The notes under the pieces were generated by a model. It worked only from the letters and a program-made list of their open reading frames with translations. It searched no databases and was not told the origin of the DNA. DNA of 64,000 nt from Catellatospora vulcania (GTDB taxonomy: Bacteria > Actinomycetota > Actinomycetes > Mycobacteriales > Micromonosporaceae). The stretch lies in assembly GCF_009720385.1 (NCBI RefSeq), contig NZ_WARX01000031.1, positions 1 to 64,000 of the forward strand, read 5' to 3'. The position numbers and the translations under genes were made by a program. Each line of letters starts with the position of its first letter. Position 1 is the first letter of the stretch. Shown here piece by piece: positions 1 through 64,000 of this stretch.

Positions 1-3000
1 GCTCGACGGCGGCCAGGGAGTCGAAGCCCAGGTCCTTGAACGCCTGGTCGGCGCGTACCGCGCCCGCGCCTGCCGCGCCGAGCACGGCGGCGGCCTCGGC
101 CCGGACCAGGTCCACGACCAGCCCGCGCCGCTCGGCGGGGGGCGCCGACGCCAGCCGGGCCGCCAGGTCACCGCCGCCGGCGCCGGGCTGGGCGGCGTCG
201 GCCGTGCGCCGGGGTGCGCGGACCCGGCCGCGCAGCAGCGCGGGCAGGTCGCCTGCGGCCGCGCGGGAGGACAGGGCGGGCAGGTCAAGCAGCACCGGGA
301 CCAGCACCGGTTCGTCGCGGCGCAGCGCGGCGTCGAGCAGGGCCAGGCCGGTCGGGGCGGGCAGCGGCACGAGACCGCTGCGGCGGCCACGGCGCGGCTC
401 GTCCGGGGTCGGGCCCGCGCCCATCCCGCCGGCCGCACCGTCCCAGAGGCTCCAGGCCAGGGCGGTGGCGGGCAGTCCGGCCTGCCGTCGCAGCCGGGCG
501 AGGCCGTCCAGGTAGCCGTTGGCGGCGGCATAGTTGGCCTGCCCGGCGTTGCCCAGGGTGCCCGCGATCGAGGAGAACAGCACGAACGCGGCCAGGTCCA
601 GGCCCGCGGTCAGCTCGTGCAGGTGCCACGCCGCGTCCGCCTTGGACCCGAACACCTTGGCCAGCCGCTGCCCGGTCTGTGCTTCGAGCACGCCGTCGTC
701 GAGGGCCCCGGCCGCGTGGATCACCGCCGTCAGCGGCGCGTCTGCCGGTATCCGCGCCAGCACCCCGGCCAGCGCGTCCCGGTCGGACACGTCGGCGGCT
801 TCGACGGCCACCCGTGCGCCGAGTGCCGTCAGCCGCGCGGCCAGTTCCGCCGCGCCGTCCGCGCGCCCGCCTCGGCGCGACGCGAGCACCAGGCCGCGTA
901 CGCCGTGCGCGCGTACCAGGTGCTCGGCGACCAGGCCGCCGAGCGCGCCGGTGCCACCGGTGATCAGCACTGTCCCGTTCGGATCAAGGCCGCGGTCCAG
1001 TGCTGTGGTCTGCGGCGCGACCGCCAGGCGGGGCTGGGTGCCTTCACCTGCCCGCACCGCGAGCTGCGGTTCGTCGGTCGCGAGCAGGCCCGGCAGCGCC
1101 GCCAGGCTGCGCGCGTCGTCGTCGAGGTCGACCAGCGTGAACCGACCGGGGTGCTCGGACTGGGCGGTGCGCACCAGGCCCCATACCGCCGCTGCGGCCG
1201 GGCCGGCGGGTCCGTCGCCGACCGCGCCCCTGGTGACCACGGCCAGCCGTACGCCGTCCAGTGCGGGCTCGGCGAGCCAGGACCGGAGCAGCGTCAGCGT
1301 GCTCGCGGCGAGGTCGCACGCGGCGTCCGGGCCGGGCCCGGCGGGACGCAGGGCAGTGAGCACGACGTCCGGTCGCGTCCCGTCGGCGGTGAGTGCGGCG
1401 AGGTCCGGGTATCCGGGAGCGCCCGGCACCGTGATCCCGGCGCCCAGCACACCCACCCGGGTCTCGGCGGTGGCCGGCGGCAGGTCGATCCAGTCCACCA
1501 CGGACAGGCCCCGGCCGGTGTCCGGCCCGGCGGTCAGCGCAGCCGGGTCGACCGGCCGGAACACCAGCCCGGCCACCTCGGCCACCGGCGCACCCGACGG
1601 GTCGGCCAGGTGCAGGGTGACGGTGTCCGCGGCGGTGACGGTGATCCGCACTCGCAGCGCGGCCGCTCCTGCCGCGTGCAGGCGCAGGCCGTTCCAGGCG
1701 AACGGGAGCAGCAGCCGCTCCCCCGCGCCGACCGGCGAGAAGCTGCTGGCGTGCAGGGCCGCGTCGAGCAGCGCCGGGTGCATCCCGAACCGGGCCGCGT
1801 CGGCGGCCTGCGGCTCGGCGAGCGCGACCTCGGCGTACACGTCGTCACCGGCCGTCCACACTCGCCGCAGGCCCTGGAACGCGGGCCCGTACTCGTATCC
1901 GGCGGCGTGCCGGCGCTCGTAGAAGCCGGTGAGGTCCGTCTCGGTCGTGCCCCGAGGTGGCCACTCCTGCGACCCGGTGGCGACGGTGTCGCCTGCGGGC
2001 GCGGCGGTGCCGGTGGCGTGCCTGGTCCAGGGCGCGTCAGGGTCGCCGTCGGCGCGCGAGTGCACGGCGATCGGGCGTCGTCCGCCCTGGTCGGCGGGGC
2101 CCGCGACGATCCGCAGCTGGCGGGCTCCGGTGGCGGGCAGCACCAGCGGGGCTTCGATGACGAGCTCCTCCACGACGGCTGTGTCGGCCTCGTCGCCGAC
2201 CCGGGCGGCGAGTTCGGCCAGGGCCGCGCCGGGCAGCAGCACCGCGCCGGAGATGGTGTGGTCGGTCAGCCACGGGTGCTCGGCCAGGGTCAGCCGCGCG
2301 GTGCCGACGACACCGCCGTCGGGCAGCGCGACCACCGCGCCGAGCAGCGGATGCCCGCCGGGGGCGAGCCCCGCGCCGATCACGTCGCCCCGGGCCGGGG
2401 CCACGTCGACCCAGTAGCGCTGCCGCTGGAACGGGTAGGTCGGCAGGTCGACCCGCTGCCCGCCGGCCAGCAGCGGGGACCAGTCGACATGATGCCCCCG
2501 CACGTGCAGCCGGGAAACGGCGTCGAGAGCGGCACGCGGCTCGTCGGCGTCGTGGCGCAGCGCGGCCGCGAACCCGACCGAGGTGTCGTCGATGCTCTGC
2601 TGCGCCAGCCCGGTCAGCACCCCGCCCGGTCCGACCTCGACGAACGTGGTGACACCGAGTTCCCTTGCCGCGGTGACGGCGTCGGCGAACCGCACCGGCC
2701 GCCGGACGTTGGCCAGCCAGTACGCCGGGTCGGTCAGCTCGGCGGTGACAGGGCCGCCGGTGACCGTCGAGACGAAGGCAGACCGCGGTTCGCCCAGGTG
2801 CACCGTACGGACCTGCTGGTCGTACTCGGCGATGATCGGGTCCATCAGCGGGGAGTGGAAGGCGTGCGAGACGGTCAGCCTGCGAGCACGCCTGCCGTCT
2901 GCGGCCAGCCGGTCGGCGACGGCCGTGACGTCGGCTTCGGCGCCGGACAGCACCACCGAGTTCGGTGCGTTGACCGCGCCCACCTCGACGGTCGCCGCCA

Positions 3001-5085
3001 GGCCCGCGGCGTCGATCGCGGCCTGCGCTTCGGCTTCACCCGCCTGCACGGCGACCATCGCCCCGCCCTCGGGCAGCGCCTGCATCAACCGGCCCCGCGC
3101 CACCACCAGCCGCGCCGCGTCCGGCAGCGACAGCACCCCGGCCACGTGCGCGGCCGCCAGCTCACCGATCGAATGCCCGATGACCACATCCGGGCGTACA
3201 CCCCACGACTCCAGCAGCCGGAACGTCGCGACCTCCACGGCGAACAACGCGGGCTGGGTGAACTCGGTCCGGTCGAGCAGACCGGCGCCGTCCTCGCCCC
3301 TGGCCTGCGGGTCGGCCGAGTCGGTGACCGTCGGCAGGCCGAACACGATGTCCGTGAGCGACCGGCCCAGCTGCGCGTCCACGTCGGACACGACCGCGTC
3401 GAACGCCGCCGCGAACACCGGGAACGCCTCGTAGAGGCCACGGCCCATACCCACCCGCTGTGCGCCCTGGCCGGTGAACAGCACACCCAGCTTGCCGGGC
3501 GCGGCCGAGCCGGTGACGGCGCCGGCCGGGCTCCCACCGGTGGCCAACATACGCAGCGCCCCGGCAGGGTCCTCGGCGTCGAGCACCACCGCCCGGTAGG
3601 GCAGCGATGCCCGCCCCGACAGCAGGGACCAGGCCACATCGCGTGGCTCGGCATCGGAACCGGCCAGGCGGTCGGCCAGCCGGGCGGCCTGGGCGCGCAG
3701 CGCGTTTTCGGACCGGGCCGACAGCAGCAACGGGACCGGCGCGTCGAGAACCGGTGCGGCCGCCTGGTTCGGGGCCGGGGCGGCCGCACCGGGGGCCTCC
3801 TCGATGATCACGTGGGCGTTGGTGCCGCTGACACCGAACGAGCTGATGCCCGCTCGCCGCGGCGTGCCCGCCGTGGGCCAGTCCTGCGGCGAGGTCAGCA
3901 GCCGCAGTGCACCACTGGACCAGTCCACGTGCGCGGACGGTTCGTCGGCGTGCAGCGTCGCGGGCAGCCTGCCGTGGCGCAGCGCGAGCACCATCTTGAT
4001 CACGCTGGCGACGCCGGCCGCGCCCTGGGTGTGGCCGAGGTTCGACTTGACCGAACCCAGCCACACCGGGTCGTCGGCGGCCCGGTCCTGCCCGTACACG
4101 GCCAGCAGCGCCTGCGCCTCGATCGGGTCGCCGAGCGCGGTGCCGGTGCCGTGCGCCTCGACCACGTCCACATCAGCCGGGGCCAGGCCGCCGGAGGCCA
4201 GCGCGGCGCGGATGACCCGCTGCTGCGACGGCCCGTTCGGGGCGGTCAGGCCGTTGGACGCGCCGTCCTGGTTCACCGCGCTGCCCCGCAGCACGGCAAG
4301 GACCTGGTGCCCGCGGGCGAGCGCGTCGGACAGCCGCTCGACCAGCAGCACACCGACGCCCTCGGACCAGACGGTGCCGTCCGCGCCGGCCCCGAACGCC
4401 TTGCAGCGGCCGTCGGCGGCCAGGCCGCGCTGGCGGGAGAACTCGATGAAGTTGTCCGGGGTCGTCATCACGGTCACGCCGCCGGCCAGTGCCATGTCGC
4501 ACTCCCCGGCCCGCAGCGCCTGCGCGGCCAGGTGCAGCGCCACCAGCGACGACGAGCACGCCGTGTCCACGGTGATCGCCGGACCCTCCAGACCGAGGGT
4601 GTACGCGACCCGGCCCGAGGCGACGCTGCCGGAGACGCCGGTCAGCCGGTAGCCCTCCAGGTCGCCGGGGGCCTGGTGCACGCGTACCGAGTAGTCGTGG
4701 TTGATGACGCCGGTGAACACGCCGACGCTGCGCCCGCGCAGCCCGGACGGGTCGATACCGGCCCGCTCGAACGCCTCCCACGACGTCTCCAGCAGCAGCC
4801 GCTGCTGCGGGTCCATCGCGGTGGCCTCGCGCGGGGAGATGCCGAAGAAGTCGGCGTCGAACTCGGCCATGCCGTCGAGGAACCCGCCCCGGCGCACGTA
4901 CGACGTGCCCGCGTGGTCGGGGTCGGGGTCGAACAGCCGGTCGAGGTCCCAGCCGCGGTCGGCGGGAAAGTCCGAGACGACCTCCGCCCCGGCCGCGAGC
5001 AGCTCCCACAGTTGCTCGGGGGTTTCCACCCCGGCGGGGAAGCGGCAGCTCATGCTCACGATCGCGATCGGCTCGTCCGGGGCGG
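1..5085 (-). other. PKS extension module 2: KS-AT(malonyl)-DH-KR-ACP
   Basis: The KS has VDTACSSS; the AT has GHSIGEL and VSHAFHSP (malonyl type); the DH has [10 protein letters not shown]. No ER lies between DH and KR, and the non-catalytic KR half follows the DH directly. The KR has [18 protein letters not shown] (B-type LDD), FSSIAG and [12 protein letters not shown]. The ACP is cut five residues after its serine by the window edge. Predicted product of this module is a CH=CH unit next to the thioester. Confidence 0.85.
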
Positions 5086-8000
5086 CGACCGCCACCGGCG
5101 CGGCCGCCACGGCGGCGGGCTCCGTGCCGGTCAGCTCCTCGCGCAGGTGCCGGGCCAGCGCCGCCGGGGTCGGGTGGTCGAACACGACGGTCGCGCTCAG
5201 CCGCACCCCGGCCGCGGTGGCGAGCCGGTTGCGCAGTTCCACCGCCGTCAGCGAGTCGAACCCGGTCTCCTTGAACGCCCGGTCGGCGGCGAGCACGTCG
5301 GCGTCCGCGTGGCCGAGCACCGTCGCCGCGTGCAGCCGGACCAGCTCCACAAGCTGCCGTTCCTGCTCCGCGGCGGGCAGCCCGGCGAGTTTGGCGGCCA
5401 GGCCGCCCTGCACCGCCGAAGTCGCCTGGGCGCTGCGGCGGGCCGGGCGCACCAGGCTGCGCAGCAGTGGCGGCACCGGTTCGGCGGCGGCACGGGCGCG
5501 CAGCCCGGCCAGGTCCAGGCGGGCGGGCACCAGCACCGCGTCGGCGGCTCGCAGCCCCGCGCCGAGCAGGCGTCCGCCCTCGGCGGCGTCGATGCCGAGC
5601 ATGCCGTCGCGGCGGTTGCGCTGCAGGGCGGCGTCGCCGAGGCCCGCGGTCAGGTTGCTCGTGTACGACCAGAAGCCCCAGGCCAGCGAGGTGGCGGGCA
5701 GGCCCTGGGCGCGGCGCAGCCGGGCCAGTCCGTCCAGGAAGCCGTTCGCGGCGGCGTAGTTGCCCTGGCCGGGGTTGCCGAACACGCCCGCGGCCGAGGA
5801 GAACAGCACGAACGCCGCCAGGTCCAGGCCCGCGGTCAGCTCGTGCAGGTGCCAGGCCGCGTCGGCCTTCGGCGCGAACACCGCGTCGACCCGTGCCGGG
5901 TCGAGGGCGGCGATGACGCCGTCGTCGATGATCCCGGCGGTGTGCACCACCGCCGTCAGCGGATGGACGGCAGGCACCCCGGCCAGCAGCGCGGCGACCG
6001 CGTCCCGGTCGGACAGGTCGCAGGCGACCACGTCGGCGTGGGTGCCGAGCGCGGCCAGGTCCGCGACCAGCTCGTCGACCCCGTCGGCGGCGGGTCCCCG
6101 GCGGCTGGCCAGCAGGAGCCGGCGCACGCCGTGGGAGGCGGCCAGCTCCCGGGCGACCAGGCCGCCCAGCGCACCGCCGCCGCTGATCAGGACGGTGCCG
6201 TCCGGGTCGAGCGCGGGCGCCACGGTCAGCGCGACCTTGCCGACGTGCCGGGCCTGGCTCAGAAACCGGAACGCGTCCGGGGCGCGGCGCACGTCCCACG
6301 CCGCCACCGGCAGCGGGGTGAGCACGCCTGACTCGAACAGCCCGACGAGGTCGGCGAGCAGCTCGCCGATCCGGTCCGGGCCGGCTTCGCGCAGGTCGTA
6401 CACCTGGTAGGCGACCCCGGGGTACGCGGCGGCGACCTCGGCCGGGTCGCGCACGTCGGTCTTGCCCAGTTCGAGGAACCGGCCGCCGCCCGGCTGCAGT
6501 GACAGGGACGCGTCCGCGAACTCGCCGGACAGCGAGTTGAGCACCACGTCCACCCCGGACCCGCCGGTCGCGGCCAGGAACCGTTCGGCGAACCCGGTCG
6601 TGCGGGACGACGCCAGGTGCGCCTGCTCGACGCCGAGTGCCGTCAGCGCGGGCCACTTGGCGGGGCTCGCCGTGCCGTACACGTGCGCGCCGAGGTGCCG
6701 GGCGAGCTGCACCGCCGCCAGGCCGACCCCGCCGGCCGCGGCGTTGATCAGGATCTTCTCGCCGGATCGCAGCCCGGCGAGGTCGCGCAGGCCGTAGTAC
6801 GCGGTGAGGAACACGATCGGCACGGTCGCGCCCTGCTCGAAGGTCCAGCCCTCGGGCAGCCGGGCGACCAGGCGGCGGTCGGTGACCGCGACCGGGCCGA
6901 AGCCGCCGAACTCGCCGAGCATGCCCATCACCCGGTCGCCCGCGCGCAGGTCGGTGACGTCGGAGCCGACCTCCAGCACGACTCCGGCGGCCTCGCCGCC
7001 CAGACCGGTCTGCCCCGGCACCATGCCGAGCGAGACCAGCACGTCGCGGAAGTTCACCCCGGCGGCCCGCACCGCGATGCGCACCTGCCCGGTCGCCAGC
7101 GGCCCGGCCGCTTCCGGGCTGGGCGCGAGCACCAGGTCGTCGAAGGTGGGGCCGGTGGTGTCGAGCCGCCAGGCGAGCGTGTCCGGCGGCGTCAGCTCCC
7201 CGGTGTCGGCGCGGGTCAGCCGCGGTGCGCTGAGCACGCCCGCGCGGACGGCGAGCTGCGGCTCGCCGGTGGCCGCGGCGGCGGGCAGCGCCTGGGCGGA
7301 CTCGGCAGTGCCGTCGACGTCCACGAGGACGATGCGGTCGGGCTCCTCGGTCTGCGCGGAGCGGGCCAGGCCCCATACCGCCGCGGCGGCCGGGTCGTCG
7401 GCCTCGCCGACGTGGTGCACCGCGACCGCGCCACGGGTGACCAGGACCAGGCGGGTGTCGGACAGGCGCGGTTCGGCGAGCGTCTGCTGGAGCGCGGTCA
7501 GCGCCGCGACGGTCAGCTCCCGGCCGCGCCGGGGGCCTGCCGGTGCCGACGGCGCGGTCAGGTCGACCAGCAGCAGCTGCGGCACGGCCTCGACCGCGGC
7601 GGCGACGGTGGTGTGCCGCGGCGCCTGCGGCAGCAGGGTGCTGTCGCCGAGCACCGCCCAGGTCCGCGTGTCGGAGTCGGGGGTGGGCACGGTCGTCCAG
7701 CCGAAGCGGTACAGGTTCTCCTGCGCCGGGCCGGTCGGCGTGGCCGCCGCGCGGAAGGTGAGCGCGTCGACGGTGGCGACCGGTGCGCCCGCCGGGTCGG
7801 TGACGGCGACGGCCACGGTGTCGGGGCCGGTGGCGGTGGCCCGGACCCGCAGCGCGGTGGCACCGGCGGCGTGCAGCCGCACCCCCGTCCAGGCGAACGG
7901 CAGCGCCAGCGGCGAGGTCAGCGCCGCGCCGGGCGCGCCGAACCCGGTGGCGTGCAGGGCCGCGTCGAGCAGCGCCGGGTGCAGGCCGAACCGGCCCGCG

Positions 8001-11000
8001 TCATCGCGTATCCCGTCGGGCAGGGCGACCTCGGCGAAGACCTCGTCGCCGCGTATCCACACCGCCCGCAGGCCCTGGAAGGACGGCCCGTAGGCGACTC
8101 CTTCCCGGGCCCGGCGGGCGTAGAAGCCGTCCAGGTCCACGGGCTCCGCCCCGGCGGGTGGCCACACGGTGTCGGCGTCGGCTTCGGGGGCGGTGGCGGC
8201 GGACAGCACGCCGGTGGCATGGCGACGCCAGGGTGTGTCCGCGTCCGCACCGGCATGCCGGGCATGCACGGCCACCGGACGGCGGCCCTGCTCGTCCGAT
8301 TCCCCGACGGTGACCTGCAGATTGACGGCGGTCGTCGGCGGCAGCACGAGCGGGGCCTCGATGACGAGCTCCTCGACGGCAGTCGCGCCCACCTCGTCAC
8401 CGGCCCGCACCGCCAGCTCGACCAGGGCCGCGCCGGGCACGACCACCTGCCCGGCGACCGCGTGCTCGGCCAGCCACGGCTGGGCGGCGAGCGAGATCCG
8501 GCCCGTCAGCAGCACCCCGTCCGAGTCGGGCAGGTTCGTGGCCGCGCCGAGCAGCGGATGCGCCACGGAGTCCAGGCCCAGCGCCGTCGCGTCGGACGCC
8601 CCACCGCCGGCGTGCAGCCAGAACCGCTGCCGCTGGAACGGGTACGTCGGCAGCTCCACCGCCGCTCCCCCGGCGGTCAGCGCGGACCAGTCCACGTCAT
8701 GCCCACGCACGTGCAACCCCGCGGCGGCCGCGACGGCCGTGCTCGCCTCGTCGGTGTCGTGCCGCAGCGCCGCCACCAGGCCGACCGCCGGATCGTCGAT
8801 GATCTGCTGGGCCAGCCCGGTCAGCACCCCGCCCGGCCCGACCTCCAGGAACGTCACCACACCCTGGGCGTGTGCGGCGGTGACCGCGTCGGCGAACCGC
8901 ACCGGTCGCCGGATGTTGCCGAGCCAGTAAGCCGGGTCGGTCAGATCTGCGGGCTTGACGGTCTCACCGGTCACCGTGGACACGAACCCGACCTGCGGCT
9001 CGTGCAGCGTCACCGACCGCACGACCTGCTCGAACTCGTCGAGGATCGGGTCCATCAGCGGGGAGTGGAACGCATGCGACACGGTCAGCCTGCGAATACG
9101 CCGGCCGTCGGCGGCCAGCCTGTCCGCGACGGCGGCCACGTCAGCATCGACACCGGACACAACCACCGAGTTCGGTGCGTTGACCGCACCCACCTCCACG
9201 GTCGCCCCGACCCCGGCGGCGTCGATCGCGGCCAGCGCCTCGGCTTCGGCCGCCTGCACCGCGACCATCGCGCCGCCCTCGGGCAGCGCCTGCATCAACC
9301 GGCCGCGTGCGACCACCAGCCGCGCCGCGTCCGGCAGTGCCAGGACCCCGGCCACATGCGCGGCGGCCAGCTCACCGATGGAATGCCCGATGACCAGATC
9401 GGGACGCAGGCCCCACGACTCCAGCAGGCGGAACGTCGCCACCTCGACCGCGAACAGCGCGGGCTGGGTGAACTCGGTCCGGTCCAGCAGACCCGCCGAC
9501 TCCTCGAACACGACCTTTTTCAGCGACCGGCCCAGGTGTGTATCCAGTTCGGACACCGCTGCATCGAACGCCGCCGTGAACACCGGGAACGCCTCATACA
9601 GGCCACGGCCCATGCCGACGCGCTGCGCGCCCTGGCCGGTGAACAGCACCCCGACCTTGCCGCCCGCGGCCTCACCGGTCACCAGGCCGGTCAGGTCACC
9701 TGCTGCGAAGGCCCGCAGCCGCTCCACGACCGCCGCTGATCCGGCACCGGGGTCACCTTCGACAGGTGGCGCGAGCAACACCGCACGCCGGGAGTGCGCG
9801 GCGCGCTGCCGGGTGAGCGTCCACGCGGCGTCCCGCAGCGATGGTCGGTCCTGCTCGCCTGCAGTGTCGAGCACGTCGGCGAGCCGGGCGGCCTGAGCTT
9901 GCAGCGCGGTCTCGGACCTGGCAGACAGCACCAGCGGCAGCGGCTTCTCCGCGGCAGGCGGCAGCGCGGCAGACTCGGCCCGGCCGGTGGCGTCCGCCAC
10001 GGGAACCTGTTCGATGACGACGTGGGCGTTGGTGCCCGAGACCCCGAACGACGACACCGCACCCCGGCGCGGACGGTCCCGCTCCGGCCACGGCCGGGCC
10101 TGCTGGAGCAACTCCACCTGCCCCGCCGACCAGTCCACATGCCCGGTCGGCACATCCGCGTGCAACGTCGCCGGCAGCACCCCGCGCCGCAGCGCCTCCA
10201 CCACCTTGATCACCCCGAGCACCCCGGCCGCCGCCTGGGCGTGCCCGATGTTCGACTTCAGCGACCCCAGCCACACCGGATCGCCCGCAGACCGGGCCTG
10301 CCCATAAGTCGCCAGCAGCGCCTGCGCCTCGATCGGATCACCCAGCGAGGTCCCCGTGCCGTGGCCCTCGATCAGGTCCACGTCGGAGGTCGACAGGCCC
10401 GCCGAGGCGAGCGCGGCGTTGATGACCCGCTGCTGGGACGGCCCGTTCGGGGCGGTCAGGCCGTTGGACGCGCCGTCCTGGTTGACCGCGGTGCCGCGTA
10501 CGACCGCGAGGATCCGGTGGCCCTTGGCCAGCGCGTCGGACATCCGCTCAACGACGAGCAGGCCGGCTCCCTCCGACCACACGGTGCCGTCCGCGCCTTC
10601 GCCGTACGCCTTGCACCGCCCGTCGGCGGCCAGGCCGCGCTGCCGCGAGAATTCGATGAACGACGACGGGGCGGCCATGACGGCGACCCCGCCGGCCAGA
10701 GCCATGTCGCATTCGCCGGACCGCAGCGACTGCGCGGCCAGGTGCAGTGCGACCAGCGACGACGAGCAGGCCGTGTCGACGGTGATGGCCGGGCCCTCCA
10801 GGCCCAGCGTGTACGCGACGCGGCCGGTGACCACGCTGGCCGCGTTGCCGATGCCGAGGTAGCCCTCGGCGCCTTCCGGGGCCCGGTCGAGATTGGTGCC
10901 GTACTCGCGGTACATCACGCCCGCGAACACCCCGACGGGCGCGCCCTTCAGCGCGGTCGGGTCGATCCCGGCGTGCTCGAACGCCTCCCACGCCACCTCC

Positions 11001-14000
11001 AGCAGCAACCGCTGCTGCGGGTCGGTCGCCAGGGCCTCCCGCGGCGAGATCCCGAAGAACCCCGCATCGAACTCCCCCGCCTCATGCAGAAAGCCGCCCC
11101 GGGTCAGGTACGTCTTGCCCGGCGCGTCCGGGTCCGGGTCGTACAGCCCCGCCACGTCCCAGCCGCGGTCCGTGGGGAAGTCCGACACCGCGTCGATTCC
11201 GGCGGTGACCAGGTCCCACAGCTGTGCGGGGCTGGTCACGCCGCCGGGGGCGCGGCAGGCCATGCCCACGATCGCGATCGGCTCGTCTGCGGCGGACCGG
11301 CGCGGGGCGGCCACCACCGGGGTGGCGGGCGTGCCGAACAGGCGCTCGTGCAGGAACCGGGCGACCGCCTGCGGGGTCGGGTGGTCGAAGGCGAGGGTCG
11401 CGGGCAGGCGCAGCCCGGTGACCCCGGTCAGCCTCCCGCGTAGCTGCACGGCGCTGAGCGAGGTGAACCCGAGCTCCTTGAACGGCCGGTCCCCGGGCAC
11501 CGCGCCGGTCAGCCCGCCGACGGCCGCGGCCTCGTCGCGTACCAGGTCCAGCAGCGTCCCGTGCTGCTGCGCCGGGGTCTGGCCGTCGAGCCTGGCCCGC
11601 AGCGCGGCCGTGACGGCGTCGTCCGCGGCCGCGGGGCGGGCGGGCGACTCGACGAGGTCGCGCAGCACGGCGGGGACCTCGCCTGCGGGCAGCGTGCCCG
11701 CGTCGAGCCGGGCGGCGAGCAGCACCGGGCGGGGGGCTGCGAGCGCCAGGTCCAGCATGGCCAGCGCCTGCGCGGTGGGCAGCGCCCGGAAGCCGGGCGG
11801 GTTCGCGGCCGGTCCGGCGGTGCGGGGCCAGCCGCCCAGCGACAGCGCGACCGTGGGCAGCCCCGCCGCGCTGCGGTGCGCGGCAGCCGTGTCGAGCACG
11901 GCGGCAGCGGCGGCCTCGGCGGGCCGGGCGGCCGCGCCGAGCTGCCCGGCGGCGCTGGAGACGATCAGGACCAGGGCGGGGGTACGCCCCGCGGGCCCGG
12001 CCGCGAGCAGCCCGGTCGCGTCGGTGACGGCGGCCCGGACCAGCTCGTCGTCGGGCGCGTCGGGAGCCGCAGTGGCGTACAGCAGGGTGTGCCTGCCGTC
12101 GGGTAGCCCGTCGAGCAGCCGGGCCGGGTCGGCGCCACCGGCCGTCGACACGGTCGCGCCGGCGCGGGCGAGGTCTTCGGCGAGGTCGGCCACGGCCGGG
12201 TCGCCGTCGCCCGCGAGCAGGAACCGGCGCGCCCCGTGCGTGGACGCGAGGTGGCGGGCCACGGTCGCGGCGGCGCGCTGCCCGGCTCCGATCACGACGA
12301 CGGTGCCCTGCGGGTCGTGCACCGCCGTGCCGGACGCGTTCGGAACCCGGGTGAGGCGAGGCACGAGCAGCACCCCGCGGCGCAGCGCGGCCTGCGGCTG
12401 GTCGGCGTGGGCCAGCAGGGCCAGCGCCGCGGCGAACGGGGTGCGCCCGTCGTGGTCGGCAGCCGACAGCCGCCCGGGGTAGGCGCCCTGGGCGCTGCGC
12501 AGGTGCCCCCACAGCGGTGCGGCAGACAGGTCGAGGTCGCCGTCCTCACCGGTGGCGACGCCGTGCCGGGTGAGCAGCAGCAGCCGCGCCCCGTCCAGCC
12601 CGGGGGCGGAGGCGAGCGCGGTGAGCTGGGCGGACAGCAGGCGCACCCGGTCGGCGGCGTCGCCTGCGTCGCCGTCGTGGCGCAGCACCACCAGGTCGGG
12701 GGTGTCCGTGCCGGCATCGAGGGCGGCCAGCAGTGCGGCGGCGTCGGCGTATCCGGTCTCGCCGACGACCGCCCAGGTGACGGCGTGGGCGTCGGCGGGG
12801 TCGGCGGTGGTGGGCAGGGGCGTCCACTCGGTGGCGAACAGGGTCTCGTGCAGCGCGCCGCCGACGCCGAGCAGCCGGGCGGGCCGGTCGAGCAGCGCCA
12901 GCCGCTTGACCTTGCCGGACGCGGTACGCGGCACGCGCGCGATCTCGTACAGCTCCTCGGGGATCTTGAAGTAGGACAGCCGTTCCCGGCAGGTCTCGAA
13001 CAGCAGCGCGGCGTCGACGCCGCCCGGTCCGGGCACCACGTACGCGACGGGCACCTCGCCGAGCACGTCGTGCGGGCGGCCCGCGACGGCGACGTCGGCG
13101 ACACCCGGCACGGATCGCAGCACCTCCTCGACCTCGGCGGGGTGGATGTTCTCGCCGCCGCGGATGATCAGCTCCTTGATCCGGCCGGTGATGGTGAAGT
13201 AGCCGGCCTCGTCGCGCCGGGCCAGGTCACCGGTGCGGTACCAGCCGTCGCGCAGCGCCGCGGCGGTGGCCTCGGGCTGGTTGTGGTAGCCGAGCATGAC
13301 GCTCGGGCCGCGTACCCACACCTCGCCCTCCGCGCCCGCGGGCACGTCGGTCAGCGACTCCGGGTCCACGACCCGCACCCCGAGGCCGGGCACGGGCAGC
13401 CCGCAGGAGCCCTCGACCCGCGCCCCGGTGGGCCAGTTGATGGTGATGGATCCGCAGGTCTCGGTGCTGCCGTACGCGTCCAGCAGCGGCGCGCCGAACA
13501 CCTGCTCGAACTCGCGGCGCAGCGCGGCGGTGGTGATCGCCCCGCCGACCAGGCACATGCGCAGCTCCGGGGCCTCGAAACCCTGTTCGCGGGCGGCCGC
13601 GACGAGGTAGTGGTACATGGTCGGCACACCGGCCAGGAAGGTGGCCCGCTCCTCGCGCAGCGCGTCGAGGATGTCCTCGGCGGAGAACCCGTCGAGGATG
13701 CGCGCGGTGGCCCCGACCGAGGTCACGCCGAGCACGCAGACGATGTGCGCCAGGCTGTGGAACAGCGGCAGCGGCCACACCACCCGGTCCTCGGCGGACA
13801 GTCCGGGCACCGGCACGTAGCAGGCGGCGACCGACCACAGGCAGTTGCGCTGCGTCGACAGCACGCCCTTGGGCTTGCCCGTGGTGCCGGAGGTGTAGAG
13901 CATCCAGGCGACGTCGTCGAGGCCGAGGTCGTCGCGGGCGGGCGCGGGCGGCTCGGTGGCGGCCAGCGCCGCGAAGGCGACGGTCCCGTCGGGGGCGTCG

Positions 14001-14422
14001 CCGGGGACGATCTCGACCTCGGTGAGCACGACGCGCACGTGCGGCCGGGTGGCCAGCAGGCGGCGCAGCTGATCGAGGTGGGCCGGGTCGGTGATCACGA
14101 CGCGGGCCCCGCTGTCGTCGAGGAAGTGCGCCAGCTCGGCGTCGGTGCTGCGCGGGTTGAGCGGCACCCCGATCGCCGCCGCCCGCGCGATGGCCAGGTA
14201 GGACTCCACCGTTTCGACGCTGTTGCCGAGGTAGATCGCGGCCCGGTCGCCGGGTTGCAGGCGCAGCGCGGCCAGGTGCCCGGCCAGCCGGCCGGTGCGC
14301 TGCTCCAGCTCCGCGTAGCCGACCGCACGGCGCGCGTCCCGGAAGGCGATCTTGTCCGGGTACCGCTCGGCGTGCGCCAGCAGCGTCTGCGGCAGCGGCC
14401 GGATCAGTTCGGTACGCAGCAT
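1..14422 (-). CDS. AHBA-primed type I modular polyketide synthase (first PKS of an ansamycin-type cluster), 3' end off the window
   Basis: The reading frame from ATG 14422 stays open to the left edge, giving about 4807 residues. Domains in order: CoA-ligase/adenylation domain (about 1-510, [10 protein letters not shown] near 172, C-terminal PRTASGKVK lysine), degenerate KR-like domain (about 705-860), ACP (Ser988), KS (Cys1219), AT (Ser1681), DH (His1987), ER (nucleotide motif near 2560), KR (Tyr2889), ACP (Ser3057), KS (Cys3289), AT (Ser3751), DH (His4055), KR (Tyr4631), ACP (Ser4802). The start has an AGGAAG-type ribosome site. Together with the neighbouring AHBA genes this is the loading protein of an ansamycin-type PKS, analogous in role to RifA. 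Extension predicted from the visible part: aryl starter, one fully reduced malonyl unit, then one unsaturated malonyl unit. The number of modules beyond the edge is unknown. Confidence 0.95.
2441..5085 (-). repeat. KS-AT coding DNA repeated in module 1 (about 8623-11290)
   Basis: Long stretches of this segment recur nearly base for base about 6.2 kb to the right, for example around 2841-3180 against 9046-9390 and 4200-4620 against 10410-10830. These are the KS-AT regions of modules 2 and 1. The AT inserts differ locally: module 2 carries extra residues near 3270-3345 that module 1 lacks. This fits module duplication or gene conversion inside the PKS. Confidence 0.75.
5140..11290 (-). other. 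PKS extension module 1: KS-AT(malonyl)-DH-ER-KR-ACP
   Basis: The KS has the VDTACSSS active site. The AT has GHSIGEL and, downstream, VSHAFHSP, the HAFH signature of malonyl-CoA specificity. The DH has the complete HxxxGxxxxP motif ([10 protein letters not shown]) and a downstream LLDAALHA. The ER has AGVNFRDVL and [15 protein letters not shown]. The KR has LISGGGGALGG, FSSAAG and GNYAAAN, with an IIDDG segment like the LDD of B-type ketoreductases. All reductive domains look active, so the AHBA carbonyl would become CH2. Confidence 0.88.
11370..14422 (-). other. PKS loading module: CoA ligase - inactive KR-like - ACP
   Basis: The adenylation part has intact core motifs: [27 protein letters not shown] and the SGKVK lysine. 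It should activate a free aryl acid, which the adjacent genes suggest is 3-amino-5-hydroxybenzoate. The KR-like domain is degenerate: its dinucleotide motif reads [13 protein letters not shown] rather than the GGTGxLG type, and the region after VSSAAGQLG has alanines where the catalytic tyrosine of a GNYAAAN motif would be. It therefore cannot be a working ketoreductase. The ACP serine sits in [10 protein letters not shown], a slightly unusual form of GFDSL. Confidence 0.85.
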
Positions 14423-14499
14423 GGCTCACCACTTCCTCGGTTCGGTCCGGCGCGCTCGGTGCACAACGATGTCCACGAATGCGCACGCCAGGTCGAATA

Positions 14500-14514
14500 G
14501 GACTGTTCCAGTCC
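14500..14514. promoter_or_regulatory. Palindrome in the PKS upstream region
   Basis: GGACTG-TTC-CAGTCC is a perfect 6-bp inverted repeat with a 3-bp centre, about 80 bp upstream of the PKS start and 18 bp downstream (PKS direction) of the heptamer repeats. It may be a second regulator site. No regulator can be assigned from sequence alone. Confidence 0.45.
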
Positions 14515-14531
14515 GGACCGTGGTGACTGAA

Positions 14532-14560
14532 CCCCTGACCCACCCCCTATGCCATCCCTA
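14532..14560 (-). promoter_or_regulatory. Three heptamer direct repeats, 11-bp period (candidate SARP site) upstream of the PKS
   Basis: On the minus strand the region reads TAGGGAT, 4 bp, TAGGGGG, 4 bp, TCAGGGG, with repeat starts exactly 11 bp apart and pointing at the PKS gene, whose start is about 110 bp further on. The same arrangement occurs before the AHBA synthase gene (19550-19578). SARP regulators characteristically bind heptamer direct repeats spaced 11 bp, and a BTAD-type regulator is encoded at 20994-23783. The divergent gene at 14631 shares this region. Confidence 0.65.
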
Positions 14561-14630
14561 ACTTGTCATCTCCTGCCGATTAGGAAGGCAAAGCGGTAGA
14601 GGTGGCCGCAGCGGCACATTACCCTCGGTC

Positions 14631-15356
14631 ATGACCTGGCCCGAAGCACCTTCAGCGCTTCCGGACAACACCGCGGAAAAGCCGGTCGATCAGCATTCCG
14701 CAACCTTTTGGCAAGTTCTTGTCAATAACTTCGAAAAGAAAGCGAGCCCTTCCGTGACCCGCGATTGGACGTCCTTTCGGCTGCTCGGTCCGGACCAGCA
14801 TGCCCACCGCCACGACTGGCCGGCGTCGGCGACCCCGCCCGTGGCCCACCCCGGCCCGGCAGGGACCACCGGCCTGTCCGCGGCCTCCCACCACCTCGCC
14901 CTCGACCTGCTCGCCACCGGCCTGCCCGCCGCCGAGCACCTGCGGGCCGCCGCGACCCACCTGTACCTGCTCGCCGACCTGCTCCGCGCGGACATCCGGG
15001 CGGCGTTCCTGTTCACCGGGTGGCAGCGCTGGAGCGCCGGGCTGACCCCCGCCGCCCGCGTCGCGCTCGGTGAACTGGCCCAGCAGGAGGCCGTACACCT
15101 GCTGCGCAGCGTCGCGCAGGCCTCCGGGCACACGCCGTGGCAGCGCCACGGCGAGCGGCTGCGTACCGCCGCGACCGAGCTGCGCGACGAACCGCAGCTG
15201 CCGTATCTGCTGTTCGACCACGCCCAGAGCACGCACGAGCGGCTCGGCATCGACGCCGCGACTCAGGCCGTGGCGGCCCGCGCGCTGCGCACCGCCCTCG
15301 CGACCGGCGCCGTCGTGCCGGTTCCCGTACGGCAGCCGCTGCCGGCCGCCGCCTGA
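14631..15356 (+). CDS. Unknown helical protein upstream of aminoDHQ synthase
   Basis: 241 residues from ATG 14631. The first 40 codons are less GC-rich than the rest and no good ribosome site precedes this ATG, so GTG 14754 (beginning VTRDWTSF) is an alternative start giving about 200 residues. The body is alanine- and leucine-rich and mostly helical by eye, with many histidines (for example QHAHRHDW, ASHHLALDL). No signal peptide or membrane segment is visible. It ends 17 bp before the rifG homologue and is transcribed with it, divergently from the PKS, so a role in AHBA or ansamycin production is likely. I do not recognise the family. Confidence 0.6.
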   Translation: MTWPEAPSALPDNTAEKPVDQHSATFWQVLVNNFEKKASPSVTRDWTSFRLLGPDQHAHRHDWPASATPPVAHPGPAGTTGLSAASHHLALDLLATGLPAAEHLRAAATHLYLLADLLRADIRAAFLFTGWQRWSAGLTPAARVALGELAQQEAVHLLRSVAQASGHTPWQRHGERLRTAATELRDEPQLPYLLFDHAQSTHERLGIDAATQAVAARALRTALATGAVVPVPVRQPLPAAA

Positions 15357-15373
15357 CCGCCCGAGGAGAATCG

Positions 15374-16435
15374 ATGACACACACGGCGACCGCCCCGGAA
15401 CTGGCCACGCCGCCGCACCGGGTCTGGGTCGAGCTGGGACCGCGCAGCTACCCGGTCGAGATCGGGCCCGGCGCGCGCTGGCTGCTGCCGCAGGCCGTGG
15501 CCCGGACCGGGGCCCGGCGGGTGGTCGTGGTGTCGGCCCGCCCGGCCGAGCAGGTGCCCGACCCGGGCGTGCCGTTCCTGTTCGTCCCGGCCCAGGACGG
15601 CGAGGCGCACAAGACCGTGGCCGCCGTCGAGCGGCTGTGCGTGCGGTTCGCCGAGTTCGGGCTGACCCGCCGCGACGCGGTGGTCTCCTGCGGCGGCGGC
15701 ACCACCACCGACACGGTCGGCTTCGCCGCGGCGATCTACCATCGCGGCCTGCCGGTGATCCACCTGCCGACGTCGCTGCTGGCCCAGGTGGACGCCAGCG
15801 TCGGCGGCAAGACGGCGGTCAACCTGCCGGTGGGCAAGAACCTGGTCGGCATGTACTGGCAGCCCAGCGCCGTGCTGTGCGACACCGACCTGCTGGCGAC
15901 CCTGCCGGAACGGGAACGGGTCAACGGCTACGGCGAGATCGCCCGCTGCCACTTCATCGGCGCGGGCGACCTGCGCGGGCTGCCGGTGGCCGAGCAGATC
16001 GCGGCCAGCGTGGCCCGCAAGGCCGCGATCGTCGCCGCCGACGAGCGCGACAGCGGCCTGCGCCACCTGCTCAACTACGGGCACACCCTCGGCCACGCGA
16101 TCGAGCACGCGACCGGCTTCGCGGTCAAGCACGGCGAGGCGGTGGGCATCGGCACGGTGTTCGCCGGGCTGCTGGCCCACGCCGCCGGCCGGATCGACGC
16201 GGCTCGGGCCGAGGAGCACCGGGTCGTGGTGGCCGGATACGGGCTGCCGACCGCGCTGCCCGCGGGTGTCGCCGACAGCGAGCTGGTGGCTCTGATGCGG
16301 CTGGACAAGAAGGCGATGACCGGCGGCCTGAGCTTCGTGCTGGACGCCCCGACCGGTCCGGAACTGGTCGACGACGTGCCCGAGCACCTCGTGCGGCAGG
16401 TGCTGGCGGGGATGCCGCGCGCGCCGCTGGGCTGA
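15374..16435 (+). CDS. rifG: Aminodehydroquinate synthase (AHBA pathway)
   Basis: 353 residues of the 3-dehydroquinate synthase family. It closes the aminoDAHP ring to 5-deoxy-5-amino-3-dehydroquinate in 3-amino-5-hydroxybenzoate biosynthesis. Visible motifs: the NAD-binding GGGTTTDTVGFAAA, the HLPTSLLAQVDASVGGKTAVN block and the metal-ligand segment LNYGHTLGHAIEHATG, followed by KHGEAVGIG. The AHBA context (rifK, rifL, rifM, rifN, rifJ) distinguishes it from primary-metabolism AroB. The start chosen is ATG 15374, preceded by GAGGAG; upstream in-frame starts would overlap the previous gene. The symbol is by homology to the rifamycin cluster. Confidence 0.92.
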   Translation: MTHTATAPELATPPHRVWVELGPRSYPVEIGPGARWLLPQAVARTGARRVVVVSARPAEQVPDPGVPFLFVPAQDGEAHKTVAAVERLCVRFAEFGLTRRDAVVSCGGGTTTDTVGFAAAIYHRGLPVIHLPTSLLAQVDASVGGKTAVNLPVGKNLVGMYWQPSAVLCDTDLLATLPERERVNGYGEIARCHFIGAGDLRGLPVAEQIAASVARKAAIVAADERDSGLRHLLNYGHTLGHAIEHATGFAVKHGEAVGIGTVFAGLLAHAAGRIDAARAEEHRVVVAGYGLPTALPAGVADSELVALMRLDKKAMTGGLSFVLDAPTGPELVDDVPEHLVRQVLAGMPRAPLG

Positions 16436-16441
16436 CAGGCT

Positions 16442-16477
16442 GCGGCCCGGGTCGCCGGTGCGGGCGACCCGGGCCGC
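16442..16477. terminator. Bidirectional terminator hairpin between convergent rifG and rifM
   Basis: A perfect 15-bp inverted repeat, GCGGCCCGGGTCGCC at 16442-16456 and its complement at 16463-16477, with a 6-nt loop. It lies between the stop codons of two convergent genes, so it can serve both. Confidence 0.85.
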
Positions 16478-16492
16478 TTGCTGCCCGCGGAC

Positions 16493-17182
16493 TCAGTCCG
16501 GCACGGTGTCGGGCCACAGCTCCAGCAGTTCCAGCGGCCGGCGCAGCACCACGTCGGGCTCGCGGGCCAGCAGCTCGTCGGGATCGGACTCGCCCCACAG
16601 CGCGGCGATCGCCGCCACGCCCGCGCCCCGGGCGCTGACCAGGTCGGTCCACGCGTCACCGACCATGACGGCCGCTACCGCCGGGACCCGCAGCAGCTCC
16701 AGCGCCCGCAGCACGATGTCGGGTGCGGGCTTGGACCGGGCCACCTCGTCCGAGCCGATGACGTGGTCGAACAGGCCGAGCACGCCAAGCTGGTCGAGCA
16801 GCGCACGGGCCCGTGGCCCGCTCTTGCCGGTGGCCACGGCCAGCCCCACGCCCCGCGCTCGCAACGCCACCAGCAGGTCGCGCACCCCGTCGAACAGGCG
16901 CACCCGGTGCGCCAGCCGGTGGCTCTCCCGGACGAACGGGTCCAGCATCGCGTGCGGCAGCCCCATGATGTCCATGATGTCGGGAAAGTAGCGGCCCAGG
17001 TGTCTGCTGTACTCCTCGAACGGCGGCGGCCCGTCGCCGACGACCTCCCGATAGGCGACCGCGAACGCGTCGCGCATCACGTCGAAACTGTCGACCAGCA
17101 CGCCGTCCATGTCGAACACGACGGCCCGCGGCCCGGTCCGCGCGCTCGCGGCGGGGTGGATCCGGGTGGGTGCGATGCTCAT
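16493..17182 (-). CDS. rifM: HAD-family phosphatase of the AHBA pathway
   Basis: 229 residues of the haloacid dehalogenase superfamily, CbbY/Gph type. The nucleophile motif is VVFDMDGVLVDSFD near the N-terminus, then VATGKSGPRA (motif II), KPAPDIVLRALELL and VGDAWTDLVSARGAG (motifs III and IV). In the rifamycin pathway this protein (RifM) releases kanosamine from UDP-kanosamine. The ATG is preceded by AAGGAG at good spacing. It is last in a rifK-rifL-rifM operon, 45 bp after rifL, and faces rifG across a hairpin terminator. Confidence 0.9.
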   Translation of the reverse strand: MSIAPTRIHPAASARTGPRAVVFDMDGVLVDSFDVMRDAFAVAYREVVGDGPPPFEEYSRHLGRYFPDIMDIMGLPHAMLDPFVRESHRLAHRVRLFDGVRDLLVALRARGVGLAVATGKSGPRARALLDQLGVLGLFDHVIGSDEVARSKPAPDIVLRALELLRVPAVAAVMVGDAWTDLVSARGAGVAAIAALWGESDPDELLAREPDVVLRRPLELLELWPDTVPD

Positions 17183-17227
17183 GGCACTCCTTCGATGTCG
17201 GCGGGCCGGGGCGGTGGCCCCGGCCGC

Positions 17228-18307
17228 TCAGCGGGATGCCGCGGCGACCGCCGGTCGGCGGCGCGCGGACTCGTACAGGCGCTCGATGAGGCCGATGGTG
17301 CGCTGCGCCTCGGCCACGGCACGGCCCTGCGCCGACGGGTCGGACAGGATCGGCAGCAGCTGGTCGAGCTGCCGGTCGTACTCGGCGCCGACCGGTTCCC
17401 CGGCCAGCGGCAGCGCCTGGCGCCGACCGTCGCGGACGATGTGCAGCGACGACTCCCCGACCCGGTTGGGGCTGAACCCGAAGGTGCAGCTCAGCTCCAG
17501 CCGGGCCGCGCTGCCCTCGACCACGAGCCGGGTCACGTCCAGCGGCTCGTGCGAGGCCCAGCTCGCGCGCAGCGCGACGGACACCCCGGCGTCGGTGACC
17601 AGGAACCCCCGAGCGGTGTCCTCGACGTCGCCGGACCCGCCCGCGTCGTCACGCCGCCAGGTCGCGCCGCCGTCGCCGACGGCCACGAAATCCTCCGAGG
17701 TGGTGCCGACGACCTGCTGGTACACCGGGTCGCCGAGCACCGGGGACAGCACGTCGAACAGGTGCCAGCCGAGGTCGAGCAGCGCGCCGCCGCCGGCGCG
17801 CCGCCGGTCGGTGAACCAGCCGCCGGCCCCGGGCACACCGCGGGCCCGCACCCACGACGCCTCCACGTGCCGCAGCTCCCCCACCTCCTGGGCGGCCTCG
17901 TAGAGCGCACGGACGTCGGCGCGGTGGCGGGCCGCGCTGCCCGCCAGCAGCCGGCCCCGGCCGACCCGTTCGGCGGCCGCGAGCGCGTCGGCCTCGTCGG
18001 AGGTGAGGCAGACCGGCTTCTCGACGAACACGGTCAGTCCCTGGCGCAGCAGCCGGGCGGCGATGTCCGCGTGCAGATGGTTGGGCACCGCGACCACGGC
18101 CAAATCCACCTCGGCGGGGTCCAGGTGCGCCACGTCGGCCAGCACCCGGACCGCGGGCGCGTCGGCCTGCACGGCCGCCCGCGCCTGCGGATCGGGGTCG
18201 ACCACCGCGGTGACCGCGTACCCGGGATGGCGCAGCAGCCGCTGCAGCCAGATGTGGCGCGCCGCCCAGCCCAGGCCGAGCACCGCGACCCGCACCGGTC
18301 CGGTCAT
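17228..18307 (-). CDS. rifL: Gfo/Idh/MocA-family oxidoreductase of the AHBA pathway
   Basis: 359 residues. The N-terminal Rossmann fold starts VRVAVLGLGWAARHIW and is followed by the family EKPVCLTSDEADAL motif near residues 95-108. In AHBA biosynthesis the RifL homologue oxidises UDP-glucose at C3, and RifK then transaminates the 3-keto sugar to UDP-kanosamine. Its ATG overlaps the stop of the AHBA synthase gene (ATGA at 18304-18307), consistent with translational coupling and with the RifK/RifL pair acting together. Function is assigned from family plus context. Confidence 0.9.
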   Translation of the reverse strand: MTGPVRVAVLGLGWAARHIWLQRLLRHPGYAVTAVVDPDPQARAAVQADAPAVRVLADVAHLDPAEVDLAVVAVPNHLHADIAARLLRQGLTVFVEKPVCLTSDEADALAAAERVGRGRLLAGSAARHRADVRALYEAAQEVGELRHVEASWVRARGVPGAGGWFTDRRRAGGGALLDLGWHLFDVLSPVLGDPVYQQVVGTTSEDFVAVGDGGATWRRDDAGGSGDVEDTARGFLVTDAGVSVALRASWASHEPLDVTRLVVEGSAARLELSCTFGFSPNRVGESSLHIVRDGRRQALPLAGEPVGAEYDRQLDQLLPILSDPSAQGRAVAEAQRTIGLIERLYESARRRPAVAAASR

Positions 18308-19470
18308 GGCAGCGCCGCCAGCGCCTCGGCGACGATGTCGGCGATGTGGTGCATCTGCTGCTCGGTGCCCAGCAGGGTGCGGTGGTGCAGCCAGATCGCG
18401 TCCCGGAACACCTCCTCGGTGACGGGGCAGCGCGCGGCGATCTGCTCGACGGTCTCCGCCGGGGCGGAGTGCTCCCAGAAGCCGTCGCTGCGGTAGATCG
18501 CGCGGAACGCCACGAACGCCGGCAGGCCGCGCGCGATCAGGTCGTCGACCAGCTCGTTGCGCCGCTCCTCGGACAGGCCGGGCACCCGGAACATCGCCAT
18601 GTAGTGCGGGTTGCGGGTGGTGCGCTCGTCGATGCGCTGCGGGACCACCCCGGGCACCGCCGCCAGCAGGCCCGCCAGCAGCGGCCAGCGCTGCTCACGG
18701 GTGTCGATCTGCCCGTCCAGCCGCTTCAGCTGCGCGCGCAGCACGCTGGCGGAGAACTCGTTGAGCCGGAAGTTCGAGCCCGACGTACGGTGGAAGTACT
18801 TGCGGTCGGTCTTGGGACGGCCGCAGCTGTGCTTGAGGAAGCCCAGCTCATAGCTCTCGGCGTCCGGGAACAGCACAGCCCCGCCCTCGCCGGCGGTCAT
18901 CAGCTTGCCGTTCTGGAAGCTCAGCGCGGCGACGCTGCCCAGCTCGCCGATGCGCTTGCCCTGCCATTGCGCGCCGTGCGCGTGCGCGGCGTCCTGCACG
19001 ATCGGCACCCCGCTGTCGGCGGACAGCTTGGCGAGGGCATCCATGTCGGCGACCAGGCCCGCGATGTGCACCGGCATGATCGCCGAGGTACGGTCGGTGA
19101 TCGCCGCGGCGGCGGCCGCGACGTCGATGTTGTAGCTGTCGGGTTCCACGTCGACCGGCACCGCGACCGCGCCCAGCCGCTGCGCGGCCTGTGACGACGA
19201 GATGAAGGTGAACGCGGGCACGATGACCTCGGAGCCGCGGGTGACGCCCAGCACCTCCAGCGCCAGTTCCAGCGCATGCGTGCCGTTGGTGACCGCGAGC
19301 GCGTACGGCGCACCGTGGTACTGCGCGAACTCCTCCTCGAAGAGGTTGACCTCGTTGCCGCCGATACGCCACCACTGGCCCTGCTCCAGGGCGCGGATGA
19401 GGCCTTCGCGCTCGGTGTCGTCATACTGCGGCCAGGCCGGGAATGCGAGGTCCCGAATGGATTCGGTCAT
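18304..19470 (-). CDS. rifK: AHBA synthase / 3-keto-sugar aminotransferase
   Basis: 388 residues of the DegT/DnrJ/EryC1 PLP family, the usual AHBA synthase length. The Schiff-base lysine lies in SFQNGKLMTAGEGGAV, the signature that sets AHBA synthases apart from sugar aminotransferases. PVHIAGLVADMDAL and QDAAHAHGA are further PLP-pocket motifs. RifK has two roles: transamination of UDP-3-ketoglucose (with RifL), and dehydration/aromatisation of aminodehydroshikimate to AHBA. The start is ATG 19470, preceded by AAAGGA; an upstream extension in frame has non-coding character. It heads the K-L-M operon behind a candidate SARP site. Confidence 0.95.
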   Translation of the reverse strand: MTESIRDLAFPAWPQYDDTEREGLIRALEQGQWWRIGGNEVNLFEEEFAQYHGAPYALAVTNGTHALELALEVLGVTRGSEVIVPAFTFISSSQAAQRLGAVAVPVDVEPDSYNIDVAAAAAAITDRTSAIMPVHIAGLVADMDALAKLSADSGVPIVQDAAHAHGAQWQGKRIGELGSVAALSFQNGKLMTAGEGGAVLFPDAESYELGFLKHSCGRPKTDRKYFHRTSGSNFRLNEFSASVLRAQLKRLDGQIDTREQRWPLLAGLLAAVPGVVPQRIDERTTRNPHYMAMFRVPGLSEERRNELVDDLIARGLPAFVAFRAIYRSDGFWEHSAPAETVEQIAARCPVTEEVFRDAIWLHHRTLLGTEQQMHHIADIVAEALAALP

Positions 19471-19549
19471 GGCTGCGACGTCCTTTCCGATGTGGTTGCC
19501 AGAATGGCTTTCACCAGGCAAGCTACCGCAGCGGAAAGTGCTCGTCATG

Positions 19550-19578
19550 CCCCTAAGTGACCCCCTATGCACCCCTTA
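19550..19578 (-). promoter_or_regulatory. Three heptamer direct repeats, 11-bp period (candidate SARP site) between rifK and rifJ
   Basis: The minus strand reads TAAGGGG, 4 bp, TAGGGGG, 4 bp, TTAGGGG, each repeat starting 11 bp from the last and pointing at rifK, whose start is about 80 bp away. The divergent rifJ begins at 19663. The central heptamer is identical to the central one of the PKS site (14543-14549), which argues for one shared regulator. Confidence 0.68.
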
Positions 19579-19662
19579 CGGAAGCTGTTCTCAATAGACT
19601 TTCGAGGTCTGCTGGACGCCTGTCGGATATTGTCCCCCGGCGGCGATCGGAGTGAACAGAAC

Positions 19663-20097
19663 ATGTCCCGGATATTGCTTCTCAACGGCCCGAATCTCGG
19701 CATCCTCGGAAAGCGTGAGCCGGAGATCTACGGCACCGCCACGCTGTCCGACATCGAGGCGGCCGTCGCCGCGGAGGTCGCCGGGCGCGGCTGGAAGCTG
19801 GCCGCGTACCAGCACGAGTCCGAGGGCGAGCTGATCCACACCATCCAGGACAACTACGACACGGTCGGCGCGATCGTGAACCCGGGCGCGCTGATGATCG
19901 CCGGATGGAGCCTGCGCGACGCGCTGGCCAGTTATCCCGCGCCGTTCATCGAGGTGCACCTGTCCAATGTGTGGGCGCGCGAGTCGTTCCGGCACGAGTC
20001 GGTGCTGGCGCCACTGGCCACCGGCCTCATCGCGGGGCTGGGCGCGTTCGGCTACCAGCTGGCGGCCCGCGCCCTGCTGGAACGCATACCGGCCTGA
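19663..20097 (+). CDS. rifJ: Aminodehydroquinate dehydratase (type II DHQase)
   Basis: 144 residues, typical of type II dehydroquinases. It starts ILLLNGPNLGILGKREPEIYG, with the NGPNLxxLG family motif and the catalytic tyrosine in EIYG. Later come QHESEGELIHTIQ, NPGALMIAGWSLRDAL and IEVHLSNVWARESFRHESV, carrying the catalytic histidine and substrate-binding residues. It dehydrates aminoDHQ to aminodehydroshikimate, the substrate of RifK. ATG 19663 was chosen because homology begins there and GGAGTG lies upstream. It is transcribed divergently from rifK. Confidence 0.92.
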   Translation: MSRILLLNGPNLGILGKREPEIYGTATLSDIEAAVAAEVAGRGWKLAAYQHESEGELIHTIQDNYDTVGAIVNPGALMIAGWSLRDALASYPAPFIEVHLSNVWARESFRHESVLAPLATGLIAGLGAFGYQLAARALLERIPA

Positions 20098-20103
20098 CCG
20101 GGT

Positions 20104-20988
20104 TCAGCCCGGCAGCCGGGCCAGCAGCACGGCGCCGGCCAGCGAGGACAGCCCGTCGAGCAGTGCCGCGCGCACCGGCGGGGCCGGGTGGCCGGGCCGC
20201 GCCCAGTGTCCGGCCCGCTCGGCCACCTCGTCGGCGAACCCGGCCAGCCCGGCGGCGAACCCGCCGCCGATCACCACGGCGTCGGTGTGCAGCAGCTCGT
20301 GCAGGCTGACCGCGGCGGCGGCCAGCGCGTCGCAGGTGTCGCCCACTGCCGTGGCCGCCCACGGCTCCCGCGACCGCCAGGCCGTGGCCAGTTCGTCGTA
20401 GGACACCTCGCTGCCGCGCAGGTCCCGGGCCCGGCGCAGGGTGGCGGGCCCGGACGCCAGCGCCTGCAGGCAGCCCGTACGCCCACAGGTGCACCGCGGC
20501 CCGCGCAGGTCCAGCACCATGTGGCCGAGTTCGGCCGAGCCGCGGCCCGGCCCCGGCACGGGCTGCGATCCGATCACGACCGCGCCCCCGATCCCGGTGC
20601 CCACACCGAGGTAGACCGCGTCGTGCAGCCCGGCCGCGTCGGCCTCGGCCAGACCGGCCAGATCCCCGTCGTCACCCCAGCGCACCCGTGCTCCGGGCAG
20701 CAGTGCGCCCAGCGTGCCCAGCAGGTCGACACCCGTCCACCGCGGACGGTTGGGCCACGCGGTGACCACACCATGTGCGTCCAGCGTCGCGGGCACGGCG
20801 ACCCCGGCCGCCTCGATCGGCCCGCCCGCGCGCAGCCCGTCGAGGTGCCCGGCCAGCGCGGCCAGGTCCGCGGCGACGTCCGGCGCACCCGCCGGCCAGG
20901 TGAACACGCCGTCACGCGGCGGCTCGCCGTCGCGGGCCAGCCTCGTGGCGACCTTCGTGCCGCCGATGTCGATGCCCAGGTATGCCAT
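20104..20988 (-). CDS. rifN: Kanosamine kinase (ROK family)
   Basis: 294 residues. The N-terminal GIDIGGTKVATRLA is the ATP phosphate-binding loop of ROK kinases. Further on come WGDDGDLAGLAEA with a catalytic aspartate, GVGTGIGGAVV, SAELGHMVLD, and the zinc-binding CTCGRTGC signature. In AHBA biosynthesis RifN phosphorylates kanosamine at C6. It lies 5 bp after the stop of the SARP-type regulator gene on the same strand and converges on rifJ with 6 bp between them. A general glucokinase is the alternative, but position between AHBA genes favours rifN. Confidence 0.88.
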   Translation of the reverse strand: MAYLGIDIGGTKVATRLARDGEPPRDGVFTWPAGAPDVAADLAALAGHLDGLRAGGPIEAAGVAVPATLDAHGVVTAWPNRPRWTGVDLLGTLGALLPGARVRWGDDGDLAGLAEADAAGLHDAVYLGVGTGIGGAVVIGSQPVPGPGRGSAELGHMVLDLRGPRCTCGRTGCLQALASGPATLRRARDLRGSEVSYDELATAWRSREPWAATAVGDTCDALAAAAVSLHELLHTDAVVIGGGFAAGLAGFADEVAERAGHWARPGHPAPPVRAALLDGLSSLAGAVLLARLPG

Positions 20989-20993
20989 GTCGC

Positions 20994-23783
20994 TCAGGCC
21001 GCCGTCTGCTCGGTCTCGGTCCGGGAGTCACGCGGCACGCCTGCGCCCCGCGCAGCCCGGCCCACCGCCGGGCCCGGTCGCCGCCGAACCGCGCCGGCCG
21101 CGTCGCAGTGCCGGGCCGCCAGCTCCGGCGAGCCGCCCGAGCCCTCCTGCAGCCAGGTCGCGGCACGGTGGTGCTTGTCGGCACGGGCTCCGCGCGGCAG
21201 CTGCCCGTACGCCACCTCGCGCACCACGACGTGCCGGAACAGGTAGATCTGCCCGAACGTGTCGGTGACCGGCCGGCCCGGGGCGCGCCGGAGGAACTCG
21301 CGTGCCTCCAGCGCCCGCAGCCGGTGCGCCACCTCGCCCGGGTCCCGTCCGGACACCGCGGCCACCCCCACCGTGCACACCACCTCCCCGAGCACCGCGG
21401 CATCCTGCAGCAGCGCCTTCTCGGCCGCGGGCAGCGCGTCGAGGCGCGCGGCCACCAGCCGGTGCACGGTCGAGGGCAGCGCCGTTCCGCCGTCTGCGGC
21501 GGCCGCCCCGTCCGCGCCGGGCCGGGCGGCGTCGGCGCGCAGCTGGCGCACGTACTCGACGGCGAACCTCGGCACGCCGCCGACCCGCGCCGGCAGGTCG
21601 GCCGGAAGCACCACCGGGTCCGCGCCGGACGGACCCTCCCCCAGCACGGCCAGCAGGTCACGGACGGCGTCGTCCGGCAGCGGGTCCAGGGTCAGCACGG
21701 TCGCCGCGGCGGTGCCGCCGCCCCAGTACGGCCGGCGCTCCAGCAGCTCGGCGCGGGCGGTCACCACCACGAGCAACGGCAGCGACACCGACCGGCCCAC
21801 CAGGTCCTCGATGTAGTCCAGCAGCCGGCCCTCGGCACGGTGCACGTCCTCGAACACCACCACCAGCGGAGCTGCGTCGGCGAACCGCTCGACGAGCCGG
21901 TCCACCCCGGTCGCGGCGGCAGCGCCGTCGTCGACCAGCGCGAGCCGGTGCGCCGCGGCGTCCTCGCACCGCCCGAACACCGGACGTGACGGCCCGGCCT
22001 CCAGCGTCCGGCCCAGCTCCTCCAGCACCGCGCTCAGCCGCTCACCGCCCAGCGTGCCGACTTGCACCACCGCGCAGCGGGCCTGGACGGCACCGGGAAA
22101 CTCGGGATCGGCCGCCGCGGCACGGCGGCAGAACTCGGCGACCAGCCCGGTCTTGCCGATGCCCGGTTCCCCCAGCACCGTGGCGAGGTGCGCCCGCCGC
22201 TGCCGCGCCACGTCACCGAGCATGCAGCTGAGCAGGCGCAGCTCGTCGGCACGGCCGAACAGCGGCAGGCAGGGCTCGTCTGTCGCGAGGGCCGGGCCCT
22301 GCACCGCCCAGCCCGCCAACCCGTCGAGCGGGGCGAAAGCGAACGCGTGCCTGGTCACCGCCCGGGTCGTGTCGCACACCCGCACCTGTCCCGCGACCGC
22401 CGCGCCGAGCAGCAGCAGTGAGGTGTCCAGCACACCGCCGTGGACCTCGGCCGGGCCGGCGCCCTCAGCGGGCCGGCTGACCACCGCGTCGCCGCTGGCC
22501 ACCGCCACCCGGACGGCCAACCGCGGGGCCGATCCCGGCTGCTCGGCGGGATCGAGCCTGCGCAGCAGTTCGCGGGCCGCTTGCACGGCCCGCTCCGCGT
22601 CGTCGTCGCGGGTGCGGGGCACGCCGAACCAGGCCGTCCACAACGAGCCGACGACCTCCCTGCGCACCGACCCCCCGAACAGGCCGACCACCGACTCGAC
22701 GGTCTCGTCCAGCACCTGCCAGGCTTCCTGAAGGTCCTCCGGATCGTGCTCCTGGCCGGAGTCGGCCATCCCCGCACGTAGCAGCAGCACCGTGACGGGC
22801 TTGCGCTCGGCCATCGGCGGCGGGTCGGCCTCCGTCGCCGCTGCCAGGTGCAATCCGGCCGGGCGGGCCCGGCGCCGGAACTCCGGCTGGCCGGCCGGAG
22901 CCGCCGGGCCGGCGGCCGGCATCCGGGCCGGAACGGCCACCGCGGGCGACGCCGGGCCGGCGGCGGGCACCGCGAGCAGCACCGCGTCGTGGGCCAGGAT
23001 CGCCCGTTCCAGATCCTGCAACTGCCGGCTCGGGTCGAGACCCAGCTGCTCGATGAGCTGCGTGCGGGTACGGCGATACACGCTGAGCGCGTCCGCCTGC
23101 CGGCCCGCCCGGTACAGGGCGAGCATCAGGTTGCCGGCGAGCCGTTCCCGGGGCGGCTGCGCGCCACCGCCCTGGGCCGCCTCGAGCCGGGTGATGACCT
23201 CGTGGTGGCGGCCCAGGGCGAGCAGCGCCGCGGCGTGGTCCTCCAGCGCCGCGAGCCGCGCGTTCTGCTCCGCCGCGAGCTCCGGCCAGGCGATCCCGGC
23301 CTCGGCGAGGTCGGACAGCACCGGCCCACGCCACAGCGCCAGGGCCTGACCCAGCACCTCTGCCGCCCGCGCCCACTCGGCGGCGGCCAGCAGGTCGCGG
23401 CCGGCCGCGGCGAGCTGGTGGAAGCGCCACCGGTCGATCCGCTCCGGAGGCGCCTGCAGCAGGTAGCCGGGTGTGCGGGTGGCCAGTACGACGTCGTCGG
23501 CGCCGAGTTCGGTGACACCCCGCGCCGCGGCGATGGCGTTCTGCAGCATCTTGCGCGCGGTCGCCGGCGGTTCCTCGCTCCACAGCGCGCGGATCAGGTC
23601 ACTGGTCGCCACCACCGCGTTGGCGTGCAGCAGCAGCTTGCCCAGCACGGCTCGCTGATGCAGGCCCCGCAGCGGCACCGGCACGTCGCCCAGCCGCACC
23701 TCCAGCGGGCCGAGCAGGCTGAACACGAGCCCGTCCGGCACGACAGGTCCCGCCGTCGGCCCGTGGCCGCCCTCGACCGTCAT
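20994..23783 (-). CDS. SARP/BTAD transcriptional activator with cyclase-like and AAA ATPase domains, C-terminally short
   Basis: 929 residues from ATG 23783 (GGAAGG upstream). Residues about 15-110 form an OmpR-like winged helix and about 115-265 a bacterial transcriptional activator domain (RTRTQLIEQLGLDPSRQLQDLE). A nucleotide-cyclase-like domain near 325-510 lacks a recognisable catalytic metal-binding motif (VLLLRAGMAD in place of FADLxGFT). An AAA domain follows (Walker A GEPGIGKT near 550). The protein stops soon after ELAARHCDAAGAV, where relatives usually continue into TPR repeats, so the tail looks lost. Its gene directly precedes rifN. It is the likely pathway activator acting on the heptamer repeats. 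Confidence 0.82.
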   Translation of the reverse strand: MTVEGGHGPTAGPVVPDGLVFSLLGPLEVRLGDVPVPLRGLHQRAVLGKLLLHANAVVATSDLIRALWSEEPPATARKMLQNAIAAARGVTELGADDVVLATRTPGYLLQAPPERIDRWRFHQLAAAGRDLLAAAEWARAAEVLGQALALWRGPVLSDLAEAGIAWPELAAEQNARLAALEDHAAALLALGRHHEVITRLEAAQGGGAQPPRERLAGNLMLALYRAGRQADALSVYRRTRTQLIEQLGLDPSRQLQDLERAILAHDAVLLAVPAAGPASPAVAVPARMPAAGPAAPAGQPEFRRRARPAGLHLAAATEADPPPMAERKPVTVLLLRAGMADSGQEHDPEDLQEAWQVLDETVESVVGLFGGSVRREVVGSLWTAWFGVPRTRDDDAERAVQAARELLRRLDPAEQPGSAPRLAVRVAVASGDAVVSRPAEGAGPAEVHGGVLDTSLLLLGAAVAGQVRVCDTTRAVTRHAFAFAPLDGLAGWAVQGPALATDEPCLPLFGRADELRLLSCMLGDVARQRRAHLATVLGEPGIGKTGLVAEFCRRAAAADPEFPGAVQARCAVVQVGTLGGERLSAVLEELGRTLEAGPSRPVFGRCEDAAAHRLALVDDGAAAATGVDRLVERFADAAPLVVVFEDVHRAEGRLLDYIEDLVGRSVSLPLLVVVTARAELLERRPYWGGGTAAATVLTLDPLPDDAVRDLLAVLGEGPSGADPVVLPADLPARVGGVPRFAVEYVRQLRADAARPGADGAAAADGGTALPSTVHRLVAARLDALPAAEKALLQDAAVLGEVVCTVGVAAVSGRDPGEVAHRLRALEAREFLRRAPGRPVTDTFGQIYLFRHVVVREVAYGQLPRGARADKHHRAATWLQEGSGGSPELAARHCDAAGAVRRRPGPAVGRAARGAGVPRDSRTETEQTAA

Positions 23784-24130
23784 CTGTTCGCCTTCCGTCC
23801 TGCCATGGAGCCGACTTCCCTGCTGCGTTACCAGGCGAAGACGATGAGTGACAGCAGTGGCGCCCAAAGATGACCACGATGTCGCTTCAGGACCACGCCG
23901 ACGATCGGACCGCAGCCACCGCCCGCCTCGCCTGTCGGCAGACATCCACTGTGGACAGTAATCGATCGAGACGCCGCAGAGTTGTCGAGACAATGAGAAG
24001 AACATTAAGGAACGTCACTGCGCCGCCCGCTCCCGCGCCCGCCGGCAACCGGCCACCCGCACCCGACCAGCGGGTACGCTGACCTCCCGGCCTGCGGCAC
24101 GGGCCTGCACCGATCAGCGAGGAGCACCGC
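23784..24130. other. Divergent intergenic region between the SARP-type regulator and a TetR gene
   Basis: About 350 bp without a convincing gene. Its right half is locally AT-richer (about 23945-24015) and contains TCCAC-T-GTGGA at 23945-23955, a short palindrome that could be an operator. No copy of the cluster's TAGGGG heptamers was found here. Confidence 0.5.
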
Positions 24131-24721
24131 ATGACGACGCCGGAACGCGCCCGCCCGGCGCGGGCTCCCCGCGCCGACGCCCTGCGCAACCGCGACCGCC
24201 TGCTCGCCGAGGCAGACCGCCTGTTCGCCGCGCACGGCACCGGCGCGTCACTGGAGGACATCGCCAAGCAGGCCGGCGTCGGCATCGGCACCCTCTACCG
24301 GCACTTCCCCACCCGGGAGGCGCTGCTGGACGCCCTGCTGCAGCAGCGCTTCGAGCAGCTGTGGGGACGCGCGCACGAGGCCGGATCCGGCTCGCCGTAC
24401 GCGGCGCTGGCGGCCTGGCTGCGCGAGGCGGCCGGCCAGTCCACCGCGTACCGCGGCCTGCCGTCGTCGATCGCGGCCGCGCTGCGCGACACCACCTCCC
24501 ACCTGAACACCTCCTGCCAGGCGGTACGCGAGGTCGGTGCGCGACTGCTCGCCGCGGCGCAGGCGGCCGGCGAGGTCAGGACTGATCTGGACGGCACGGA
24601 CCTGGTGCTGATGGCCAACTCGGCCGCCTGGCTCGCCCAGCAGGACCACGCCGAGGACCGCCTCGACCGCCACCTCGACGTGCTGCTGGCGGGCATCCGC
24701 ACGCCGCGTCGAGTGGAATAA
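24131..24721 (+). CDS. TetR-family transcriptional regulator
   Basis: 196 residues. The N-terminal helix-turn-helix is typical: LEDIAKQAGVGIGTLYRHFPTREALLDALL, residues about 40-70, followed by a helical ligand domain. The ATG is preceded by GAGGAG. A perfect palindrome begins at its stop codon and precedes the flavin monooxygenase gene, so that gene is its probable target. It marks the likely right border of the ansamycin cluster; a role in resistance or tailoring is possible but not shown. Confidence 0.9.
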   Translation: MTTPERARPARAPRADALRNRDRLLAEADRLFAAHGTGASLEDIAKQAGVGIGTLYRHFPTREALLDALLQQRFEQLWGRAHEAGSGSPYAALAAWLREAAGQSTAYRGLPSSIAAALRDTTSHLNTSCQAVREVGARLLAAAQAAGEVRTDLDGTDLVLMANSAAWLAQQDHAEDRLDRHLDVLLAGIRTPRRVE

Positions 24722-24742
24722 CGGAGGCCGCCTCCGTATCAT
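24721..24742 (+). promoter_or_regulatory. TetR-type operator and -10 element before the LLM monooxygenase gene
   Basis: ACGGAGGC-C-GCCTCCGT (24721-24737) is a perfect 8-bp inverted repeat, a common form of TetR operator. It overlaps a TATCAT -10 element at 24737-24742, so bound repressor would block the promoter of the gene at 24796. Confidence 0.7.
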
Positions 24743-24795
24743 GTGACCGGACCGCTCGACCGAGCCGCCTGGCCGCACCCGACCGGAGGCAACCC

Positions 24796-25839
24796 GTGCC
24801 CACAGCGTCCCGCACCCACCTGTCCGTGCTCGACCTGGCCTTCCTCAGCGACGGCGGCGACAGCGCACAGGCCCTGGCCGACACCACCGAACTCGCCCGG
24901 CACGCCGACGACCTCGGCTACACCCGCTTCTGGGTGGCCGAACACCACAACATGCCCAGCATCGCCAGCACCAGCCCACCGGTGCTCATCGCCCACCTGG
25001 CCGCCTCCACCCGCCGCATCCGCATCGGATCCGGCGGCGTGATGCTGCCCAACCATCCCGCGCTCGTCGTCGGCGAGCAGTTCGCCATGCTCGAAGCGCT
25101 GCACCCCGGCCGCATCGACCTCGGCGTCGGCCGGGCGCCCGGCACCGACCACCTCACCGCCGCGGCACTACGCCGGCCGCCGGCCGACAGCATCGAACGT
25201 GAATTCTCCCGCCACCTGCTCGACGTCCTCGGCCTGCTCGGCGACCCCCGCACCACCGGCGGCATCTGGCAGCGCGTGCACGCCACGCCGCGCGCCGCGA
25301 GCAACCCGGCCGTGCTGCTGCTCGGCTCCAGCGACTACAGCGCCCAGCTCGCCGGCAAGCTCGGCCTGCCGTACGCCTTCGCGCACCACTTCGACGCCGG
25401 CGACGTCGAACGGGCCCTCGACCTCTACCGCGACGCCTTCACCGCCTCGCCCACCCGCGACCGGCCGTACGCCGTCGTCACCGCGAGCGCGCTCGCCGCC
25501 GACACCGACGAGCAGGCACGACGGCTGTCCGCGCCGGGCATCGTGATGCGGGCCCTGGCCCGGCAGGGGATCTTCGCGCCGATGCCCGCGCCGGACACCG
25601 CCGCTGCCCACCCGCAGGTCGAGGCCGCCCGCCGCAGTCGCCCGAACCTGATCACCGGTGAGCCCGCAGCCGTCGCGGACCGGCTGGCGGAACTGGCCGC
25701 ACGCACCGGCGCCGACGAGATCATGCTCGACACCGAGACCCATGGACTGGCCGAACGCAAACGCAGCCTGGAACTGATCGCCGCCGCCTGGGGCCTGCCC
25801 GTGGCCGCCGAGCTGCCGGTCGCGGCCGGACGCGCCTGA
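24796..25839 (+). CDS. MsnO8-type LLM flavin-dependent oxidoreductase
   Basis: 347 residues of the bacterial luciferase-like (F420 or FMN) fold. Family features: LSVLDLAFLSDG at the N-terminus, YTRFWVAEHHNMPSIASTSP, IGSGGVMLPNHPALVVGEQFAMLEALHPGRIDLGVGRAPGTD, and a C-terminal [15 protein letters not shown] segment. It uses reduced flavin to oxidise an organic substrate that cannot be named from sequence. It starts at GTG 24796. It stands alone, convergent with yceI, downstream of a TetR gene and operator. It may be a tailoring enzyme of the nearby ansamycin cluster or independent of it. Confidence 0.82.
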   Translation: MPTASRTHLSVLDLAFLSDGGDSAQALADTTELARHADDLGYTRFWVAEHHNMPSIASTSPPVLIAHLAASTRRIRIGSGGVMLPNHPALVVGEQFAMLEALHPGRIDLGVGRAPGTDHLTAAALRRPPADSIEREFSRHLLDVLGLLGDPRTTGGIWQRVHATPRAASNPAVLLLGSSDYSAQLAGKLGLPYAFAHHFDAGDVERALDLYRDAFTASPTRDRPYAVVTASALAADTDEQARRLSAPGIVMRALARQGIFAPMPAPDTAAAHPQVEAARRSRPNLITGEPAAVADRLAELAARTGADEIMLDTETHGLAERKRSLELIAAAWGLPVAAELPVAAGRA

Positions 25840-25852
25840 TGCACCGGCACAC

Positions 25853-25896
25853 GTCGGCCGGGCCGCGACACCCCCTGGCGCCACAGCCCGGCCGAC
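25853..25896. terminator. Hairpin between convergent LLM oxidoreductase and YceI genes
   Basis: GTCGGCCGGGC (25853-25863) pairs perfectly with its complement at 25886-25896 across a 22-nt loop, between two convergent stop codons. Confidence 0.65.
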
Positions 25897-25904
25897 GCGC
25901 GCGC

Positions 25905-26480
25905 TCAGGCCTGCCGGATGGCCTCGCCCTCGATCTCGATCTTCAGCTTGTTGCCCAGCATCAGGCCGCCGCCGTCGAGCGTCTTGTTCCAGGTGACGTT
26001 GAAGTCCTCGCGGTCGATCTCCGTCGTGGCGGAGAACCCGATGAGCTCACGCCCGAAGCTGCGCTCGATGCCGCCGAACTCGACCGCCAGCTCCACCGTC
26101 CGGGTGACGTCCTTGATGGTCAGCTCGCCGGTGAGGGTGAACGTGTCGCCGGAGACCCCGGACACGCCGGTGCTGCGGAAGCCGATCGTCGGGTACTTCT
26201 CGGCCTCCAGGAAGTCACCCGAACGCAGGTGGCCGTCGCGGTCGCCGACACCGGTGTCGATGCTGTCGGTCTTGATGACCGCCGTGACGGTCGTGTCCTG
26301 CGGCTCGTCCGCGATCACGATCTCCCCGGACACCTCCCGGAACGCCCCGCGCACCTTGCTGACCACCAGGTGCCGCACCACGAAGCCGACCCGCGTGTGC
26401 GCCGGGTCCAGGTGGAAGGTGCCGGGCGCGGGGATGGACAGGCCCTGCCAGGTACGGTCTGCCAGCTCGCCAGTGCTCAT
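25905..26480 (-). CDS. YceI-family lipocalin-like protein
   Basis: 191 residues. YceI features run along the protein: FHLDPAHTRVGFVVRHLVVSKVRGAF, the DSIDTGVGDRDGHLRSGDFLEAEKYPTIGFRST block, and LTGELTIKDVTRTVELAVEFGG. These proteins form a lipocalin-like barrel that binds isoprenoid or other lipids. No signal peptide is visible here, so it is probably cytoplasmic, as many actinobacterial members are. It is preceded by a near-consensus promoter with an adjoining palindrome, so its expression is probably induced by an activator. GGAAAGG lies at the ribosome-site position. Confidence 0.88.
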   Translation of the reverse strand: MSTGELADRTWQGLSIPAPGTFHLDPAHTRVGFVVRHLVVSKVRGAFREVSGEIVIADEPQDTTVTAVIKTDSIDTGVGDRDGHLRSGDFLEAEKYPTIGFRSTGVSGVSGDTFTLTGELTIKDVTRTVELAVEFGGIERSFGRELIGFSATTEIDREDFNVTWNKTLDGGGLMLGNKLKIEIEGEAIRQA

Positions 26481-26519
26481 ACTATGACCTTTCCGGATAT
26501 CCAGGTATATGACTGTTCA

Positions 26520-26564
26520 ACTATACGCAGCCGGATCAGTGCGTCAAGTGTCCGATCAGGACAC
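26520..26564 (-). promoter_or_regulatory. yceI promoter (TTGACG-16-TATAGT) with abutting palindrome
   Basis: On the minus strand TTGACG (26547-26542), a 16-bp spacer and TATAGT (26525-26520) form a near-consensus housekeeping promoter about 40 bp before the yceI ATG. Touching the -35 upstream is a perfect palindrome, GTGTCC-TGATC-GGACAC (26564-26548). Such a position suits an activator. Confidence 0.72.
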
Positions 26565-26648
26565 CCGCTCGGCGTGGAAGCACCCCAGCGACGCTAGCGC
26601 CATAACGGGTCGCGATTGCTAACAAACCATTGCAGATCCGGCGATCCT

Positions 26649-27716
26649 TCACCGAGGACCGAGCGCGAACCGCACCGGGCCCGGCGATCCGGCGACCAGG
26701 TCTGCGGCGAGCACACCGAGCAGTGGCGCGAACTTGAACCCGTGACCGGAGAACCCGGCCAGCACGGTGACGGCTCCGTGCCGGTCCACGACGAAGCCGT
26801 GGTCCGGTGTGGTCGTGTACAGGCAGGTCGTCGCCGACGCCCCGGCGGCGTCGACCCCCGGCAGCCAAGTCCGCGCATAGTCGGTGAGCTGCCGCAGCGC
26901 CTCCGGGTCCACGCGACGATCGCGGCGCTCCGGATCGACGACCGGGCCGGCCCCGTGCAGGCCCACCTTCACTCCGTCGACGCTGCCCAGGCCGTACACA
27001 TTGGCCCGGTGATGCAGGAAGCTCGGCCAGGCGAGCGGGTCGGCCGCCGGGAAGTGCACCGGCTGCTCCTGGGTGACCCGCAGCCGGGGCAGCCCCGGCA
27101 CCGCACGCCCGACCAGCTCGGGAGCCCAGCCGCCCACCGCGAGCACCACCGCGTCGGCGGCGAGCACACCGTCACCGGTCACCACCTCCGGCTGCCCGGC
27201 CCGCCCGGTCACGATCCGCTCGACGCGCACAGCGTGACGCACCTGAGCCCCACCGGCCGCGGCCACCGCCTGGAACGCCGCGGTCGCCCGGTCGGCGTGC
27301 ACGCGACCCGCGTCCGGATGGAACAGCACCCGCTCGTCGAAGCGCATACCCGGCCAGCGCTCGGCGGCGGCGTCCGGATCGAGGAAGGCGCACGGGTGCC
27401 CCGCGCCGCGCAGCGCGGCGCCGATCGCCTCGATCCGCTCCGCTGTCCCGTGGTCGACCGCTCCGGTCAAGGCCAGGAGCTCCTGCCCGGACTCCTCCTC
27501 CAGGCGGCGCCACAGCGGCAGCGATCGTGCGGCGAGGTCCACGTAGAACGGATCGTCATAGGCCAGCCGGAAGATGCGCGAGCTGCCGTGCGAGCTGCCT
27601 TTGTCGTGACCGGGTTCGAACTGCTCCAGCAGGGTGACCTCGGCACCCGCCGCGGTCAGCGCCCAAGCCGCGGCCGAGCCCATCACTCCGCCGCCGACCA
27701 CCACGACACTTCTCAT
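26649..27716 (-). CDS. FAD-dependent oxidase, monomeric sarcosine oxidase / N-methyltryptophan oxidase type
   Basis: 355 residues. The FAD-binding start is SVVVVGGGVMGSAAAWALTAAG, followed by EQFEPGHDKGSSHGSSRIFRL, characteristic of the sarcosine oxidase family. The C-terminal CLYTTTPDHGFVVDRH contains the cysteine to which FAD is covalently bound in this family, then GFSGHGFKFAPLLG. It oxidises a secondary N-methyl amino acid, giving formaldehyde and peroxide; the substrate is not predictable. The start is ATG 27716 with GGAAGG upstream; the frame is open further upstream but lacks coding character. It stands alone on the minus strand. Confidence 0.87.
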   Translation of the reverse strand: MRSVVVVGGGVMGSAAAWALTAAGAEVTLLEQFEPGHDKGSSHGSSRIFRLAYDDPFYVDLAARSLPLWRRLEEESGQELLALTGAVDHGTAERIEAIGAALRGAGHPCAFLDPDAAAERWPGMRFDERVLFHPDAGRVHADRATAAFQAVAAAGGAQVRHAVRVERIVTGRAGQPEVVTGDGVLAADAVVLAVGGWAPELVGRAVPGLPRLRVTQEQPVHFPAADPLAWPSFLHHRANVYGLGSVDGVKVGLHGAGPVVDPERRDRRVDPEALRQLTDYARTWLPGVDAAGASATTCLYTTTPDHGFVVDRHGAVTVLAGFSGHGFKFAPLLGVLAADLVAGSPGPVRFALGPR

Positions 27717-28024
27717 CAGTCCCACACCTTCCACCGGCCATTCGGCGGCGGACGCGGGGCGGGCGCGGCGTCTACCAGCGTCACCTGCCCGCCCTCGACA
27801 TCGCCAAACCCTGTCGATCAACGCTAACAGCACCCGATCGCAATGTCACCATCACCCATCGGCTTTGTAGCCTTTAAACGCCTGCGGCGAGGTGACCGGT
27901 GTACGCCGTCGGCGGCGTCAGCCGACCGCGAGGCGCGTACGGGCGGGTTCGTCACCTGCTGGTCTGCCGGTCGGCCTGACCCGGGTTCACTCACATACCC
28001 GCCACTGTCCGGCCTCGTCGTGGT
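27717..28024. other. Intergenic region with no recognised gene
   Basis: About 310 bp between two minus-strand genes. It contains the upstream region of the flavin oxidase gene, including an AT-richer stretch near 27815-27885, and no convincing hairpin or coding frame. Confidence 0.5.
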
Positions 28025-28480
28025 TCAGCCCTCGTCGAGGCAGAGGCAGAAGGGATGCCCGGCCGGGTCGAGCAGCACGCGGATGTTCTCTCGTGGAGAG
28101 GCGACAGCGAGCGTGGCACCGAGGGCGAGCGCGTCGGCGACGGCGGATTCGAGGTCGCCGACCTGGAAGTCGAAGTGCATCATCGGCCGCTGCGCGCCCT
28201 CGACCGGCGGCCAGACAGGCGGGCGATAGTCGGTAGCCTGCTGGAACACCATGTACACGGCTCCCTGCGGCGGAGCGACGATCGCCGTTCCCGGCTCCTC
28301 GTGGACGATCGGCCAGGCGAGCAGGTCGGCGTAGAAGCGCGCCAGCGCGGCAGGGTCGGGCGCCTCGATGGCAGTGCCCCACCACATTCCGGCGGTTCGA
28401 GATCGCATCCTCGTATCGTCGCCCCCGGTCCGGCGCACGTCCAGCGAACACCCCCCCGTCATGGCCGGGAAGTCGCTCAC
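28025..28480 (-). CDS. VOC (glyoxalase/bleomycin-resistance fold) protein
   Basis: 151 residues from GTG 28480, which overlaps the stop of the upstream regulator gene (GTGA). An internal ATG at 28408 would give 127 residues and starts closer to the conserved domain. The VOC features are [44 protein letters not shown] and [13 protein letters not shown], the last with the closing metal-site or fold motif. The family covers dioxygenases, isomerases and drug-binding proteins, so activity is not assigned. Coupling to the STAND regulator suggests co-expression. Confidence 0.8.
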
Positions 28481-30783
28481 CGGACGTTCCCCGAGGCGAG
28501 GGACAGTTTCGCGCGGACCGCGTCGGCCTTGGGGTCGCCGAACTCGTCCATGATCGCCAGCGCCCGGTTCCAGGACTCGTGTGCGCCGACAACGTCGCCC
28601 TGGGCCAGCAGCGCGTCGCCGAGCCGTTGCAGCGTGTCGGCCTCACCGCCGCGCTGATGCGCCTGCCGGAACAGCGTGATCGCCTGCCGGTAGCAGTCCA
28701 CGGCACGGACCGGGTCGGACAGGTGCAGGTGGGCCAGCCCGAGGCTGTCCCAGGCGTGCGCCTCGCCCTCGGCCCACCCAAGTTCGGCGAGCAGGTCGCG
28801 CGCCTGCTCGCAGGCTTGCACCGTCAGCTCGTACTCGCCGTTGAGGGTGTGGCTCCAGCCCAGGCTGTTGAGGGCACGGGCCTGACCGCGCGTGTCACCG
28901 GTACGGCGGAACAGCTCCAGCGCCTGCCTGGCGTGCGCGGAGGTGCGCTGGTAACCGGCCGGGAACTGGCTGAACACCCAGTGCAGGCCGAGGTGGGTGT
29001 GCGCCTGCGCGGTCAGGTCACCGGTCGTGACGAACACGTCGAGGGCCTGGTGGAAGTGCTCGGCGGCGGCGTCGTAGCGGCCCATCCGGGCGTTGGTGCG
29101 GGCCAGGATCGCCTGCGACCGGGCCTGGGCGTCGACGTCGCCGAGCTGCCGGGCGGCCGACAGCGCGGTCGCCTGGGCGGTCAGCTGCTGCTGCCAGTGA
29201 CCCTGCTGGAGCAGCAGGTCGGCGACCGCCCAGGCCAGGTGCCAGCACTCGCGCAGCAGCCCCCGCTCGGCCGCGGTCGCGACGAGCCGCAGGATCGTGT
29301 CACGCTCGCGGGCGTACCACTGCCTGGCCTGGTCGGCGTCGGCCAGCGGGGCGACGGTCGTGCCGTCGCGCAGCGGGTCGGCGACGATCTCGGACCGCTG
29401 CGGCGTCACCAACCGGTTGACCAGGTGCGCGGACTGCACATAGTGGTCGACCAGCCGGTGCAGCGCCTCGCCGGAGCCGCCGCCGGCGACCTCGCGGGCG
29501 TACGCGCGCAGCAGGTCGTGCATGGTGTAGCGGTGCGGAACCGGCTCGCCGACCAGGTGGGCCTGGGCCAGGTGGGCCAGCAGCGGCCAGGTCTGGTCGG
29601 CCGTCAGCGCGCAGAGGCTGGCCGCCGCGGCGAGCGTGAACTCCTCGCCGGCGTGCGCCCCGGCCAGCTGGAACAGGCGCGCTGCGGCGGCGTCGAGGTC
29701 GGCGTAGGACTGGGTGAACACGGCACGCAGGTCGACGGCCGGGTCGGTGTCGGCGAAGGCCGCCAGCGTGCTGGGGCCGGTGTCCAACGAGTGGTCTAGC
29801 TCGGCCATGGACAGGCCGGGCCGCAGTGCCGCGCGGGCGGCGACCACGGCCAGCGCCAGCGGCAGCCCGGCGCACCGCGCCACGATGCGCCCGGCGGCGC
29901 CCGGGTCGGCGGCGATCCGCGCCGCGCCCAGCTTCGCGCTGAGCAGCAGCTGCGCCTCATCGGCCGGCAGCACGTCCAGCACCAGGGGGTACGCCCCCTC
30001 GGTCACGATCAGGGCGGTCAGCCGGCGTCGCGTGGTGACCAGCGCCAGGCTGCCGCCGGTGCCCGGCAGCAGTGGTCGCACCTGGTCGGCGTCGCGCGCG
30101 TTGTCCAGCACCACCAGCACGTGCCTGCCCGCCAGCAGCTCCCGGAACACTCCCGTGCGGGCCTCCAGGGTGAACGGCTGCTGCGGCGCGGGCACCCCGA
30201 GCGCCTCCAGGAAGCCGCGCAGCACATCGGAGGGATCCGCCGGCTCGCCACCGGGGTCGAACCCGCGCAGGTTGGCGTGCAGCTGCCCGTCGGGAAAGCG
30301 GTCCGCGACCCGGTGCGCCCAGTGCACCGCCAGCGTGCTCTTGCCCACGCCCGCGCTGCCGGTGATGAGCACGACCCCCCGGCTGCGGCCGTCGAGCTCG
30401 GCGAGCTCCCGGCCCCGCCCGGTGAAGTCGGATGGCGGGGCGGGCAGGTGCCGCGGTCCGGCCGCCGGGACCGCCATCACCTGCTCCCAGGCCTGGGCCC
30501 AGCGCCGGGTCTCGGCCGGGCTCACGCCGAGGGCGAGCACGATCGCGTCGAGTACGTCGACCGGCATCGGGGTGGCCCCGGTGAGGTAGCCGGACAGGCT
30601 GCTTCGCGGCACTCCCGTACGGGCCTGCAATTCACGCAGGGACACCTTCGGCCGGCCCGTGCCGCGTGCCGCGCGGGTACGCAGGCCGTCCAGCGCCGTG
30701 AGCAGTTCCCGCTTCGTGCTGATCTCCACCGGCCGAGTCTGGCATCGATGTCCGAGAGTGTCCAAACCTGTCCGAGCTGGCAT
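28477..30783 (-). CDS. HTH - NB-ARC (STAND) - TPR transcriptional regulator
   Basis: 768 residues. An XRE-like helix-turn-helix near residues 45-90 ([23 protein letters not shown]) is followed by an NB-ARC NTPase: Walker [17 protein letters not shown] near 141-156, Walker [10 protein letters not shown], and LVTTRRR. The C-terminal third is TPR repeats ([31 protein letters not shown]). This architecture is typical of actinomycete signal-integrating regulators related to the AfsR ATPase half. GTG 30729 is an alternative start that still precedes the HTH. It is divergent from a block of secreted-protein genes, which it may control. Confidence 0.88.
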
Positions 30784-30858
30784 GCGACCGCCGGATCCTT
30801 CGAGAGGATACGACCTGACCGAGGGACCGATCTTGATGTGCGAGGAGGTGAACCGCAG

Positions 30859-31803
30859 GTGACGCCCGAACGACAGCAGCCGACGCCGGCAGCGGTCCGG
30901 CGTGGCCGCGGGCTACGGACGACGGCCGGGGCGGTGGTCACGGCCGCCGCTGTGGCGGCGCTGCTCGCCGCAGGAGCCGCCCGGGGCGGCGGCGTGGCCC
31001 CGCCCCCGACGCCCGGCGCGCCGCTGACCCACGAGGAACGCGCCGAACTGTCCTATGCCGAGCAGATCCTGATCGCCCGGTGCATGACCGCGGCCGGCTT
31101 CGACTACCAGGCGCTGCCGGTCGCGTCGGGCGAGCAGCGGGACTTCCCCTACGTCGTCGACGACCCCGGGTGGGCGCGGCGGCACGGTTATGGCGCCGAC
31201 CTGCGGGCCGCCGCGGAGCAGGCCCGGCAGGCCCATCCCCACCAGGCCTACCTGACCAGCCTCACCGAGGCGCAGCGGCGGCGCTACCAGGAGGTCTACC
31301 AGGGCACCGGCCAGCGGCAGCTGTCGGTCCAGGTGCCCGGCGGCCCGCGGATCACCATGGACAGCGTGTCGTGCCTGGCCACGGCTCGCACGGCGCTCTA
31401 CGGGGACCTTGCCACCTGGTTCGGCGCGTCGACGATCGCGGAGAACCTACGCCCCCTGGTCGTGCCCGCGGTCACCGCCGACGTCCGCTACCGGCGGGCA
31501 CTCGCCGGCTGGAGCGCGTGCGTGCATGAGCACGGCTACGTGGCAGACACCCCCGCGCAGCTGCGCGCCGACACCGGCGCTCCCGAGCGGGCCCGCGCCG
31601 CGGTGGAAGCCGACTGCGCGGTCCGGACCGGGCTGGGCGTGCTGGCCCGCGCGGTCCACGAAGAGCACCTGGCGGCCGTCAGCCGGGAACACGGCGACCC
31701 CGTCAGGCATCTGCGGGACATCCAGCGCGCCGCGCTGCCGATGGCCCGCGACCTCATCACCCGAGAGAAGGAGGCACCGTGCGCTCACTGCGCGCCGCGA
31801 TGA
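30859..31803 (+). CDS. Putative secreted or membrane-anchored protein of unknown function
   Basis: 314 residues from GTG 30859, preceded by GAGGAGG. An arginine-rich N-terminus (VRRGRGLRTT) leads into a hydrophobic stretch AGAVVTAAAVAALLAAGAA (about residues 22-42) that is a signal anchor or signal peptide. The rest is exported, with cysteines in ARCMTAAGF, VSCLATAR, SACVHEHGY and EADCAVRT that could form disulfides. It overlaps the next gene by 25 bp, so the two are probably one transcript, divergent from the STAND regulator. I do not recognise a family. Confidence 0.75.
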   Translation: MTPERQQPTPAAVRRGRGLRTTAGAVVTAAAVAALLAAGAARGGGVAPPPTPGAPLTHEERAELSYAEQILIARCMTAAGFDYQALPVASGEQRDFPYVVDDPGWARRHGYGADLRAAAEQARQAHPHQAYLTSLTEAQRRRYQEVYQGTGQRQLSVQVPGGPRITMDSVSCLATARTALYGDLATWFGASTIAENLRPLVVPAVTADVRYRRALAGWSACVHEHGYVADTPAQLRADTGAPERARAAVEADCAVRTGLGVLARAVHEEHLAAVSREHGDPVRHLRDIQRAALPMARDLITREKEAPCAHCAPR

Positions 31804-32252
31804 TCACCCTGACCGCCGCGGCCACCCTCACCGTCCCCGCACCGGCACAGGCCGCGTCCGGGGGTCCGACCGGCGAGACCTTCGGTGTGACCACCGTCGT
31901 CGCGCCCGCCGCGAGCTGGAGCTGCCCTGCGGGCTACTTCTGCATCTGGCGATACACGAATCCGGGCTCCAACACCAACCGCTACAGCTGGTACGGCAAC
32001 GACGGCGACTACCGCAACAACCACTGGGACGACGGCGCCACTGTCGACAACACCCCGTCGGCGGCCTGGAACGCGAGCAACCAAAGCAATGTCGTGCGCT
32101 TCTGGCCCGGCGTCAACTACTCGTTCACCAGCGCGCACGACTTCTTCCTCTGCCTGAATCCGGGGCAGAAGATCCCGGACCTGCGCGACTTCGGCCTCGA
32201 CTTCGACAACACCGGCTCGTCGCACATGTTCGTCGATCAATGCGCCTACTGA
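31779..32252 (+). CDS. Secreted I36-like (peptidase inhibitor family) protein
   Basis: 157 residues from GTG 31779, after GAGAAGGAG. The signal peptide has an AAMITLTAAATLTVPAPAQA core and an AQA-A cleavage site near residue 25. The mature part has CPAGYFCIWRYTNPG, tryptophan- and tyrosine-rich strands and further cysteines (FLCLN, DQCAY), the pattern of Streptomyces-type metalloproteinase inhibitor SMPI-like I36 proteins with crystallin-like folds. Target protease is unknown. A second I36-like gene follows after 61 bp. Confidence 0.8.
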   Translation: MRSLRAAMITLTAAATLTVPAPAQAASGGPTGETFGVTTVVAPAASWSCPAGYFCIWRYTNPGSNTNRYSWYGNDGDYRNNHWDDGATVDNTPSAAWNASNQSNVVRFWPGVNYSFTSAHDFFLCLNPGQKIPDLRDFGLDFDNTGSSHMFVDQCAY

Positions 32253-32313
32253 GCAGACCTCACCGGCCCGTCGCGTCCTGCGGCGTGCCGTCCCCGATCG
32301 AACGGAGTTCCCC

Positions 32314-32769
32314 GTGAGAAGGTATCTGGCCGCACTTGCGGCTGCCCTCGTCGCCATGACGGCGTCGACCCTGGTGGCCACGCCGGCCCAGGCGACGGCC
32401 TACCGCGACTGCCCCTACCCGTACGTGTGCCTGTACACCGGCACGTACAGCAGCGGGACCAAGCTCGCCCAGTACCAGGACGCGGTCTACCAGAACATGG
32501 CCACGAACCTGCGCAACCAGGCGGACTCGGTGGTCAACACCCGTAACGACGACTCGGTGTGGCTGCTGGACACCCTGCCCAGCCCGGACCGCTACCTGTG
32601 CATCCCGCGCAACACCCGGGTCAACCTGGGCGACTACACCAACCCCGACGGCGGCACCTGGGCCAACGACGTGGACACGATCCGCATCTGGGGCGACCCG
32701 GACGACGGCAAGTGCGGCGGCTCGTACACGGTCAAGCAGGGCACCGTGCCCGACGGCTGGCGCGGGTAG
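32314..32769 (+). CDS. Second secreted I36-like protein
   Basis: 151 residues from GTG 32314. The signal peptide is RRYLAALAAALVAMTAS followed by a TPAQA-T cleavage site. The mature protein has CPYPYVCLYTGTYSSG, an internal RYLCIPRN segment and DTIRIWGDPDDGKCGG, giving four cysteines likely paired outside the cell. It differs in sequence from the preceding paralogue, so the pair is an old or divergent duplication. A strong hairpin closes the transcription unit. Confidence 0.8.
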   Translation: MRRYLAALAAALVAMTASTLVATPAQATAYRDCPYPYVCLYTGTYSSGTKLAQYQDAVYQNMATNLRNQADSVVNTRNDDSVWLLDTLPSPDRYLCIPRNTRVNLGDYTNPDGGTWANDVDTIRIWGDPDDGKCGGSYTVKQGTVPDGWRG

Positions 32770-32790
32770 CACACCCGGGTCAGAGGAGAC

Positions 32791-32841
32791 GGTGGCGGCG
32801 CCCGACGCGGCGCCGCCACCTCGCCGCGGCTGAGGCCGCGG
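32791..32841 (+). terminator. Strong hairpin terminator after the I36 gene pair
   Basis: GGTGGCGGCGCC (32791-32802) pairs perfectly with 32809-32820 across a 6-nt loop. A second hairpin, CCGCGGC-TGAG-GCCGCGG, follows at 32824-32841. Confidence 0.82.
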
Positions 32842-32878
32842 TCCGGCGCGCGCCCGACCCCGGCATATGCTCGCAGGC

Positions 32879-33304
32879 ATGTCCGACGACAGCGAGCGGC
32901 CCGCCCGGGTCGACGACGTTCACGAGCTGGCCCTGGCCATGCCGCACGTCACCGTCGAGTACGGATCCGGGGAGAACCCCGTCTACCAGGTCGGCGGGAA
33001 GTCGTTCATCTTCTTCCGCAATCCTCGGCCGGACGCCGTCGACCCCGACACCGGCGAGCGCTACCCCGACGTGATCGTCTTCTGGGTCGGCTCGGATGCC
33101 GACAAGCAGGCGATGGTCCAGGACGAGTCCTCGCCGTACTTCACCACGGCGCATTTCAACGGGCACCCGTCGGTGCTGCTGCGGGCCTGCCGGGTCGGCG
33201 AGATCAGCCGCGGCGAGCTGGCCGAGCTGGTCCAGGACGCCTGGCTGTCGCGCGCTTCGGCTCGCCGCGCGTCCGCCTGGCTGGCCGAGCACCCGCCGGC
33301 CTGA
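32879..33304 (+). CDS. MmcQ/YjbR-family protein
   Basis: 141 residues from ATG 32879. The start VDDVHELALAMPHVTVEYG and the later KSFIFFRNPRP, then LRACRVGEISRGELAELVQDAWLSRAS, match the MmcQ/YjbR fold (cytosolic, double-wing DNA-binding-like). No cellular role is established for most members. It stands alone after a terminator and converges on a TetR gene 11 bp away. Confidence 0.8.
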   Translation: MSDDSERPARVDDVHELALAMPHVTVEYGSGENPVYQVGGKSFIFFRNPRPDAVDPDTGERYPDVIVFWVGSDADKQAMVQDESSPYFTTAHFNGHPSVLLRACRVGEISRGELAELVQDAWLSRASARRASAWLAEHPPA

Positions 33305-33315
33305 GCAGCACGCCG

Positions 33316-33948
33316 TCAGCGCGTCTTGACCATGCGTACGGCGAGGTCGGCGTACAGAGCGCCGATGTCCTCGGGGGCGCGGCGGCCGGAGGTGCGGTAC
33401 CAGCGGGCGACGTCGACGGTCAGGGACAGCAGGGCCAAGCCGGTGCCGGGGATGTCGGGGACGTCGAAGACGCCCTGCTCGACCCCGTGTTCGAGGGTCG
33501 CCCGGACCAGCAGGTCCATCTCGTGGCGCAGTGCCGTGATCTCGGTCAGGTGCTCGGGTTCGAGGGCGGTCAGCTCGTACGAGATGACGCGGGCCGGGGT
33601 GTGGAACAGGGCGTGCCAGGCGGCGAAGTCGCCGATGACGTCGCGCAGCTGCTGCTCGGGGTCGGTGCTGCGGGCGGCCGCGGCGCGCAGGGCGACCAGC
33701 GAGTGGCGGTGCCCGATGAGGCAGATGCGGTGCAGCAGCTCTTCCTTGGAGCGGTAGTGCACGTACACCCCGGCGGGGCTCATGCCGACCCGGGTGGCGA
33801 TGTCGCGGGTGGTGGTGGCGTGGTAGCCGCGTTCGGCGAAGGCCTGGACCGCGGCGATGAGCAGCCGCCGGGCGGGCGCGGGCGACACGTCGTGCCAGGC
33901 CCGGTCCAGCATCGCGACCTCGTCGAGGTCGGCGGCGGCGGTGTTCAT
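33316..33948 (-). CDS. TetR-family repressor of the adjoining acyl-CoA operon
   Basis: 210 residues. The helix-turn-helix is TTTRDIATRVGMSPAGVYVHYRSKEELLHRI (about residues 45-75), followed by a ligand domain with WHALFHTPARVISYELTALEPEH, common in TetR proteins of fatty-acid and acyl-CoA degradation. It is divergent from the MaoC-to-hydrolase operon, and a palindrome of the TAAGC/GCTTA type lies between them, so it probably represses that operon and itself and responds to an acyl-CoA. Confidence 0.9.
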   Translation of the reverse strand: MNTAAADLDEVAMLDRAWHDVSPAPARRLLIAAVQAFAERGYHATTTRDIATRVGMSPAGVYVHYRSKEELLHRICLIGHRHSLVALRAAAARSTDPEQQLRDVIGDFAAWHALFHTPARVISYELTALEPEHLTEITALRHEMDLLVRATLEHGVEQGVFDVPDIPGTGLALLSLTVDVARWYRTSGRRAPEDIGALYADLAVRMVKTR

Positions 33949-33978
33949 GCGGGGTCCTCCCAGGGCTGCGGGCGGGCG

Positions 33979-34021
33979 TTGACATCACCCTTCCATACCG
34001 GCATCCTAAGCAAGCGCTTAG
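33979..34021 (+). promoter_or_regulatory. Operon promoter with TetR palindrome over the start site
   Basis: A consensus -35 TTGACA (33979-33984) is followed 17 bp on by a weak -10 around CATCCT (34002-34007). The palindrome CTAAGC-AAGC-GCTTAG (34006-34021) overlaps the -10 and start site, where a repressor would act. This operator form is familiar for TetR regulators of acyl-CoA catabolism. Confidence 0.78.
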
Positions 34022-34057
34022 TCAGTTCGCCAGCCTTCACCGTGGAAGGGTTTTCCC

Positions 34058-34507
34058 ATGGCCTTCGCCAACCTGGACGACGTGCGTGCCGCCGTCGGCA
34101 CCGTCGTCAACACCAGCGAGTGGTTGGAGATCGATCAGAAGCGGGTCGACATGTTCGCCGAGGCCACCGGCGACCTGCAGTGGATCCACACCGACCCGGC
34201 CCGCGCCGCGTCGGGGCCGTTCGGCACCACCATCGCGCACGGCTACCTGACGCTGTCGCTCATCCCGTTCCTGGCCGGCGACGCGCTGCGGGTGCCGGGC
34301 GTGAAGATGGGCGTCAACTACGGCACCAACAAGGTGCGCTTCCCCGCCCCGGTGCCGGTCGGCTCGCGGGTGCGGGCGACGGTGAAGCTGCTGTCGGTCG
34401 AGGATGTCACCGGCGGCGTGCAGCTGACCTCGCAGGTGACCATCGAGCGTGAGGGCGGCGACAAGCCGGTCTGCGTCGCCGAGACCGTGTCGCGGATGTA
34501 CCTCTGA
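34058..34507 (+). CDS. MaoC-family enoyl-CoA hydratase
   Basis: 149 residues. The hot-dog-fold hydratase motif is present: FAEATGDLQWIHTDPARAASGPFGTTIAHGYLTLSL, with the catalytic Asp and His of the hydratase-2 motif. It adds water to an enoyl-CoA. It is first in a tightly packed five-gene operon (its stop overlaps the next ATG), so it probably hydrates the enoyl-CoA made by the acyl-CoA dehydrogenase-like enzyme downstream. Confidence 0.88.
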   Translation: MAFANLDDVRAAVGTVVNTSEWLEIDQKRVDMFAEATGDLQWIHTDPARAASGPFGTTIAHGYLTLSLIPFLAGDALRVPGVKMGVNYGTNKVRFPAPVPVGSRVRATVKLLSVEDVTGGVQLTSQVTIEREGGDKPVCVAETVSRMYL

Positions 34508-35502
34508 TGGCCGCCGTCATGCGGGCCTGGCAGGTCGCCGCCAATGGCGAGCCGGGCGACGTGATGAGCCTGGTCGAGACCGAGGTGCCGACCCCGGGTC
34601 CGAACCAGCTGCTGGTACGCGTGCGCGCCTCCGCGCTGAACTTTCCGGACGTGCTGCTGGTGCGCGGGCAGTACCAGGTGCGGCCGCCGCTGCCGTTCAC
34701 CCCGGGGGTGGAGCTGTGCGGCGAGGTCGTCGCCGCCGGGGCCGAGGTCACCGGGTTCGCCGAGGGCGACCGGGTCATCGGCACCACCGCGCTGCCCTCC
34801 GGCGCGCTGGCCGAGTACGCACTGGTCGAGGCCGCGGACGCGTTCCCCGCCCCGGCCGCGCTGGACGACGTGCAGGCCTCGGCGATGCACATCGCGTACC
34901 AGACGGGCTGGTTCTCGCTGCACCGCCGGGCCCGGCTGCAGGCGGGCGAGACGCTGCTGATCCACGCGGGCGCGGGCGGGGTCGGCAGTGCCGCGATCCA
35001 GCTCGGCAAGGCCGCGGGCGCGACCGTGATCGCGGTCGTCGGCGGGGCCGCCAAGGCCGAGGTCGCGGCGAAGCTCGGTGCGGACCTCGTGATCGACCGC
35101 CGCGAGCAGGACTTCATCAAAGCGGTGAAGGCCGCCACGGGCGGCCGCGGCGCAGACGTGATCTTCGACCCGGTGGGCGGCGACGCGTACACGGGCTCGG
35201 CCAAGTGCGTGGCGTTCGAGGGCCGCATCCTGGTCGTCGGCTTCGCGGGCGGCACCGTGCCGACACCCGGGCTCAACCACGCCCTGGTGAAGAACTACTC
35301 GATCGTGGGCGTGCACTGGGGCCTGTACCGGCAGCTCGACCCGGCGCTGGTCGTGCAGGCGCACGAGACGCTGTGCGGGCTGGCCGCCGACGGGGTGGTC
35401 CAGCCACTGATCGGCGGCGTGCTCAGCCTCGACGAGGCCGTGGACGGGCTGACCCGCCTCGGCGCGGGCGAGACCGTCGGCCGCCTGGTGGTGCGGCCGT
35501 GA
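34507..35502 (+). CDS. Zinc-independent quinone oxidoreductase-like MDR enzyme
   Basis: 331 residues of the medium-chain dehydrogenase/reductase superfamily, QOR type. N-terminal catalytic domain: ALNFPDVLLVRGQYQVRPPLPFTPGVELCGEV. Nucleotide-binding domain: LLIHAGAGGVGSAAIQLGKAAGATVIAVVGG. No zinc-ligand pattern is seen. It reduces an activated double bond or quinone with NADPH. The ATG overlaps the previous stop, and its own stop overlaps the next GTG, so it is translated as part of the operon. Confidence 0.87.
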   Translation: MAAVMRAWQVAANGEPGDVMSLVETEVPTPGPNQLLVRVRASALNFPDVLLVRGQYQVRPPLPFTPGVELCGEVVAAGAEVTGFAEGDRVIGTTALPSGALAEYALVEAADAFPAPAALDDVQASAMHIAYQTGWFSLHRRARLQAGETLLIHAGAGGVGSAAIQLGKAAGATVIAVVGGAAKAEVAAKLGADLVIDRREQDFIKAVKAATGGRGADVIFDPVGGDAYTGSAKCVAFEGRILVVGFAGGTVPTPGLNHALVKNYSIVGVHWGLYRQLDPALVVQAHETLCGLAADGVVQPLIGGVLSLDEAVDGLTRLGAGETVGRLVVRP

Positions 35503-36524
35503 CCGACCCCAAGGGACTTGATCTCTCCACACTGCGGTCCTTCCTGGACCGGGCACGTCCCGGACTCGTCAGCGGCGAGCTGACCGGGGAGCTGATCCCC
35601 GGCGGCAAGTCCAACCTGACCTACCGGGTCGCCGACGACGCGCAGCGCTGGGTGGTGCGCCGCCCGCCGCTCGGGCACGTGCTGTCCACCGCCCACGACA
35701 TGTCCCGCGAGTACCGGGTGATCTCGGCGCTGGGCGGGACGCGGGTGCCGGTGCCGGGCACGGTGGCGCTGTGTGAGGACCCCGAGGTCATCGGGGCGCC
35801 GTTCTACGTGATGGAACACGTCGACGGGACCGTGTGGCGCACCGCGGGGCAGACCGCGACGCTGGGCGCCGAGCGCGTCGGGTCGCTGTCGCTGGCGCTG
35901 ATGGACGTGCTCGCCGACCTGCACGCGGTCGACCCGGCCGCGGTCGGGCTCGGCGACTTCGGCAAGCCGGAGGGTTACCTGGCCCGGCAGCTGCGCCGCT
36001 GGAGCACCCAGCTGCAGCACTCGCACAACCGCGAGCTGCCCGGCCTGGCCGAGCTGCACGACGACCTGGTGGCGCGGATGCCCGCGCAGGCCACGCAGGT
36101 GTCGATCCTGCACGGCGACTACCGGCTCGACAACTGCATCGTCGGGCCGGGCGACCAGATCGTCGCGGTGCTCGACTGGGAGATGGCGACCATCGGCGAT
36201 CCACTCGCCGACCTGGGCCTGTTCCTGTGCTACTGGCGCATGTGGACCGAGCCGGTCATGGAAGGCCTGTTCGGCGACCCTCCCCCGCCGGGGATCTTCC
36301 CGACGTCGGCGCAGATGGCGGCCCGGTATGCCGCCCGGCGCGGCGCGGACCTGTCGGAACTGCCGTGGTACGTCGCGTTCGCGCACTACAAGCTCGTCGG
36401 GATCCTCGAAGGCATCCATTACCGGTACCTCGCCGGGCAGACGGTCGGCGAGGGCTTCGACCGCGTCGGCGCGATGGTCCCGCACCTGATCAAGCTCGGT
36501 CACCGCACGCTGCAGGAGGCGTAA
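35499..36524 (+). CDS. Aminoglycoside-phosphotransferase-type kinase paired with an acyl-CoA dehydrogenase (LvaA/ACAD10-11-like)
   Basis: 341 residues from GTG 35499 (GTGA overlap). Kinase features: [13 protein letters not shown] (nucleotide loop), YVMEHVDG, the catalytic [12 protein letters not shown] and metal-binding [16 protein letters not shown]. In this family the kinase next to an acyl-CoA dehydrogenase often phosphorylates a 4-hydroxyacyl-CoA, as in the levulinate LvaA route and the fused human ACAD10/11 enzymes. The gene sits 4 bp before such a dehydrogenase, which supports that role; antibiotic phosphorylation is less likely. Confidence 0.82.
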
Positions 36525-36528
36525 GCAC

Positions 36529-37749
<1,221 letters not shown>

Positions 37750-37751
37750 CC

Positions 37752-38648
37752 GTGAAGAGTGCGTACGCCGACCTCGGCGGACCCGTGCACCACGTCGACT
37801 TCGGCGGGCGGCCCGACACGCCGCCGGTGGTGCTGGTGCACGGGCTGGGCGGCTCGCACCTGAACTGGACGCGGATCGCGCCGCTGCTCACGCCGTACGC
37901 CCGGGTGACCGCTCTTGATCTGGCCGGGTTCGGCCGCACGGGCGCGGCGGCCGGGCCGACCACGGTCACGGCGAACGCCGAGCTGCTGCGGCGTTACCTG
38001 ACCGAGGTCGTCGGCGAGCCCGCGGTGCTGGTCGGCAACTCGATGGGTGGCATGGTGTCCACCCTGACCGCGGCGGCCGCCCCGGACGCCGTGCGCGGAC
38101 TGGCCCTGGTCGACCCGAGCGTCCCGATCGCGCCGAAAGTGAAGATCGATCCGGAGATCCGGCGACTGTTCATGATCAACCTCGTGCCCGGCCTCGCGGG
38201 CTGGGCCATGCGCCGCCGGCTGGCCACCGTGCCCGCCCGGCAGCGCGTCGAGGAGACCCTGGCGATGACGTGCGCCGACGCGTCGCGGGTGCCCGAGCAG
38301 GTCATCGCCGACGCGGTCGCGCTCGACGAGGAGATGACGGCCGCCAACCCGCGCCGCGCGGACGCCTACCTCGGTGCGAGCCGGTCGCTGCTGCGGCTGC
38401 TGGCCCGCCCCGACGGCTACTGGCGCGCGATGGAGTCGCTGCGGATGCCGGTGCTGCTCACCCACGGCGTGCACGACCGGCACGTGCCGATCGGCTCCGC
38501 CCGCGCCGTCGCCGCCCGTTTGCCGCACTGGACGTACGTCGAACTCGACTCCGGTCACGTCCCCCAGCTCGAACACCCCCGGGAACTCGCCGAGCACCTG
38601 CTCGCCTGGCTCCACGAACACGACCTCATCACCGAACCCGCGAGGTAG
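37752..38648 (+). CDS. Alpha/beta-hydrolase
   Basis: 298 residues from GTG 37752, 2 bp after the dehydrogenase stop. Fold motifs: VVLVHGLGGSHLNWTRIAPLL (oxyanion region), the nucleophile elbow VGNSMGGMVST (serine near residue 97), and the C-terminal histidine in LDSGHVPQLEHPRELAEHLL. The preceding LLTHGVHDRHVPI supplies the acid-residue region. It is last in the TetR-controlled operon and may open a lactone or cleave a CoA thioester; substrate is inferred only from context. Confidence 0.85.
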   Translation: MKSAYADLGGPVHHVDFGGRPDTPPVVLVHGLGGSHLNWTRIAPLLTPYARVTALDLAGFGRTGAAAGPTTVTANAELLRRYLTEVVGEPAVLVGNSMGGMVSTLTAAAAPDAVRGLALVDPSVPIAPKVKIDPEIRRLFMINLVPGLAGWAMRRRLATVPARQRVEETLAMTCADASRVPEQVIADAVALDEEMTAANPRRADAYLGASRSLLRLLARPDGYWRAMESLRMPVLLTHGVHDRHVPIGSARAVAARLPHWTYVELDSGHVPQLEHPRELAEHLLAWLHEHDLITEPAR

Positions 38649-38661
38649 CACGGACCGGAAC

Positions 38662-39150
38662 TCACTTGATGGCCGGCAGCCTGACCAGGAGCAGCCAGGC
38701 GTTGACGACACCACACACGAGGGCGGCGACGACGCCTGGCACCAACAGGTAGATTCCCCAACGCTGCCCGGCGGCCGCGATCGCACCGCTGAGCGCGATC
38801 AGAAGCACCGCGGTCGCGTTGAGGCTGATCACGCCGAGCGTGCGGGCCAGGACGCTCGGTTCGGTCGCCCGTGAGGCCAGACGGTCGAAGACCGCCATGG
38901 CGGCGCCCGCGGCGACGGCCACGATGACGAGTTCGACGCCGACGAGCCGCAACGGCTGCCCCGGCACCACGAGCAGCAGCGAGATGAGCAGCACGGTGAT
39001 GAACAAGGCCAGCGTCTGTGCCGCGCGGTAGCGCAGGTCGCTCGTGGTGACTACGGTGTTGACGCGAAGAGTCACGGCCACGAACAACAGTCCCACCAGG
39101 GTCGCAGCTGCCGCGCCTGCCACGATCCCGAAGTTCGCCCACTCGGCCAT
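38662..39150 (-). CDS. Small integral membrane protein of unknown function
   Basis: 162 residues with about five hydrophobic helices: FGIVAGAAAATLVGLLFVAVTL, LALFITVLLISLLLVV, LVGVELVIVAVAAGAAMAVF, LGVISLNATAVLLIALSGAIAAA and GIYLLVPGVVAALVCGVVNAWLLLV. No known domain is recognised. The gene starts 13 bp after the SDR stop on the same strand, so it may be the last cistron of the decarboxylase-SDR unit. Confidence 0.75.
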   Translation of the reverse strand: MAEWANFGIVAGAAAATLVGLLFVAVTLRVNTVVTTSDLRYRAAQTLALFITVLLISLLLVVPGQPLRLVGVELVIVAVAAGAAMAVFDRLASRATEPSVLARTLGVISLNATAVLLIALSGAIAAAGQRWGIYLLVPGVVAALVCGVVNAWLLLVRLPAIK

Positions 39151-39163
39151 CCGGATCCCCCCG

Positions 39164-39910
39164 TCAGAGCAGGCGCAACGCCCCTCCGTCGACAGGAAGC
39201 ATGACCCCGGTCAGGTAGCTCGCCGCGGGTGAGAGCAGGAACGCCGCCGCACGGGCGAATTCTTCGGGTTCACCCATCCTGCCCAGTGCGTTGTCAGGTG
39301 GTTTGCCGCCGGTCAGCGAGGCGAGTTCCTTTTGCCGGTCCGTGGCGATGTAGGCGGGCAGCAAGCCGTTGACCCGGATGCCGGAACCGCCCAGTTCGTC
39401 GGTGAGCGTCTTGGCCACCATGGCCAGCCCGGGCCGGATGCCGTTGGAAACGGCCAGCCCGGCGATGGGTTCGCGAACCGAGGACGACAGGACGAAAGCA
39501 ATCGAGCCGCCGTCCGTGCAAGCCTTCGCGACGGCCTTCGCGATACGCAGCGCGCCCAGGAACGTGGATTCGAAGGCGTCCCGCCAGACCTGGTCGTCGA
39601 CCGCCATCGCGGTGCCGACGGGCGGACCGCCCACGCTGACCAGGGCGCCGTCGATACGGCCGAATCGTTGCGTGGCCACGGCCACGACACGGTCAGCGGA
39701 CCCCGGGTCGGCGTTGTCGGCCACCAGCCCCACCGCCTGATCGTCACCGCCCAGGCTCCGCGCGGCGGCGGCCACCGAGTCGCCCAGCCCGGTGATGACG
39801 ACTCTGGCCCCCTCACCGGTCAGCACCTGCGCGACAGCGAACCCGAGCCCGCGGCTGCCGCCGGTGATCAGATAGACATGATCCTTGACGCCGAGATCCA
39901 CCATCGCCAC
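39164..39910 (-). CDS. Short-chain dehydrogenase/reductase lacking the usual YxxxK
   Basis: 248 residues. The nucleotide motif is ITGGSRGLGFAVAQ and the C-terminus has ASYLTGVMLPVDGGALRLL, typical of SDR proteins. Where a classical SDR has YxxxK after the catalytic serine, this one reads SSSVREPIAGLAVSNGIRPGLA, so the catalytic tyrosine is replaced. Divergent SDR subfamilies of this kind are known. It follows the ThDP decarboxylase gene by 46 bp and may act on the aldehyde product or its precursor, but the missing residues make the reaction uncertain. Confidence 0.82.
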   Translation of the reverse strand: MAMVDLGVKDHVYLITGGSRGLGFAVAQVLTGEGARVVITGLGDSVAAAARSLGGDDQAVGLVADNADPGSADRVVAVATQRFGRIDGALVSVGGPPVGTAMAVDDQVWRDAFESTFLGALRIAKAVAKACTDGGSIAFVLSSSVREPIAGLAVSNGIRPGLAMVAKTLTDELGGSGIRVNGLLPAYIATDRQKELASLTGGKPPDNALGRMGEPEEFARAAAFLLSPAASYLTGVMLPVDGGALRLL

Positions 39911-39956
39911 CCACTCGCCGAGCTTGTCTTCGAAGGCCGATCGGGCACGACGCCGG

Positions 39957-41573
39957 TCAGAGCTCGGTCTTCTCCGGCTGGGTCCTCACCACGATGACCA
40001 CCGGACCGTCGGAACTCTGCAGCGCGGCGGTGAACTCCCGCTCAAGCTGTTCGGTGGTTTCGACCTCGACGCTCTTGCAGCCGAACCCCCGCGCCTCGGA
40101 CACGATGTCCAGCCCCGGAAGGTCGAGCCCGGGCACACCCGGGGTGTGTTCCAGTTCGGCGAACGACTTGAGGATGGAGTACTCGCCGTTGCGCATCGCG
40201 ACGAACACGACCGGCAGTTTGTGCTGCACCGCGGTCCACAGACCCTGAACCGAGTACTGGAAAGACCCGTCGCCGATCAGGGCGACCACGGGACGCTCGA
40301 TGCCATCGGCCCGGAGCCCGAGGGCGACGCCGACGGTGGCGGGCAGGGCCCAGCCGATGCCGCCGCTCGGCGTTCCGTAGAACGACGCGGGTTCCACGGT
40401 GGGCAGCCATTCGGCGTGCTGGCCCATGGTCGAGGTGGACTCGTTGACGTACACCACGTGCTGCGGGCGAACCCTGCTCAGCGCGGCGTACACCTCCGAC
40501 GGTGTCAGCGGGCTGTGTGGGGTCGCCAGCAGCTTGCGGGGGCGTTCCATGGGCTGGGGCCGCGCACGGTCGCCGCCCGCGTCCACCAGCCCGGTCAGCC
40601 CTTCGATCGACAGTCTCGCATCGCCCAGCAGGCTGTCACCCACCCGGGCCGACCCGGCGACCGACGGGTCATCCGTGATGTGCAGCAGGTCGGTGCCCGC
40701 GGGCACCACGTCGCCGGCGACGTAGGGGTAGTAACGGAAGACCTCGGCGCCGATGACGACGACCAGATCGTGCCCGGCGAGCCGGTCGCTGATCGTCTTC
40801 AGTGACATGCCCAGCGGACCCTGGTACAGCGGGTGGTCCTCGGGGAACGACGCGCGGTCCGCCAGCGGCGCGCCGTAGACCGCGGCCCCCAGCTTCTCCG
40901 CCAGCGCCACAGCGGCCTGCCAACCTCCGGCACGGTCCACGTCAGGCCCGAAGATCAGGGCCGGGTGCCGGCTCGCGGTGATGCGCTCGGCGAAGTGCCG
41001 AAGCCGCTGGGGGTCGGGGCCGTAGGCGGTGCTGACCGAGCGCCGCACGGCGGGACCCTCCAGTGGGTGATTCCAGTCGTCGAGGGGAATGGACAGGAAC
41101 ACCGGTCCCGCCGGCGGCTGCACGGCCATCGCGTACGCCCGCATGAACGCTGCCGGCACGTCCTCGGCACGGGACGGCTCGTAGGCCCACTTCACCCAGG
41201 GTTTGGGCATGGTCGTCGCGTCGGGGCTGCTCAGATACGGGTCGCCGATCACCATCTCGCGGTGTTGCTGCCCGGCCGTGACGATGAGTGGCGTATGTCC
41301 CCGATAGGCCGCGACCAGGCTGCCGATGCCGTTGCCGAGCCCGGCGCACGAGTGCAGGTTCACCAGCGCCGCGCGGCCGGTGGCCTGAGCGAAGCCGTCC
41401 GCGATCGCCACCGCCGATGCCTCCTGCAGGGCCAGGACGTACGTGAAGTCGTCCGGGAAGTTCTGCAGGAACGTCTGCTCGGTGGATCCCGGGTTCCCGA
41501 ACACCGTCGTCAATCCCAGCGACCTGAGCAGGTCGTAGGTCACGCTGTGCACGGTCGTCTTAATGTCGTTCAT
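39957..41573 (-). CDS. mdlC: ThDP-dependent decarboxylase, benzoylformate decarboxylase-like
   Basis: 538 residues from ATG 41573 (GAGGGA upstream). Benzoylformate decarboxylase features: FGNPGSTEQTFL (substrate serine as in Ser26 of the Pseudomonas enzyme), the Glu of LQEASAVAIADG, NLHSCAGLGNGIGSL with the catalytic His70 equivalent, and the ThDP/Mg motif GDGSFQYSVQGLWTA. The second catalytic histidine of the Pseudomonas enzyme (His281, in FRYHQYDPG) is here Tyr in FRYYPYVAG. So a related 2-keto acid decarboxylase or carboligase is possible. It is followed by an SDR gene and preceded by a LuxR-type regulator gene. Confidence 0.82.
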   Translation of the reverse strand: MNDIKTTVHSVTYDLLRSLGLTTVFGNPGSTEQTFLQNFPDDFTYVLALQEASAVAIADGFAQATGRAALVNLHSCAGLGNGIGSLVAAYRGHTPLIVTAGQQHREMVIGDPYLSSPDATTMPKPWVKWAYEPSRAEDVPAAFMRAYAMAVQPPAGPVFLSIPLDDWNHPLEGPAVRRSVSTAYGPDPQRLRHFAERITASRHPALIFGPDVDRAGGWQAAVALAEKLGAAVYGAPLADRASFPEDHPLYQGPLGMSLKTISDRLAGHDLVVVIGAEVFRYYPYVAGDVVPAGTDLLHITDDPSVAGSARVGDSLLGDARLSIEGLTGLVDAGGDRARPQPMERPRKLLATPHSPLTPSEVYAALSRVRPQHVVYVNESTSTMGQHAEWLPTVEPASFYGTPSGGIGWALPATVGVALGLRADGIERPVVALIGDGSFQYSVQGLWTAVQHKLPVVFVAMRNGEYSILKSFAELEHTPGVPGLDLPGLDIVSEARGFGCKSVEVETTEQLEREFTAALQSSDGPVVIVVRTQPEKTEL

Positions 41574-41669
41574 GAAGGCACATCCCTCATCCGAGTGGCC
41601 GCCTGTGCTGAACGACGCCCTGTGACGACCGGGTTCGCAACGCAACCGGCTCTGAAGGTGAAGCTCGCG

Positions 41670-41705
41670 GATGCGACTCCGCATCACGAAGGACCTTCAC
41701 GAAGG
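41670..41705. promoter_or_regulatory. Tandem 9-bp direct repeats and overlapping palindrome upstream of the decarboxylase operon
   Basis: TCACGAAGG occurs twice (41684-41692 and 41697-41705) with a 4-bp spacer. A palindrome, GATGCG-ACTC-CGCATC (41670-41685), overlaps the left repeat. The block lies about 100-130 bp before the decarboxylase start and is a likely binding site, perhaps for the LuxR-type protein encoded just upstream. Confidence 0.55.
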
Positions 41706-41820
41706 GTATCGTTGATCACACTCAGGGTTAGGTGAGTCCACGATCGGTGTGGGGCGGATCAGACAGCGCGCTGGTGAAGGTCGTCGCCGACGGCGTACGG
41801 CAGCGTGAACGCACCTCTCG

Positions 41821-42849
41821 TTATGTGCTGACCGTAGCGTCGTCGGGGGCCGCCTTCGCGGCCTCCGCGCCCAGCCGCAGCCCCAACTGGAACCGGTTGG
41901 TCACCCGGTAGCGCTCCATCAGGCCGGCCACCGTGTAGGCGATCGTGCGGACACTCAGGTCGAGTCTGGCGATGATGGCCGCATCGCTGTGGCCGTCGGC
42001 GAGCAGCGTCACGATGGTGCTCTCCCGTGGCGAGAGGTGCCTCGGCGGCAGCCACATTCGGGGCGGCCCCGCCATCGCCCAGTGCTGGAGGAAGAGCACG
42101 GTCAGTTCGTGCACCGACTGCGGCGCCGTGATCTCCCAGTAGCCCTGGCTGCGGTCGGCCGGATCGATCGGGACCCAGGCGATCCGCCGATCGAAGACGA
42201 ACAACTTCATCGGGACCGTGGGCAGCTCGCGATAACGGCCGCCGCGGGCGCGCAATTCGTTCGAATACCAGGCCGAGTCGTCGTCGACGGACGCCGGAAT
42301 ACCGAGGACGAATCGCCCGTCACCGCCGACCTGCGCCTTGCGGACCTGCTCGGCGCTCGCCTTGAGCTCCGCCGTCCCGAACGCGGCCTCGGTATTGATG
42401 GTCAAGGTCTCGCGGCGCACCGTCTGTAGCTCCGCGAACAGCCGCGCACGGGCGAGGTCCACCCCGTCCAGCCGGCGCACCTCGTCCCGTGGCAGCCGGC
42501 TCACGTCGGCGATCACCGGCGGGTGCGCCATCCGCGTCATCCGCAGTCGCAGACGGTGCTGGGCCAGCACGCCGCGCTGGTGCCGCTCCCGCAGCAGGGC
42601 GACGACCTGAGTGGGGGCGTGGCTGCTCCACGTGCGGTCGTCACCGGCGACGGAGTCGGCCGGCGACGCGGCCCCGAGCGCAGCCAGCTCGTCCAGTGCG
42701 GCCCGCACCTGCGGCACGCTCAGCTCCAACGACTGGCTGATGTAGTGCACCGACCGGGGTCCGAACCCGACCAGCATGCGGTACACGAGGTCCGCGTGGG
42801 GCGAGAGCCCCCATCTCATCAGCGAGGGCACTGCAGGTGCCTGCGGCAT
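41821..42849 (-). CDS. LuxR-family regulator with TrmB-like N-terminal domain
   Basis: 342 residues. The N-terminus resembles TrmB/helix-turn-helix proteins (GLSPHADLVYRMLVGFGPRSVHYISQSLELSVPQVRAALDEL). The middle contains a ligand or PLD-like segment, and the C-terminus is a LuxR helix-turn-helix: LSPRESTIVTLLADGHSDAAIIARLDLSVRTIAYTVAGLMERYRVTNRFQLGL. This class is common in actinomycetes. The gene is directly upstream of and co-directional with the decarboxylase operon, its most likely target. Confidence 0.87.
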   Translation of the reverse strand: MPQAPAVPSLMRWGLSPHADLVYRMLVGFGPRSVHYISQSLELSVPQVRAALDELAALGAASPADSVAGDDRTWSSHAPTQVVALLRERHQRGVLAQHRLRLRMTRMAHPPVIADVSRLPRDEVRRLDGVDLARARLFAELQTVRRETLTINTEAAFGTAELKASAEQVRKAQVGGDGRFVLGIPASVDDDSAWYSNELRARGGRYRELPTVPMKLFVFDRRIAWVPIDPADRSQGYWEITAPQSVHELTVLFLQHWAMAGPPRMWLPPRHLSPRESTIVTLLADGHSDAAIIARLDLSVRTIAYTVAGLMERYRVTNRFQLGLRLGAEAAKAAPDDATVST

Positions 42850-42960
42850 GGTTGCTCCCCCGGTCCACGGCCACGACGCCGCCCTCGCGGCGTGCCAGGG
42901 AGATCCAATCGCGACGAGGACGACAGGACAAGAGCACCGTGGTATTCGACGGGCACTTGC

Positions 42961-43794
42961 TCAGGCAGGCAGCCCGCCGACGACCGACAGGAGCTGGAGC
43001 TTGTCGTAGCTTTCGCTGCCCGGGGTGGCGGTGTAGACCAGCAGCGCCTGGGACTGGTCAGGGTCGAGCAGGGTCTGGCAGTGCAACTCGATCATTCCCA
43101 CCTGGGGGTGCCGGATCCGCTTCGCGGCGCAGTACGGGCCGGGGACAGGGTGCTCGCGCCAGAGGTCCGCGAACTCCGTGCTGCCTTGCAGCAGGGCGTC
43201 GGCCAACGCGCCCGCACGCGATCGCGCGCCGTCCCGGGTGAAGGCGCGGTGCAGGTCCGCGGCAAGCTGACGGCTGTGCACCGGGTGATCTTCCGGGTGG
43301 TACAGCTCACGTGTCGCCGGGTCGGTGAACCACCGGTAGTGCAGGCTGCGAGCGAGCCCGGTGTACGCGGTCTCGTCGCCGAGCAGCGCCACGGCCAGCC
43401 GGGTCTGTTGCAGCGTCTCGCCGAGGTGGCTCACGACCCGGGCGGCGGTCTCGCCGAGCCCGTCGAAGATGCGCATCATGCCGGGGTTGATGTGGTCGGC
43501 ACGCAGCACCCGCCGCGGCACGGCATGGCCGCCGAGGCGGAACAGGTGGTCGCGCTCCTCCAGGGACAGCCGCAGGCCGCGGGCGATCGCGGCGAGCATC
43601 TGCTCCGACGGATGCGGTCCGCGCTGCTGCTCGATGCGGCTGTAGTAGTCGGTCGACATGCCGCTGAGTGCCGCGACCTCCTCGCGGCGCAGCCCGCCGG
43701 TGCGCCGCCGCTGCCCTCGGGGCAGCCCGACGTCCTCCGGCTGCAGCGCCTCGCGCCTGGTCCGGAGGAATGCTGCGAGTCGATCCCGTTGCAT
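42961..43794 (-). CDS. XRE-family regulator with MmyB-like C-terminal domain
   Basis: 277 residues from ATG 43794. The N-terminal helix-turn-helix is RRTGGLRREEVAALSGMSTDYYSRIEQQRGPHPSEQMLAAIARGL. The rest matches the MmyB-type ligand-binding domain found in many actinobacterial repressors (FRLGGHAVPRRVLRADHINPGMMRIFDGL, and the closing MIELHCQTLLDPDQSQALLVYTATPGS). Such genes are often divergent from an oxidoreductase gene, as here with aldehyde dehydrogenase, which it probably represses. Confidence 0.9.
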   Translation of the reverse strand: MQRDRLAAFLRTRREALQPEDVGLPRGQRRRTGGLRREEVAALSGMSTDYYSRIEQQRGPHPSEQMLAAIARGLRLSLEERDHLFRLGGHAVPRRVLRADHINPGMMRIFDGLGETAARVVSHLGETLQQTRLAVALLGDETAYTGLARSLHYRWFTDPATRELYHPEDHPVHSRQLAADLHRAFTRDGARSRAGALADALLQGSTEFADLWREHPVPGPYCAAKRIRHPQVGMIELHCQTLLDPDQSQALLVYTATPGSESYDKLQLLSVVGGLPA

Positions 43795-43951
43795 GAAGCG
43801 GCTCCGTTCCCCTGATCCTGCCAACACCGCCCTGGTCGACGATGTTTCCGGGGCAACGAGGGTCACACCCGATCGTGCCCGGGGCCACGGCGCTCAGCCA
43901 CGGACAGGTTGTGCCTGGTTACGGCCTCGCGACGGCAGCACAGTCGAACCC

Positions 43952-45373
43952 ATGAACAACCCAGCACCCACCCCACTCGGCCACTGGATCGGCGGTCGGA
44001 CCGTCGCCGGCTCCGGCCAGACCATCCCCGTGACGAACCCGGCGACCGGCGAGGTCGTCGCCCAGGTGCCCGCAGGCGCCGCCGAGCACGTCGACCAGGC
44101 TGTCGCCGCGGCCCGCGCCGCCTTCCCGGGCTGGGCGGCCACCGACCCGGCCGAGCGGGCCGCAGTCGTGCAGCGCATCGCCGAAGGGCTGCAGGCCCGT
44201 GCCGAGGAGATCGCTGCCACGATCACCGCCGAGATGGGCTCGCCGATCACCATGTCCCGTACCGCCCAGATCGGCTTCCCGGTCGCCGTGGCGAGTTCGT
44301 TCGCCGCGCTGGCCGCCGACTTCGCGTGGACCGAGCAGGTCGGCAACTCGCTGATCGTCCGCGAGCCGATCGGCGTCGTCGGCGCGATCACCCCGTGGAA
44401 CTTCCCGTTGCAGCAGATCGTCTCCAAGCTTGCGCCCGCCCTGGTGGCCGGGGACACGATGGTGTTCAAGCCGTCGGAGGTCGCGCCGCTGACCGCACGG
44501 ATCCTCGCCGAGGTCACTGCCGACGCGGGCCTGCCGGCGGGCGTGTTCAACGTCGTGTACGGCACCGGCGACGTCGTCGGCGAGGCGATCTCGGCACACC
44601 CTGACCTCGACATGATCTCGTTCACCGGCTCGACCCGGGCTGGTCGGCGGATCGCCGCGGTCGCCGCGCAGACCGTCAAACGGGTCGCGCTCGAACTCGG
44701 CGGCAAGGGCGCCAACGTGATCCTCGACGACGCCGACCTGGCCAAGGCCGTCGACAAGGGGGTCATGATGGCCTTCGCCAACAGCGGCCAGGTCTGCGGC
44801 GCGTGGCCGCGGATGCTGGTCCCGGCGTCCCGCCACGACGAGATCGTCGAGCTGGCGGTGGCGGCCGCGGCGCAGTACACCGTCGGCGTGCCGACCGACG
44901 AGGCGACCCGGCTCGGGCCGCTGGCCTCCGAGGAGCACCGGCGCAAGGTCGACGGCTACCTCGAGCGCGGCATCGCCGACGGGGCGAAGCTCGTGTTCGG
45001 CGGCCCGGGACGACCCGACGGGCTCGACGGCGCGTACGCCCGGCCGACGATCTTCGCGAACGTGGACCCGGACTCCGCGATCGCCCAGGAGGAGATCTTC
45101 GGCCCGGTGCTCACGATCATCCCGTACACCGACGACGATCACGCCGTCGCGATCGCCAACAGCACCATGTACGGCCTGACCAGCGGTGTCTTCGGCGAGC
45201 CCGAGCACGCCCTGGCCGTCGCCCGGCGGCTGCGGGCCGGGCAGGTCGACGTCAACGGCGCGCCGTGGAACGCGCTCGCCCCGTTCGGCGGCTACCGGCA
45301 GTCCGGCAACGGCCGCGAGTTCGGCCACTTCGGACTCGAGGAGTATCTGGAGACCAAGTCCATCCAGCGGTGA
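43952..45373 (+). CDS. Aldehyde dehydrogenase (NAD(P)+-dependent)
   Basis: 473 residues from ATG 43952. Motifs: GVVGAITPWNFPLQQIVSKLAPALVAGDTMVFKPSE (cofactor), SFTGSTRAGRRIA, the catalytic glutamate in ALELGGKGANVIL and the catalytic cysteine in FANSGQVCGAWPRML, then EEIFGPVLTIIPY and the C-terminal FGGYRQSGNGREFGHFGLEEYLETKS. It oxidises an aldehyde to the acid. It is divergent from the XRE regulator. A link to the nearby decarboxylase (aldehyde product) is possible but not shown. Confidence 0.92.
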   Translation: MNNPAPTPLGHWIGGRTVAGSGQTIPVTNPATGEVVAQVPAGAAEHVDQAVAAARAAFPGWAATDPAERAAVVQRIAEGLQARAEEIAATITAEMGSPITMSRTAQIGFPVAVASSFAALAADFAWTEQVGNSLIVREPIGVVGAITPWNFPLQQIVSKLAPALVAGDTMVFKPSEVAPLTARILAEVTADAGLPAGVFNVVYGTGDVVGEAISAHPDLDMISFTGSTRAGRRIAAVAAQTVKRVALELGGKGANVILDDADLAKAVDKGVMMAFANSGQVCGAWPRMLVPASRHDEIVELAVAAAAQYTVGVPTDEATRLGPLASEEHRRKVDGYLERGIADGAKLVFGGPGRPDGLDGAYARPTIFANVDPDSAIAQEEIFGPVLTIIPYTDDDHAVAIANSTMYGLTSGVFGEPEHALAVARRLRAGQVDVNGAPWNALAPFGGYRQSGNGREFGHFGLEEYLETKSIQR

Positions 45374-45381
45374 GCCGGGCC

Positions 45382-45425
45382 GCCCGGCGGGCACTACCAT
45401 CGCGATATGGCAAGGCCCGCCGGGC
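45382..45425. terminator. Hairpin after the aldehyde dehydrogenase gene
   Basis: GCCCGGCGGGC (45382-45392) pairs perfectly with GCCCGCCGGGC (45415-45425) across a 22-nt loop, between the aldehyde dehydrogenase stop and the next start. Confidence 0.7.
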
Positions 45426-45456
45426 GTACCTGCCCGACCCTGGCAAGGAGAGCCGG

Positions 45457-46131
45457 ATGAGTCTCGACTGGTCAGCGTGTCGCAACGCGCGTGACCTCGG
45501 CGGACTGCCGACCGCCGACGGCGGGCGCATCCGCGCCGGCGCACTGTGGCGCACCGGACACCACGACCGGCTGCCGGTGGCCGCCGCGCAAGCCGCCCGC
45601 GACGGCGGGGTGAGCCGGGTCGTCGACCTGCGGTGGTCCTGGGAGCTCGAGCACCGGCCGAGCCCTTTCGCGGGCGACTCTGTCTACCGGCACGTGCCGA
45701 TGATCAACGATGTCCTCGACTATGTCCCGCCACCGGACACGTACGCGCCGATGCTCGACCACAACCGGGAGCGCATCGGCACAGCGGTGCGGGCCGTGGC
45801 CGAGGCCCCGCCGGGACCGGTCGTCGTGCACTGCCACGCCGGCCGCGACCGCACCGGGGTGCTGGTCGCGCTGCTACTGCGGCTCGCCGGCGTCGACCAT
45901 GCGGTGATCGCCGACGACTACGCGCGCACCGAGGGCTGCTCGCCGCAGCCGATGCTGCACACCCTGGCGCACCTCGACGAGCGTTACGGCGGTGTCGAGC
46001 CGTACCTGCTCCAGACCGGCACCGGCGTCGCCGTGCAGCAGGCGCTGCGCAGCAGGCTGCGCGACCAGGACCTGTCCTGTCCAGCGGATGGTTCTGGTTC
46101 GGCGGCCTCGCGACCGGACGTGGTGGGCTGA
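45457..46131 (+). CDS. Tyrosine-protein phosphatase (dual-specificity type)
   Basis: 224 residues from ATG 45457 (AAGGAG upstream). The active-site loop VVVHCHAGRDRTGVLVALLLRLAG has the CxxxxxR catalytic signature (HCxAGxxRTG). The N-terminus RNARDLGGLPTADGGRIRAGALWRTG is typical of the bacterial PtpB/SIW14-like group. These enzymes dephosphorylate phosphotyrosine or phosphoinositides. No partner kinase is adjacent. Confidence 0.88.
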   Translation: MSLDWSACRNARDLGGLPTADGGRIRAGALWRTGHHDRLPVAAAQAARDGGVSRVVDLRWSWELEHRPSPFAGDSVYRHVPMINDVLDYVPPPDTYAPMLDHNRERIGTAVRAVAEAPPGPVVVHCHAGRDRTGVLVALLLRLAGVDHAVIADDYARTEGCSPQPMLHTLAHLDERYGGVEPYLLQTGTGVAVQQALRSRLRDQDLSCPADGSGSAASRPDVVG

Positions 46132-46169
46132 CCGATCGGCTGCGTCGCGACGAGATTTCTCCGCGGCCG

Positions 46170-46196
46170 TGTCGATCCGCGGGCCGCTCGTTCGAC
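46170..46196 (+). promoter_or_regulatory. ECF42-type promoter before the YCII-sigma operon
   Basis: TGTCGA (46170-46175), a 17-bp spacer and CGAC (46193-46196). This matches the TGTCGA / CGA-type motif that I recall for ECF42 sigma-factor promoters. It lies about 50 bp before the YCII gene, whose operon encodes an ECF42-like sigma factor, so positive autoregulation is likely. Confidence 0.72.
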
Positions 46197-46246
46197 GTTG
46201 GGGGTGCGAGGGTCGGCAGGCGGCCCCGCCTGGTGAGGAGAACACG

Positions 46247-46663
46247 ATGTCCAAGTACATGCTGATCATGCGGGGCACCGATGAGTCGAACGCGGCCCTG
46301 ATGGCCGGGTTCGAGGAGCTGGCGGCCTCGACTTACCGGTACATCGAGGACCTGGTCAAGGCTGGCGTGTTCATCGCGGCCGAAGGACTGGACGATGCCG
46401 GCCAGAGCGTCGTGGTCGACTTCAGCGGCGAGACCCCGGTGGTCACGGACGGGCCGTACGGCGAGACCAAGGAACTGTTCGGGGGCTACTTCATGCTCGA
46501 TGTCGCCTCGAAGCAGGAGGCGGTCGAGTGGGCCAAGCGCATCCCGGCGGTCACCGGGTCCAAGATCGAGGTCCGGCGGGTGGCCGGCGACGACGAGATG
46601 CCGGAGGGCATCGACGGGACGGTCGAGGAACTGGCCCGCCGCGAGAGCAACGGCCGGAGCTGA
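46247..46663 (+). CDS. YCII-related (DGPF) domain protein
   Basis: 138 residues from ATG 46247. YCII family start KYMLIMRGTDESNAAL and the characteristic TDGPYGETKELFGGYFMLDVAS, in which DGP(F/Y) gives the family its name. Proteins of this type are the usual genomic partners of ECF42 sigma factors, and they may act as a sensor or small enzyme. The stop overlaps the sigma-factor start (TGATG), so the two are translationally coupled. Confidence 0.9.
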   Translation: MSKYMLIMRGTDESNAALMAGFEELAASTYRYIEDLVKAGVFIAAEGLDDAGQSVVVDFSGETPVVTDGPYGETKELFGGYFMLDVASKQEAVEWAKRIPAVTGSKIEVRRVAGDDEMPEGIDGTVEELARRESNGRS

Positions 46664-47877
46664 TGGCCACGGCCGACGTCGAGGCCGTCTGGCGGATCGA
46701 GTCGGCGCGGATCGTAGCCGCGCTGACCCGGTTCACCGGCGATTTCGGGCTGGCCGAGGACGCGGCGCAGGAGGCGGTGGCCGAGGCGCTGACGTCGTGG
46801 CCGCTGGCCGCGCCGGCCAATCCGGCCGGCTGGCTGATGGCCACGGCCCGGCGGCGGGCCATCGACGCGCTCCGCCGCCGGAGCGCCTTGCAGGGCCGGC
46901 ACGCCCTGCTGGCGGCCGACCCGGTGGTCGACGAGGACTTCGACCCCGACCGGATCGACGACGACATCCTGGCGCTGATGTTCGTCAGCTGCCACCCGGT
47001 GCTCTCCCGCGAGGCCCAGGTGGCGTTGACGCTGCGCGTGGTCGGCGGCCTGTCCAGCGAGCAGATCGCCCGCGCGTTCCTGGTGCCGGTGCCGACCGTG
47101 CAGGCCCGCATCACCCGGGCCAAGAAGACGATCGCGGCGGCCGGGGTGCCGTTCGCGCTGCCGGCGACCGGCGAGCGCCGGGAACGGCTGGGCGGCGTGC
47201 TCAGCGTCCTATACGTGATCTTCACCGAGGGGTCGACGGCCACGTCGGGCGACCGGCTGCTGCGCCCCGACGTCGCGTACGAGGCGGTACGGCTGGCCCG
47301 CACGCTGGCCGCGTTGCAGCCGGACGAGCCGGAGGTGCACGGCCTGCTGGCACTGTGCGAGTTGACGGCCGCGCGCTTCCCGGCCCGGACCGGCCCGGAC
47401 GGTGCGCCGGTCCTGCTGGCCGACCAGGACCGGCGGCGGTGGGACCACTCCGCGATCAGCCGTGGGCTGGCCGCGCTGGTCAAGGCCTCGACCCGCGGCC
47501 TGGGCCCGTACGGCCTGCAGGCCGCGATCGCCGCCGCCCACGCGACGGCGCCGTCGGTCGAGCAGACCGACTGGGACCGGATCGTGGTGCTCTACGAGGC
47601 GCTCGGCCGGGTCGCGCCCTCGCCGGTGGTCGAGCTCAACCGGGCCGTCGCCGTCGCCATGGCCTCGGGTCCCGCGCAGGCCCTGGCCATCGTGGACGAG
47701 CTGATCGCCGCGGACCGGCTGCCCGGCTCGCATCTGGTGCCGACCGTGCGCGGGGAGCTGCTGGCGCGCCTCGGCCGGCTGCCGGAGGCCCGCGCCGAGC
47801 TGGAGCTGGCCGCACGGCTGTGCGCCAACCAGCGCGAACGGTCCGTGCTGCTGGGCAAGGCGGCCGCGTTGGGCTGA
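46663..47877 (+). CDS. ECF42-like RNA polymerase sigma factor with C-terminal TPR-like domain
   Basis: 404 residues from ATG 46663, far longer than a plain ECF sigma factor. Sigma-2 region: LTRFTGDFGLAEDAAQEAVAEALTSWP and NPAGWLMATARRRAIDALRR. Sigma-4: SREAQVALTLRVVGGLSSEQIARAFLVPVPTVQARITRAKK. The C-terminal 200 residues are helical repeats (SRGLAALVKASTRGLGPYGLQAAIAAAHA, VELNRAVAVAMASGPAQALAIVDEL), the extension typical of the ECF42 group. No anti-sigma gene is adjacent; in this group the extension is thought to control activity. Confidence 0.9.
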   Translation: MATADVEAVWRIESARIVAALTRFTGDFGLAEDAAQEAVAEALTSWPLAAPANPAGWLMATARRRAIDALRRRSALQGRHALLAADPVVDEDFDPDRIDDDILALMFVSCHPVLSREAQVALTLRVVGGLSSEQIARAFLVPVPTVQARITRAKKTIAAAGVPFALPATGERRERLGGVLSVLYVIFTEGSTATSGDRLLRPDVAYEAVRLARTLAALQPDEPEVHGLLALCELTAARFPARTGPDGAPVLLADQDRRRWDHSAISRGLAALVKASTRGLGPYGLQAAIAAAHATAPSVEQTDWDRIVVLYEALGRVAPSPVVELNRAVAVAMASGPAQALAIVDELIAADRLPGSHLVPTVRGELLARLGRLPEARAELELAARLCANQRERSVLLGKAAALG

Positions 47878-48028
47878 CCGCACCGGCCCGGCCTGCCGGG
47901 AGTCGAGCGCGGCCCGGCCGTCGTCGAGGCGTCCGGAGACCGCGTCGGCGGGCAGAATCGGCTGTTGGGCGCAGGCGAGTTGCAACAGCCCCAAACCGCC
48001 AGCCGTTGTTCCGAATCCTGCCAATCCG

Positions 48029-48050
48029 GATCCTGATCAGGATCTACCTT
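48029..48050 (+). promoter_or_regulatory. Palindromic operator and -10 of an apparently leaderless promoter before the aldolase gene
   Basis: GATCCTGATCAGGATC (48029-48044) is a perfect 16-bp palindrome. Immediately after it TACCTT (48045-48050) fits the TANNNT -10 consensus just 6 bp before the ATG at 48057, and there is no ribosome-binding sequence. This suggests a leaderless transcript whose promoter is covered by an operator. Confidence 0.62.
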
Positions 48051-48056
48051 CGGCGT

Positions 48057-48917
48057 ATGGGTGTGGTGCCGCTCAAGGAGATCGTCGACCGGGCGATGCG
48101 CGACCGCTACGGCGTGCCCGCGATCAACGTCGTCAACGACCTGACGATGGAGAGCGTGCTGGCCGCCGCGGTCGAGCGCCGATCACCGGTCATCGTCCAG
48201 ACCTCGGTGAAGACGGTGCTGTCCATCGGATCCGACGTGCTCATCGCGATGTGGCGGGCGATGACGGCCGGCGTGGAGGTGCCGGTCAGCCTCCACCTCG
48301 ACCACTGCCCGGACCGGGCCGTGATCACCGAATGCCTCGCCAAGGGCTGGAACTCGGTGCTGTTCGACGCCTCCACCCTGCCCGTCGCGGAGAACCTGCG
48401 GCAGACCATCGAGGTCGTCGCCGAAGCACGCGCACACGGCGCCCACGTCGAGGGCGAGATCGAATCGATCACCGGCGTCGAGGACGGCGTCGGCAGCGAC
48501 GAGGCAGCCCACCGGCAGACCCTGGACGTGTCGGTCCATTTCATCGAGACGTCCGGGGTCGACGTGTTCGCACCGTCGATCGGCAACGCGCACGGCGTCT
48601 ACTCGGCCGAACCGCACCTCGACAGCCAGCGGGTCAGCGACCTGGTCGCCGCGACCGGCGTGCCGATCGCGCTGCACGGCGGCACCGGCCTGACCGACGC
48701 CCAGTTCAGCGACCTGATCGCCCGGGGCTGCGCGAAGGTCAACGTGTCCACCGCACTCAAGATCACCTACATGACCTCGAATCTGGCATTCCTGCGCGAC
48801 GCCGAGACCCTGGGAAAGTGGGACCCGCCGTCGCTGTTCCGGCACGTCGCCGCGGACGTCACCGCGATGGCCGCCGGCTACGCCGACCGCTTCGGCAGCA
48901 CCGGGCGGGCCTGGTGA
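48057..48917 (+). CDS. Class II ketose-bisphosphate aldolase-like protein
   Basis: 286 residues of the fructose-bisphosphate aldolase class II (FbaA/GatY/KbaY) family. Metal and substrate features: VSLHLDHCPDRAVITECLAKGWNSVLFDAS (zinc-binding histidine), VEGEIESITGVEDG, FAPSIGNAHGVYSAEP and IALHGGTGLTDAQFSDLIARGCAKVNVST. The GatY/KbaY-like length suggests cleavage of a ketose phosphate rather than a glycolytic enzyme. It starts an operon with HAD, DhaL and DhaK genes, so its product may be a triose such as dihydroxyacetone. Confidence 0.88.
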   Translation: MGVVPLKEIVDRAMRDRYGVPAINVVNDLTMESVLAAAVERRSPVIVQTSVKTVLSIGSDVLIAMWRAMTAGVEVPVSLHLDHCPDRAVITECLAKGWNSVLFDASTLPVAENLRQTIEVVAEARAHGAHVEGEIESITGVEDGVGSDEAAHRQTLDVSVHFIETSGVDVFAPSIGNAHGVYSAEPHLDSQRVSDLVAATGVPIALHGGTGLTDAQFSDLIARGCAKVNVSTALKITYMTSNLAFLRDAETLGKWDPPSLFRHVAADVTAMAAGYADRFGSTGRAW

Positions 48918-49696
48918 AAGGCCTGATCTTCGACTGCGACGGCGTCCTGGCCGACACCGAGCGCTTCGGGCACCTGCCCGCGTTCAACCAGACGTTCGCC
49001 GAGTTCGGCCTGCCCGTGCGGTGGGACGAGCAGGAGTACGGCCGCAGGCTCTCGATCGGCGGCGGCAAGGAGCGCATGGCCAGCCTGCTGACCCCCGAGT
49101 TCGTCGCCGCCGCCGGCCTGCCTGACGACCCGGCCGGGCAGGCTGAGGCGGTCGCCGCCTGGCACCGCCGCAAGACCGCGATCTACACGGCCATGGTCAC
49201 CGCCGGCGACCTGCCGGCGCGGCCCGGGATCGCGCGGATCACCGAGGAGGCGCACGCCGCGGGCTGGCTGCTCGCCGTCGCCTCGACCTCGGCCGAACCG
49301 TCCGTGCGGGCCGTACTGGAGCACGCCGTCGGACAGCGCCGGGCCCGCGACTTCACGGTGCTCGCCGGCGACATCGTGCCGCGCAAGAAGCCCGCGCCCG
49401 ACATCTACCTGCTCACCCTCGACCGGCTCGGCCTGGCACCGCACGAGGCCGTCGTCATCGAGGACTCCCACAACGGCCTGGCCGCCGCGACCGCGGCCGG
49501 GATCGCCTGCGTCGTCACCGTCAACGACTACACCGCCGACGAGGACTTCACCGGAGCCGCGTTCGTCGTCGACTCCCTCGGCGAGCCGGACGCCACCCCG
49601 GTCACGGTGCTGGCCAACAGCAGCCCGGCGACGCCCGGCGCGTACGTCACGCTGGACGACCTCGCCGCCGTCTCCGCCGGAAGGGACCGACGATGA
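48914..49696 (+). CDS. HAD-family phosphatase or phosphoglucomutase-like enzyme
   Basis: 260 residues from GTG 48914 (GTGA overlap with the aldolase). Motif I is GLIFDCDGVLADTERFGH; motif II near LLAVASTSAEPS; then RKKPAPDIYLLTLDRLGL and VIEDSHNGLAAATAAGI (motif IV). This is the CbbY/beta-phosphoglucomutase type. In this operon it may dephosphorylate a sugar phosphate. Its stop overlaps the DhaL start (ATGA). Confidence 0.87.
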   Translation: MKGLIFDCDGVLADTERFGHLPAFNQTFAEFGLPVRWDEQEYGRRLSIGGGKERMASLLTPEFVAAAGLPDDPAGQAEAVAAWHRRKTAIYTAMVTAGDLPARPGIARITEEAHAAGWLLAVASTSAEPSVRAVLEHAVGQRRARDFTVLAGDIVPRKKPAPDIYLLTLDRLGLAPHEAVVIEDSHNGLAAATAAGIACVVTVNDYTADEDFTGAAFVVDSLGEPDATPVTVLANSSPATPGAYVTLDDLAAVSAGRDRR

Positions 49697-50334
49697 CCGA
49701 CAAGGCGCTGCCGCAGGCCGAGTTCGTGGTGCGCACGATCGCGCAGACCGCCGTCGCCAACGAGAAGTACTTCGGCGACCTCGACGCCGTCGTCGGCGAC
49801 GGCGACTTCGGCTACTCGCTGGCCCGCGGCTTCGAGATCGTCATCAGCGACTGGGACACCTTCGACCGCGCCGACGCCGCCACCTTCCTGCGCAAGGTCG
49901 CGGTCGTCATCACCAGCCGGATCGGCGGAACCTCCGGGCCGATCTGGGGCACCGCCTTCCTGCGCGCGGCCGCCGCCGCGGCCGGCAAGTCCGACCTGGA
50001 CAGCGCCACCGTCGTGGCGATGCTGCGGGCGGCGGCCGAGGGCATCCAGGCCCGCGGCAGCGCCAGCCTCGGCGACAAGACCCTGCTCGACGCGCTCGTA
50101 CCCGCCACCGACGAGATAGCCCGCCAGATCAGCCTCGGCAGCGACGGAGCGAGCACCATCCGGGCCGCCGCGACCGTGGCCCGTGCCAGCGCCGACGCCA
50201 CCGCCAAGCTGGAGGCACGCCGCGGCCGGGCCAGCTACACCGGCGAGCGCAGCATCGGCAGCGTGGACCCTGGAGCCGTCGCCGTCGCCGTCATCTTCGA
50301 AGCCCTCGCCGACGCCTGGCCCGCCACCTTCTGA
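49693..50334 (+). CDS. dhaL: Dihydroxyacetone kinase subunit DhaL (nucleotide-binding)
   Basis: 213 residues. DhaL features: LDAVVGDGDFGYSLARGFE (metal and ATP site DGDxG), VVITSRIGGTSGPIWGTAFLRAAA (GTSGP nucleotide loop), RGSASLGDKTLLDALVPA and the C-terminal RGRASYTGERSIGSVDPGA. Paired with DhaK it transfers a phosphate from ATP to a ketose. The gene is coupled to the HAD gene upstream (ATGA) and precedes dhaK by 16 bp. There is no phosphotransferase-system DhaM gene here, so the ATP-dependent form is expected. Confidence 0.92.
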   Translation: MTDKALPQAEFVVRTIAQTAVANEKYFGDLDAVVGDGDFGYSLARGFEIVISDWDTFDRADAATFLRKVAVVITSRIGGTSGPIWGTAFLRAAAAAAGKSDLDSATVVAMLRAAAEGIQARGSASLGDKTLLDALVPATDEIARQISLGSDGASTIRAAATVARASADATAKLEARRGRASYTGERSIGSVDPGAVAVAVIFEALADAWPATF

Positions 50335-50350
50335 AACGGGGATCACCGCC

Positions 50351-51346
50351 ATGAAGAAGTTCGCCAACGACCCGCGCCAGTTCGTGGCCGAGATGCTCAA
50401 GGGCGTCGCCCTGGCCAACCCGGACACGCTGCGCTACGTCCCCGAGTACAACCTCGTCATGCGGGCCGACGCGCCGCGCGACGACAAGGTCTCCGTCATC
50501 CAGGGCTCCGGCTCCGGCCACGAACCCGCCCACGTGATGATCGTCGGCAAGGGCATGCTCGACGCCGCCTGCCCCGGCGACGTGTTCGCCGCACCGCCCA
50601 TGGACTACGTCCTGGAGACCAGCAAGTTGCTGGCCACGCCCAAGGGCGTGCTGCACCTGATCAACAACTACACCGGCGACCGGATGGCCTTCGACATGGG
50701 CAAGGAGATGGCCGAAGCCGAAGGCGTGCAGATCCAGACGGTGCTCGTCGACGACGACGTCGCGGTGTCCGACTCCACCTTCACCATCGGCCGGCGCGGC
50801 GTCGCCGGAAACTTCTTCGTCATCAAGGTCGTCGGCGCGGCCGCCGAAGCCGGCGCCGACATCGACGAGCTCGTCCGGCTCGGCAACAAGGTCAACTCGG
50901 TCACGCGGACCATGGGCATGGCGCTCACCTCGTGTACGCCGCCGGCGAAGGGTTCGCCGCTGTTCGAACTCGGCGACGACGAGATGGAGATCGGCGTCGG
51001 CATCCACGGCGAGCCCGGACGCCGCCGCGAAAAGCTCGCCGACGCCAACACCATCATCGACGAGCTGCTGGAAGCAGTCGTGAGCGACCTGCCCTACCAG
51101 CGCGGCGACGACGTCGCCCTGATGATCAAGGGTCTGGGCGGCACCCCGATCGGCGAGCTGTACCTGCTCTACGGCCGCGCCCACGAACAGCTCGAAGCCC
51201 GCGGCATCAACGTCCGGCGCAACTACGTCGGCGAGTACTGCACCTCGCTCGACATGGCCGGCGCGTCGCTCACCCTCGTCAAACTCGACGACGAGATCGT
51301 CAAGGGCCTCGCCGCGCCGGCCGAGATCGCGATCAGAACGTTCTGA
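50351..51346 (+). CDS. dhaK: Dihydroxyacetone (or erythrulose) kinase subunit DhaK
   Basis: 331 residues. DhaK features: VSVIQGSGSGHEPAHVMIVGKGMLDAACPGDVFAAP with substrate-site residues, LHLINNYTGDRMAFDMG, and IGVGIHGEPGRRR, in which the histidine forms the covalent hemiaminal with the ketone substrate. The C-terminal RNYVGEYCTSLDMAGASLTL completes the domain. DHA is the classic substrate, but actinobacterial homologues also include erythrulose kinases, so a four-carbon sugar is possible. It closes the aldolase-HAD-dhaL-dhaK operon. Confidence 0.92.
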   Translation: MKKFANDPRQFVAEMLKGVALANPDTLRYVPEYNLVMRADAPRDDKVSVIQGSGSGHEPAHVMIVGKGMLDAACPGDVFAAPPMDYVLETSKLLATPKGVLHLINNYTGDRMAFDMGKEMAEAEGVQIQTVLVDDDVAVSDSTFTIGRRGVAGNFFVIKVVGAAAEAGADIDELVRLGNKVNSVTRTMGMALTSCTPPAKGSPLFELGDDEMEIGVGIHGEPGRRREKLADANTIIDELLEAVVSDLPYQRGDDVALMIKGLGGTPIGELYLLYGRAHEQLEARGINVRRNYVGEYCTSLDMAGASLTLVKLDDEIVKGLAAPAEIAIRTF

Positions 51347-51367
51347 CGCCCACCGGGCCCGACCTCC

Positions 51368-53320
51368 TCACAGCACCTCGGCGAGGAACTCCGCGAGCTT
51401 GGCCTCGGCCTCCGGTGAGCCGGGCCGCAGGTGCTCGTGCGCCTCACCCTGCTTGTGGCCCTGCTCCAGCCATTTCATGAAGTCCCTGCGCAGCTGCGGG
51501 TCCTTCACCTTGTTCTTCAGCCACCCGGAGTCCTCCAGCTCGGCCTTGTTGGCGTCGCTGATGCGCTCCTGGCGCGGCGGCGGGTCGTCCTGGCCGTACT
51601 TCTCCTCCCAGTAGTCGTCGCCGCGGCCACCGCCACTGCCGTTCCCGCTCATCATCGCGGCGAGGATGGCCAGCGCCCCCGCACCGGCCAGAGTGGCCAG
51701 GAAGTCGGCCGCGGCGGCGGTGAGCACGAGCTGGAAGCCGCCCCCGGCCAGGGCCGCCAGGCCCAGCGGCGGGAACCACACCATGGCGAGCATGGCCAGC
51801 AGCAGCGAGGCCAGGAACAGGGTCTGGCTGATCGCGTCGAGGATGTGCGAGGTGAGGATCGGCTGGTCGGGTCCGCCCGCGGCCAGGCCGAGCACGAGGC
51901 TGCCGATCCCGGCGGCGATGCTGCCGAAGCCGGTGAGCAGGCGCAGCTCGGCGCGCACCGCGGCGTCGGCGGCCGGGGCGGCCAGCAGCGGCCGCAACCG
52001 CCGGGCGGTGGCGTAAAGCTGCCAGCCGAGCCAGCCCAGGCCGGCCACGGAGAAGACCAGGACCAGCGGGAACACCCACGGTTCGGCGAGCAGGCCCTGC
52101 ACGCCGGAGAAGGTGGGCAGGCTGCCGGGCAGGAAGTACAGCAGTGTCGGCACCAGCAGCACCGCCCAGATCAGCAGCGGCAGCCAGGGCTTGAGACCGC
52201 GCGGCGGCGTCGCACCGTCGCGGCGGCGCAGCCCCGTGCCGCGCCACGCCTGCGCGCCGCGGGTGGCGTCGAGGGCGGTGGTGGACTGGGCCACGGCCTG
52301 GCGCATCGGGTCGTCGGGGGCGACGCGGTCGTGGCTGTACAGGGCGGCGCGGCGGGTGAGCACGTACGTCCAGGTGAAGTAGGGGGTCCACGGCAGACCC
52401 GCGAAGGCGTGCCCGCCGAGGGCGGCCACGGCGGGGCGGCCCGCCTGTTCGGGCGCGGTGAGCGTGTCGGGCCAGGCGCGTTTGCCTGCCAGCAGGGTGC
52501 GCCGGTCCAGGAACGTCGCGGCGGCGAGCGCGAGCAGCGGGTACAGCCACAGCGCGTGGCGCAGGAACGCCAGCGGCGTGGCTAGGGCGTTGATGACGCC
52601 CGCGCCGTCGGGGTCGGCGACCTCGTGGTTGTACGCGGCATGGTCGAGCCACGGGAACAGCAGCAGCGCGCCGCCGGCCAGGCGCTGCAGGGCGCTGCCG
52701 CGGATCAGCAGGCCGACGCCGAGACCGGCCAGGGCGCTCCAGACCAGGTGCAGGCTGATGTCGGGGCTGGGCGTGTCGGCCGAGAACGCGTCTATGTAGG
52801 ACACCGGTGTCGGCAGCCACGAGGTGACCAGGTCGGGCAGGCCCCAGATCTGGACGAAGCTGAAGCCCTGCATCTTCGACCAGCCCTCGAACGGGCCGCC
52901 ACCGGTGACGGAGGCTGCCTGGTCGGCGTGCCGGAGCAGCTGCTCGACGAGCCCGAACCCGGCCCCGCCGGCCGCTCCCAGCAGCAGGAAGTCGGTCAGC
53001 CCCCACTGTGCGCGGACCTTGCGGTGCAGCAGTGCCAGCAGCGCGAACGGCGCCACCTTGGCCAGCTCCTCGATGAGCGGGTCGACGGTGTAGCTGGCCG
53101 TGCGGACGATCTCGGGTAGCGGGTCCCCGCTGAGTGCGGCCATGCCGCGGGTGTAGACCAGCTGCAGGCCGAGGGCGAGCATTCCGGCGCCGTACAGCCC
53201 GGCGACCACGCCGAGGATCAGCAGCGGCATCCGCACGGTGCGGGTCGCGGAGGCGAGCATCGTCAGCTGCCATACGCCGTAGCAGGCGGCGAACATCATC
53301 AGGACCGTCACGCCGCGCAC
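51368..53320 (-). CDS. PrsW-type intramembrane protease homologue with long C-terminal extension
   Basis: 650 residues from GTG 53320. A multi-helix membrane domain contains the PrsW-like motifs: DPLIEELAKVAPF (EExxK near residues 83-90), GAGFGLVEQLL, SLHLVWSALAG and PWLDHAAYNHE, the last carrying conserved His and Asp. More membrane helices follow between about 380 and 570, then a hydrophilic tail rich in Lys, Glu and Asp (DANKAELEDSGWLKNKVKDPQLRRDFMKWLEQG). PrsW relatives cleave membrane proteins such as anti-sigma factors; no such substrate gene is adjacent. It converges on dhaK. Confidence 0.8.
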   Translation of the reverse strand: MRGVTVLMMFAACYGVWQLTMLASATRTVRMPLLILGVVAGLYGAGMLALGLQLVYTRGMAALSGDPLPEIVRTASYTVDPLIEELAKVAPFALLALLHRKVRAQWGLTDFLLLGAAGGAGFGLVEQLLRHADQAASVTGGGPFEGWSKMQGFSFVQIWGLPDLVTSWLPTPVSYIDAFSADTPSPDISLHLVWSALAGLGVGLLIRGSALQRLAGGALLLFPWLDHAAYNHEVADPDGAGVINALATPLAFLRHALWLYPLLALAAATFLDRRTLLAGKRAWPDTLTAPEQAGRPAVAALGGHAFAGLPWTPYFTWTYVLTRRAALYSHDRVAPDDPMRQAVAQSTTALDATRGAQAWRGTGLRRRDGATPPRGLKPWLPLLIWAVLLVPTLLYFLPGSLPTFSGVQGLLAEPWVFPLVLVFSVAGLGWLGWQLYATARRLRPLLAAPAADAAVRAELRLLTGFGSIAAGIGSLVLGLAAGGPDQPILTSHILDAISQTLFLASLLLAMLAMVWFPPLGLAALAGGGFQLVLTAAAADFLATLAGAGALAILAAMMSGNGSGGGRGDDYWEEKYGQDDPPPRQERISDANKAELEDSGWLKNKVKDPQLRRDFMKWLEQGHKQGEAHEHLRPGSPEAEAKLAEFLAEVL

Positions 53321-53385
53321 GGTAGCTGGTATCGACCAATTCCTCTGTCCGGTATCGGGCAGCGCCCGTTACGCGACGGTCTTCG

Positions 53386-53940
53386 TCACGCCTCCTCCCA
53401 GTCGAGCCGTCCGTCGAGCACCGTGCGCCGGGACTTCATGAACCGGCTGCCGTAGCGCATCGCCTCGTGGCTGCGCGCCAGCACCGCGCCCAGATCCGGC
53501 CAGGTCTTGGGGAAGTCGCGGCCGTCCTCGGTGGACGAGACCAGCACGTTGCCGTGCGAGTCGCTGTCGGAGTGGTCCACGGCCAGGCACTTGCCCCGCC
53601 GGCCGGCGGCGACCGGCAGCCAGTGCCGGTTCCAGGTGCGCCACATCGGCCGGGCCTCGTCTTCGGCGACACGCCGCCGCGACAGGGCGATCATGTCGGC
53701 CGTGCCCAGGAAGGCGTATCCGGGTGCGAGGCAGAACGCCGGCGTGGCTCGGCCGGCCCCGTTGTGCCAGCGCAGCAGTTCCTCGACGTCCTTGATCAGG
53801 TCCACGCCGAGCTGCGCCCGGACCGCCGCCAGCTCCGCCCCCGTCGCGGGCGGGGGCAGGTCGCGCAGGGTCAGCGGCGCGTACTCGGCCAGCCAGCCGT
53901 CGATCGCCGCGAGGGTGGAGGAGAACGACATGTGAGGCAT
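53386..53940 (-). CDS. SMI1/KNR4 (SUKH) family protein
   Basis: 184 residues from ATG 53940, with GAGGTG upstream. SUKH pattern: ATGAELAAVRAQLGVDLIKDVEELLRWHNGAG, FCLAPGYAFLGTADMIALSRR and GKCLAVDHSDSDSHGNVLVSSTEDGRDFPKTWPDLGAVL. Many SUKH proteins are immunity proteins of contact-dependent toxins, but no toxin gene is adjacent here, so a stand-alone housekeeping or orphan immunity role is possible. The gene lies upstream of the PrsW gene on the same strand with a 65-bp gap. Confidence 0.8.
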   Translation of the reverse strand: MPHMSFSSTLAAIDGWLAEYAPLTLRDLPPPATGAELAAVRAQLGVDLIKDVEELLRWHNGAGRATPAFCLAPGYAFLGTADMIALSRRRVAEDEARPMWRTWNRHWLPVAAGRRGKCLAVDHSDSDSHGNVLVSSTEDGRDFPKTWPDLGAVLARSHEAMRYGSRFMKSRRTVLDGRLDWEEA

Positions 53941-54115
53941 TGAAGCACCTCGGCGGCTGCCTGCCCGTCCCCCATCCACCCGAGGGGTCCGGGTGACGAG
54001 GGCCACGGCCGAGTGCCGTCGGGCTGATCCACCTGCGGACCCGAGTGCAGCCCGGCACCGTCCATTTCGGTCGGACGGGTGACCATGTCGCTGGCAGGCA
54101 CTAGGATCTGCGGCT

Positions 54116-55714
54116 GTGACCGAGACTGCGGCGAAGACCTCAGCCCGCCAGGGCAGCGTCCTGTTCGGCCTGCTGGCCGTCATACCCGCGTTCGTGCTGC
54201 TGTGCAGCGGATACGTCGTGCCGACCGTACGCACCGTGCTTGCCGGCTTCACCGACGTCGACATGCTCGGCAAGGAATCCGAATCGGTCGGTCTGGAGAA
54301 CTACTCGGACGTGTTCTCGGACTTCGCGGAGTCGCTGGTCTGGCCGCTGATCTTCGCCGTGCTGGTGACGCTCACCGCGGTCGGCGGCGGCGGCACGCTG
54401 GCGTATCTCGCCGCGCGCGCCGGCCGGGCCGGTCGGTGGACGGCCCGCATCGCGTTCGCGCTGCCGATGGCCGCCGTGGCCACCGCGGGCGCGGCTGCCG
54501 CCTGGGTGCTCACCTACGAGCGCTCGGGCGGGCTGAACCCGCTGTTCGCGCAGTACCTCACGTTCTTCGGCCTGGCCGTCGGGCTCGGCGCGACCGCGTA
54601 CCTGCTGGTGTTCCGGCGTTCCACCCGCCCGCGCGACGCCTGGTCGGGCGTGCTGCTGGTCAGCGGCGCCATCGCGGCCTCGTCGCTGGCGATCGGCCTG
54701 CAGGCGTTCGGTTTCCCCTACCTGCTGGGCCGCACCCCCGACGGCCCGCGATTCGCCACCCCGGCGCTGCTGATCTTCCAGCACTCGTTCCAGACCTTCC
54801 GGCTCGGCACGGCCTCAGCCGCCGCGGTCCTGCTGTGGCTGCCGCTGGTCGCACTGGGCATCGGCATCGCACTCTGGCTGATCCTGACCCGCGCCCGGAT
54901 AGTGCCCGCCGACCAGCCCTCGGCCGAGCAGACCACAGCTCCGGCTCCGGCGGACAACCTCGGGTGGCGGGTCATCTCCTTCATCGTCACCGGCGGGCTG
55001 CTGCTGCTGGGCCTGGCCGGGCTCACCCCGTGGCTGCTGAACTCGGTCGGTTTCGACACCGAGGCCGTCCGCGGAAACCTGTTCACGCACCTGTCCTTCA
55101 CCTGGTTGCCGCCGCTGATCTCGACGGTCGTCGGGGTGCTCGCCGCGGCGCTGGCCGGGTACGGCATCGGCGCGCTGCGGCCGCTCGGCGACCGCAGCGA
55201 ACTGCTGCTGCTGCCGTTCGCGCCGTGGCTGTTCGTGGGCCTGGCAGGCCTCACCCCGGACGCGTTCCTGCACCGCACCGAGGACGGCAGCGAGTTCCTG
55301 TTCCTGATCCCGCCGGCGTCGCTGGCCATCCCGGTGCTGTTCGCGTCGACGCTGCTGTTCCGGGGAGTCCGCTGGACCCGCGCGCTGCCGGTCGTCGGGC
55401 TCGCCGCGCTGCTGACGTGGGTCGTCCAGGCCCAGGACACGCTGTGGCCGATCCTCGCGGGCTTCCAGCCCGACAGCGCCCCGATGCAGGTGGTCGTGAT
55501 GCAGACGATCCAGGAGTTCCGCTACCGCGGCGACGGCGGCGTGCCGACCGGCTGGCTGTACCCGCTGCCGGTGTTCCTGCTCGTCGCGGCCGCCATCGCG
55601 GCGGCACAGGTCCTGGTGCTGGACCGGCTCGCGCTGCGGACCGGCCGGACAGTGGACACCGACCAGGCCGTTGCCGCACCTGTCTCCACGGAGGACACCT
55701 CCGCAGGTCAGTGA
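54116..55714 (+). CDS. Multi-spanning membrane protein resembling two fused sugar-ABC permease halves
   Basis: 532 residues from GTG 54116. The N-terminal half begins like MalF-type permeases: LAVIPAFVLLCSGYVVPTVRTVLAGFTDVD, then VGLENYSDVFSD. The second half, LLLLGLAGLTPWLLNSV then LFTHLSFTWLPPLISTVVGVLAAALAGYGIGAL, resembles MalG-type permeases. About 12 hydrophobic segments are seen. No clear EAA loop that contacts an ABC ATPase is visible, and neither an ATPase nor a binding-protein gene is nearby, so transport function is doubtful. Confidence 0.65.
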   Translation: MTETAAKTSARQGSVLFGLLAVIPAFVLLCSGYVVPTVRTVLAGFTDVDMLGKESESVGLENYSDVFSDFAESLVWPLIFAVLVTLTAVGGGGTLAYLAARAGRAGRWTARIAFALPMAAVATAGAAAAWVLTYERSGGLNPLFAQYLTFFGLAVGLGATAYLLVFRRSTRPRDAWSGVLLVSGAIAASSLAIGLQAFGFPYLLGRTPDGPRFATPALLIFQHSFQTFRLGTASAAAVLLWLPLVALGIGIALWLILTRARIVPADQPSAEQTTAPAPADNLGWRVISFIVTGGLLLLGLAGLTPWLLNSVGFDTEAVRGNLFTHLSFTWLPPLISTVVGVLAAALAGYGIGALRPLGDRSELLLLPFAPWLFVGLAGLTPDAFLHRTEDGSEFLFLIPPASLAIPVLFASTLLFRGVRWTRALPVVGLAALLTWVVQAQDTLWPILAGFQPDSAPMQVVVMQTIQEFRYRGDGGVPTGWLYPLPVFLLVAAAIAAAQVLVLDRLALRTGRTVDTDQAVAAPVSTEDTSAGQ

Positions 55715-55735
55715 CGTTCCATCGCGCCCAGTGCA

Positions 55736-55768
55736 ACATGACCGGCCCGCCCTGCGGGCCTGTCATGT
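55736..55768. terminator. Hairpin after the permease-like gene
   Basis: A 15-bp stem with one mismatch (55736-55750 with 55754-55768; ACATGAC..GGCCCGC against GCGGGCC..GTCATGT) closed by a 3-nt loop, just after the gene at 54116-55714. Confidence 0.8.
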
Positions 55769-55795
55769 CTGTCCGGGGCGATTTACGCTCAGCCG

Positions 55796-56410
55796 ATGAC
55801 TCCCGCAGGACACACGTTGAGTCCGGCCGTGCTCGCGGCGTTGACCGACTGGCCGCGCACCGCCGAGGCTGCGCCGGCTGATCCGACCGTGCTTCCGCAG
55901 TTTCTCAACGACCTGCTGTGGGAGTTGCCCTGGTGGAACCGGGACTGGCGGGTCACACACGTCGGGCACGCCCATCCGTGTGAGACGCCGAGCAACGAGT
56001 CCCCCGCAGGCACGAAGCCGATCGAGGTCTTCGTGGCGGGGATGGCGGGCGACGGCGACGGCAAGGCCGTCCCCTTCTCCGCGCGGGTGCGGTTCGCAGG
56101 CGACCGGCTGATCCGGCTCCAGGCCAAGATCGGTGACACGGTCATCGGCCCCGGAATCACCGCACCGGGCCGCCTGGAGCCACACCCGTTCGGGCCCGTG
56201 TTCAGCAGGCTGATGGAGCTGCGCGGCATCTCCGTCGGAGAGATGGCAAGGCAGTGCGGTCGAGCGGAGTCGACCATCATGAAGCTTCGCCATGGACGGT
56301 TGACCCCGCACCGAGCCCTGGTGGCGGAGGTCGCCGAGGCGCTGAAGATGTCCGAGGCGGATGTCGCCGCGATCGCCGGACTCGAACAGGACGTCCCGGC
56401 GACCCGATGA
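55796..56410 (+). CDS. XRE-type DNA-binding protein with unusual N-terminal domain
   Basis: 204 residues. The helix-turn-helix is near the C-terminus (residues about 140-190): FSRLMELRGISVGEMARQCGRAESTIMKLRHGRLTPHRALVAEVAEALKMSEADVAAIAGL. The first 130 residues contain a tryptophan-rich stretch (LLWELPWWNRDWRV) and no recognised domain, possibly a sensor. This order, regulatory half first, is less common for XRE proteins. It ends 5 bp before a convergent small membrane-protein gene. Confidence 0.8.
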   Translation: MTPAGHTLSPAVLAALTDWPRTAEAAPADPTVLPQFLNDLLWELPWWNRDWRVTHVGHAHPCETPSNESPAGTKPIEVFVAGMAGDGDGKAVPFSARVRFAGDRLIRLQAKIGDTVIGPGITAPGRLEPHPFGPVFSRLMELRGISVGEMARQCGRAESTIMKLRHGRLTPHRALVAEVAEALKMSEADVAAIAGLEQDVPATR

Positions 56411-56415
56411 CCGGC

Positions 56416-56610
56416 CTACTGGCCGGCCGGACGCCGCAGCCCGAGACGGACCAGCAGCAGGCCCACGACAGCGGTGATCGGACCGATGACCACCCAGATC
56501 TTCTGCCCGTTCATGCCACCGGACTGGCCGAGCAGATCCAGGCCTTGCAGGGTCCACACGATCCCCGACAGCACGAGCAGCACTCCGAGCACCAGCCACA
56601 CCCAGCGCAT
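56416..56610 (-). CDS. Small two-helix membrane protein
   Basis: 64 residues from ATG 56610, with GGAG upstream. Two transmembrane helices are clear: VWLVLGVLLVLSGIVWTLQGL and IWVVIGPITAVVGLLLVRLGL, separated by a short loop LLGQSGGMNGQK. It matches a common actinobacterial small membrane protein type of unknown function. The gene lies downstream of the short secreted-peptide gene on the same strand. Confidence 0.75.
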   Translation of the reverse strand: MRWVWLVLGVLLVLSGIVWTLQGLDLLGQSGGMNGQKIWVVIGPITAVVGLLLVRLGLRRPAGQ

Positions 56611-56729
56611 GATCACTCCAACTCGTCGACGGGCGAACCGGCGCTCATCGTCGCACGGGAACGCGGTAGATCAAACAAGGTGCGGCGGCCCGCAGGAACT
56701 GCCGAGCCGCCGTCCCGAGCCGCGCCGGC

Positions 56730-56876
56730 CTACGTGGTGCAGTCGATCCAGGTCCAGGAGCCGTCCGGGTTGTTCTGCAGGCACCAGTCGGCGTACGCCG
56801 GGGACGCCCCGAGCGCGACCGCGGCCAGCACCCCCACCGCCGCCATCAGCACGGTTCTTTTCACCAGACGAAGCAT
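56730..56876 (-). CDS. Short secreted peptide precursor with one cysteine pair
   Basis: 48 residues from ATG 56876, too short for most gene finders. GAGAGGTGGG lies at the ribosome-site position. The signal peptide is MLRLVKRT followed by VLMAAVGVLAAVALGA and a likely AYA-D cleavage. The mature peptide of about 19 residues is DWCLQNNPDGSWTWIDCTT, with two cysteines flanking a tryptophan- and glycine-containing core, so it is likely a single disulfide loop. The frame has high GC at third positions. Function unknown; it could be a signalling or defence peptide. Confidence 0.68.
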   Translation of the reverse strand: MLRLVKRTVLMAAVGVLAAVALGASPAYADWCLQNNPDGSWTWIDCTT

Positions 56877-57025
56877 CAGTCCCACCTCTCAACGTCACCG
56901 ACGATGCACAGGACGTTATGAATTCCATTCGCGTGTGTCAATGACCGGAGGCCGACACCCAGGGGCGGCGCGACCGTGCGGTCACCGACACCCGGGCCGT
57001 ACGTGAAGGCGGCTACCATCGCCGG

Positions 57026-57865
57026 ATGCCCGCCCTGGTACGCGATCTGGTGCCCGCCTTCCTAGACTTCTGGCGGCAGGCCGCGGACGCTCCCCCGGAC
57101 CGGCGACTCGCCCTGTGGCGCGAGTACGCGGCGCGCCATCCCGAGGCGGTCGACCACGTCACCCGCGGCGGCGGCGAGCCGGACCCCGGACCCGCGCTCG
57201 CCCGCTACCCGGAGCTGATCGGCCGGATCACGACCAATGCGCCGCTGGCCGCCGGCTGGTTGGAGGACGCCGCCCGGCTGGTGGCCGCGGTGCTGGACGC
57301 CGAGGACCGGATCGTGCCGTGCGTCAGCATGGTCGGGCCGGCCAGGTCGAACGGCTGGGTCAGCGAGATCGACGGGCGGCACGTACTGTTCCTGGCCGTC
57401 GAGCAGGTGCCGGACGCCGCCGCGGCGCGGATACTCGCCACGCACGAGATGGCGCACGCGCTACAGCTGCCGATGCCGGCGACGCCCTGGCCGCAGGACG
57501 GCCCGCTCGGGCACGGGGTGTTCGCCGAGGGTTTCGCCACCCGCCTGACCATCGAGCTGCTGCCGGAGTACGGAACCGCCGAGCACCTTTGGTTCGGCCC
57601 TGGCTACGACGACTGGCTCGCCGAGTGCGAACACCGGCTGCCCGAGGCCCGCGCGGAGATCCTTGCGGGTCTGGACGCGACGGACCCCGACGTGCAGCGG
57701 CGCTACCTGACCCTCAACGCCGGGCACCATCTGCCCGACCGGATCGGCTACCTGGTCGGGGTCCGCGCGCTCGAACAGCTGCGCCGGGCGTATGCCTGGC
57801 CGGAACTCGCGCGCTGGGGCACCGATCGCGCGATGGCCGAACTGCGGCGGGTGCTCGCCGGATGA
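57026..57865 (+). CDS. Putative zinc metallopeptidase-like protein with HExxH
   Basis: 279 residues from ATG 57026. A zinc-binding motif HEMAH lies in AARILATHEMAHALQLPMPA near residue 143, followed by a likely third ligand region in HGVFAEGFATRLTIELLP, a pattern like DUF2268-type predicted peptidases. No signal peptide is visible, so it is probably cytoplasmic. No partner is evident, and it converges closely on the roadblock gene. Activity is inferred from the motif only. Confidence 0.72.
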   Translation: MPALVRDLVPAFLDFWRQAADAPPDRRLALWREYAARHPEAVDHVTRGGGEPDPGPALARYPELIGRITTNAPLAAGWLEDAARLVAAVLDAEDRIVPCVSMVGPARSNGWVSEIDGRHVLFLAVEQVPDAAAARILATHEMAHALQLPMPATPWPQDGPLGHGVFAEGFATRLTIELLPEYGTAEHLWFGPGYDDWLAECEHRLPEARAEILAGLDATDPDVQRRYLTLNAGHHLPDRIGYLVGVRALEQLRRAYAWPELARWGTDRAMAELRRVLAG

Positions 57866-57872
57866 GGCTGGG

Positions 57873-58307
57873 TCAGCCGACCTGCTGGATCTGGGGCAGG
57901 GACAGCTGCAGTTCGGCGCGGATCGCCGGGGTGAGCACCTCGCCTGCCTGCTTGCACAGCTTGGCCATCTCGTAGCCGGCCACGCCCACGTCCGCGCCGG
58001 TGGCGGTCAGCGTCGCCAGGATCGAGCCGTCCCGGATCGGCATGACGAGCAGGAAGCCGCGGCCCATCTCGACGACGGTCTGGCGCACCGAGTCGCCGTC
58101 GAACAGGCTCGCCGCGCTCTTGGTGACGCTGACCAGGCTTGAGGTCACCGCCGCGAACTGGTCGGCGCTGTCGCGTGGCAGCCGGTCCGAGGCGGCCACG
58201 AGCAGGCCGTCCGAGGAGACCACCACGGTGTGCACGACACCGGCCACGCGCTCGGCGAATCCGTTGATGAGCCAGTTGAAGTCACGCGCCGCTGCGCTGA
58301 TCGCCAT
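57873..58307 (-). CDS. Roadblock/LC7-domain protein of a conservon
   Basis: 144 residues from ATG 58307, chosen because AGGAGA lies upstream; a GTG 21 bp earlier overlaps the kinase stop and is an alternative. The domain runs FNWLINGFAERVAGVVHTVVVSSDGLLVAAS and ATLTATGADVGVAGYEMAKLC, typical of the CvnB protein of Streptomyces conservons. It acts with the upstream sensor kinase in signal relay to a small GTPase. The usual next genes (a DUF742 protein and a Ras-like GTPase) are missing. Confidence 0.9.
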   Translation of the reverse strand: MAISAAARDFNWLINGFAERVAGVVHTVVVSSDGLLVAASDRLPRDSADQFAAVTSSLVSVTKSAASLFDGDSVRQTVVEMGRGFLLVMPIRDGSILATLTATGADVGVAGYEMAKLCKQAGEVLTPAIRAELQLSLPQIQQVG

Positions 58308-58324
58308 GTCCGTCCACTCTCCTG

Positions 58325-60838
58325 TCACTTACCGGCCGGCTGTGTCAGCTGCCGCTCCGCCTCGGTCCGCCCCTCGGCGTCGTCTTGTTCCGGCTCTTGT
58401 CCCGGCTCGGGCCCGGTCGGGGCCGGCGGCTCGGGCGCCGCGGCCGACCCGCTCGGGGCCGGCGGCTCGGGCGACACGGCCGACTCGGGTGAGGTCCGGG
58501 GCGCGGGCACGGTCGCCGGGGCCGGGCCGGTGCCGTCCTCCGCCTCGGCGCGCCGTACGCCCGCATACAGCCTGGTCAGCGTGTCGCCGAGCGCGTCCGG
58601 GTCGGCCTCGTAGCGGGTGGTCGCGGCCTGGGCCGCCTCCGGTACGGACCGGCGGGTGCGGGCGGGCAGCCCGGCCTTGGTCAACGTGGGTGGCTGCGGC
58701 GCGGGCTCGGCCGCGGGCGTGGCGGGGGCCTGCTCGCCGGCGTCGCGGTTCCACCAGATGCTGGGCGCTCGGCGTTCGGGTGCGAGCACGTCCTCGGAGC
58801 GGGTCGGCACGCGGCGGCGCAGCGTCGACAGAGCCGACTCGGCGGCGTCGGCATCGTCGCCCGCCGGTGCGGTGTCGGGTTCGTCGGTGGGCGCGGGCGC
58901 GATGATCGACTCGGGCAGCAGCACGCGCACGGTGACCCCGCGCAGGCCGGAGGTCAGCTGCACGGTGATGCCGTGCCGGCGGGCCAGGTGCCCGACCACG
59001 ACCAGGCCCATCCGCTCGGCCGCCGAGGTGTCGATGCTGACCGGCTCGGACACCTGGCTGTTGGCCTCGGCGAGCAGCTGCGCCGACATGCCGATGCCGT
59101 CGTCGGCGACGACCAGCTCGGCCGAGCCGTCCGGCAGCGCGTTGCCGCGGACCTCGACCACGGTGTCGGGCGGGGAGAAGGCGGTGCCGTTCTCCAGCAG
59201 CTCGGCGAGCAGGTTGACCACGTCGGCGACGGCGTGCCCGACCACGTGGACGCCGTCGGGGGTGTCGTGATGGACCCGCTGGTAGTGCTCGACCTCGGCG
59301 GTGGCGGCGAGCACGATGGTGTTGAGGTCCTTGGGGCGGTTCCAGTGCCGGGCGGTGTCGCCGCCGGCGAGCACGAGCAGGTTCTCGTCGTTGCGGCGCA
59401 GGCGGGCGGCGAGGTGGTCGAGGCGGAACAGGTTGCCGAGCTTGTCCGGGTCGACCTCGCCCGACTCCATCGTGTCGAGCAGCTGCAGCTGCCGTTCGAC
59501 GAGGGTCTGGCTGCGCCGGGACAGCTTGATGAAGATCTCGTTGACGTTGCGCCGCATGCTGGCCTGCTCGGCGGCCAGGCGTACGGCAGCCAGGTGCACG
59601 GCGGTGAACGCCTCGGCGACCTCGGCGACCTCGTCCTGGGAGCCGACGATGATCGGTTCGACGTGCACCGGCGGGGCGGTGGTCGGCGACAGCCGCAGTT
59701 GCTCGATGACGCGCGGCAGCGCGACCTCGGCGACGATCAGCGCCTGGGCGCGCAGCGAGCGCAGGGTCGAGGCCATGTTGCGGCCGATGACGATGGACAT
59801 GAGCAGGGCCGCGAGCAGCAGCACGATGGTGACCAGCGATCCGAACAGGGTGGTCAGCCAGCGGCTTCCGCTGGCGGAGGCGACCGCTTCGGACGCGCCT
59901 GCGAGCAGGTCCTGCTCGACGGTGCGCAGCTGTTCGAGTTCGGTGGTGCTGGCCGACCACCACTGCTGCGGGTCGACGCCCGATCCGGGCTCGGCGGCGA
60001 CGATGGTCTCGGCGAGCCGGTTCGCGTTGCGTACGGCCTGGCCGGCCACGACGTCCTCGAAGCGGGAGACCTGGGCGGGGTCGGCGTCGGCGCGGAAGGC
60101 GGCCAGTGCGGCCTGCCGCTGGGCGCGGGCCTGCGCGATGCGCGCGCCGGGCGCGGCCTCGAACGCCGCCCCGTAGCAGAGCATGTAGAGGCGGCCGCGG
60201 ATCTGGGCGGTGAGTTCCTTGGCGCGGGCCAGGTTGGCGAAGCCGCGCACCTGGCGGCCGAGCACGGTGTCTCCGCCGACGTCGGCCGGTGCCGGCAGCA
60301 TCGCGTGCAGCGCGGCGATGACGCCGGTGTACGCGTCGAAGGCGGCCTGGGCGCGCAGCCAGCCGCCGGCGACCCCGGCGCGCAGCCGGGCCACCTCGTC
60401 GAGCCGGTCCTGGGCGGTCCGGTAGGGGGCGGCCGTGGCGGCTTCGGCGGCCAGCTCCGCGGCGGCCGAGCGCCAGCGTGCCGCGGCCCGGTCGACGGCG
60501 GTGCGCTCGGGGGCCAGTGCGGCGACGTCGCGGGCCGGCGAGCCCGCCGCCGACAGCGAGACCAGCATGCCGACGGTGCGGTCGCGTTCGTTCTGCAGCT
60601 CGTGGACCAGCGTGGTGATCTCGTCGCCGAGGGCGACCTGGTGGGCGAACGCGTCCAGCTCGGCGGCGGCGCGCACGGAGTCGGAGATCTGCACGCCGGA
60701 GACGACCAGGAAGCCCAGTAGCGGCACGGTGAGCACCGCGGCGAGCTTGGTGGGCACCCGCCAGAGCCGTGTGCGCAGCGGTGACGAGCGGCGATGCGCC
60801 CCGGTCGCCCGCCCGCCGCGACGCCCTTGATCCGTCAC
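58325..60838 (-). CDS. NIT-domain histidine-kinase-like protein of a conservon
   Basis: 837 residues from GTG 60838, behind GGAGGT. Features in order: N-terminal membrane helix (LAAVLTVPLLGFLVVSGV), a large extracytoplasmic nitrate/nitrite-sensing-type domain (NERDRTVGMLVSLS), a second helix (TLFGSLVTIVLLLAALLMSIVIG), a HAMP-like linker, and a HATPase domain with N-box ELLENGTAFSPP and G-box VVADDGIGMS. The C-terminal 200 residues are a proline- and glutamate-rich tail. It resembles CvnA. The roadblock gene follows directly; the gene is divergent from a binding-lipoprotein gene. Confidence 0.9.
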   Translation of the reverse strand: MTDQGRRGGRATGAHRRSSPLRTRLWRVPTKLAAVLTVPLLGFLVVSGVQISDSVRAAAELDAFAHQVALGDEITTLVHELQNERDRTVGMLVSLSAAGSPARDVAALAPERTAVDRAAARWRSAAAELAAEAATAAPYRTAQDRLDEVARLRAGVAGGWLRAQAAFDAYTGVIAALHAMLPAPADVGGDTVLGRQVRGFANLARAKELTAQIRGRLYMLCYGAAFEAAPGARIAQARAQRQAALAAFRADADPAQVSRFEDVVAGQAVRNANRLAETIVAAEPGSGVDPQQWWSASTTELEQLRTVEQDLLAGASEAVASASGSRWLTTLFGSLVTIVLLLAALLMSIVIGRNMASTLRSLRAQALIVAEVALPRVIEQLRLSPTTAPPVHVEPIIVGSQDEVAEVAEAFTAVHLAAVRLAAEQASMRRNVNEIFIKLSRRSQTLVERQLQLLDTMESGEVDPDKLGNLFRLDHLAARLRRNDENLLVLAGGDTARHWNRPKDLNTIVLAATAEVEHYQRVHHDTPDGVHVVGHAVADVVNLLAELLENGTAFSPPDTVVEVRGNALPDGSAELVVADDGIGMSAQLLAEANSQVSEPVSIDTSAAERMGLVVVGHLARRHGITVQLTSGLRGVTVRVLLPESIIAPAPTDEPDTAPAGDDADAAESALSTLRRRVPTRSEDVLAPERRAPSIWWNRDAGEQAPATPAAEPAPQPPTLTKAGLPARTRRSVPEAAQAATTRYEADPDALGDTLTRLYAGVRRAEAEDGTGPAPATVPAPRTSPESAVSPEPPAPSGSAAAPEPPAPTGPEPGQEPEQDDAEGRTEAERQLTQPAGK

Positions 60839-61062
60839 CGGACGACCTCCGTACACTTTGCTCAGTCCACATCAGAGTGATCTAGGTTTTGCTGCGTACA
60901 TCTAACCGTCGGCCGCGACGCCGCAGCAAGTGGATCCGGGATGAACTTATTTAACGGAACACATACGACGCCAGGGCTTGAAAGTCTCAGTCGCGCACGA
61001 AAAGATACCCCGGTCCGCGATCATCGTCACGGGCTGGTTCTTTCACATCGGAGCGTGCGTCG

Positions 61063-62295
61063 ATGAATCCGCTGCGCCTGGCGTGCTGCCTGGCCTCGGT
61101 CGTCCTGGTGATCGCCGGATGCACGTCCACCCCGGACACCGCACAGCCGTCGGCCGTGGGTGTGCTGGCGCCGCTCACCGGCCCGGACGCCGGCTGGGGC
61201 GTCGACGCCGTCAACGGCGCGCGGCTGGCCGTCGACGTCGTCAACGACGACCACCCGGACCTGCCGCTGCCCTTGGCTGCGGGCACCGGCCTGCCGGGGC
61301 GGGGCGGCGCGCGGCTGAGCCTGGCCGCTCGGGACACCGCCGGGCAGGCCGAGACCGCGTCGGCCGCGCTGACCACGCTGGCCGAGGACGAGCACGTGGC
61401 GGGGCTGGTGCTGGCGGAGTCCGCGGAGATCGCCGAGTCCGCCGCGAGCCAGGCGCAGCGGCTGCGGGTGCCGCTGCTCGACGCGCGCAGCACCGACGAC
61501 TACCTCACCGAGCTGGGCATCGACTGGTACTTCCGGATCGGGCCGAGTGACAGCCGCCTCGCCGAAGCGGCTTTCGCGCTGCTGGCCCGGCGCGGACCCG
61601 GCTCGGGCGAGATCACGCTGGTCACCGAGGCCGGTCGGGGCGGCTCCGCGGCGGCCGTGACGAATCTGCGGGAACTGGCCCGCCGGGCGGCGGCGCCGAT
61701 CGCCGAGTCGCTGAACGTGACGGCGGCCGACACCGCCCAGCTGCGCGACCGGCTTGCCGAGGCCTCGGGAAACACGGTCGTGGCGTGGGCGCAGACTCCG
61801 GCCGGGGCGCGGGCCGTCGCCGATGCCGTCGGCCAGACCACCGAGCGGCCGACGCTGGTCGGCCTGGGCCAGGGCTTCCGGGCGCTGGAGCGGCCGGACA
61901 GCGGGGCCGCGGTGCTGCGGGCGGTGCCGTGGTCGGCCGACCTCGCCCAGCGCGACCCGACCGCCCGGCTCGTCGCCGAACTGTACGAGCGGCGCTTCGG
62001 CAAACCCATGAGCGCAGTCGCCGCGGACGCGTTCACCGCGACGATGGCGCTGGCCGCCGCCGTGGACGCGGCCGGTTCTGCCGATCCCGCCGCGATCCGC
62101 ACCGCGCTGCGCCGCACGTCACTGTCCGCGGTACAGATGATCATGCCGTGGGACGGGGTGCGGTTCGGCGACGACGGGCAGAACCAGTTCGCCGCCGCCG
62201 TGGTCGAGCAGTGGCAGGACCGTGCCTACCGGCTGGTCTACCCGATCGAGCTGGCGTCGACACCGGCCCGCTGGAGCCCGGAGCCCAAGCCGTGA
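61063..62295 (+). CDS. ABC-type periplasmic binding lipoprotein, branched-chain amino-acid type
   Basis: 410 residues from ATG 61063. A lipoprotein signal ends in LVIAGCTST, with the lipobox cysteine near residue 20. The mature part is a type I periplasmic-binding fold: VGVLAPLTGPDAGWGVDAVNGARLAVDVVN, LAARDTAGQAETASAALTTL, and repeated alpha/beta segments as in amide- and branched-chain amino-acid-binding proteins. It would capture a ligand outside the membrane. The stop overlaps the amidohydrolase start (GTGA). The divergent sensor kinase may respond to the same ligand. Confidence 0.85.
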   Translation: MNPLRLACCLASVVLVIAGCTSTPDTAQPSAVGVLAPLTGPDAGWGVDAVNGARLAVDVVNDDHPDLPLPLAAGTGLPGRGGARLSLAARDTAGQAETASAALTTLAEDEHVAGLVLAESAEIAESAASQAQRLRVPLLDARSTDDYLTELGIDWYFRIGPSDSRLAEAAFALLARRGPGSGEITLVTEAGRGGSAAAVTNLRELARRAAAPIAESLNVTAADTAQLRDRLAEASGNTVVAWAQTPAGARAVADAVGQTTERPTLVGLGQGFRALERPDSGAAVLRAVPWSADLAQRDPTARLVAELYERRFGKPMSAVAADAFTATMALAAAVDAAGSADPAAIRTALRRTSLSAVQMIMPWDGVRFGDDGQNQFAAAVVEQWQDRAYRLVYPIELASTPARWSPEPKP

Positions 62296-63566
62296 CCAGC
62301 CCGCCCCTGCTGCTGCGGGCCGCCGCGCTCGCCGACGGACGCCGGGTCGACGTGCGGATCGACACCGGGACGATCGAGCGGGTCGAACCGGCCGGCACTC
62401 TGGACGCCACCGGCGCGCAGGTCGTCGACCTCGACGGGCATGTGCTGCTGCCCGCCCCGATGGAGATCCACGCCCACCTGGACAAGGCGCTGAGCGCCGA
62501 CGCCGTGCCCAATCCGGCCGGGGACCTGTTCGGCGCGGTCACCGCGTGGCTGGCGTACCGGCCGTCGCTGACCCGCGAGCAGGTGGAGCACTCCGCCCGG
62601 ACCGCGCTGCACGGCTACCTCGGCCACGGCGCCACGGCCGTGCGCACCCACGCCGACCTCGGCGACGGCATCGGCAAACGCGCGCTGCAGGCCGTGCTCG
62701 CGGTCCGCGACGAGGCCGCCGCGCGGTGTGCGGTGCAGGTCACCGCGTTCGCGGCGGTGCCGCTGACCGGCGCCGCCGGAGCCGCCAACCGGGCGATGCT
62801 GGCCGACGCGCTGGTCGCAGGCGCGGACGCGGTCGGGGCGTGCCCGGGGCTCGACCCCGACCCGGCCGGCTGCATCGCGATCTGCCTCGACCTGGCCGCA
62901 CAGTACGGCGTCCCGCTCGACCTGCACGTCGACGAGTGGCTGCACCCCGACCCGTGCACGCTGGAACTGCTCGCCGACGCGGTCACCGCGACCGGGTTCC
63001 CGTACGGCGTGATCGCCGGGCACTGCGTCAGCCTCGGCATGATGGAACCCGACCGGGCCGGGAAGATCGCCGACAAGGTGGCCCGCGCCGGGATCGCCGT
63101 GGCCTGCCTGCCGCAGACCAACCTGTTCCTGCAGGGACGCGACCACGACCGGGCGGTGCCGCGCGGGCTGACCGCGCTGCGCACGCTGCGCGCCGCGGGT
63201 GTCACCGTCGCCGCGGGCGGCGACAACCTGCAGGATCCGTTCCAGCTCCTCGGCCGCGGCGACCCCCTGGAGACCGCCGCGCTGCTGGTGCTGGCCGGAC
63301 ACGACACCCCCGAGACCGCGTACGACGCGGTCAGCGCCCAGGCCCGGCGCGCCGCCGGGCTGCCCCCGGTCGCCGTCGCGCCGGGCTCGCCCGCCGAACT
63401 GCTGGCCGTACGCGCCGGTTCGCTGCGCGAGGCCCTGGCCACCGCGACCGCGCACCGGCTGGTGGTCCACGACGGGCGGATCGTCGCCCGCACCACGGTC
63501 ACCCGGCACGACCCGGACGACCACCCTGCACAGCCAGATTCTGCACAGATAGGACATACCGCGTGA
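62292..63566 (+). CDS. Cytosine deaminase-like amidohydrolase
   Basis: 424 residues from GTG 62292. Amidohydrolase metal motifs: LPAPMEIHAHLDKALSAD (HxH), LDLHVDEWLHPD, GVIAGHCVSLGMM and VAAGGDNLQDPFQLLGRGDPLETA. These match cytosine deaminase/CodA-type and related pyrimidine- or triazine-processing enzymes. It hydrolyses an amino or amide group of a small heterocycle. It lies in an operon with a binding lipoprotein and an ABC ATPase, suggesting imported substrates are degraded here. Confidence 0.85.
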   Translation: MTSPPLLLRAAALADGRRVDVRIDTGTIERVEPAGTLDATGAQVVDLDGHVLLPAPMEIHAHLDKALSADAVPNPAGDLFGAVTAWLAYRPSLTREQVEHSARTALHGYLGHGATAVRTHADLGDGIGKRALQAVLAVRDEAAARCAVQVTAFAAVPLTGAAGAANRAMLADALVAGADAVGACPGLDPDPAGCIAICLDLAAQYGVPLDLHVDEWLHPDPCTLELLADAVTATGFPYGVIAGHCVSLGMMEPDRAGKIADKVARAGIAVACLPQTNLFLQGRDHDRAVPRGLTALRTLRAAGVTVAAGGDNLQDPFQLLGRGDPLETAALLVLAGHDTPETAYDAVSAQARRAAGLPPVAVAPGSPAELLAVRAGSLREALATATAHRLVVHDGRIVARTTVTRHDPDDHPAQPDSAQIGHTA

Positions 63567-64000
63567 CCGACGACGGCATCCCCGCCCTGACCATGGAGGC
63601 GGTCGGCCTGCGATATCCCGACGGCACGCTCGCCCTCGACGGGGTGAGCCTGCGGCTGGCCGCCGGCGAGTTCACCGCCGTGGTCGGGCCCTCCGGCTGC
63701 GGCAAGAGCACCCTGCTGCGGCTGGCCGCCGGTCTGCTCGCGCCGACCACGGGCACGGTCGCCCGCGCCACCGACCGGCTTGGTTTCGTGTTCCAGGATC
63801 CGACCCTGCTGCCCTGGCGCAGCGTACGGCGCAACGTCGAGCTGTCCGGCGAGCTGACCGGCGTCCCGGCACGTGAGCGCGGCGAGCGGGCCGCGGACGC
63901 GCTGCGCCGGGTCGGGCTGTCCCATGTCGCCGAAGCGCTGCCCGGCACCCTGTCCGGCGGTATGCGGATGCGGGTGTCGCTGGCCCGCACACTGACCGGC
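63563..64000 (+). CDS. ABC transporter ATP-binding protein, nitrate/taurine type (partial)
   Basis: 146 residues visible from GTG 63563, cut by the window edge. Walker A GPSGCGKSTLLRLAAG, the Q-loop FQDPTLLPWRSVRRNV and the ABC signature LSGGMRMRVSLA are present. The LPWRSVRRNV context is typical of the nitrate/sulfonate/pyrimidine-precursor importer subfamily. It is translationally coupled to the amidohydrolase (GTGA). The permease gene should lie beyond the right edge. Confidence 0.9.
   Translation, partial: MTDDGIPALTMEAVGLRYPDGTLALDGVSLRLAAGEFTAVVGPSGCGKSTLLRLAAGLLAPTTGTVARATDRLGFVFQDPTLLPWRSVRRNVELSGELTGVPARERGERAADALRRVGLSHVAEALPGTLSGGMRMRVSLARTLTG

Follow-up and report, generated by a model that had tools for sequence, protein, structure and literature searches.

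Which compound is specified by the AHBA-primed polyketide synthase cluster that runs off the left end of this DNA, and is its scaffold a new one? The window, the whole 64,000-nucleotide stretch analysed here, is the start of contig C19 (C19:1-64000) in the genome of Catellatospora vulcania, which comprises 8.83 Mb in 36 contigs. The original prediction proposed an ansamycin-type AHBA cluster with an unusual aryl-CH2-CH2-CH=CH start, made from two malonyl units. Judged from its sequence, the locus is very probably a pentaketide-ansamycin cluster that is split over two contigs of the same genome, its left half being on C19 in the window and the remainder on C13.

AHBA cassette and its flank

The genes for AHBA supply lie to the right of the polyketide synthase gene. 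The rifK homologue (AHBA synthase; 18304..19470, minus strand) scored 610 bits against the AHBA synthase structure 1b9h, and the rifM homologue (phosphatase of AHBA synthesis; 16493..17182, minus) scored 333.2 bits with the AHBA-associated model TIGR01454, above its curated cut-off of 246.65. The set also includes the homologues of rifL (oxidoreductase of the GFO_IDH_MocA family; 17228..18307, minus), rifJ (type II aminodehydroquinate dehydratase; 19663..20097, plus) and rifN (ROK-family kanosamine kinase; 20104..20988, minus), the latter two being recognized by enzyme-family matches. The rifG homologue (aminodehydroquinate synthase; 15374..16435, plus), which is 71-72% identical in six related genomes, reached 270 bits with the aroB family against the aroB cut-off of 305. 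Both this protein and the rifH homologue on C13 score under the curated cut-offs of primary-metabolism models, as expected for variants of the amino pathway, a fit that is not a proof. With these matches the ansamycin-type nature of the cluster, including all six rif homologues named at the outset, was confirmed.

Counterparts of rifG, K, L, M and N, with 50-72% identity (56-57% for rifL), adjoin the amide synthase gene in three rifamycin-type Amycolatopsis loci (L090, L099 and L119). No rifJ was found in the amide-synthase flanks of these three loci; it is present in the Streptomyces loci L065-L067. The cassette is followed by a gene for a SARP/AfsR-type pathway regulator (20994..23783, minus; BTAD and AAA_16 domains, NCBIfam match), position 23783 belonging to its start codon. 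A conserved protein is encoded beside rifG (14631..15356, plus). It gave no match in Pfam, and homologues sharing an FLF..WQ motif are found in five related clusters, those of Streptomyces sp. TSRI0107, S. dysideae RV15, S. adustus NBRC 109810 and two genomes from the genus of Micromonospora okii (G155 and G275), with 33-40% identity over 128-160 residues where BLAST gave alignments. Farther to the right, genes for a class II aldolase, a HAD phosphatase, DhaL and DhaK stand in a row (48057-51346, plus), apparently a sugar operon without relation to the cluster.

Loading didomain and first two modules

PKS1 (2..14422, minus) is incomplete in the window. Its open frame of 4807 codons runs from 14422 to base 2, where it leaves the contig, and by Pfam and phmmer its domains are ordered A-ACP0, KS-AT-DH-ER-KR-ACP and KS-AT-DH-KR-ACP. 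The AMP-ligase (A) domain of the loading didomain (12908..14377, minus; PF00501 with 321.6 bits, PF13193) has CoA ligases as its nearest solved relatives, and AHBA is its predicted substrate because the AHBA cassette is present. The loading ACP0 (11330..11572, minus; phmmer) carries the motif GFTSL. Here and in five relatives compared, GFTS stands in place of the usual GFDS, and it may be a mark of AHBA loading modules. Phmmer picked up a KR-like stretch in the loading modules of TSRI0107, S. adustus, S. dysideae, G275 and G155; here it detected none, and the stretch is read as degenerate by analogy with KR0 of the tropansamycin (tpm) cluster.

Module 1 consists of KS (10133..11296; TACSSS, EGHGTGT and KSNIGH), malonyl-type AT (8678..9664), DH (7718..8572, with a 20-residue motif stretch), ER (6218..7117), KR (5666..6199; IDD motif, B-type reading) and ACP (5123..5377), all on the minus strand. 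Module 2 follows on the same strand with KS (3923..5092; grouping with KS2 of the relatives), malonyl-type AT (2468..3502), DH (1550..2356), B-type KR (428..976; LDD motif) and the first part of its ACP (2..142), the remainder of which is on C13. The Pfam and phmmer calls agree with the earlier description of module 1 as fully reducing and module 2 as DH-KR.

Joining of the two contigs

Three copies of the 24-base sequence that opens the window are present in this genome, at the start of C19, at the start of C13 and within the ACP3 sequence on C13. When C19 and C13 are overlapped by these 24 bases the frame is kept, and reading on completes ACP2 and a C-terminal tail of PKS1, which ends at C13:383. 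In a comparison set of 18 proteins, the last 65 residues of this C13-derived tail matched the PKS1 C-termini of all five relatives with E values of 7e-6 to 2e-4, while the other matches, PKS1 itself aside, had E values of 0.39 or worse. The overlap is 24 bases only and lies within a repeated ACP motif, and the count of four modules in this genome depends on it. The region left of position 1, to which the original prediction had pointed for further modules, is thus located on C13, bringing the module total to four.

If modules had been lost at this break, the chain would be longer and the compound would not be a pentaketide ansamycin. The break does fall within an ACP that differs very little from ACP3, in a cluster whose four ATs are 81-87% alike, so that assembly would be hard. 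A DNA search of the same genome, however, gave strong PKS matches on C19 and C13 only, exactly these three PKSs are present in three relatives with contiguous genes, and the stub on C13 carries a tail of the PKS1 type. On the last two grounds the longer chain was set aside, and we regard it as most improbable.

Remainder of the cluster

PKS1 is followed on C13 by PKS2 (C13:398-5872; KS-AT-DH-KR-ACP) and PKS3 (C13:5884-9003; KS-AT-ACP, without TE), both assigned by Pfam and phmmer. The catalytic motifs of KS, DH and KR are present where expected in the PKSs of the cluster. Directly after PKS3 lies the gene for a GdmF-type amide synthase (C13:9020-9790; match to GdmF at 6.6e-66), in which the Cys/His/Asp positions are conserved as C73, H111 and D126. 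Downstream of this are genes for an FAD aromatic hydroxylase (C13:9787-11442), a WYL-domain regulator, an alpha/beta hydrolase, an MFS exporter (C13:14282-15712, minus), a MonCI/Lsd18-family flavoenzyme (C13:16282-17889, minus; assigned by PDB matches), an EncM/BBE-like FAD oxidase (C13:17969-19471, minus) and the homologues of rifI (C13:19617-20417, minus) and rifH (C13:20410-21762, minus; class II DAHP synthase family, 561.9 bits, cut-off 614.7). Beyond rifH, C13 encodes a phosphoesterase, a phosphopantetheinyl transferase, a type II thioesterase and a LuxR-type regulator. Among the genes anticipated on the left, those for amide synthase and aminoDAHP synthase (rifH) were found, but no transketolase gene was among the called genes from window position 27716 leftwards through C13:26884.

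AHBA synthase with its cassette, the A-ACP loading didomain, a NAT-type amide synthase and a PKS3 without TE are the features of an AHBA-primed ansamycin cluster, and the four extension modules, two on C19 and two on C13, are those of a pentaketide ansamycin.

Specificity of the AT domains

The motifs GHSIGE and HAFH, as well as a further 10-residue stretch, are present in all four ATs of the cluster. A tree was built with 60 ATs of this cluster and related ones, leaving out ATs less than 88 residues from the start or less than 205 from the end of the called protein. The four ATs of the cluster fell on the side that contained every HAFH AT (38); opposite them stood 21 YASH/YGSH ATs and one for which no motif was read, and the split was supported at 1.0. 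A PDB search with AT4 retrieved mixed PKS ATs and does not discriminate the substrate. As a control for the motif, the last two modules in the three Amycolatopsis loci, one of them from A. rifamycinica, were examined and carried HAFH and then YASH, the order to be expected of modules 9 and 10 in the rifamycin line. These loci resemble the present cluster in their AHBA genes and in the amide synthase following the last PKS, but their two visible modules are read as malonyl and then methylmalonyl, and their amide synthases are 36-37% identical to that of C. vulcania. The rifamycin-type line has ten modules.

Methylmalonyl specificity of the ATs in this cluster is contradicted by motif and tree. 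The malonyl assignment originally made for both ATs of the window has therefore held against the AT analysis that might have overturned it. All four extenders are read as malonyl, giving the chain AHBA-C2-C2-C2-C2, with the understanding that AT motifs predict a substrate and fall short of proof.

Relatives of the same and other designs

When 354 genomes from this bacterial family were searched for the amide synthase at E<=1e-40, 17 were positive, including that of the window. The best match was from Hamadaea tsunoensis DSM 44101 (72%); in the rpoB tree the genus of the window adjoins the genus g37, and then Hamadaea. Named genomes were scanned as well; of the 55 loci so identified 28 were annotated, and amide synthases of 66-69% identity were found in TSRI0107, S. 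dysideae and S. adustus. PKS1, PKS2 and PKS3 are on one contig in Hamadaea tsunoensis, TSRI0107 and S. adustus, each with HAFH in four of four ATs and with ER confined to module 1. In S. dysideae, PKS1 and PKS2 are interrupted by runs of N; one of the four ATs is readable (module 4, HAFH) and the design is otherwise similar. A reading of the S. dysideae genes as broken was wrong, the stretch containing these runs of N. By their predicted specificity, all-malonyl lines occur at least in these strains, a minority of the 55 loci having been followed upstream.

Other designs were found as well, including C2-C2-C3-C3 in G275, with YASH in ATs 3 and 4, C3-C3-C2-C2 in G155, and eight modules with mixed ATs in S. 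seoulensis, in which module 1 is malonyl-type with ER. The aryl-CH2-CH2-CH=CH start does follow from the domains, but it does not distinguish the cluster, the first two modules being shared by G275. As a hallmark the start is also contradicted by the malonyl, ER-containing module 1 of S. seoulensis. What distinguishes it, to be found beyond the window, is the combination of only four modules, four malonyl-type ATs and the epoxidase-family gene. A match to a characterized cluster, which would have overturned the original prediction, did not appear, in that the literature searched names no product for the clusters with this module order.

The gene arrangement in Hamadaea tsunoensis (G135) is more scattered. 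Its AHBA genes are dispersed over contigs C2 and C7 of that genome (L039-L042 and L061-L064), with rifJ, K, L, M, N and a SARP gene on C7 and rifG on C2 about 32 kb from PKS1, and the amide synthase gene lies about 15 kb from PKS3.

Epoxidase-family flavoenzyme

The product of C13:16282-17889 matched MonCI (1.3e-60) and Lsd18/LasC (1.4e-51) in PDB, and at E<=0.001 chains of MonCI and Lsd18/LasC, 9 sequences, were the only matches. For both MonCI and Lsd18, the accessible parts of the sources report epoxidation of polyene polyketides. By this similarity the enzyme is probably an olefin epoxidase, and the predicted ansa chain would offer it two olefins. Flavin epoxidases as such are not new to ansamycin pathways, since that of ansamitocin also has one, Asm11.

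Orthologs with 72-73% identity are present in all four relatives (Hamadaea, TSRI0107, S. dysideae and S. adustus), and none was detected in G275 or G155 at E<=1e-150. The gene is present in the flanks of two (L065 and L066) of the 28 annotated loci. Homologues at E<=1e-40 occur in 260 of the 354 family genomes, which rules out the gene as a marker exclusive to the design; the best of those outside the two clusters is 59% identical. It is only the close ortholog that tracks the four-malonyl design.

Predicted pathway and product

From the gene content, domain order, AT type, in-frame join and shared design described above, we can predict the substrate, the chemistry and the size of the ring, and also where and in which order it would be oxidized. 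AHBA from the cassette would be activated by the A domain and loaded onto ACP0, and the four modules would each add one malonyl unit. Module 1 would carry out full reduction (CH2-CH2), modules 2 and 3 would leave E double bonds and module 4 a ketone, and the predicted chain is aryl-CH2-CH2-CH=CH-CH=CH-CO-CH2-CO. The GdmF-type amide synthase would close it to a 13-membered (by counting), meta-bridged, unbranched ansa dienone lactam of C15H15NO3, with [M+H]+ at 258.1125. Probable oxygenation of the arene by the FAD aromatic hydroxylase would give C15H15NO4 (274.1074), and probable epoxidation of an ansa-chain olefin by the MonCI/Lsd18-family enzyme would give C15H15NO5 (290.1023). The epoxide could then be opened by the phenol to form an ether.

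We tentatively propose, with somewhat less than even confidence, that this is a new scaffold, in which four malonyl units form an unbranched 13-membered dienone, the ring olefins are epoxidized by a polyether-type (MonCI/Lsd18) flavoenzyme and the arene phenol closes an ether. If true, polyether chemistry would operate within an ansamycin, and would be conserved across three genera, in no fewer than four strains and probably in a fifth.

Comparison with known pentaketide ansamycins

The known clusters were compared by their published descriptions rather than by their sequences. Seven pentaketide scaffolds are told apart by their extender units (PMC13000494), and the pattern found here differs from those of two of the seven, tropansamycin and cebulactam, these being the two comparable. 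The tropansamycin cluster tpm of Streptomyces sp. LR53 (PMC13000494) is similar in having AHBA genes, three PKS genes (tpmA-C) and genes for an amide synthase, the aromatic hydroxylase TpmE and regulators of the SARP and LAL types; it likewise uses four extender units, and its loading KR is inactive. In contrast to the four C2 units here, its extenders are C3-C2-C3-C3; its DH1 is inactive and OH is kept at C7, whereas module 1 here contains ER; and its epoxidation is assigned to the P450 Tpm16, whereas a flavin epoxidase-family gene is present here. The cebulactams, as far as the available part of PMC13302746 describes them, are also macrolactams from AHBA and a PKS, with a 13-membered ring in cebulactam A3, but contain methylmalonyl as well as malonyl units.

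The cluster might instead be that of compounds already described, most plausibly the catellatolactams, the mechanism being the same and the molecule known. The probability of this is substantial, though well short of even. The catellatolactams are ansamacrolactams from a Catellatospora strain and are counted in PMC13000494 among the pentaketide scaffolds distinguished by extender units. The present genome is from the same genus, and among its 11 genomes examined it is the only one with an amide synthase of this type, the other 10 having none at E<=1e-40. Against this, no description of the catellatolactam extender pattern was found in the literature searched.

Microansamycin (mas, BGC0001666), as mentioned in the literature searched, is likewise a pentaketide ansamycin of the Micromonosporaceae with an amide synthase and a pathway regulator. 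We infer that G275 is of the mas type, its order of amide synthase, PKS3, PKS2 and SARP fitting the numbering of mas10 (amide synthase) and mas13 (regulator). The present cluster, from the same bacterial family and with its first two modules as in G275, could then be expected to use methylmalonyl in the last modules. This is very unlikely, because ATs 3 and 4 are malonyl-type here and YASH in G275, and G275 lacks an ortholog of the epoxidase at E<=1e-150; if G275 is of the mas type, microansamycin is C2-C2-C3-C3 without a close epoxidase ortholog, unlike the cluster of the window.

The new scaffold, put forward above, would join a small group. Pentaketide ansamycins are few, and one subgroup of them inhibits Xanthomonas oryzae and Staphylococcus aureus (PMC13000494). 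The conserved family described here, which the literature searched links to no product and for which an exact mass can be predicted, offers an immediate target for discovery.

Homogenization of the AT domains

The four ATs, while 81-87% identical among themselves, are at best 60-62% identical to those of the relatives compared. ATs group by genome and not by module, including the methylmalonyl pairs of G275 and G155. This pattern is one of homogenization within the cluster, that is, concerted evolution as read from the sequences. Concerted evolution is described as widespread for ATs in the available part of PMC4256081. Such homogenization can account for both the uniform extender pattern and the break in the assembly. 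The natural four-module series C2-C2-C2-C2, C2-C2-C3-C3 and C3-C3-C2-C2, in which ATs vary between clusters and are homogenized within each, is of help for studying how extender choice changes in evolution. KS2 groups across genomes, being 74-79% identical to KS2 of other genomes against 72-73% to its own neighbours, while KS1, KS3 and KS4 are closer to one another, with 80-82% identity.
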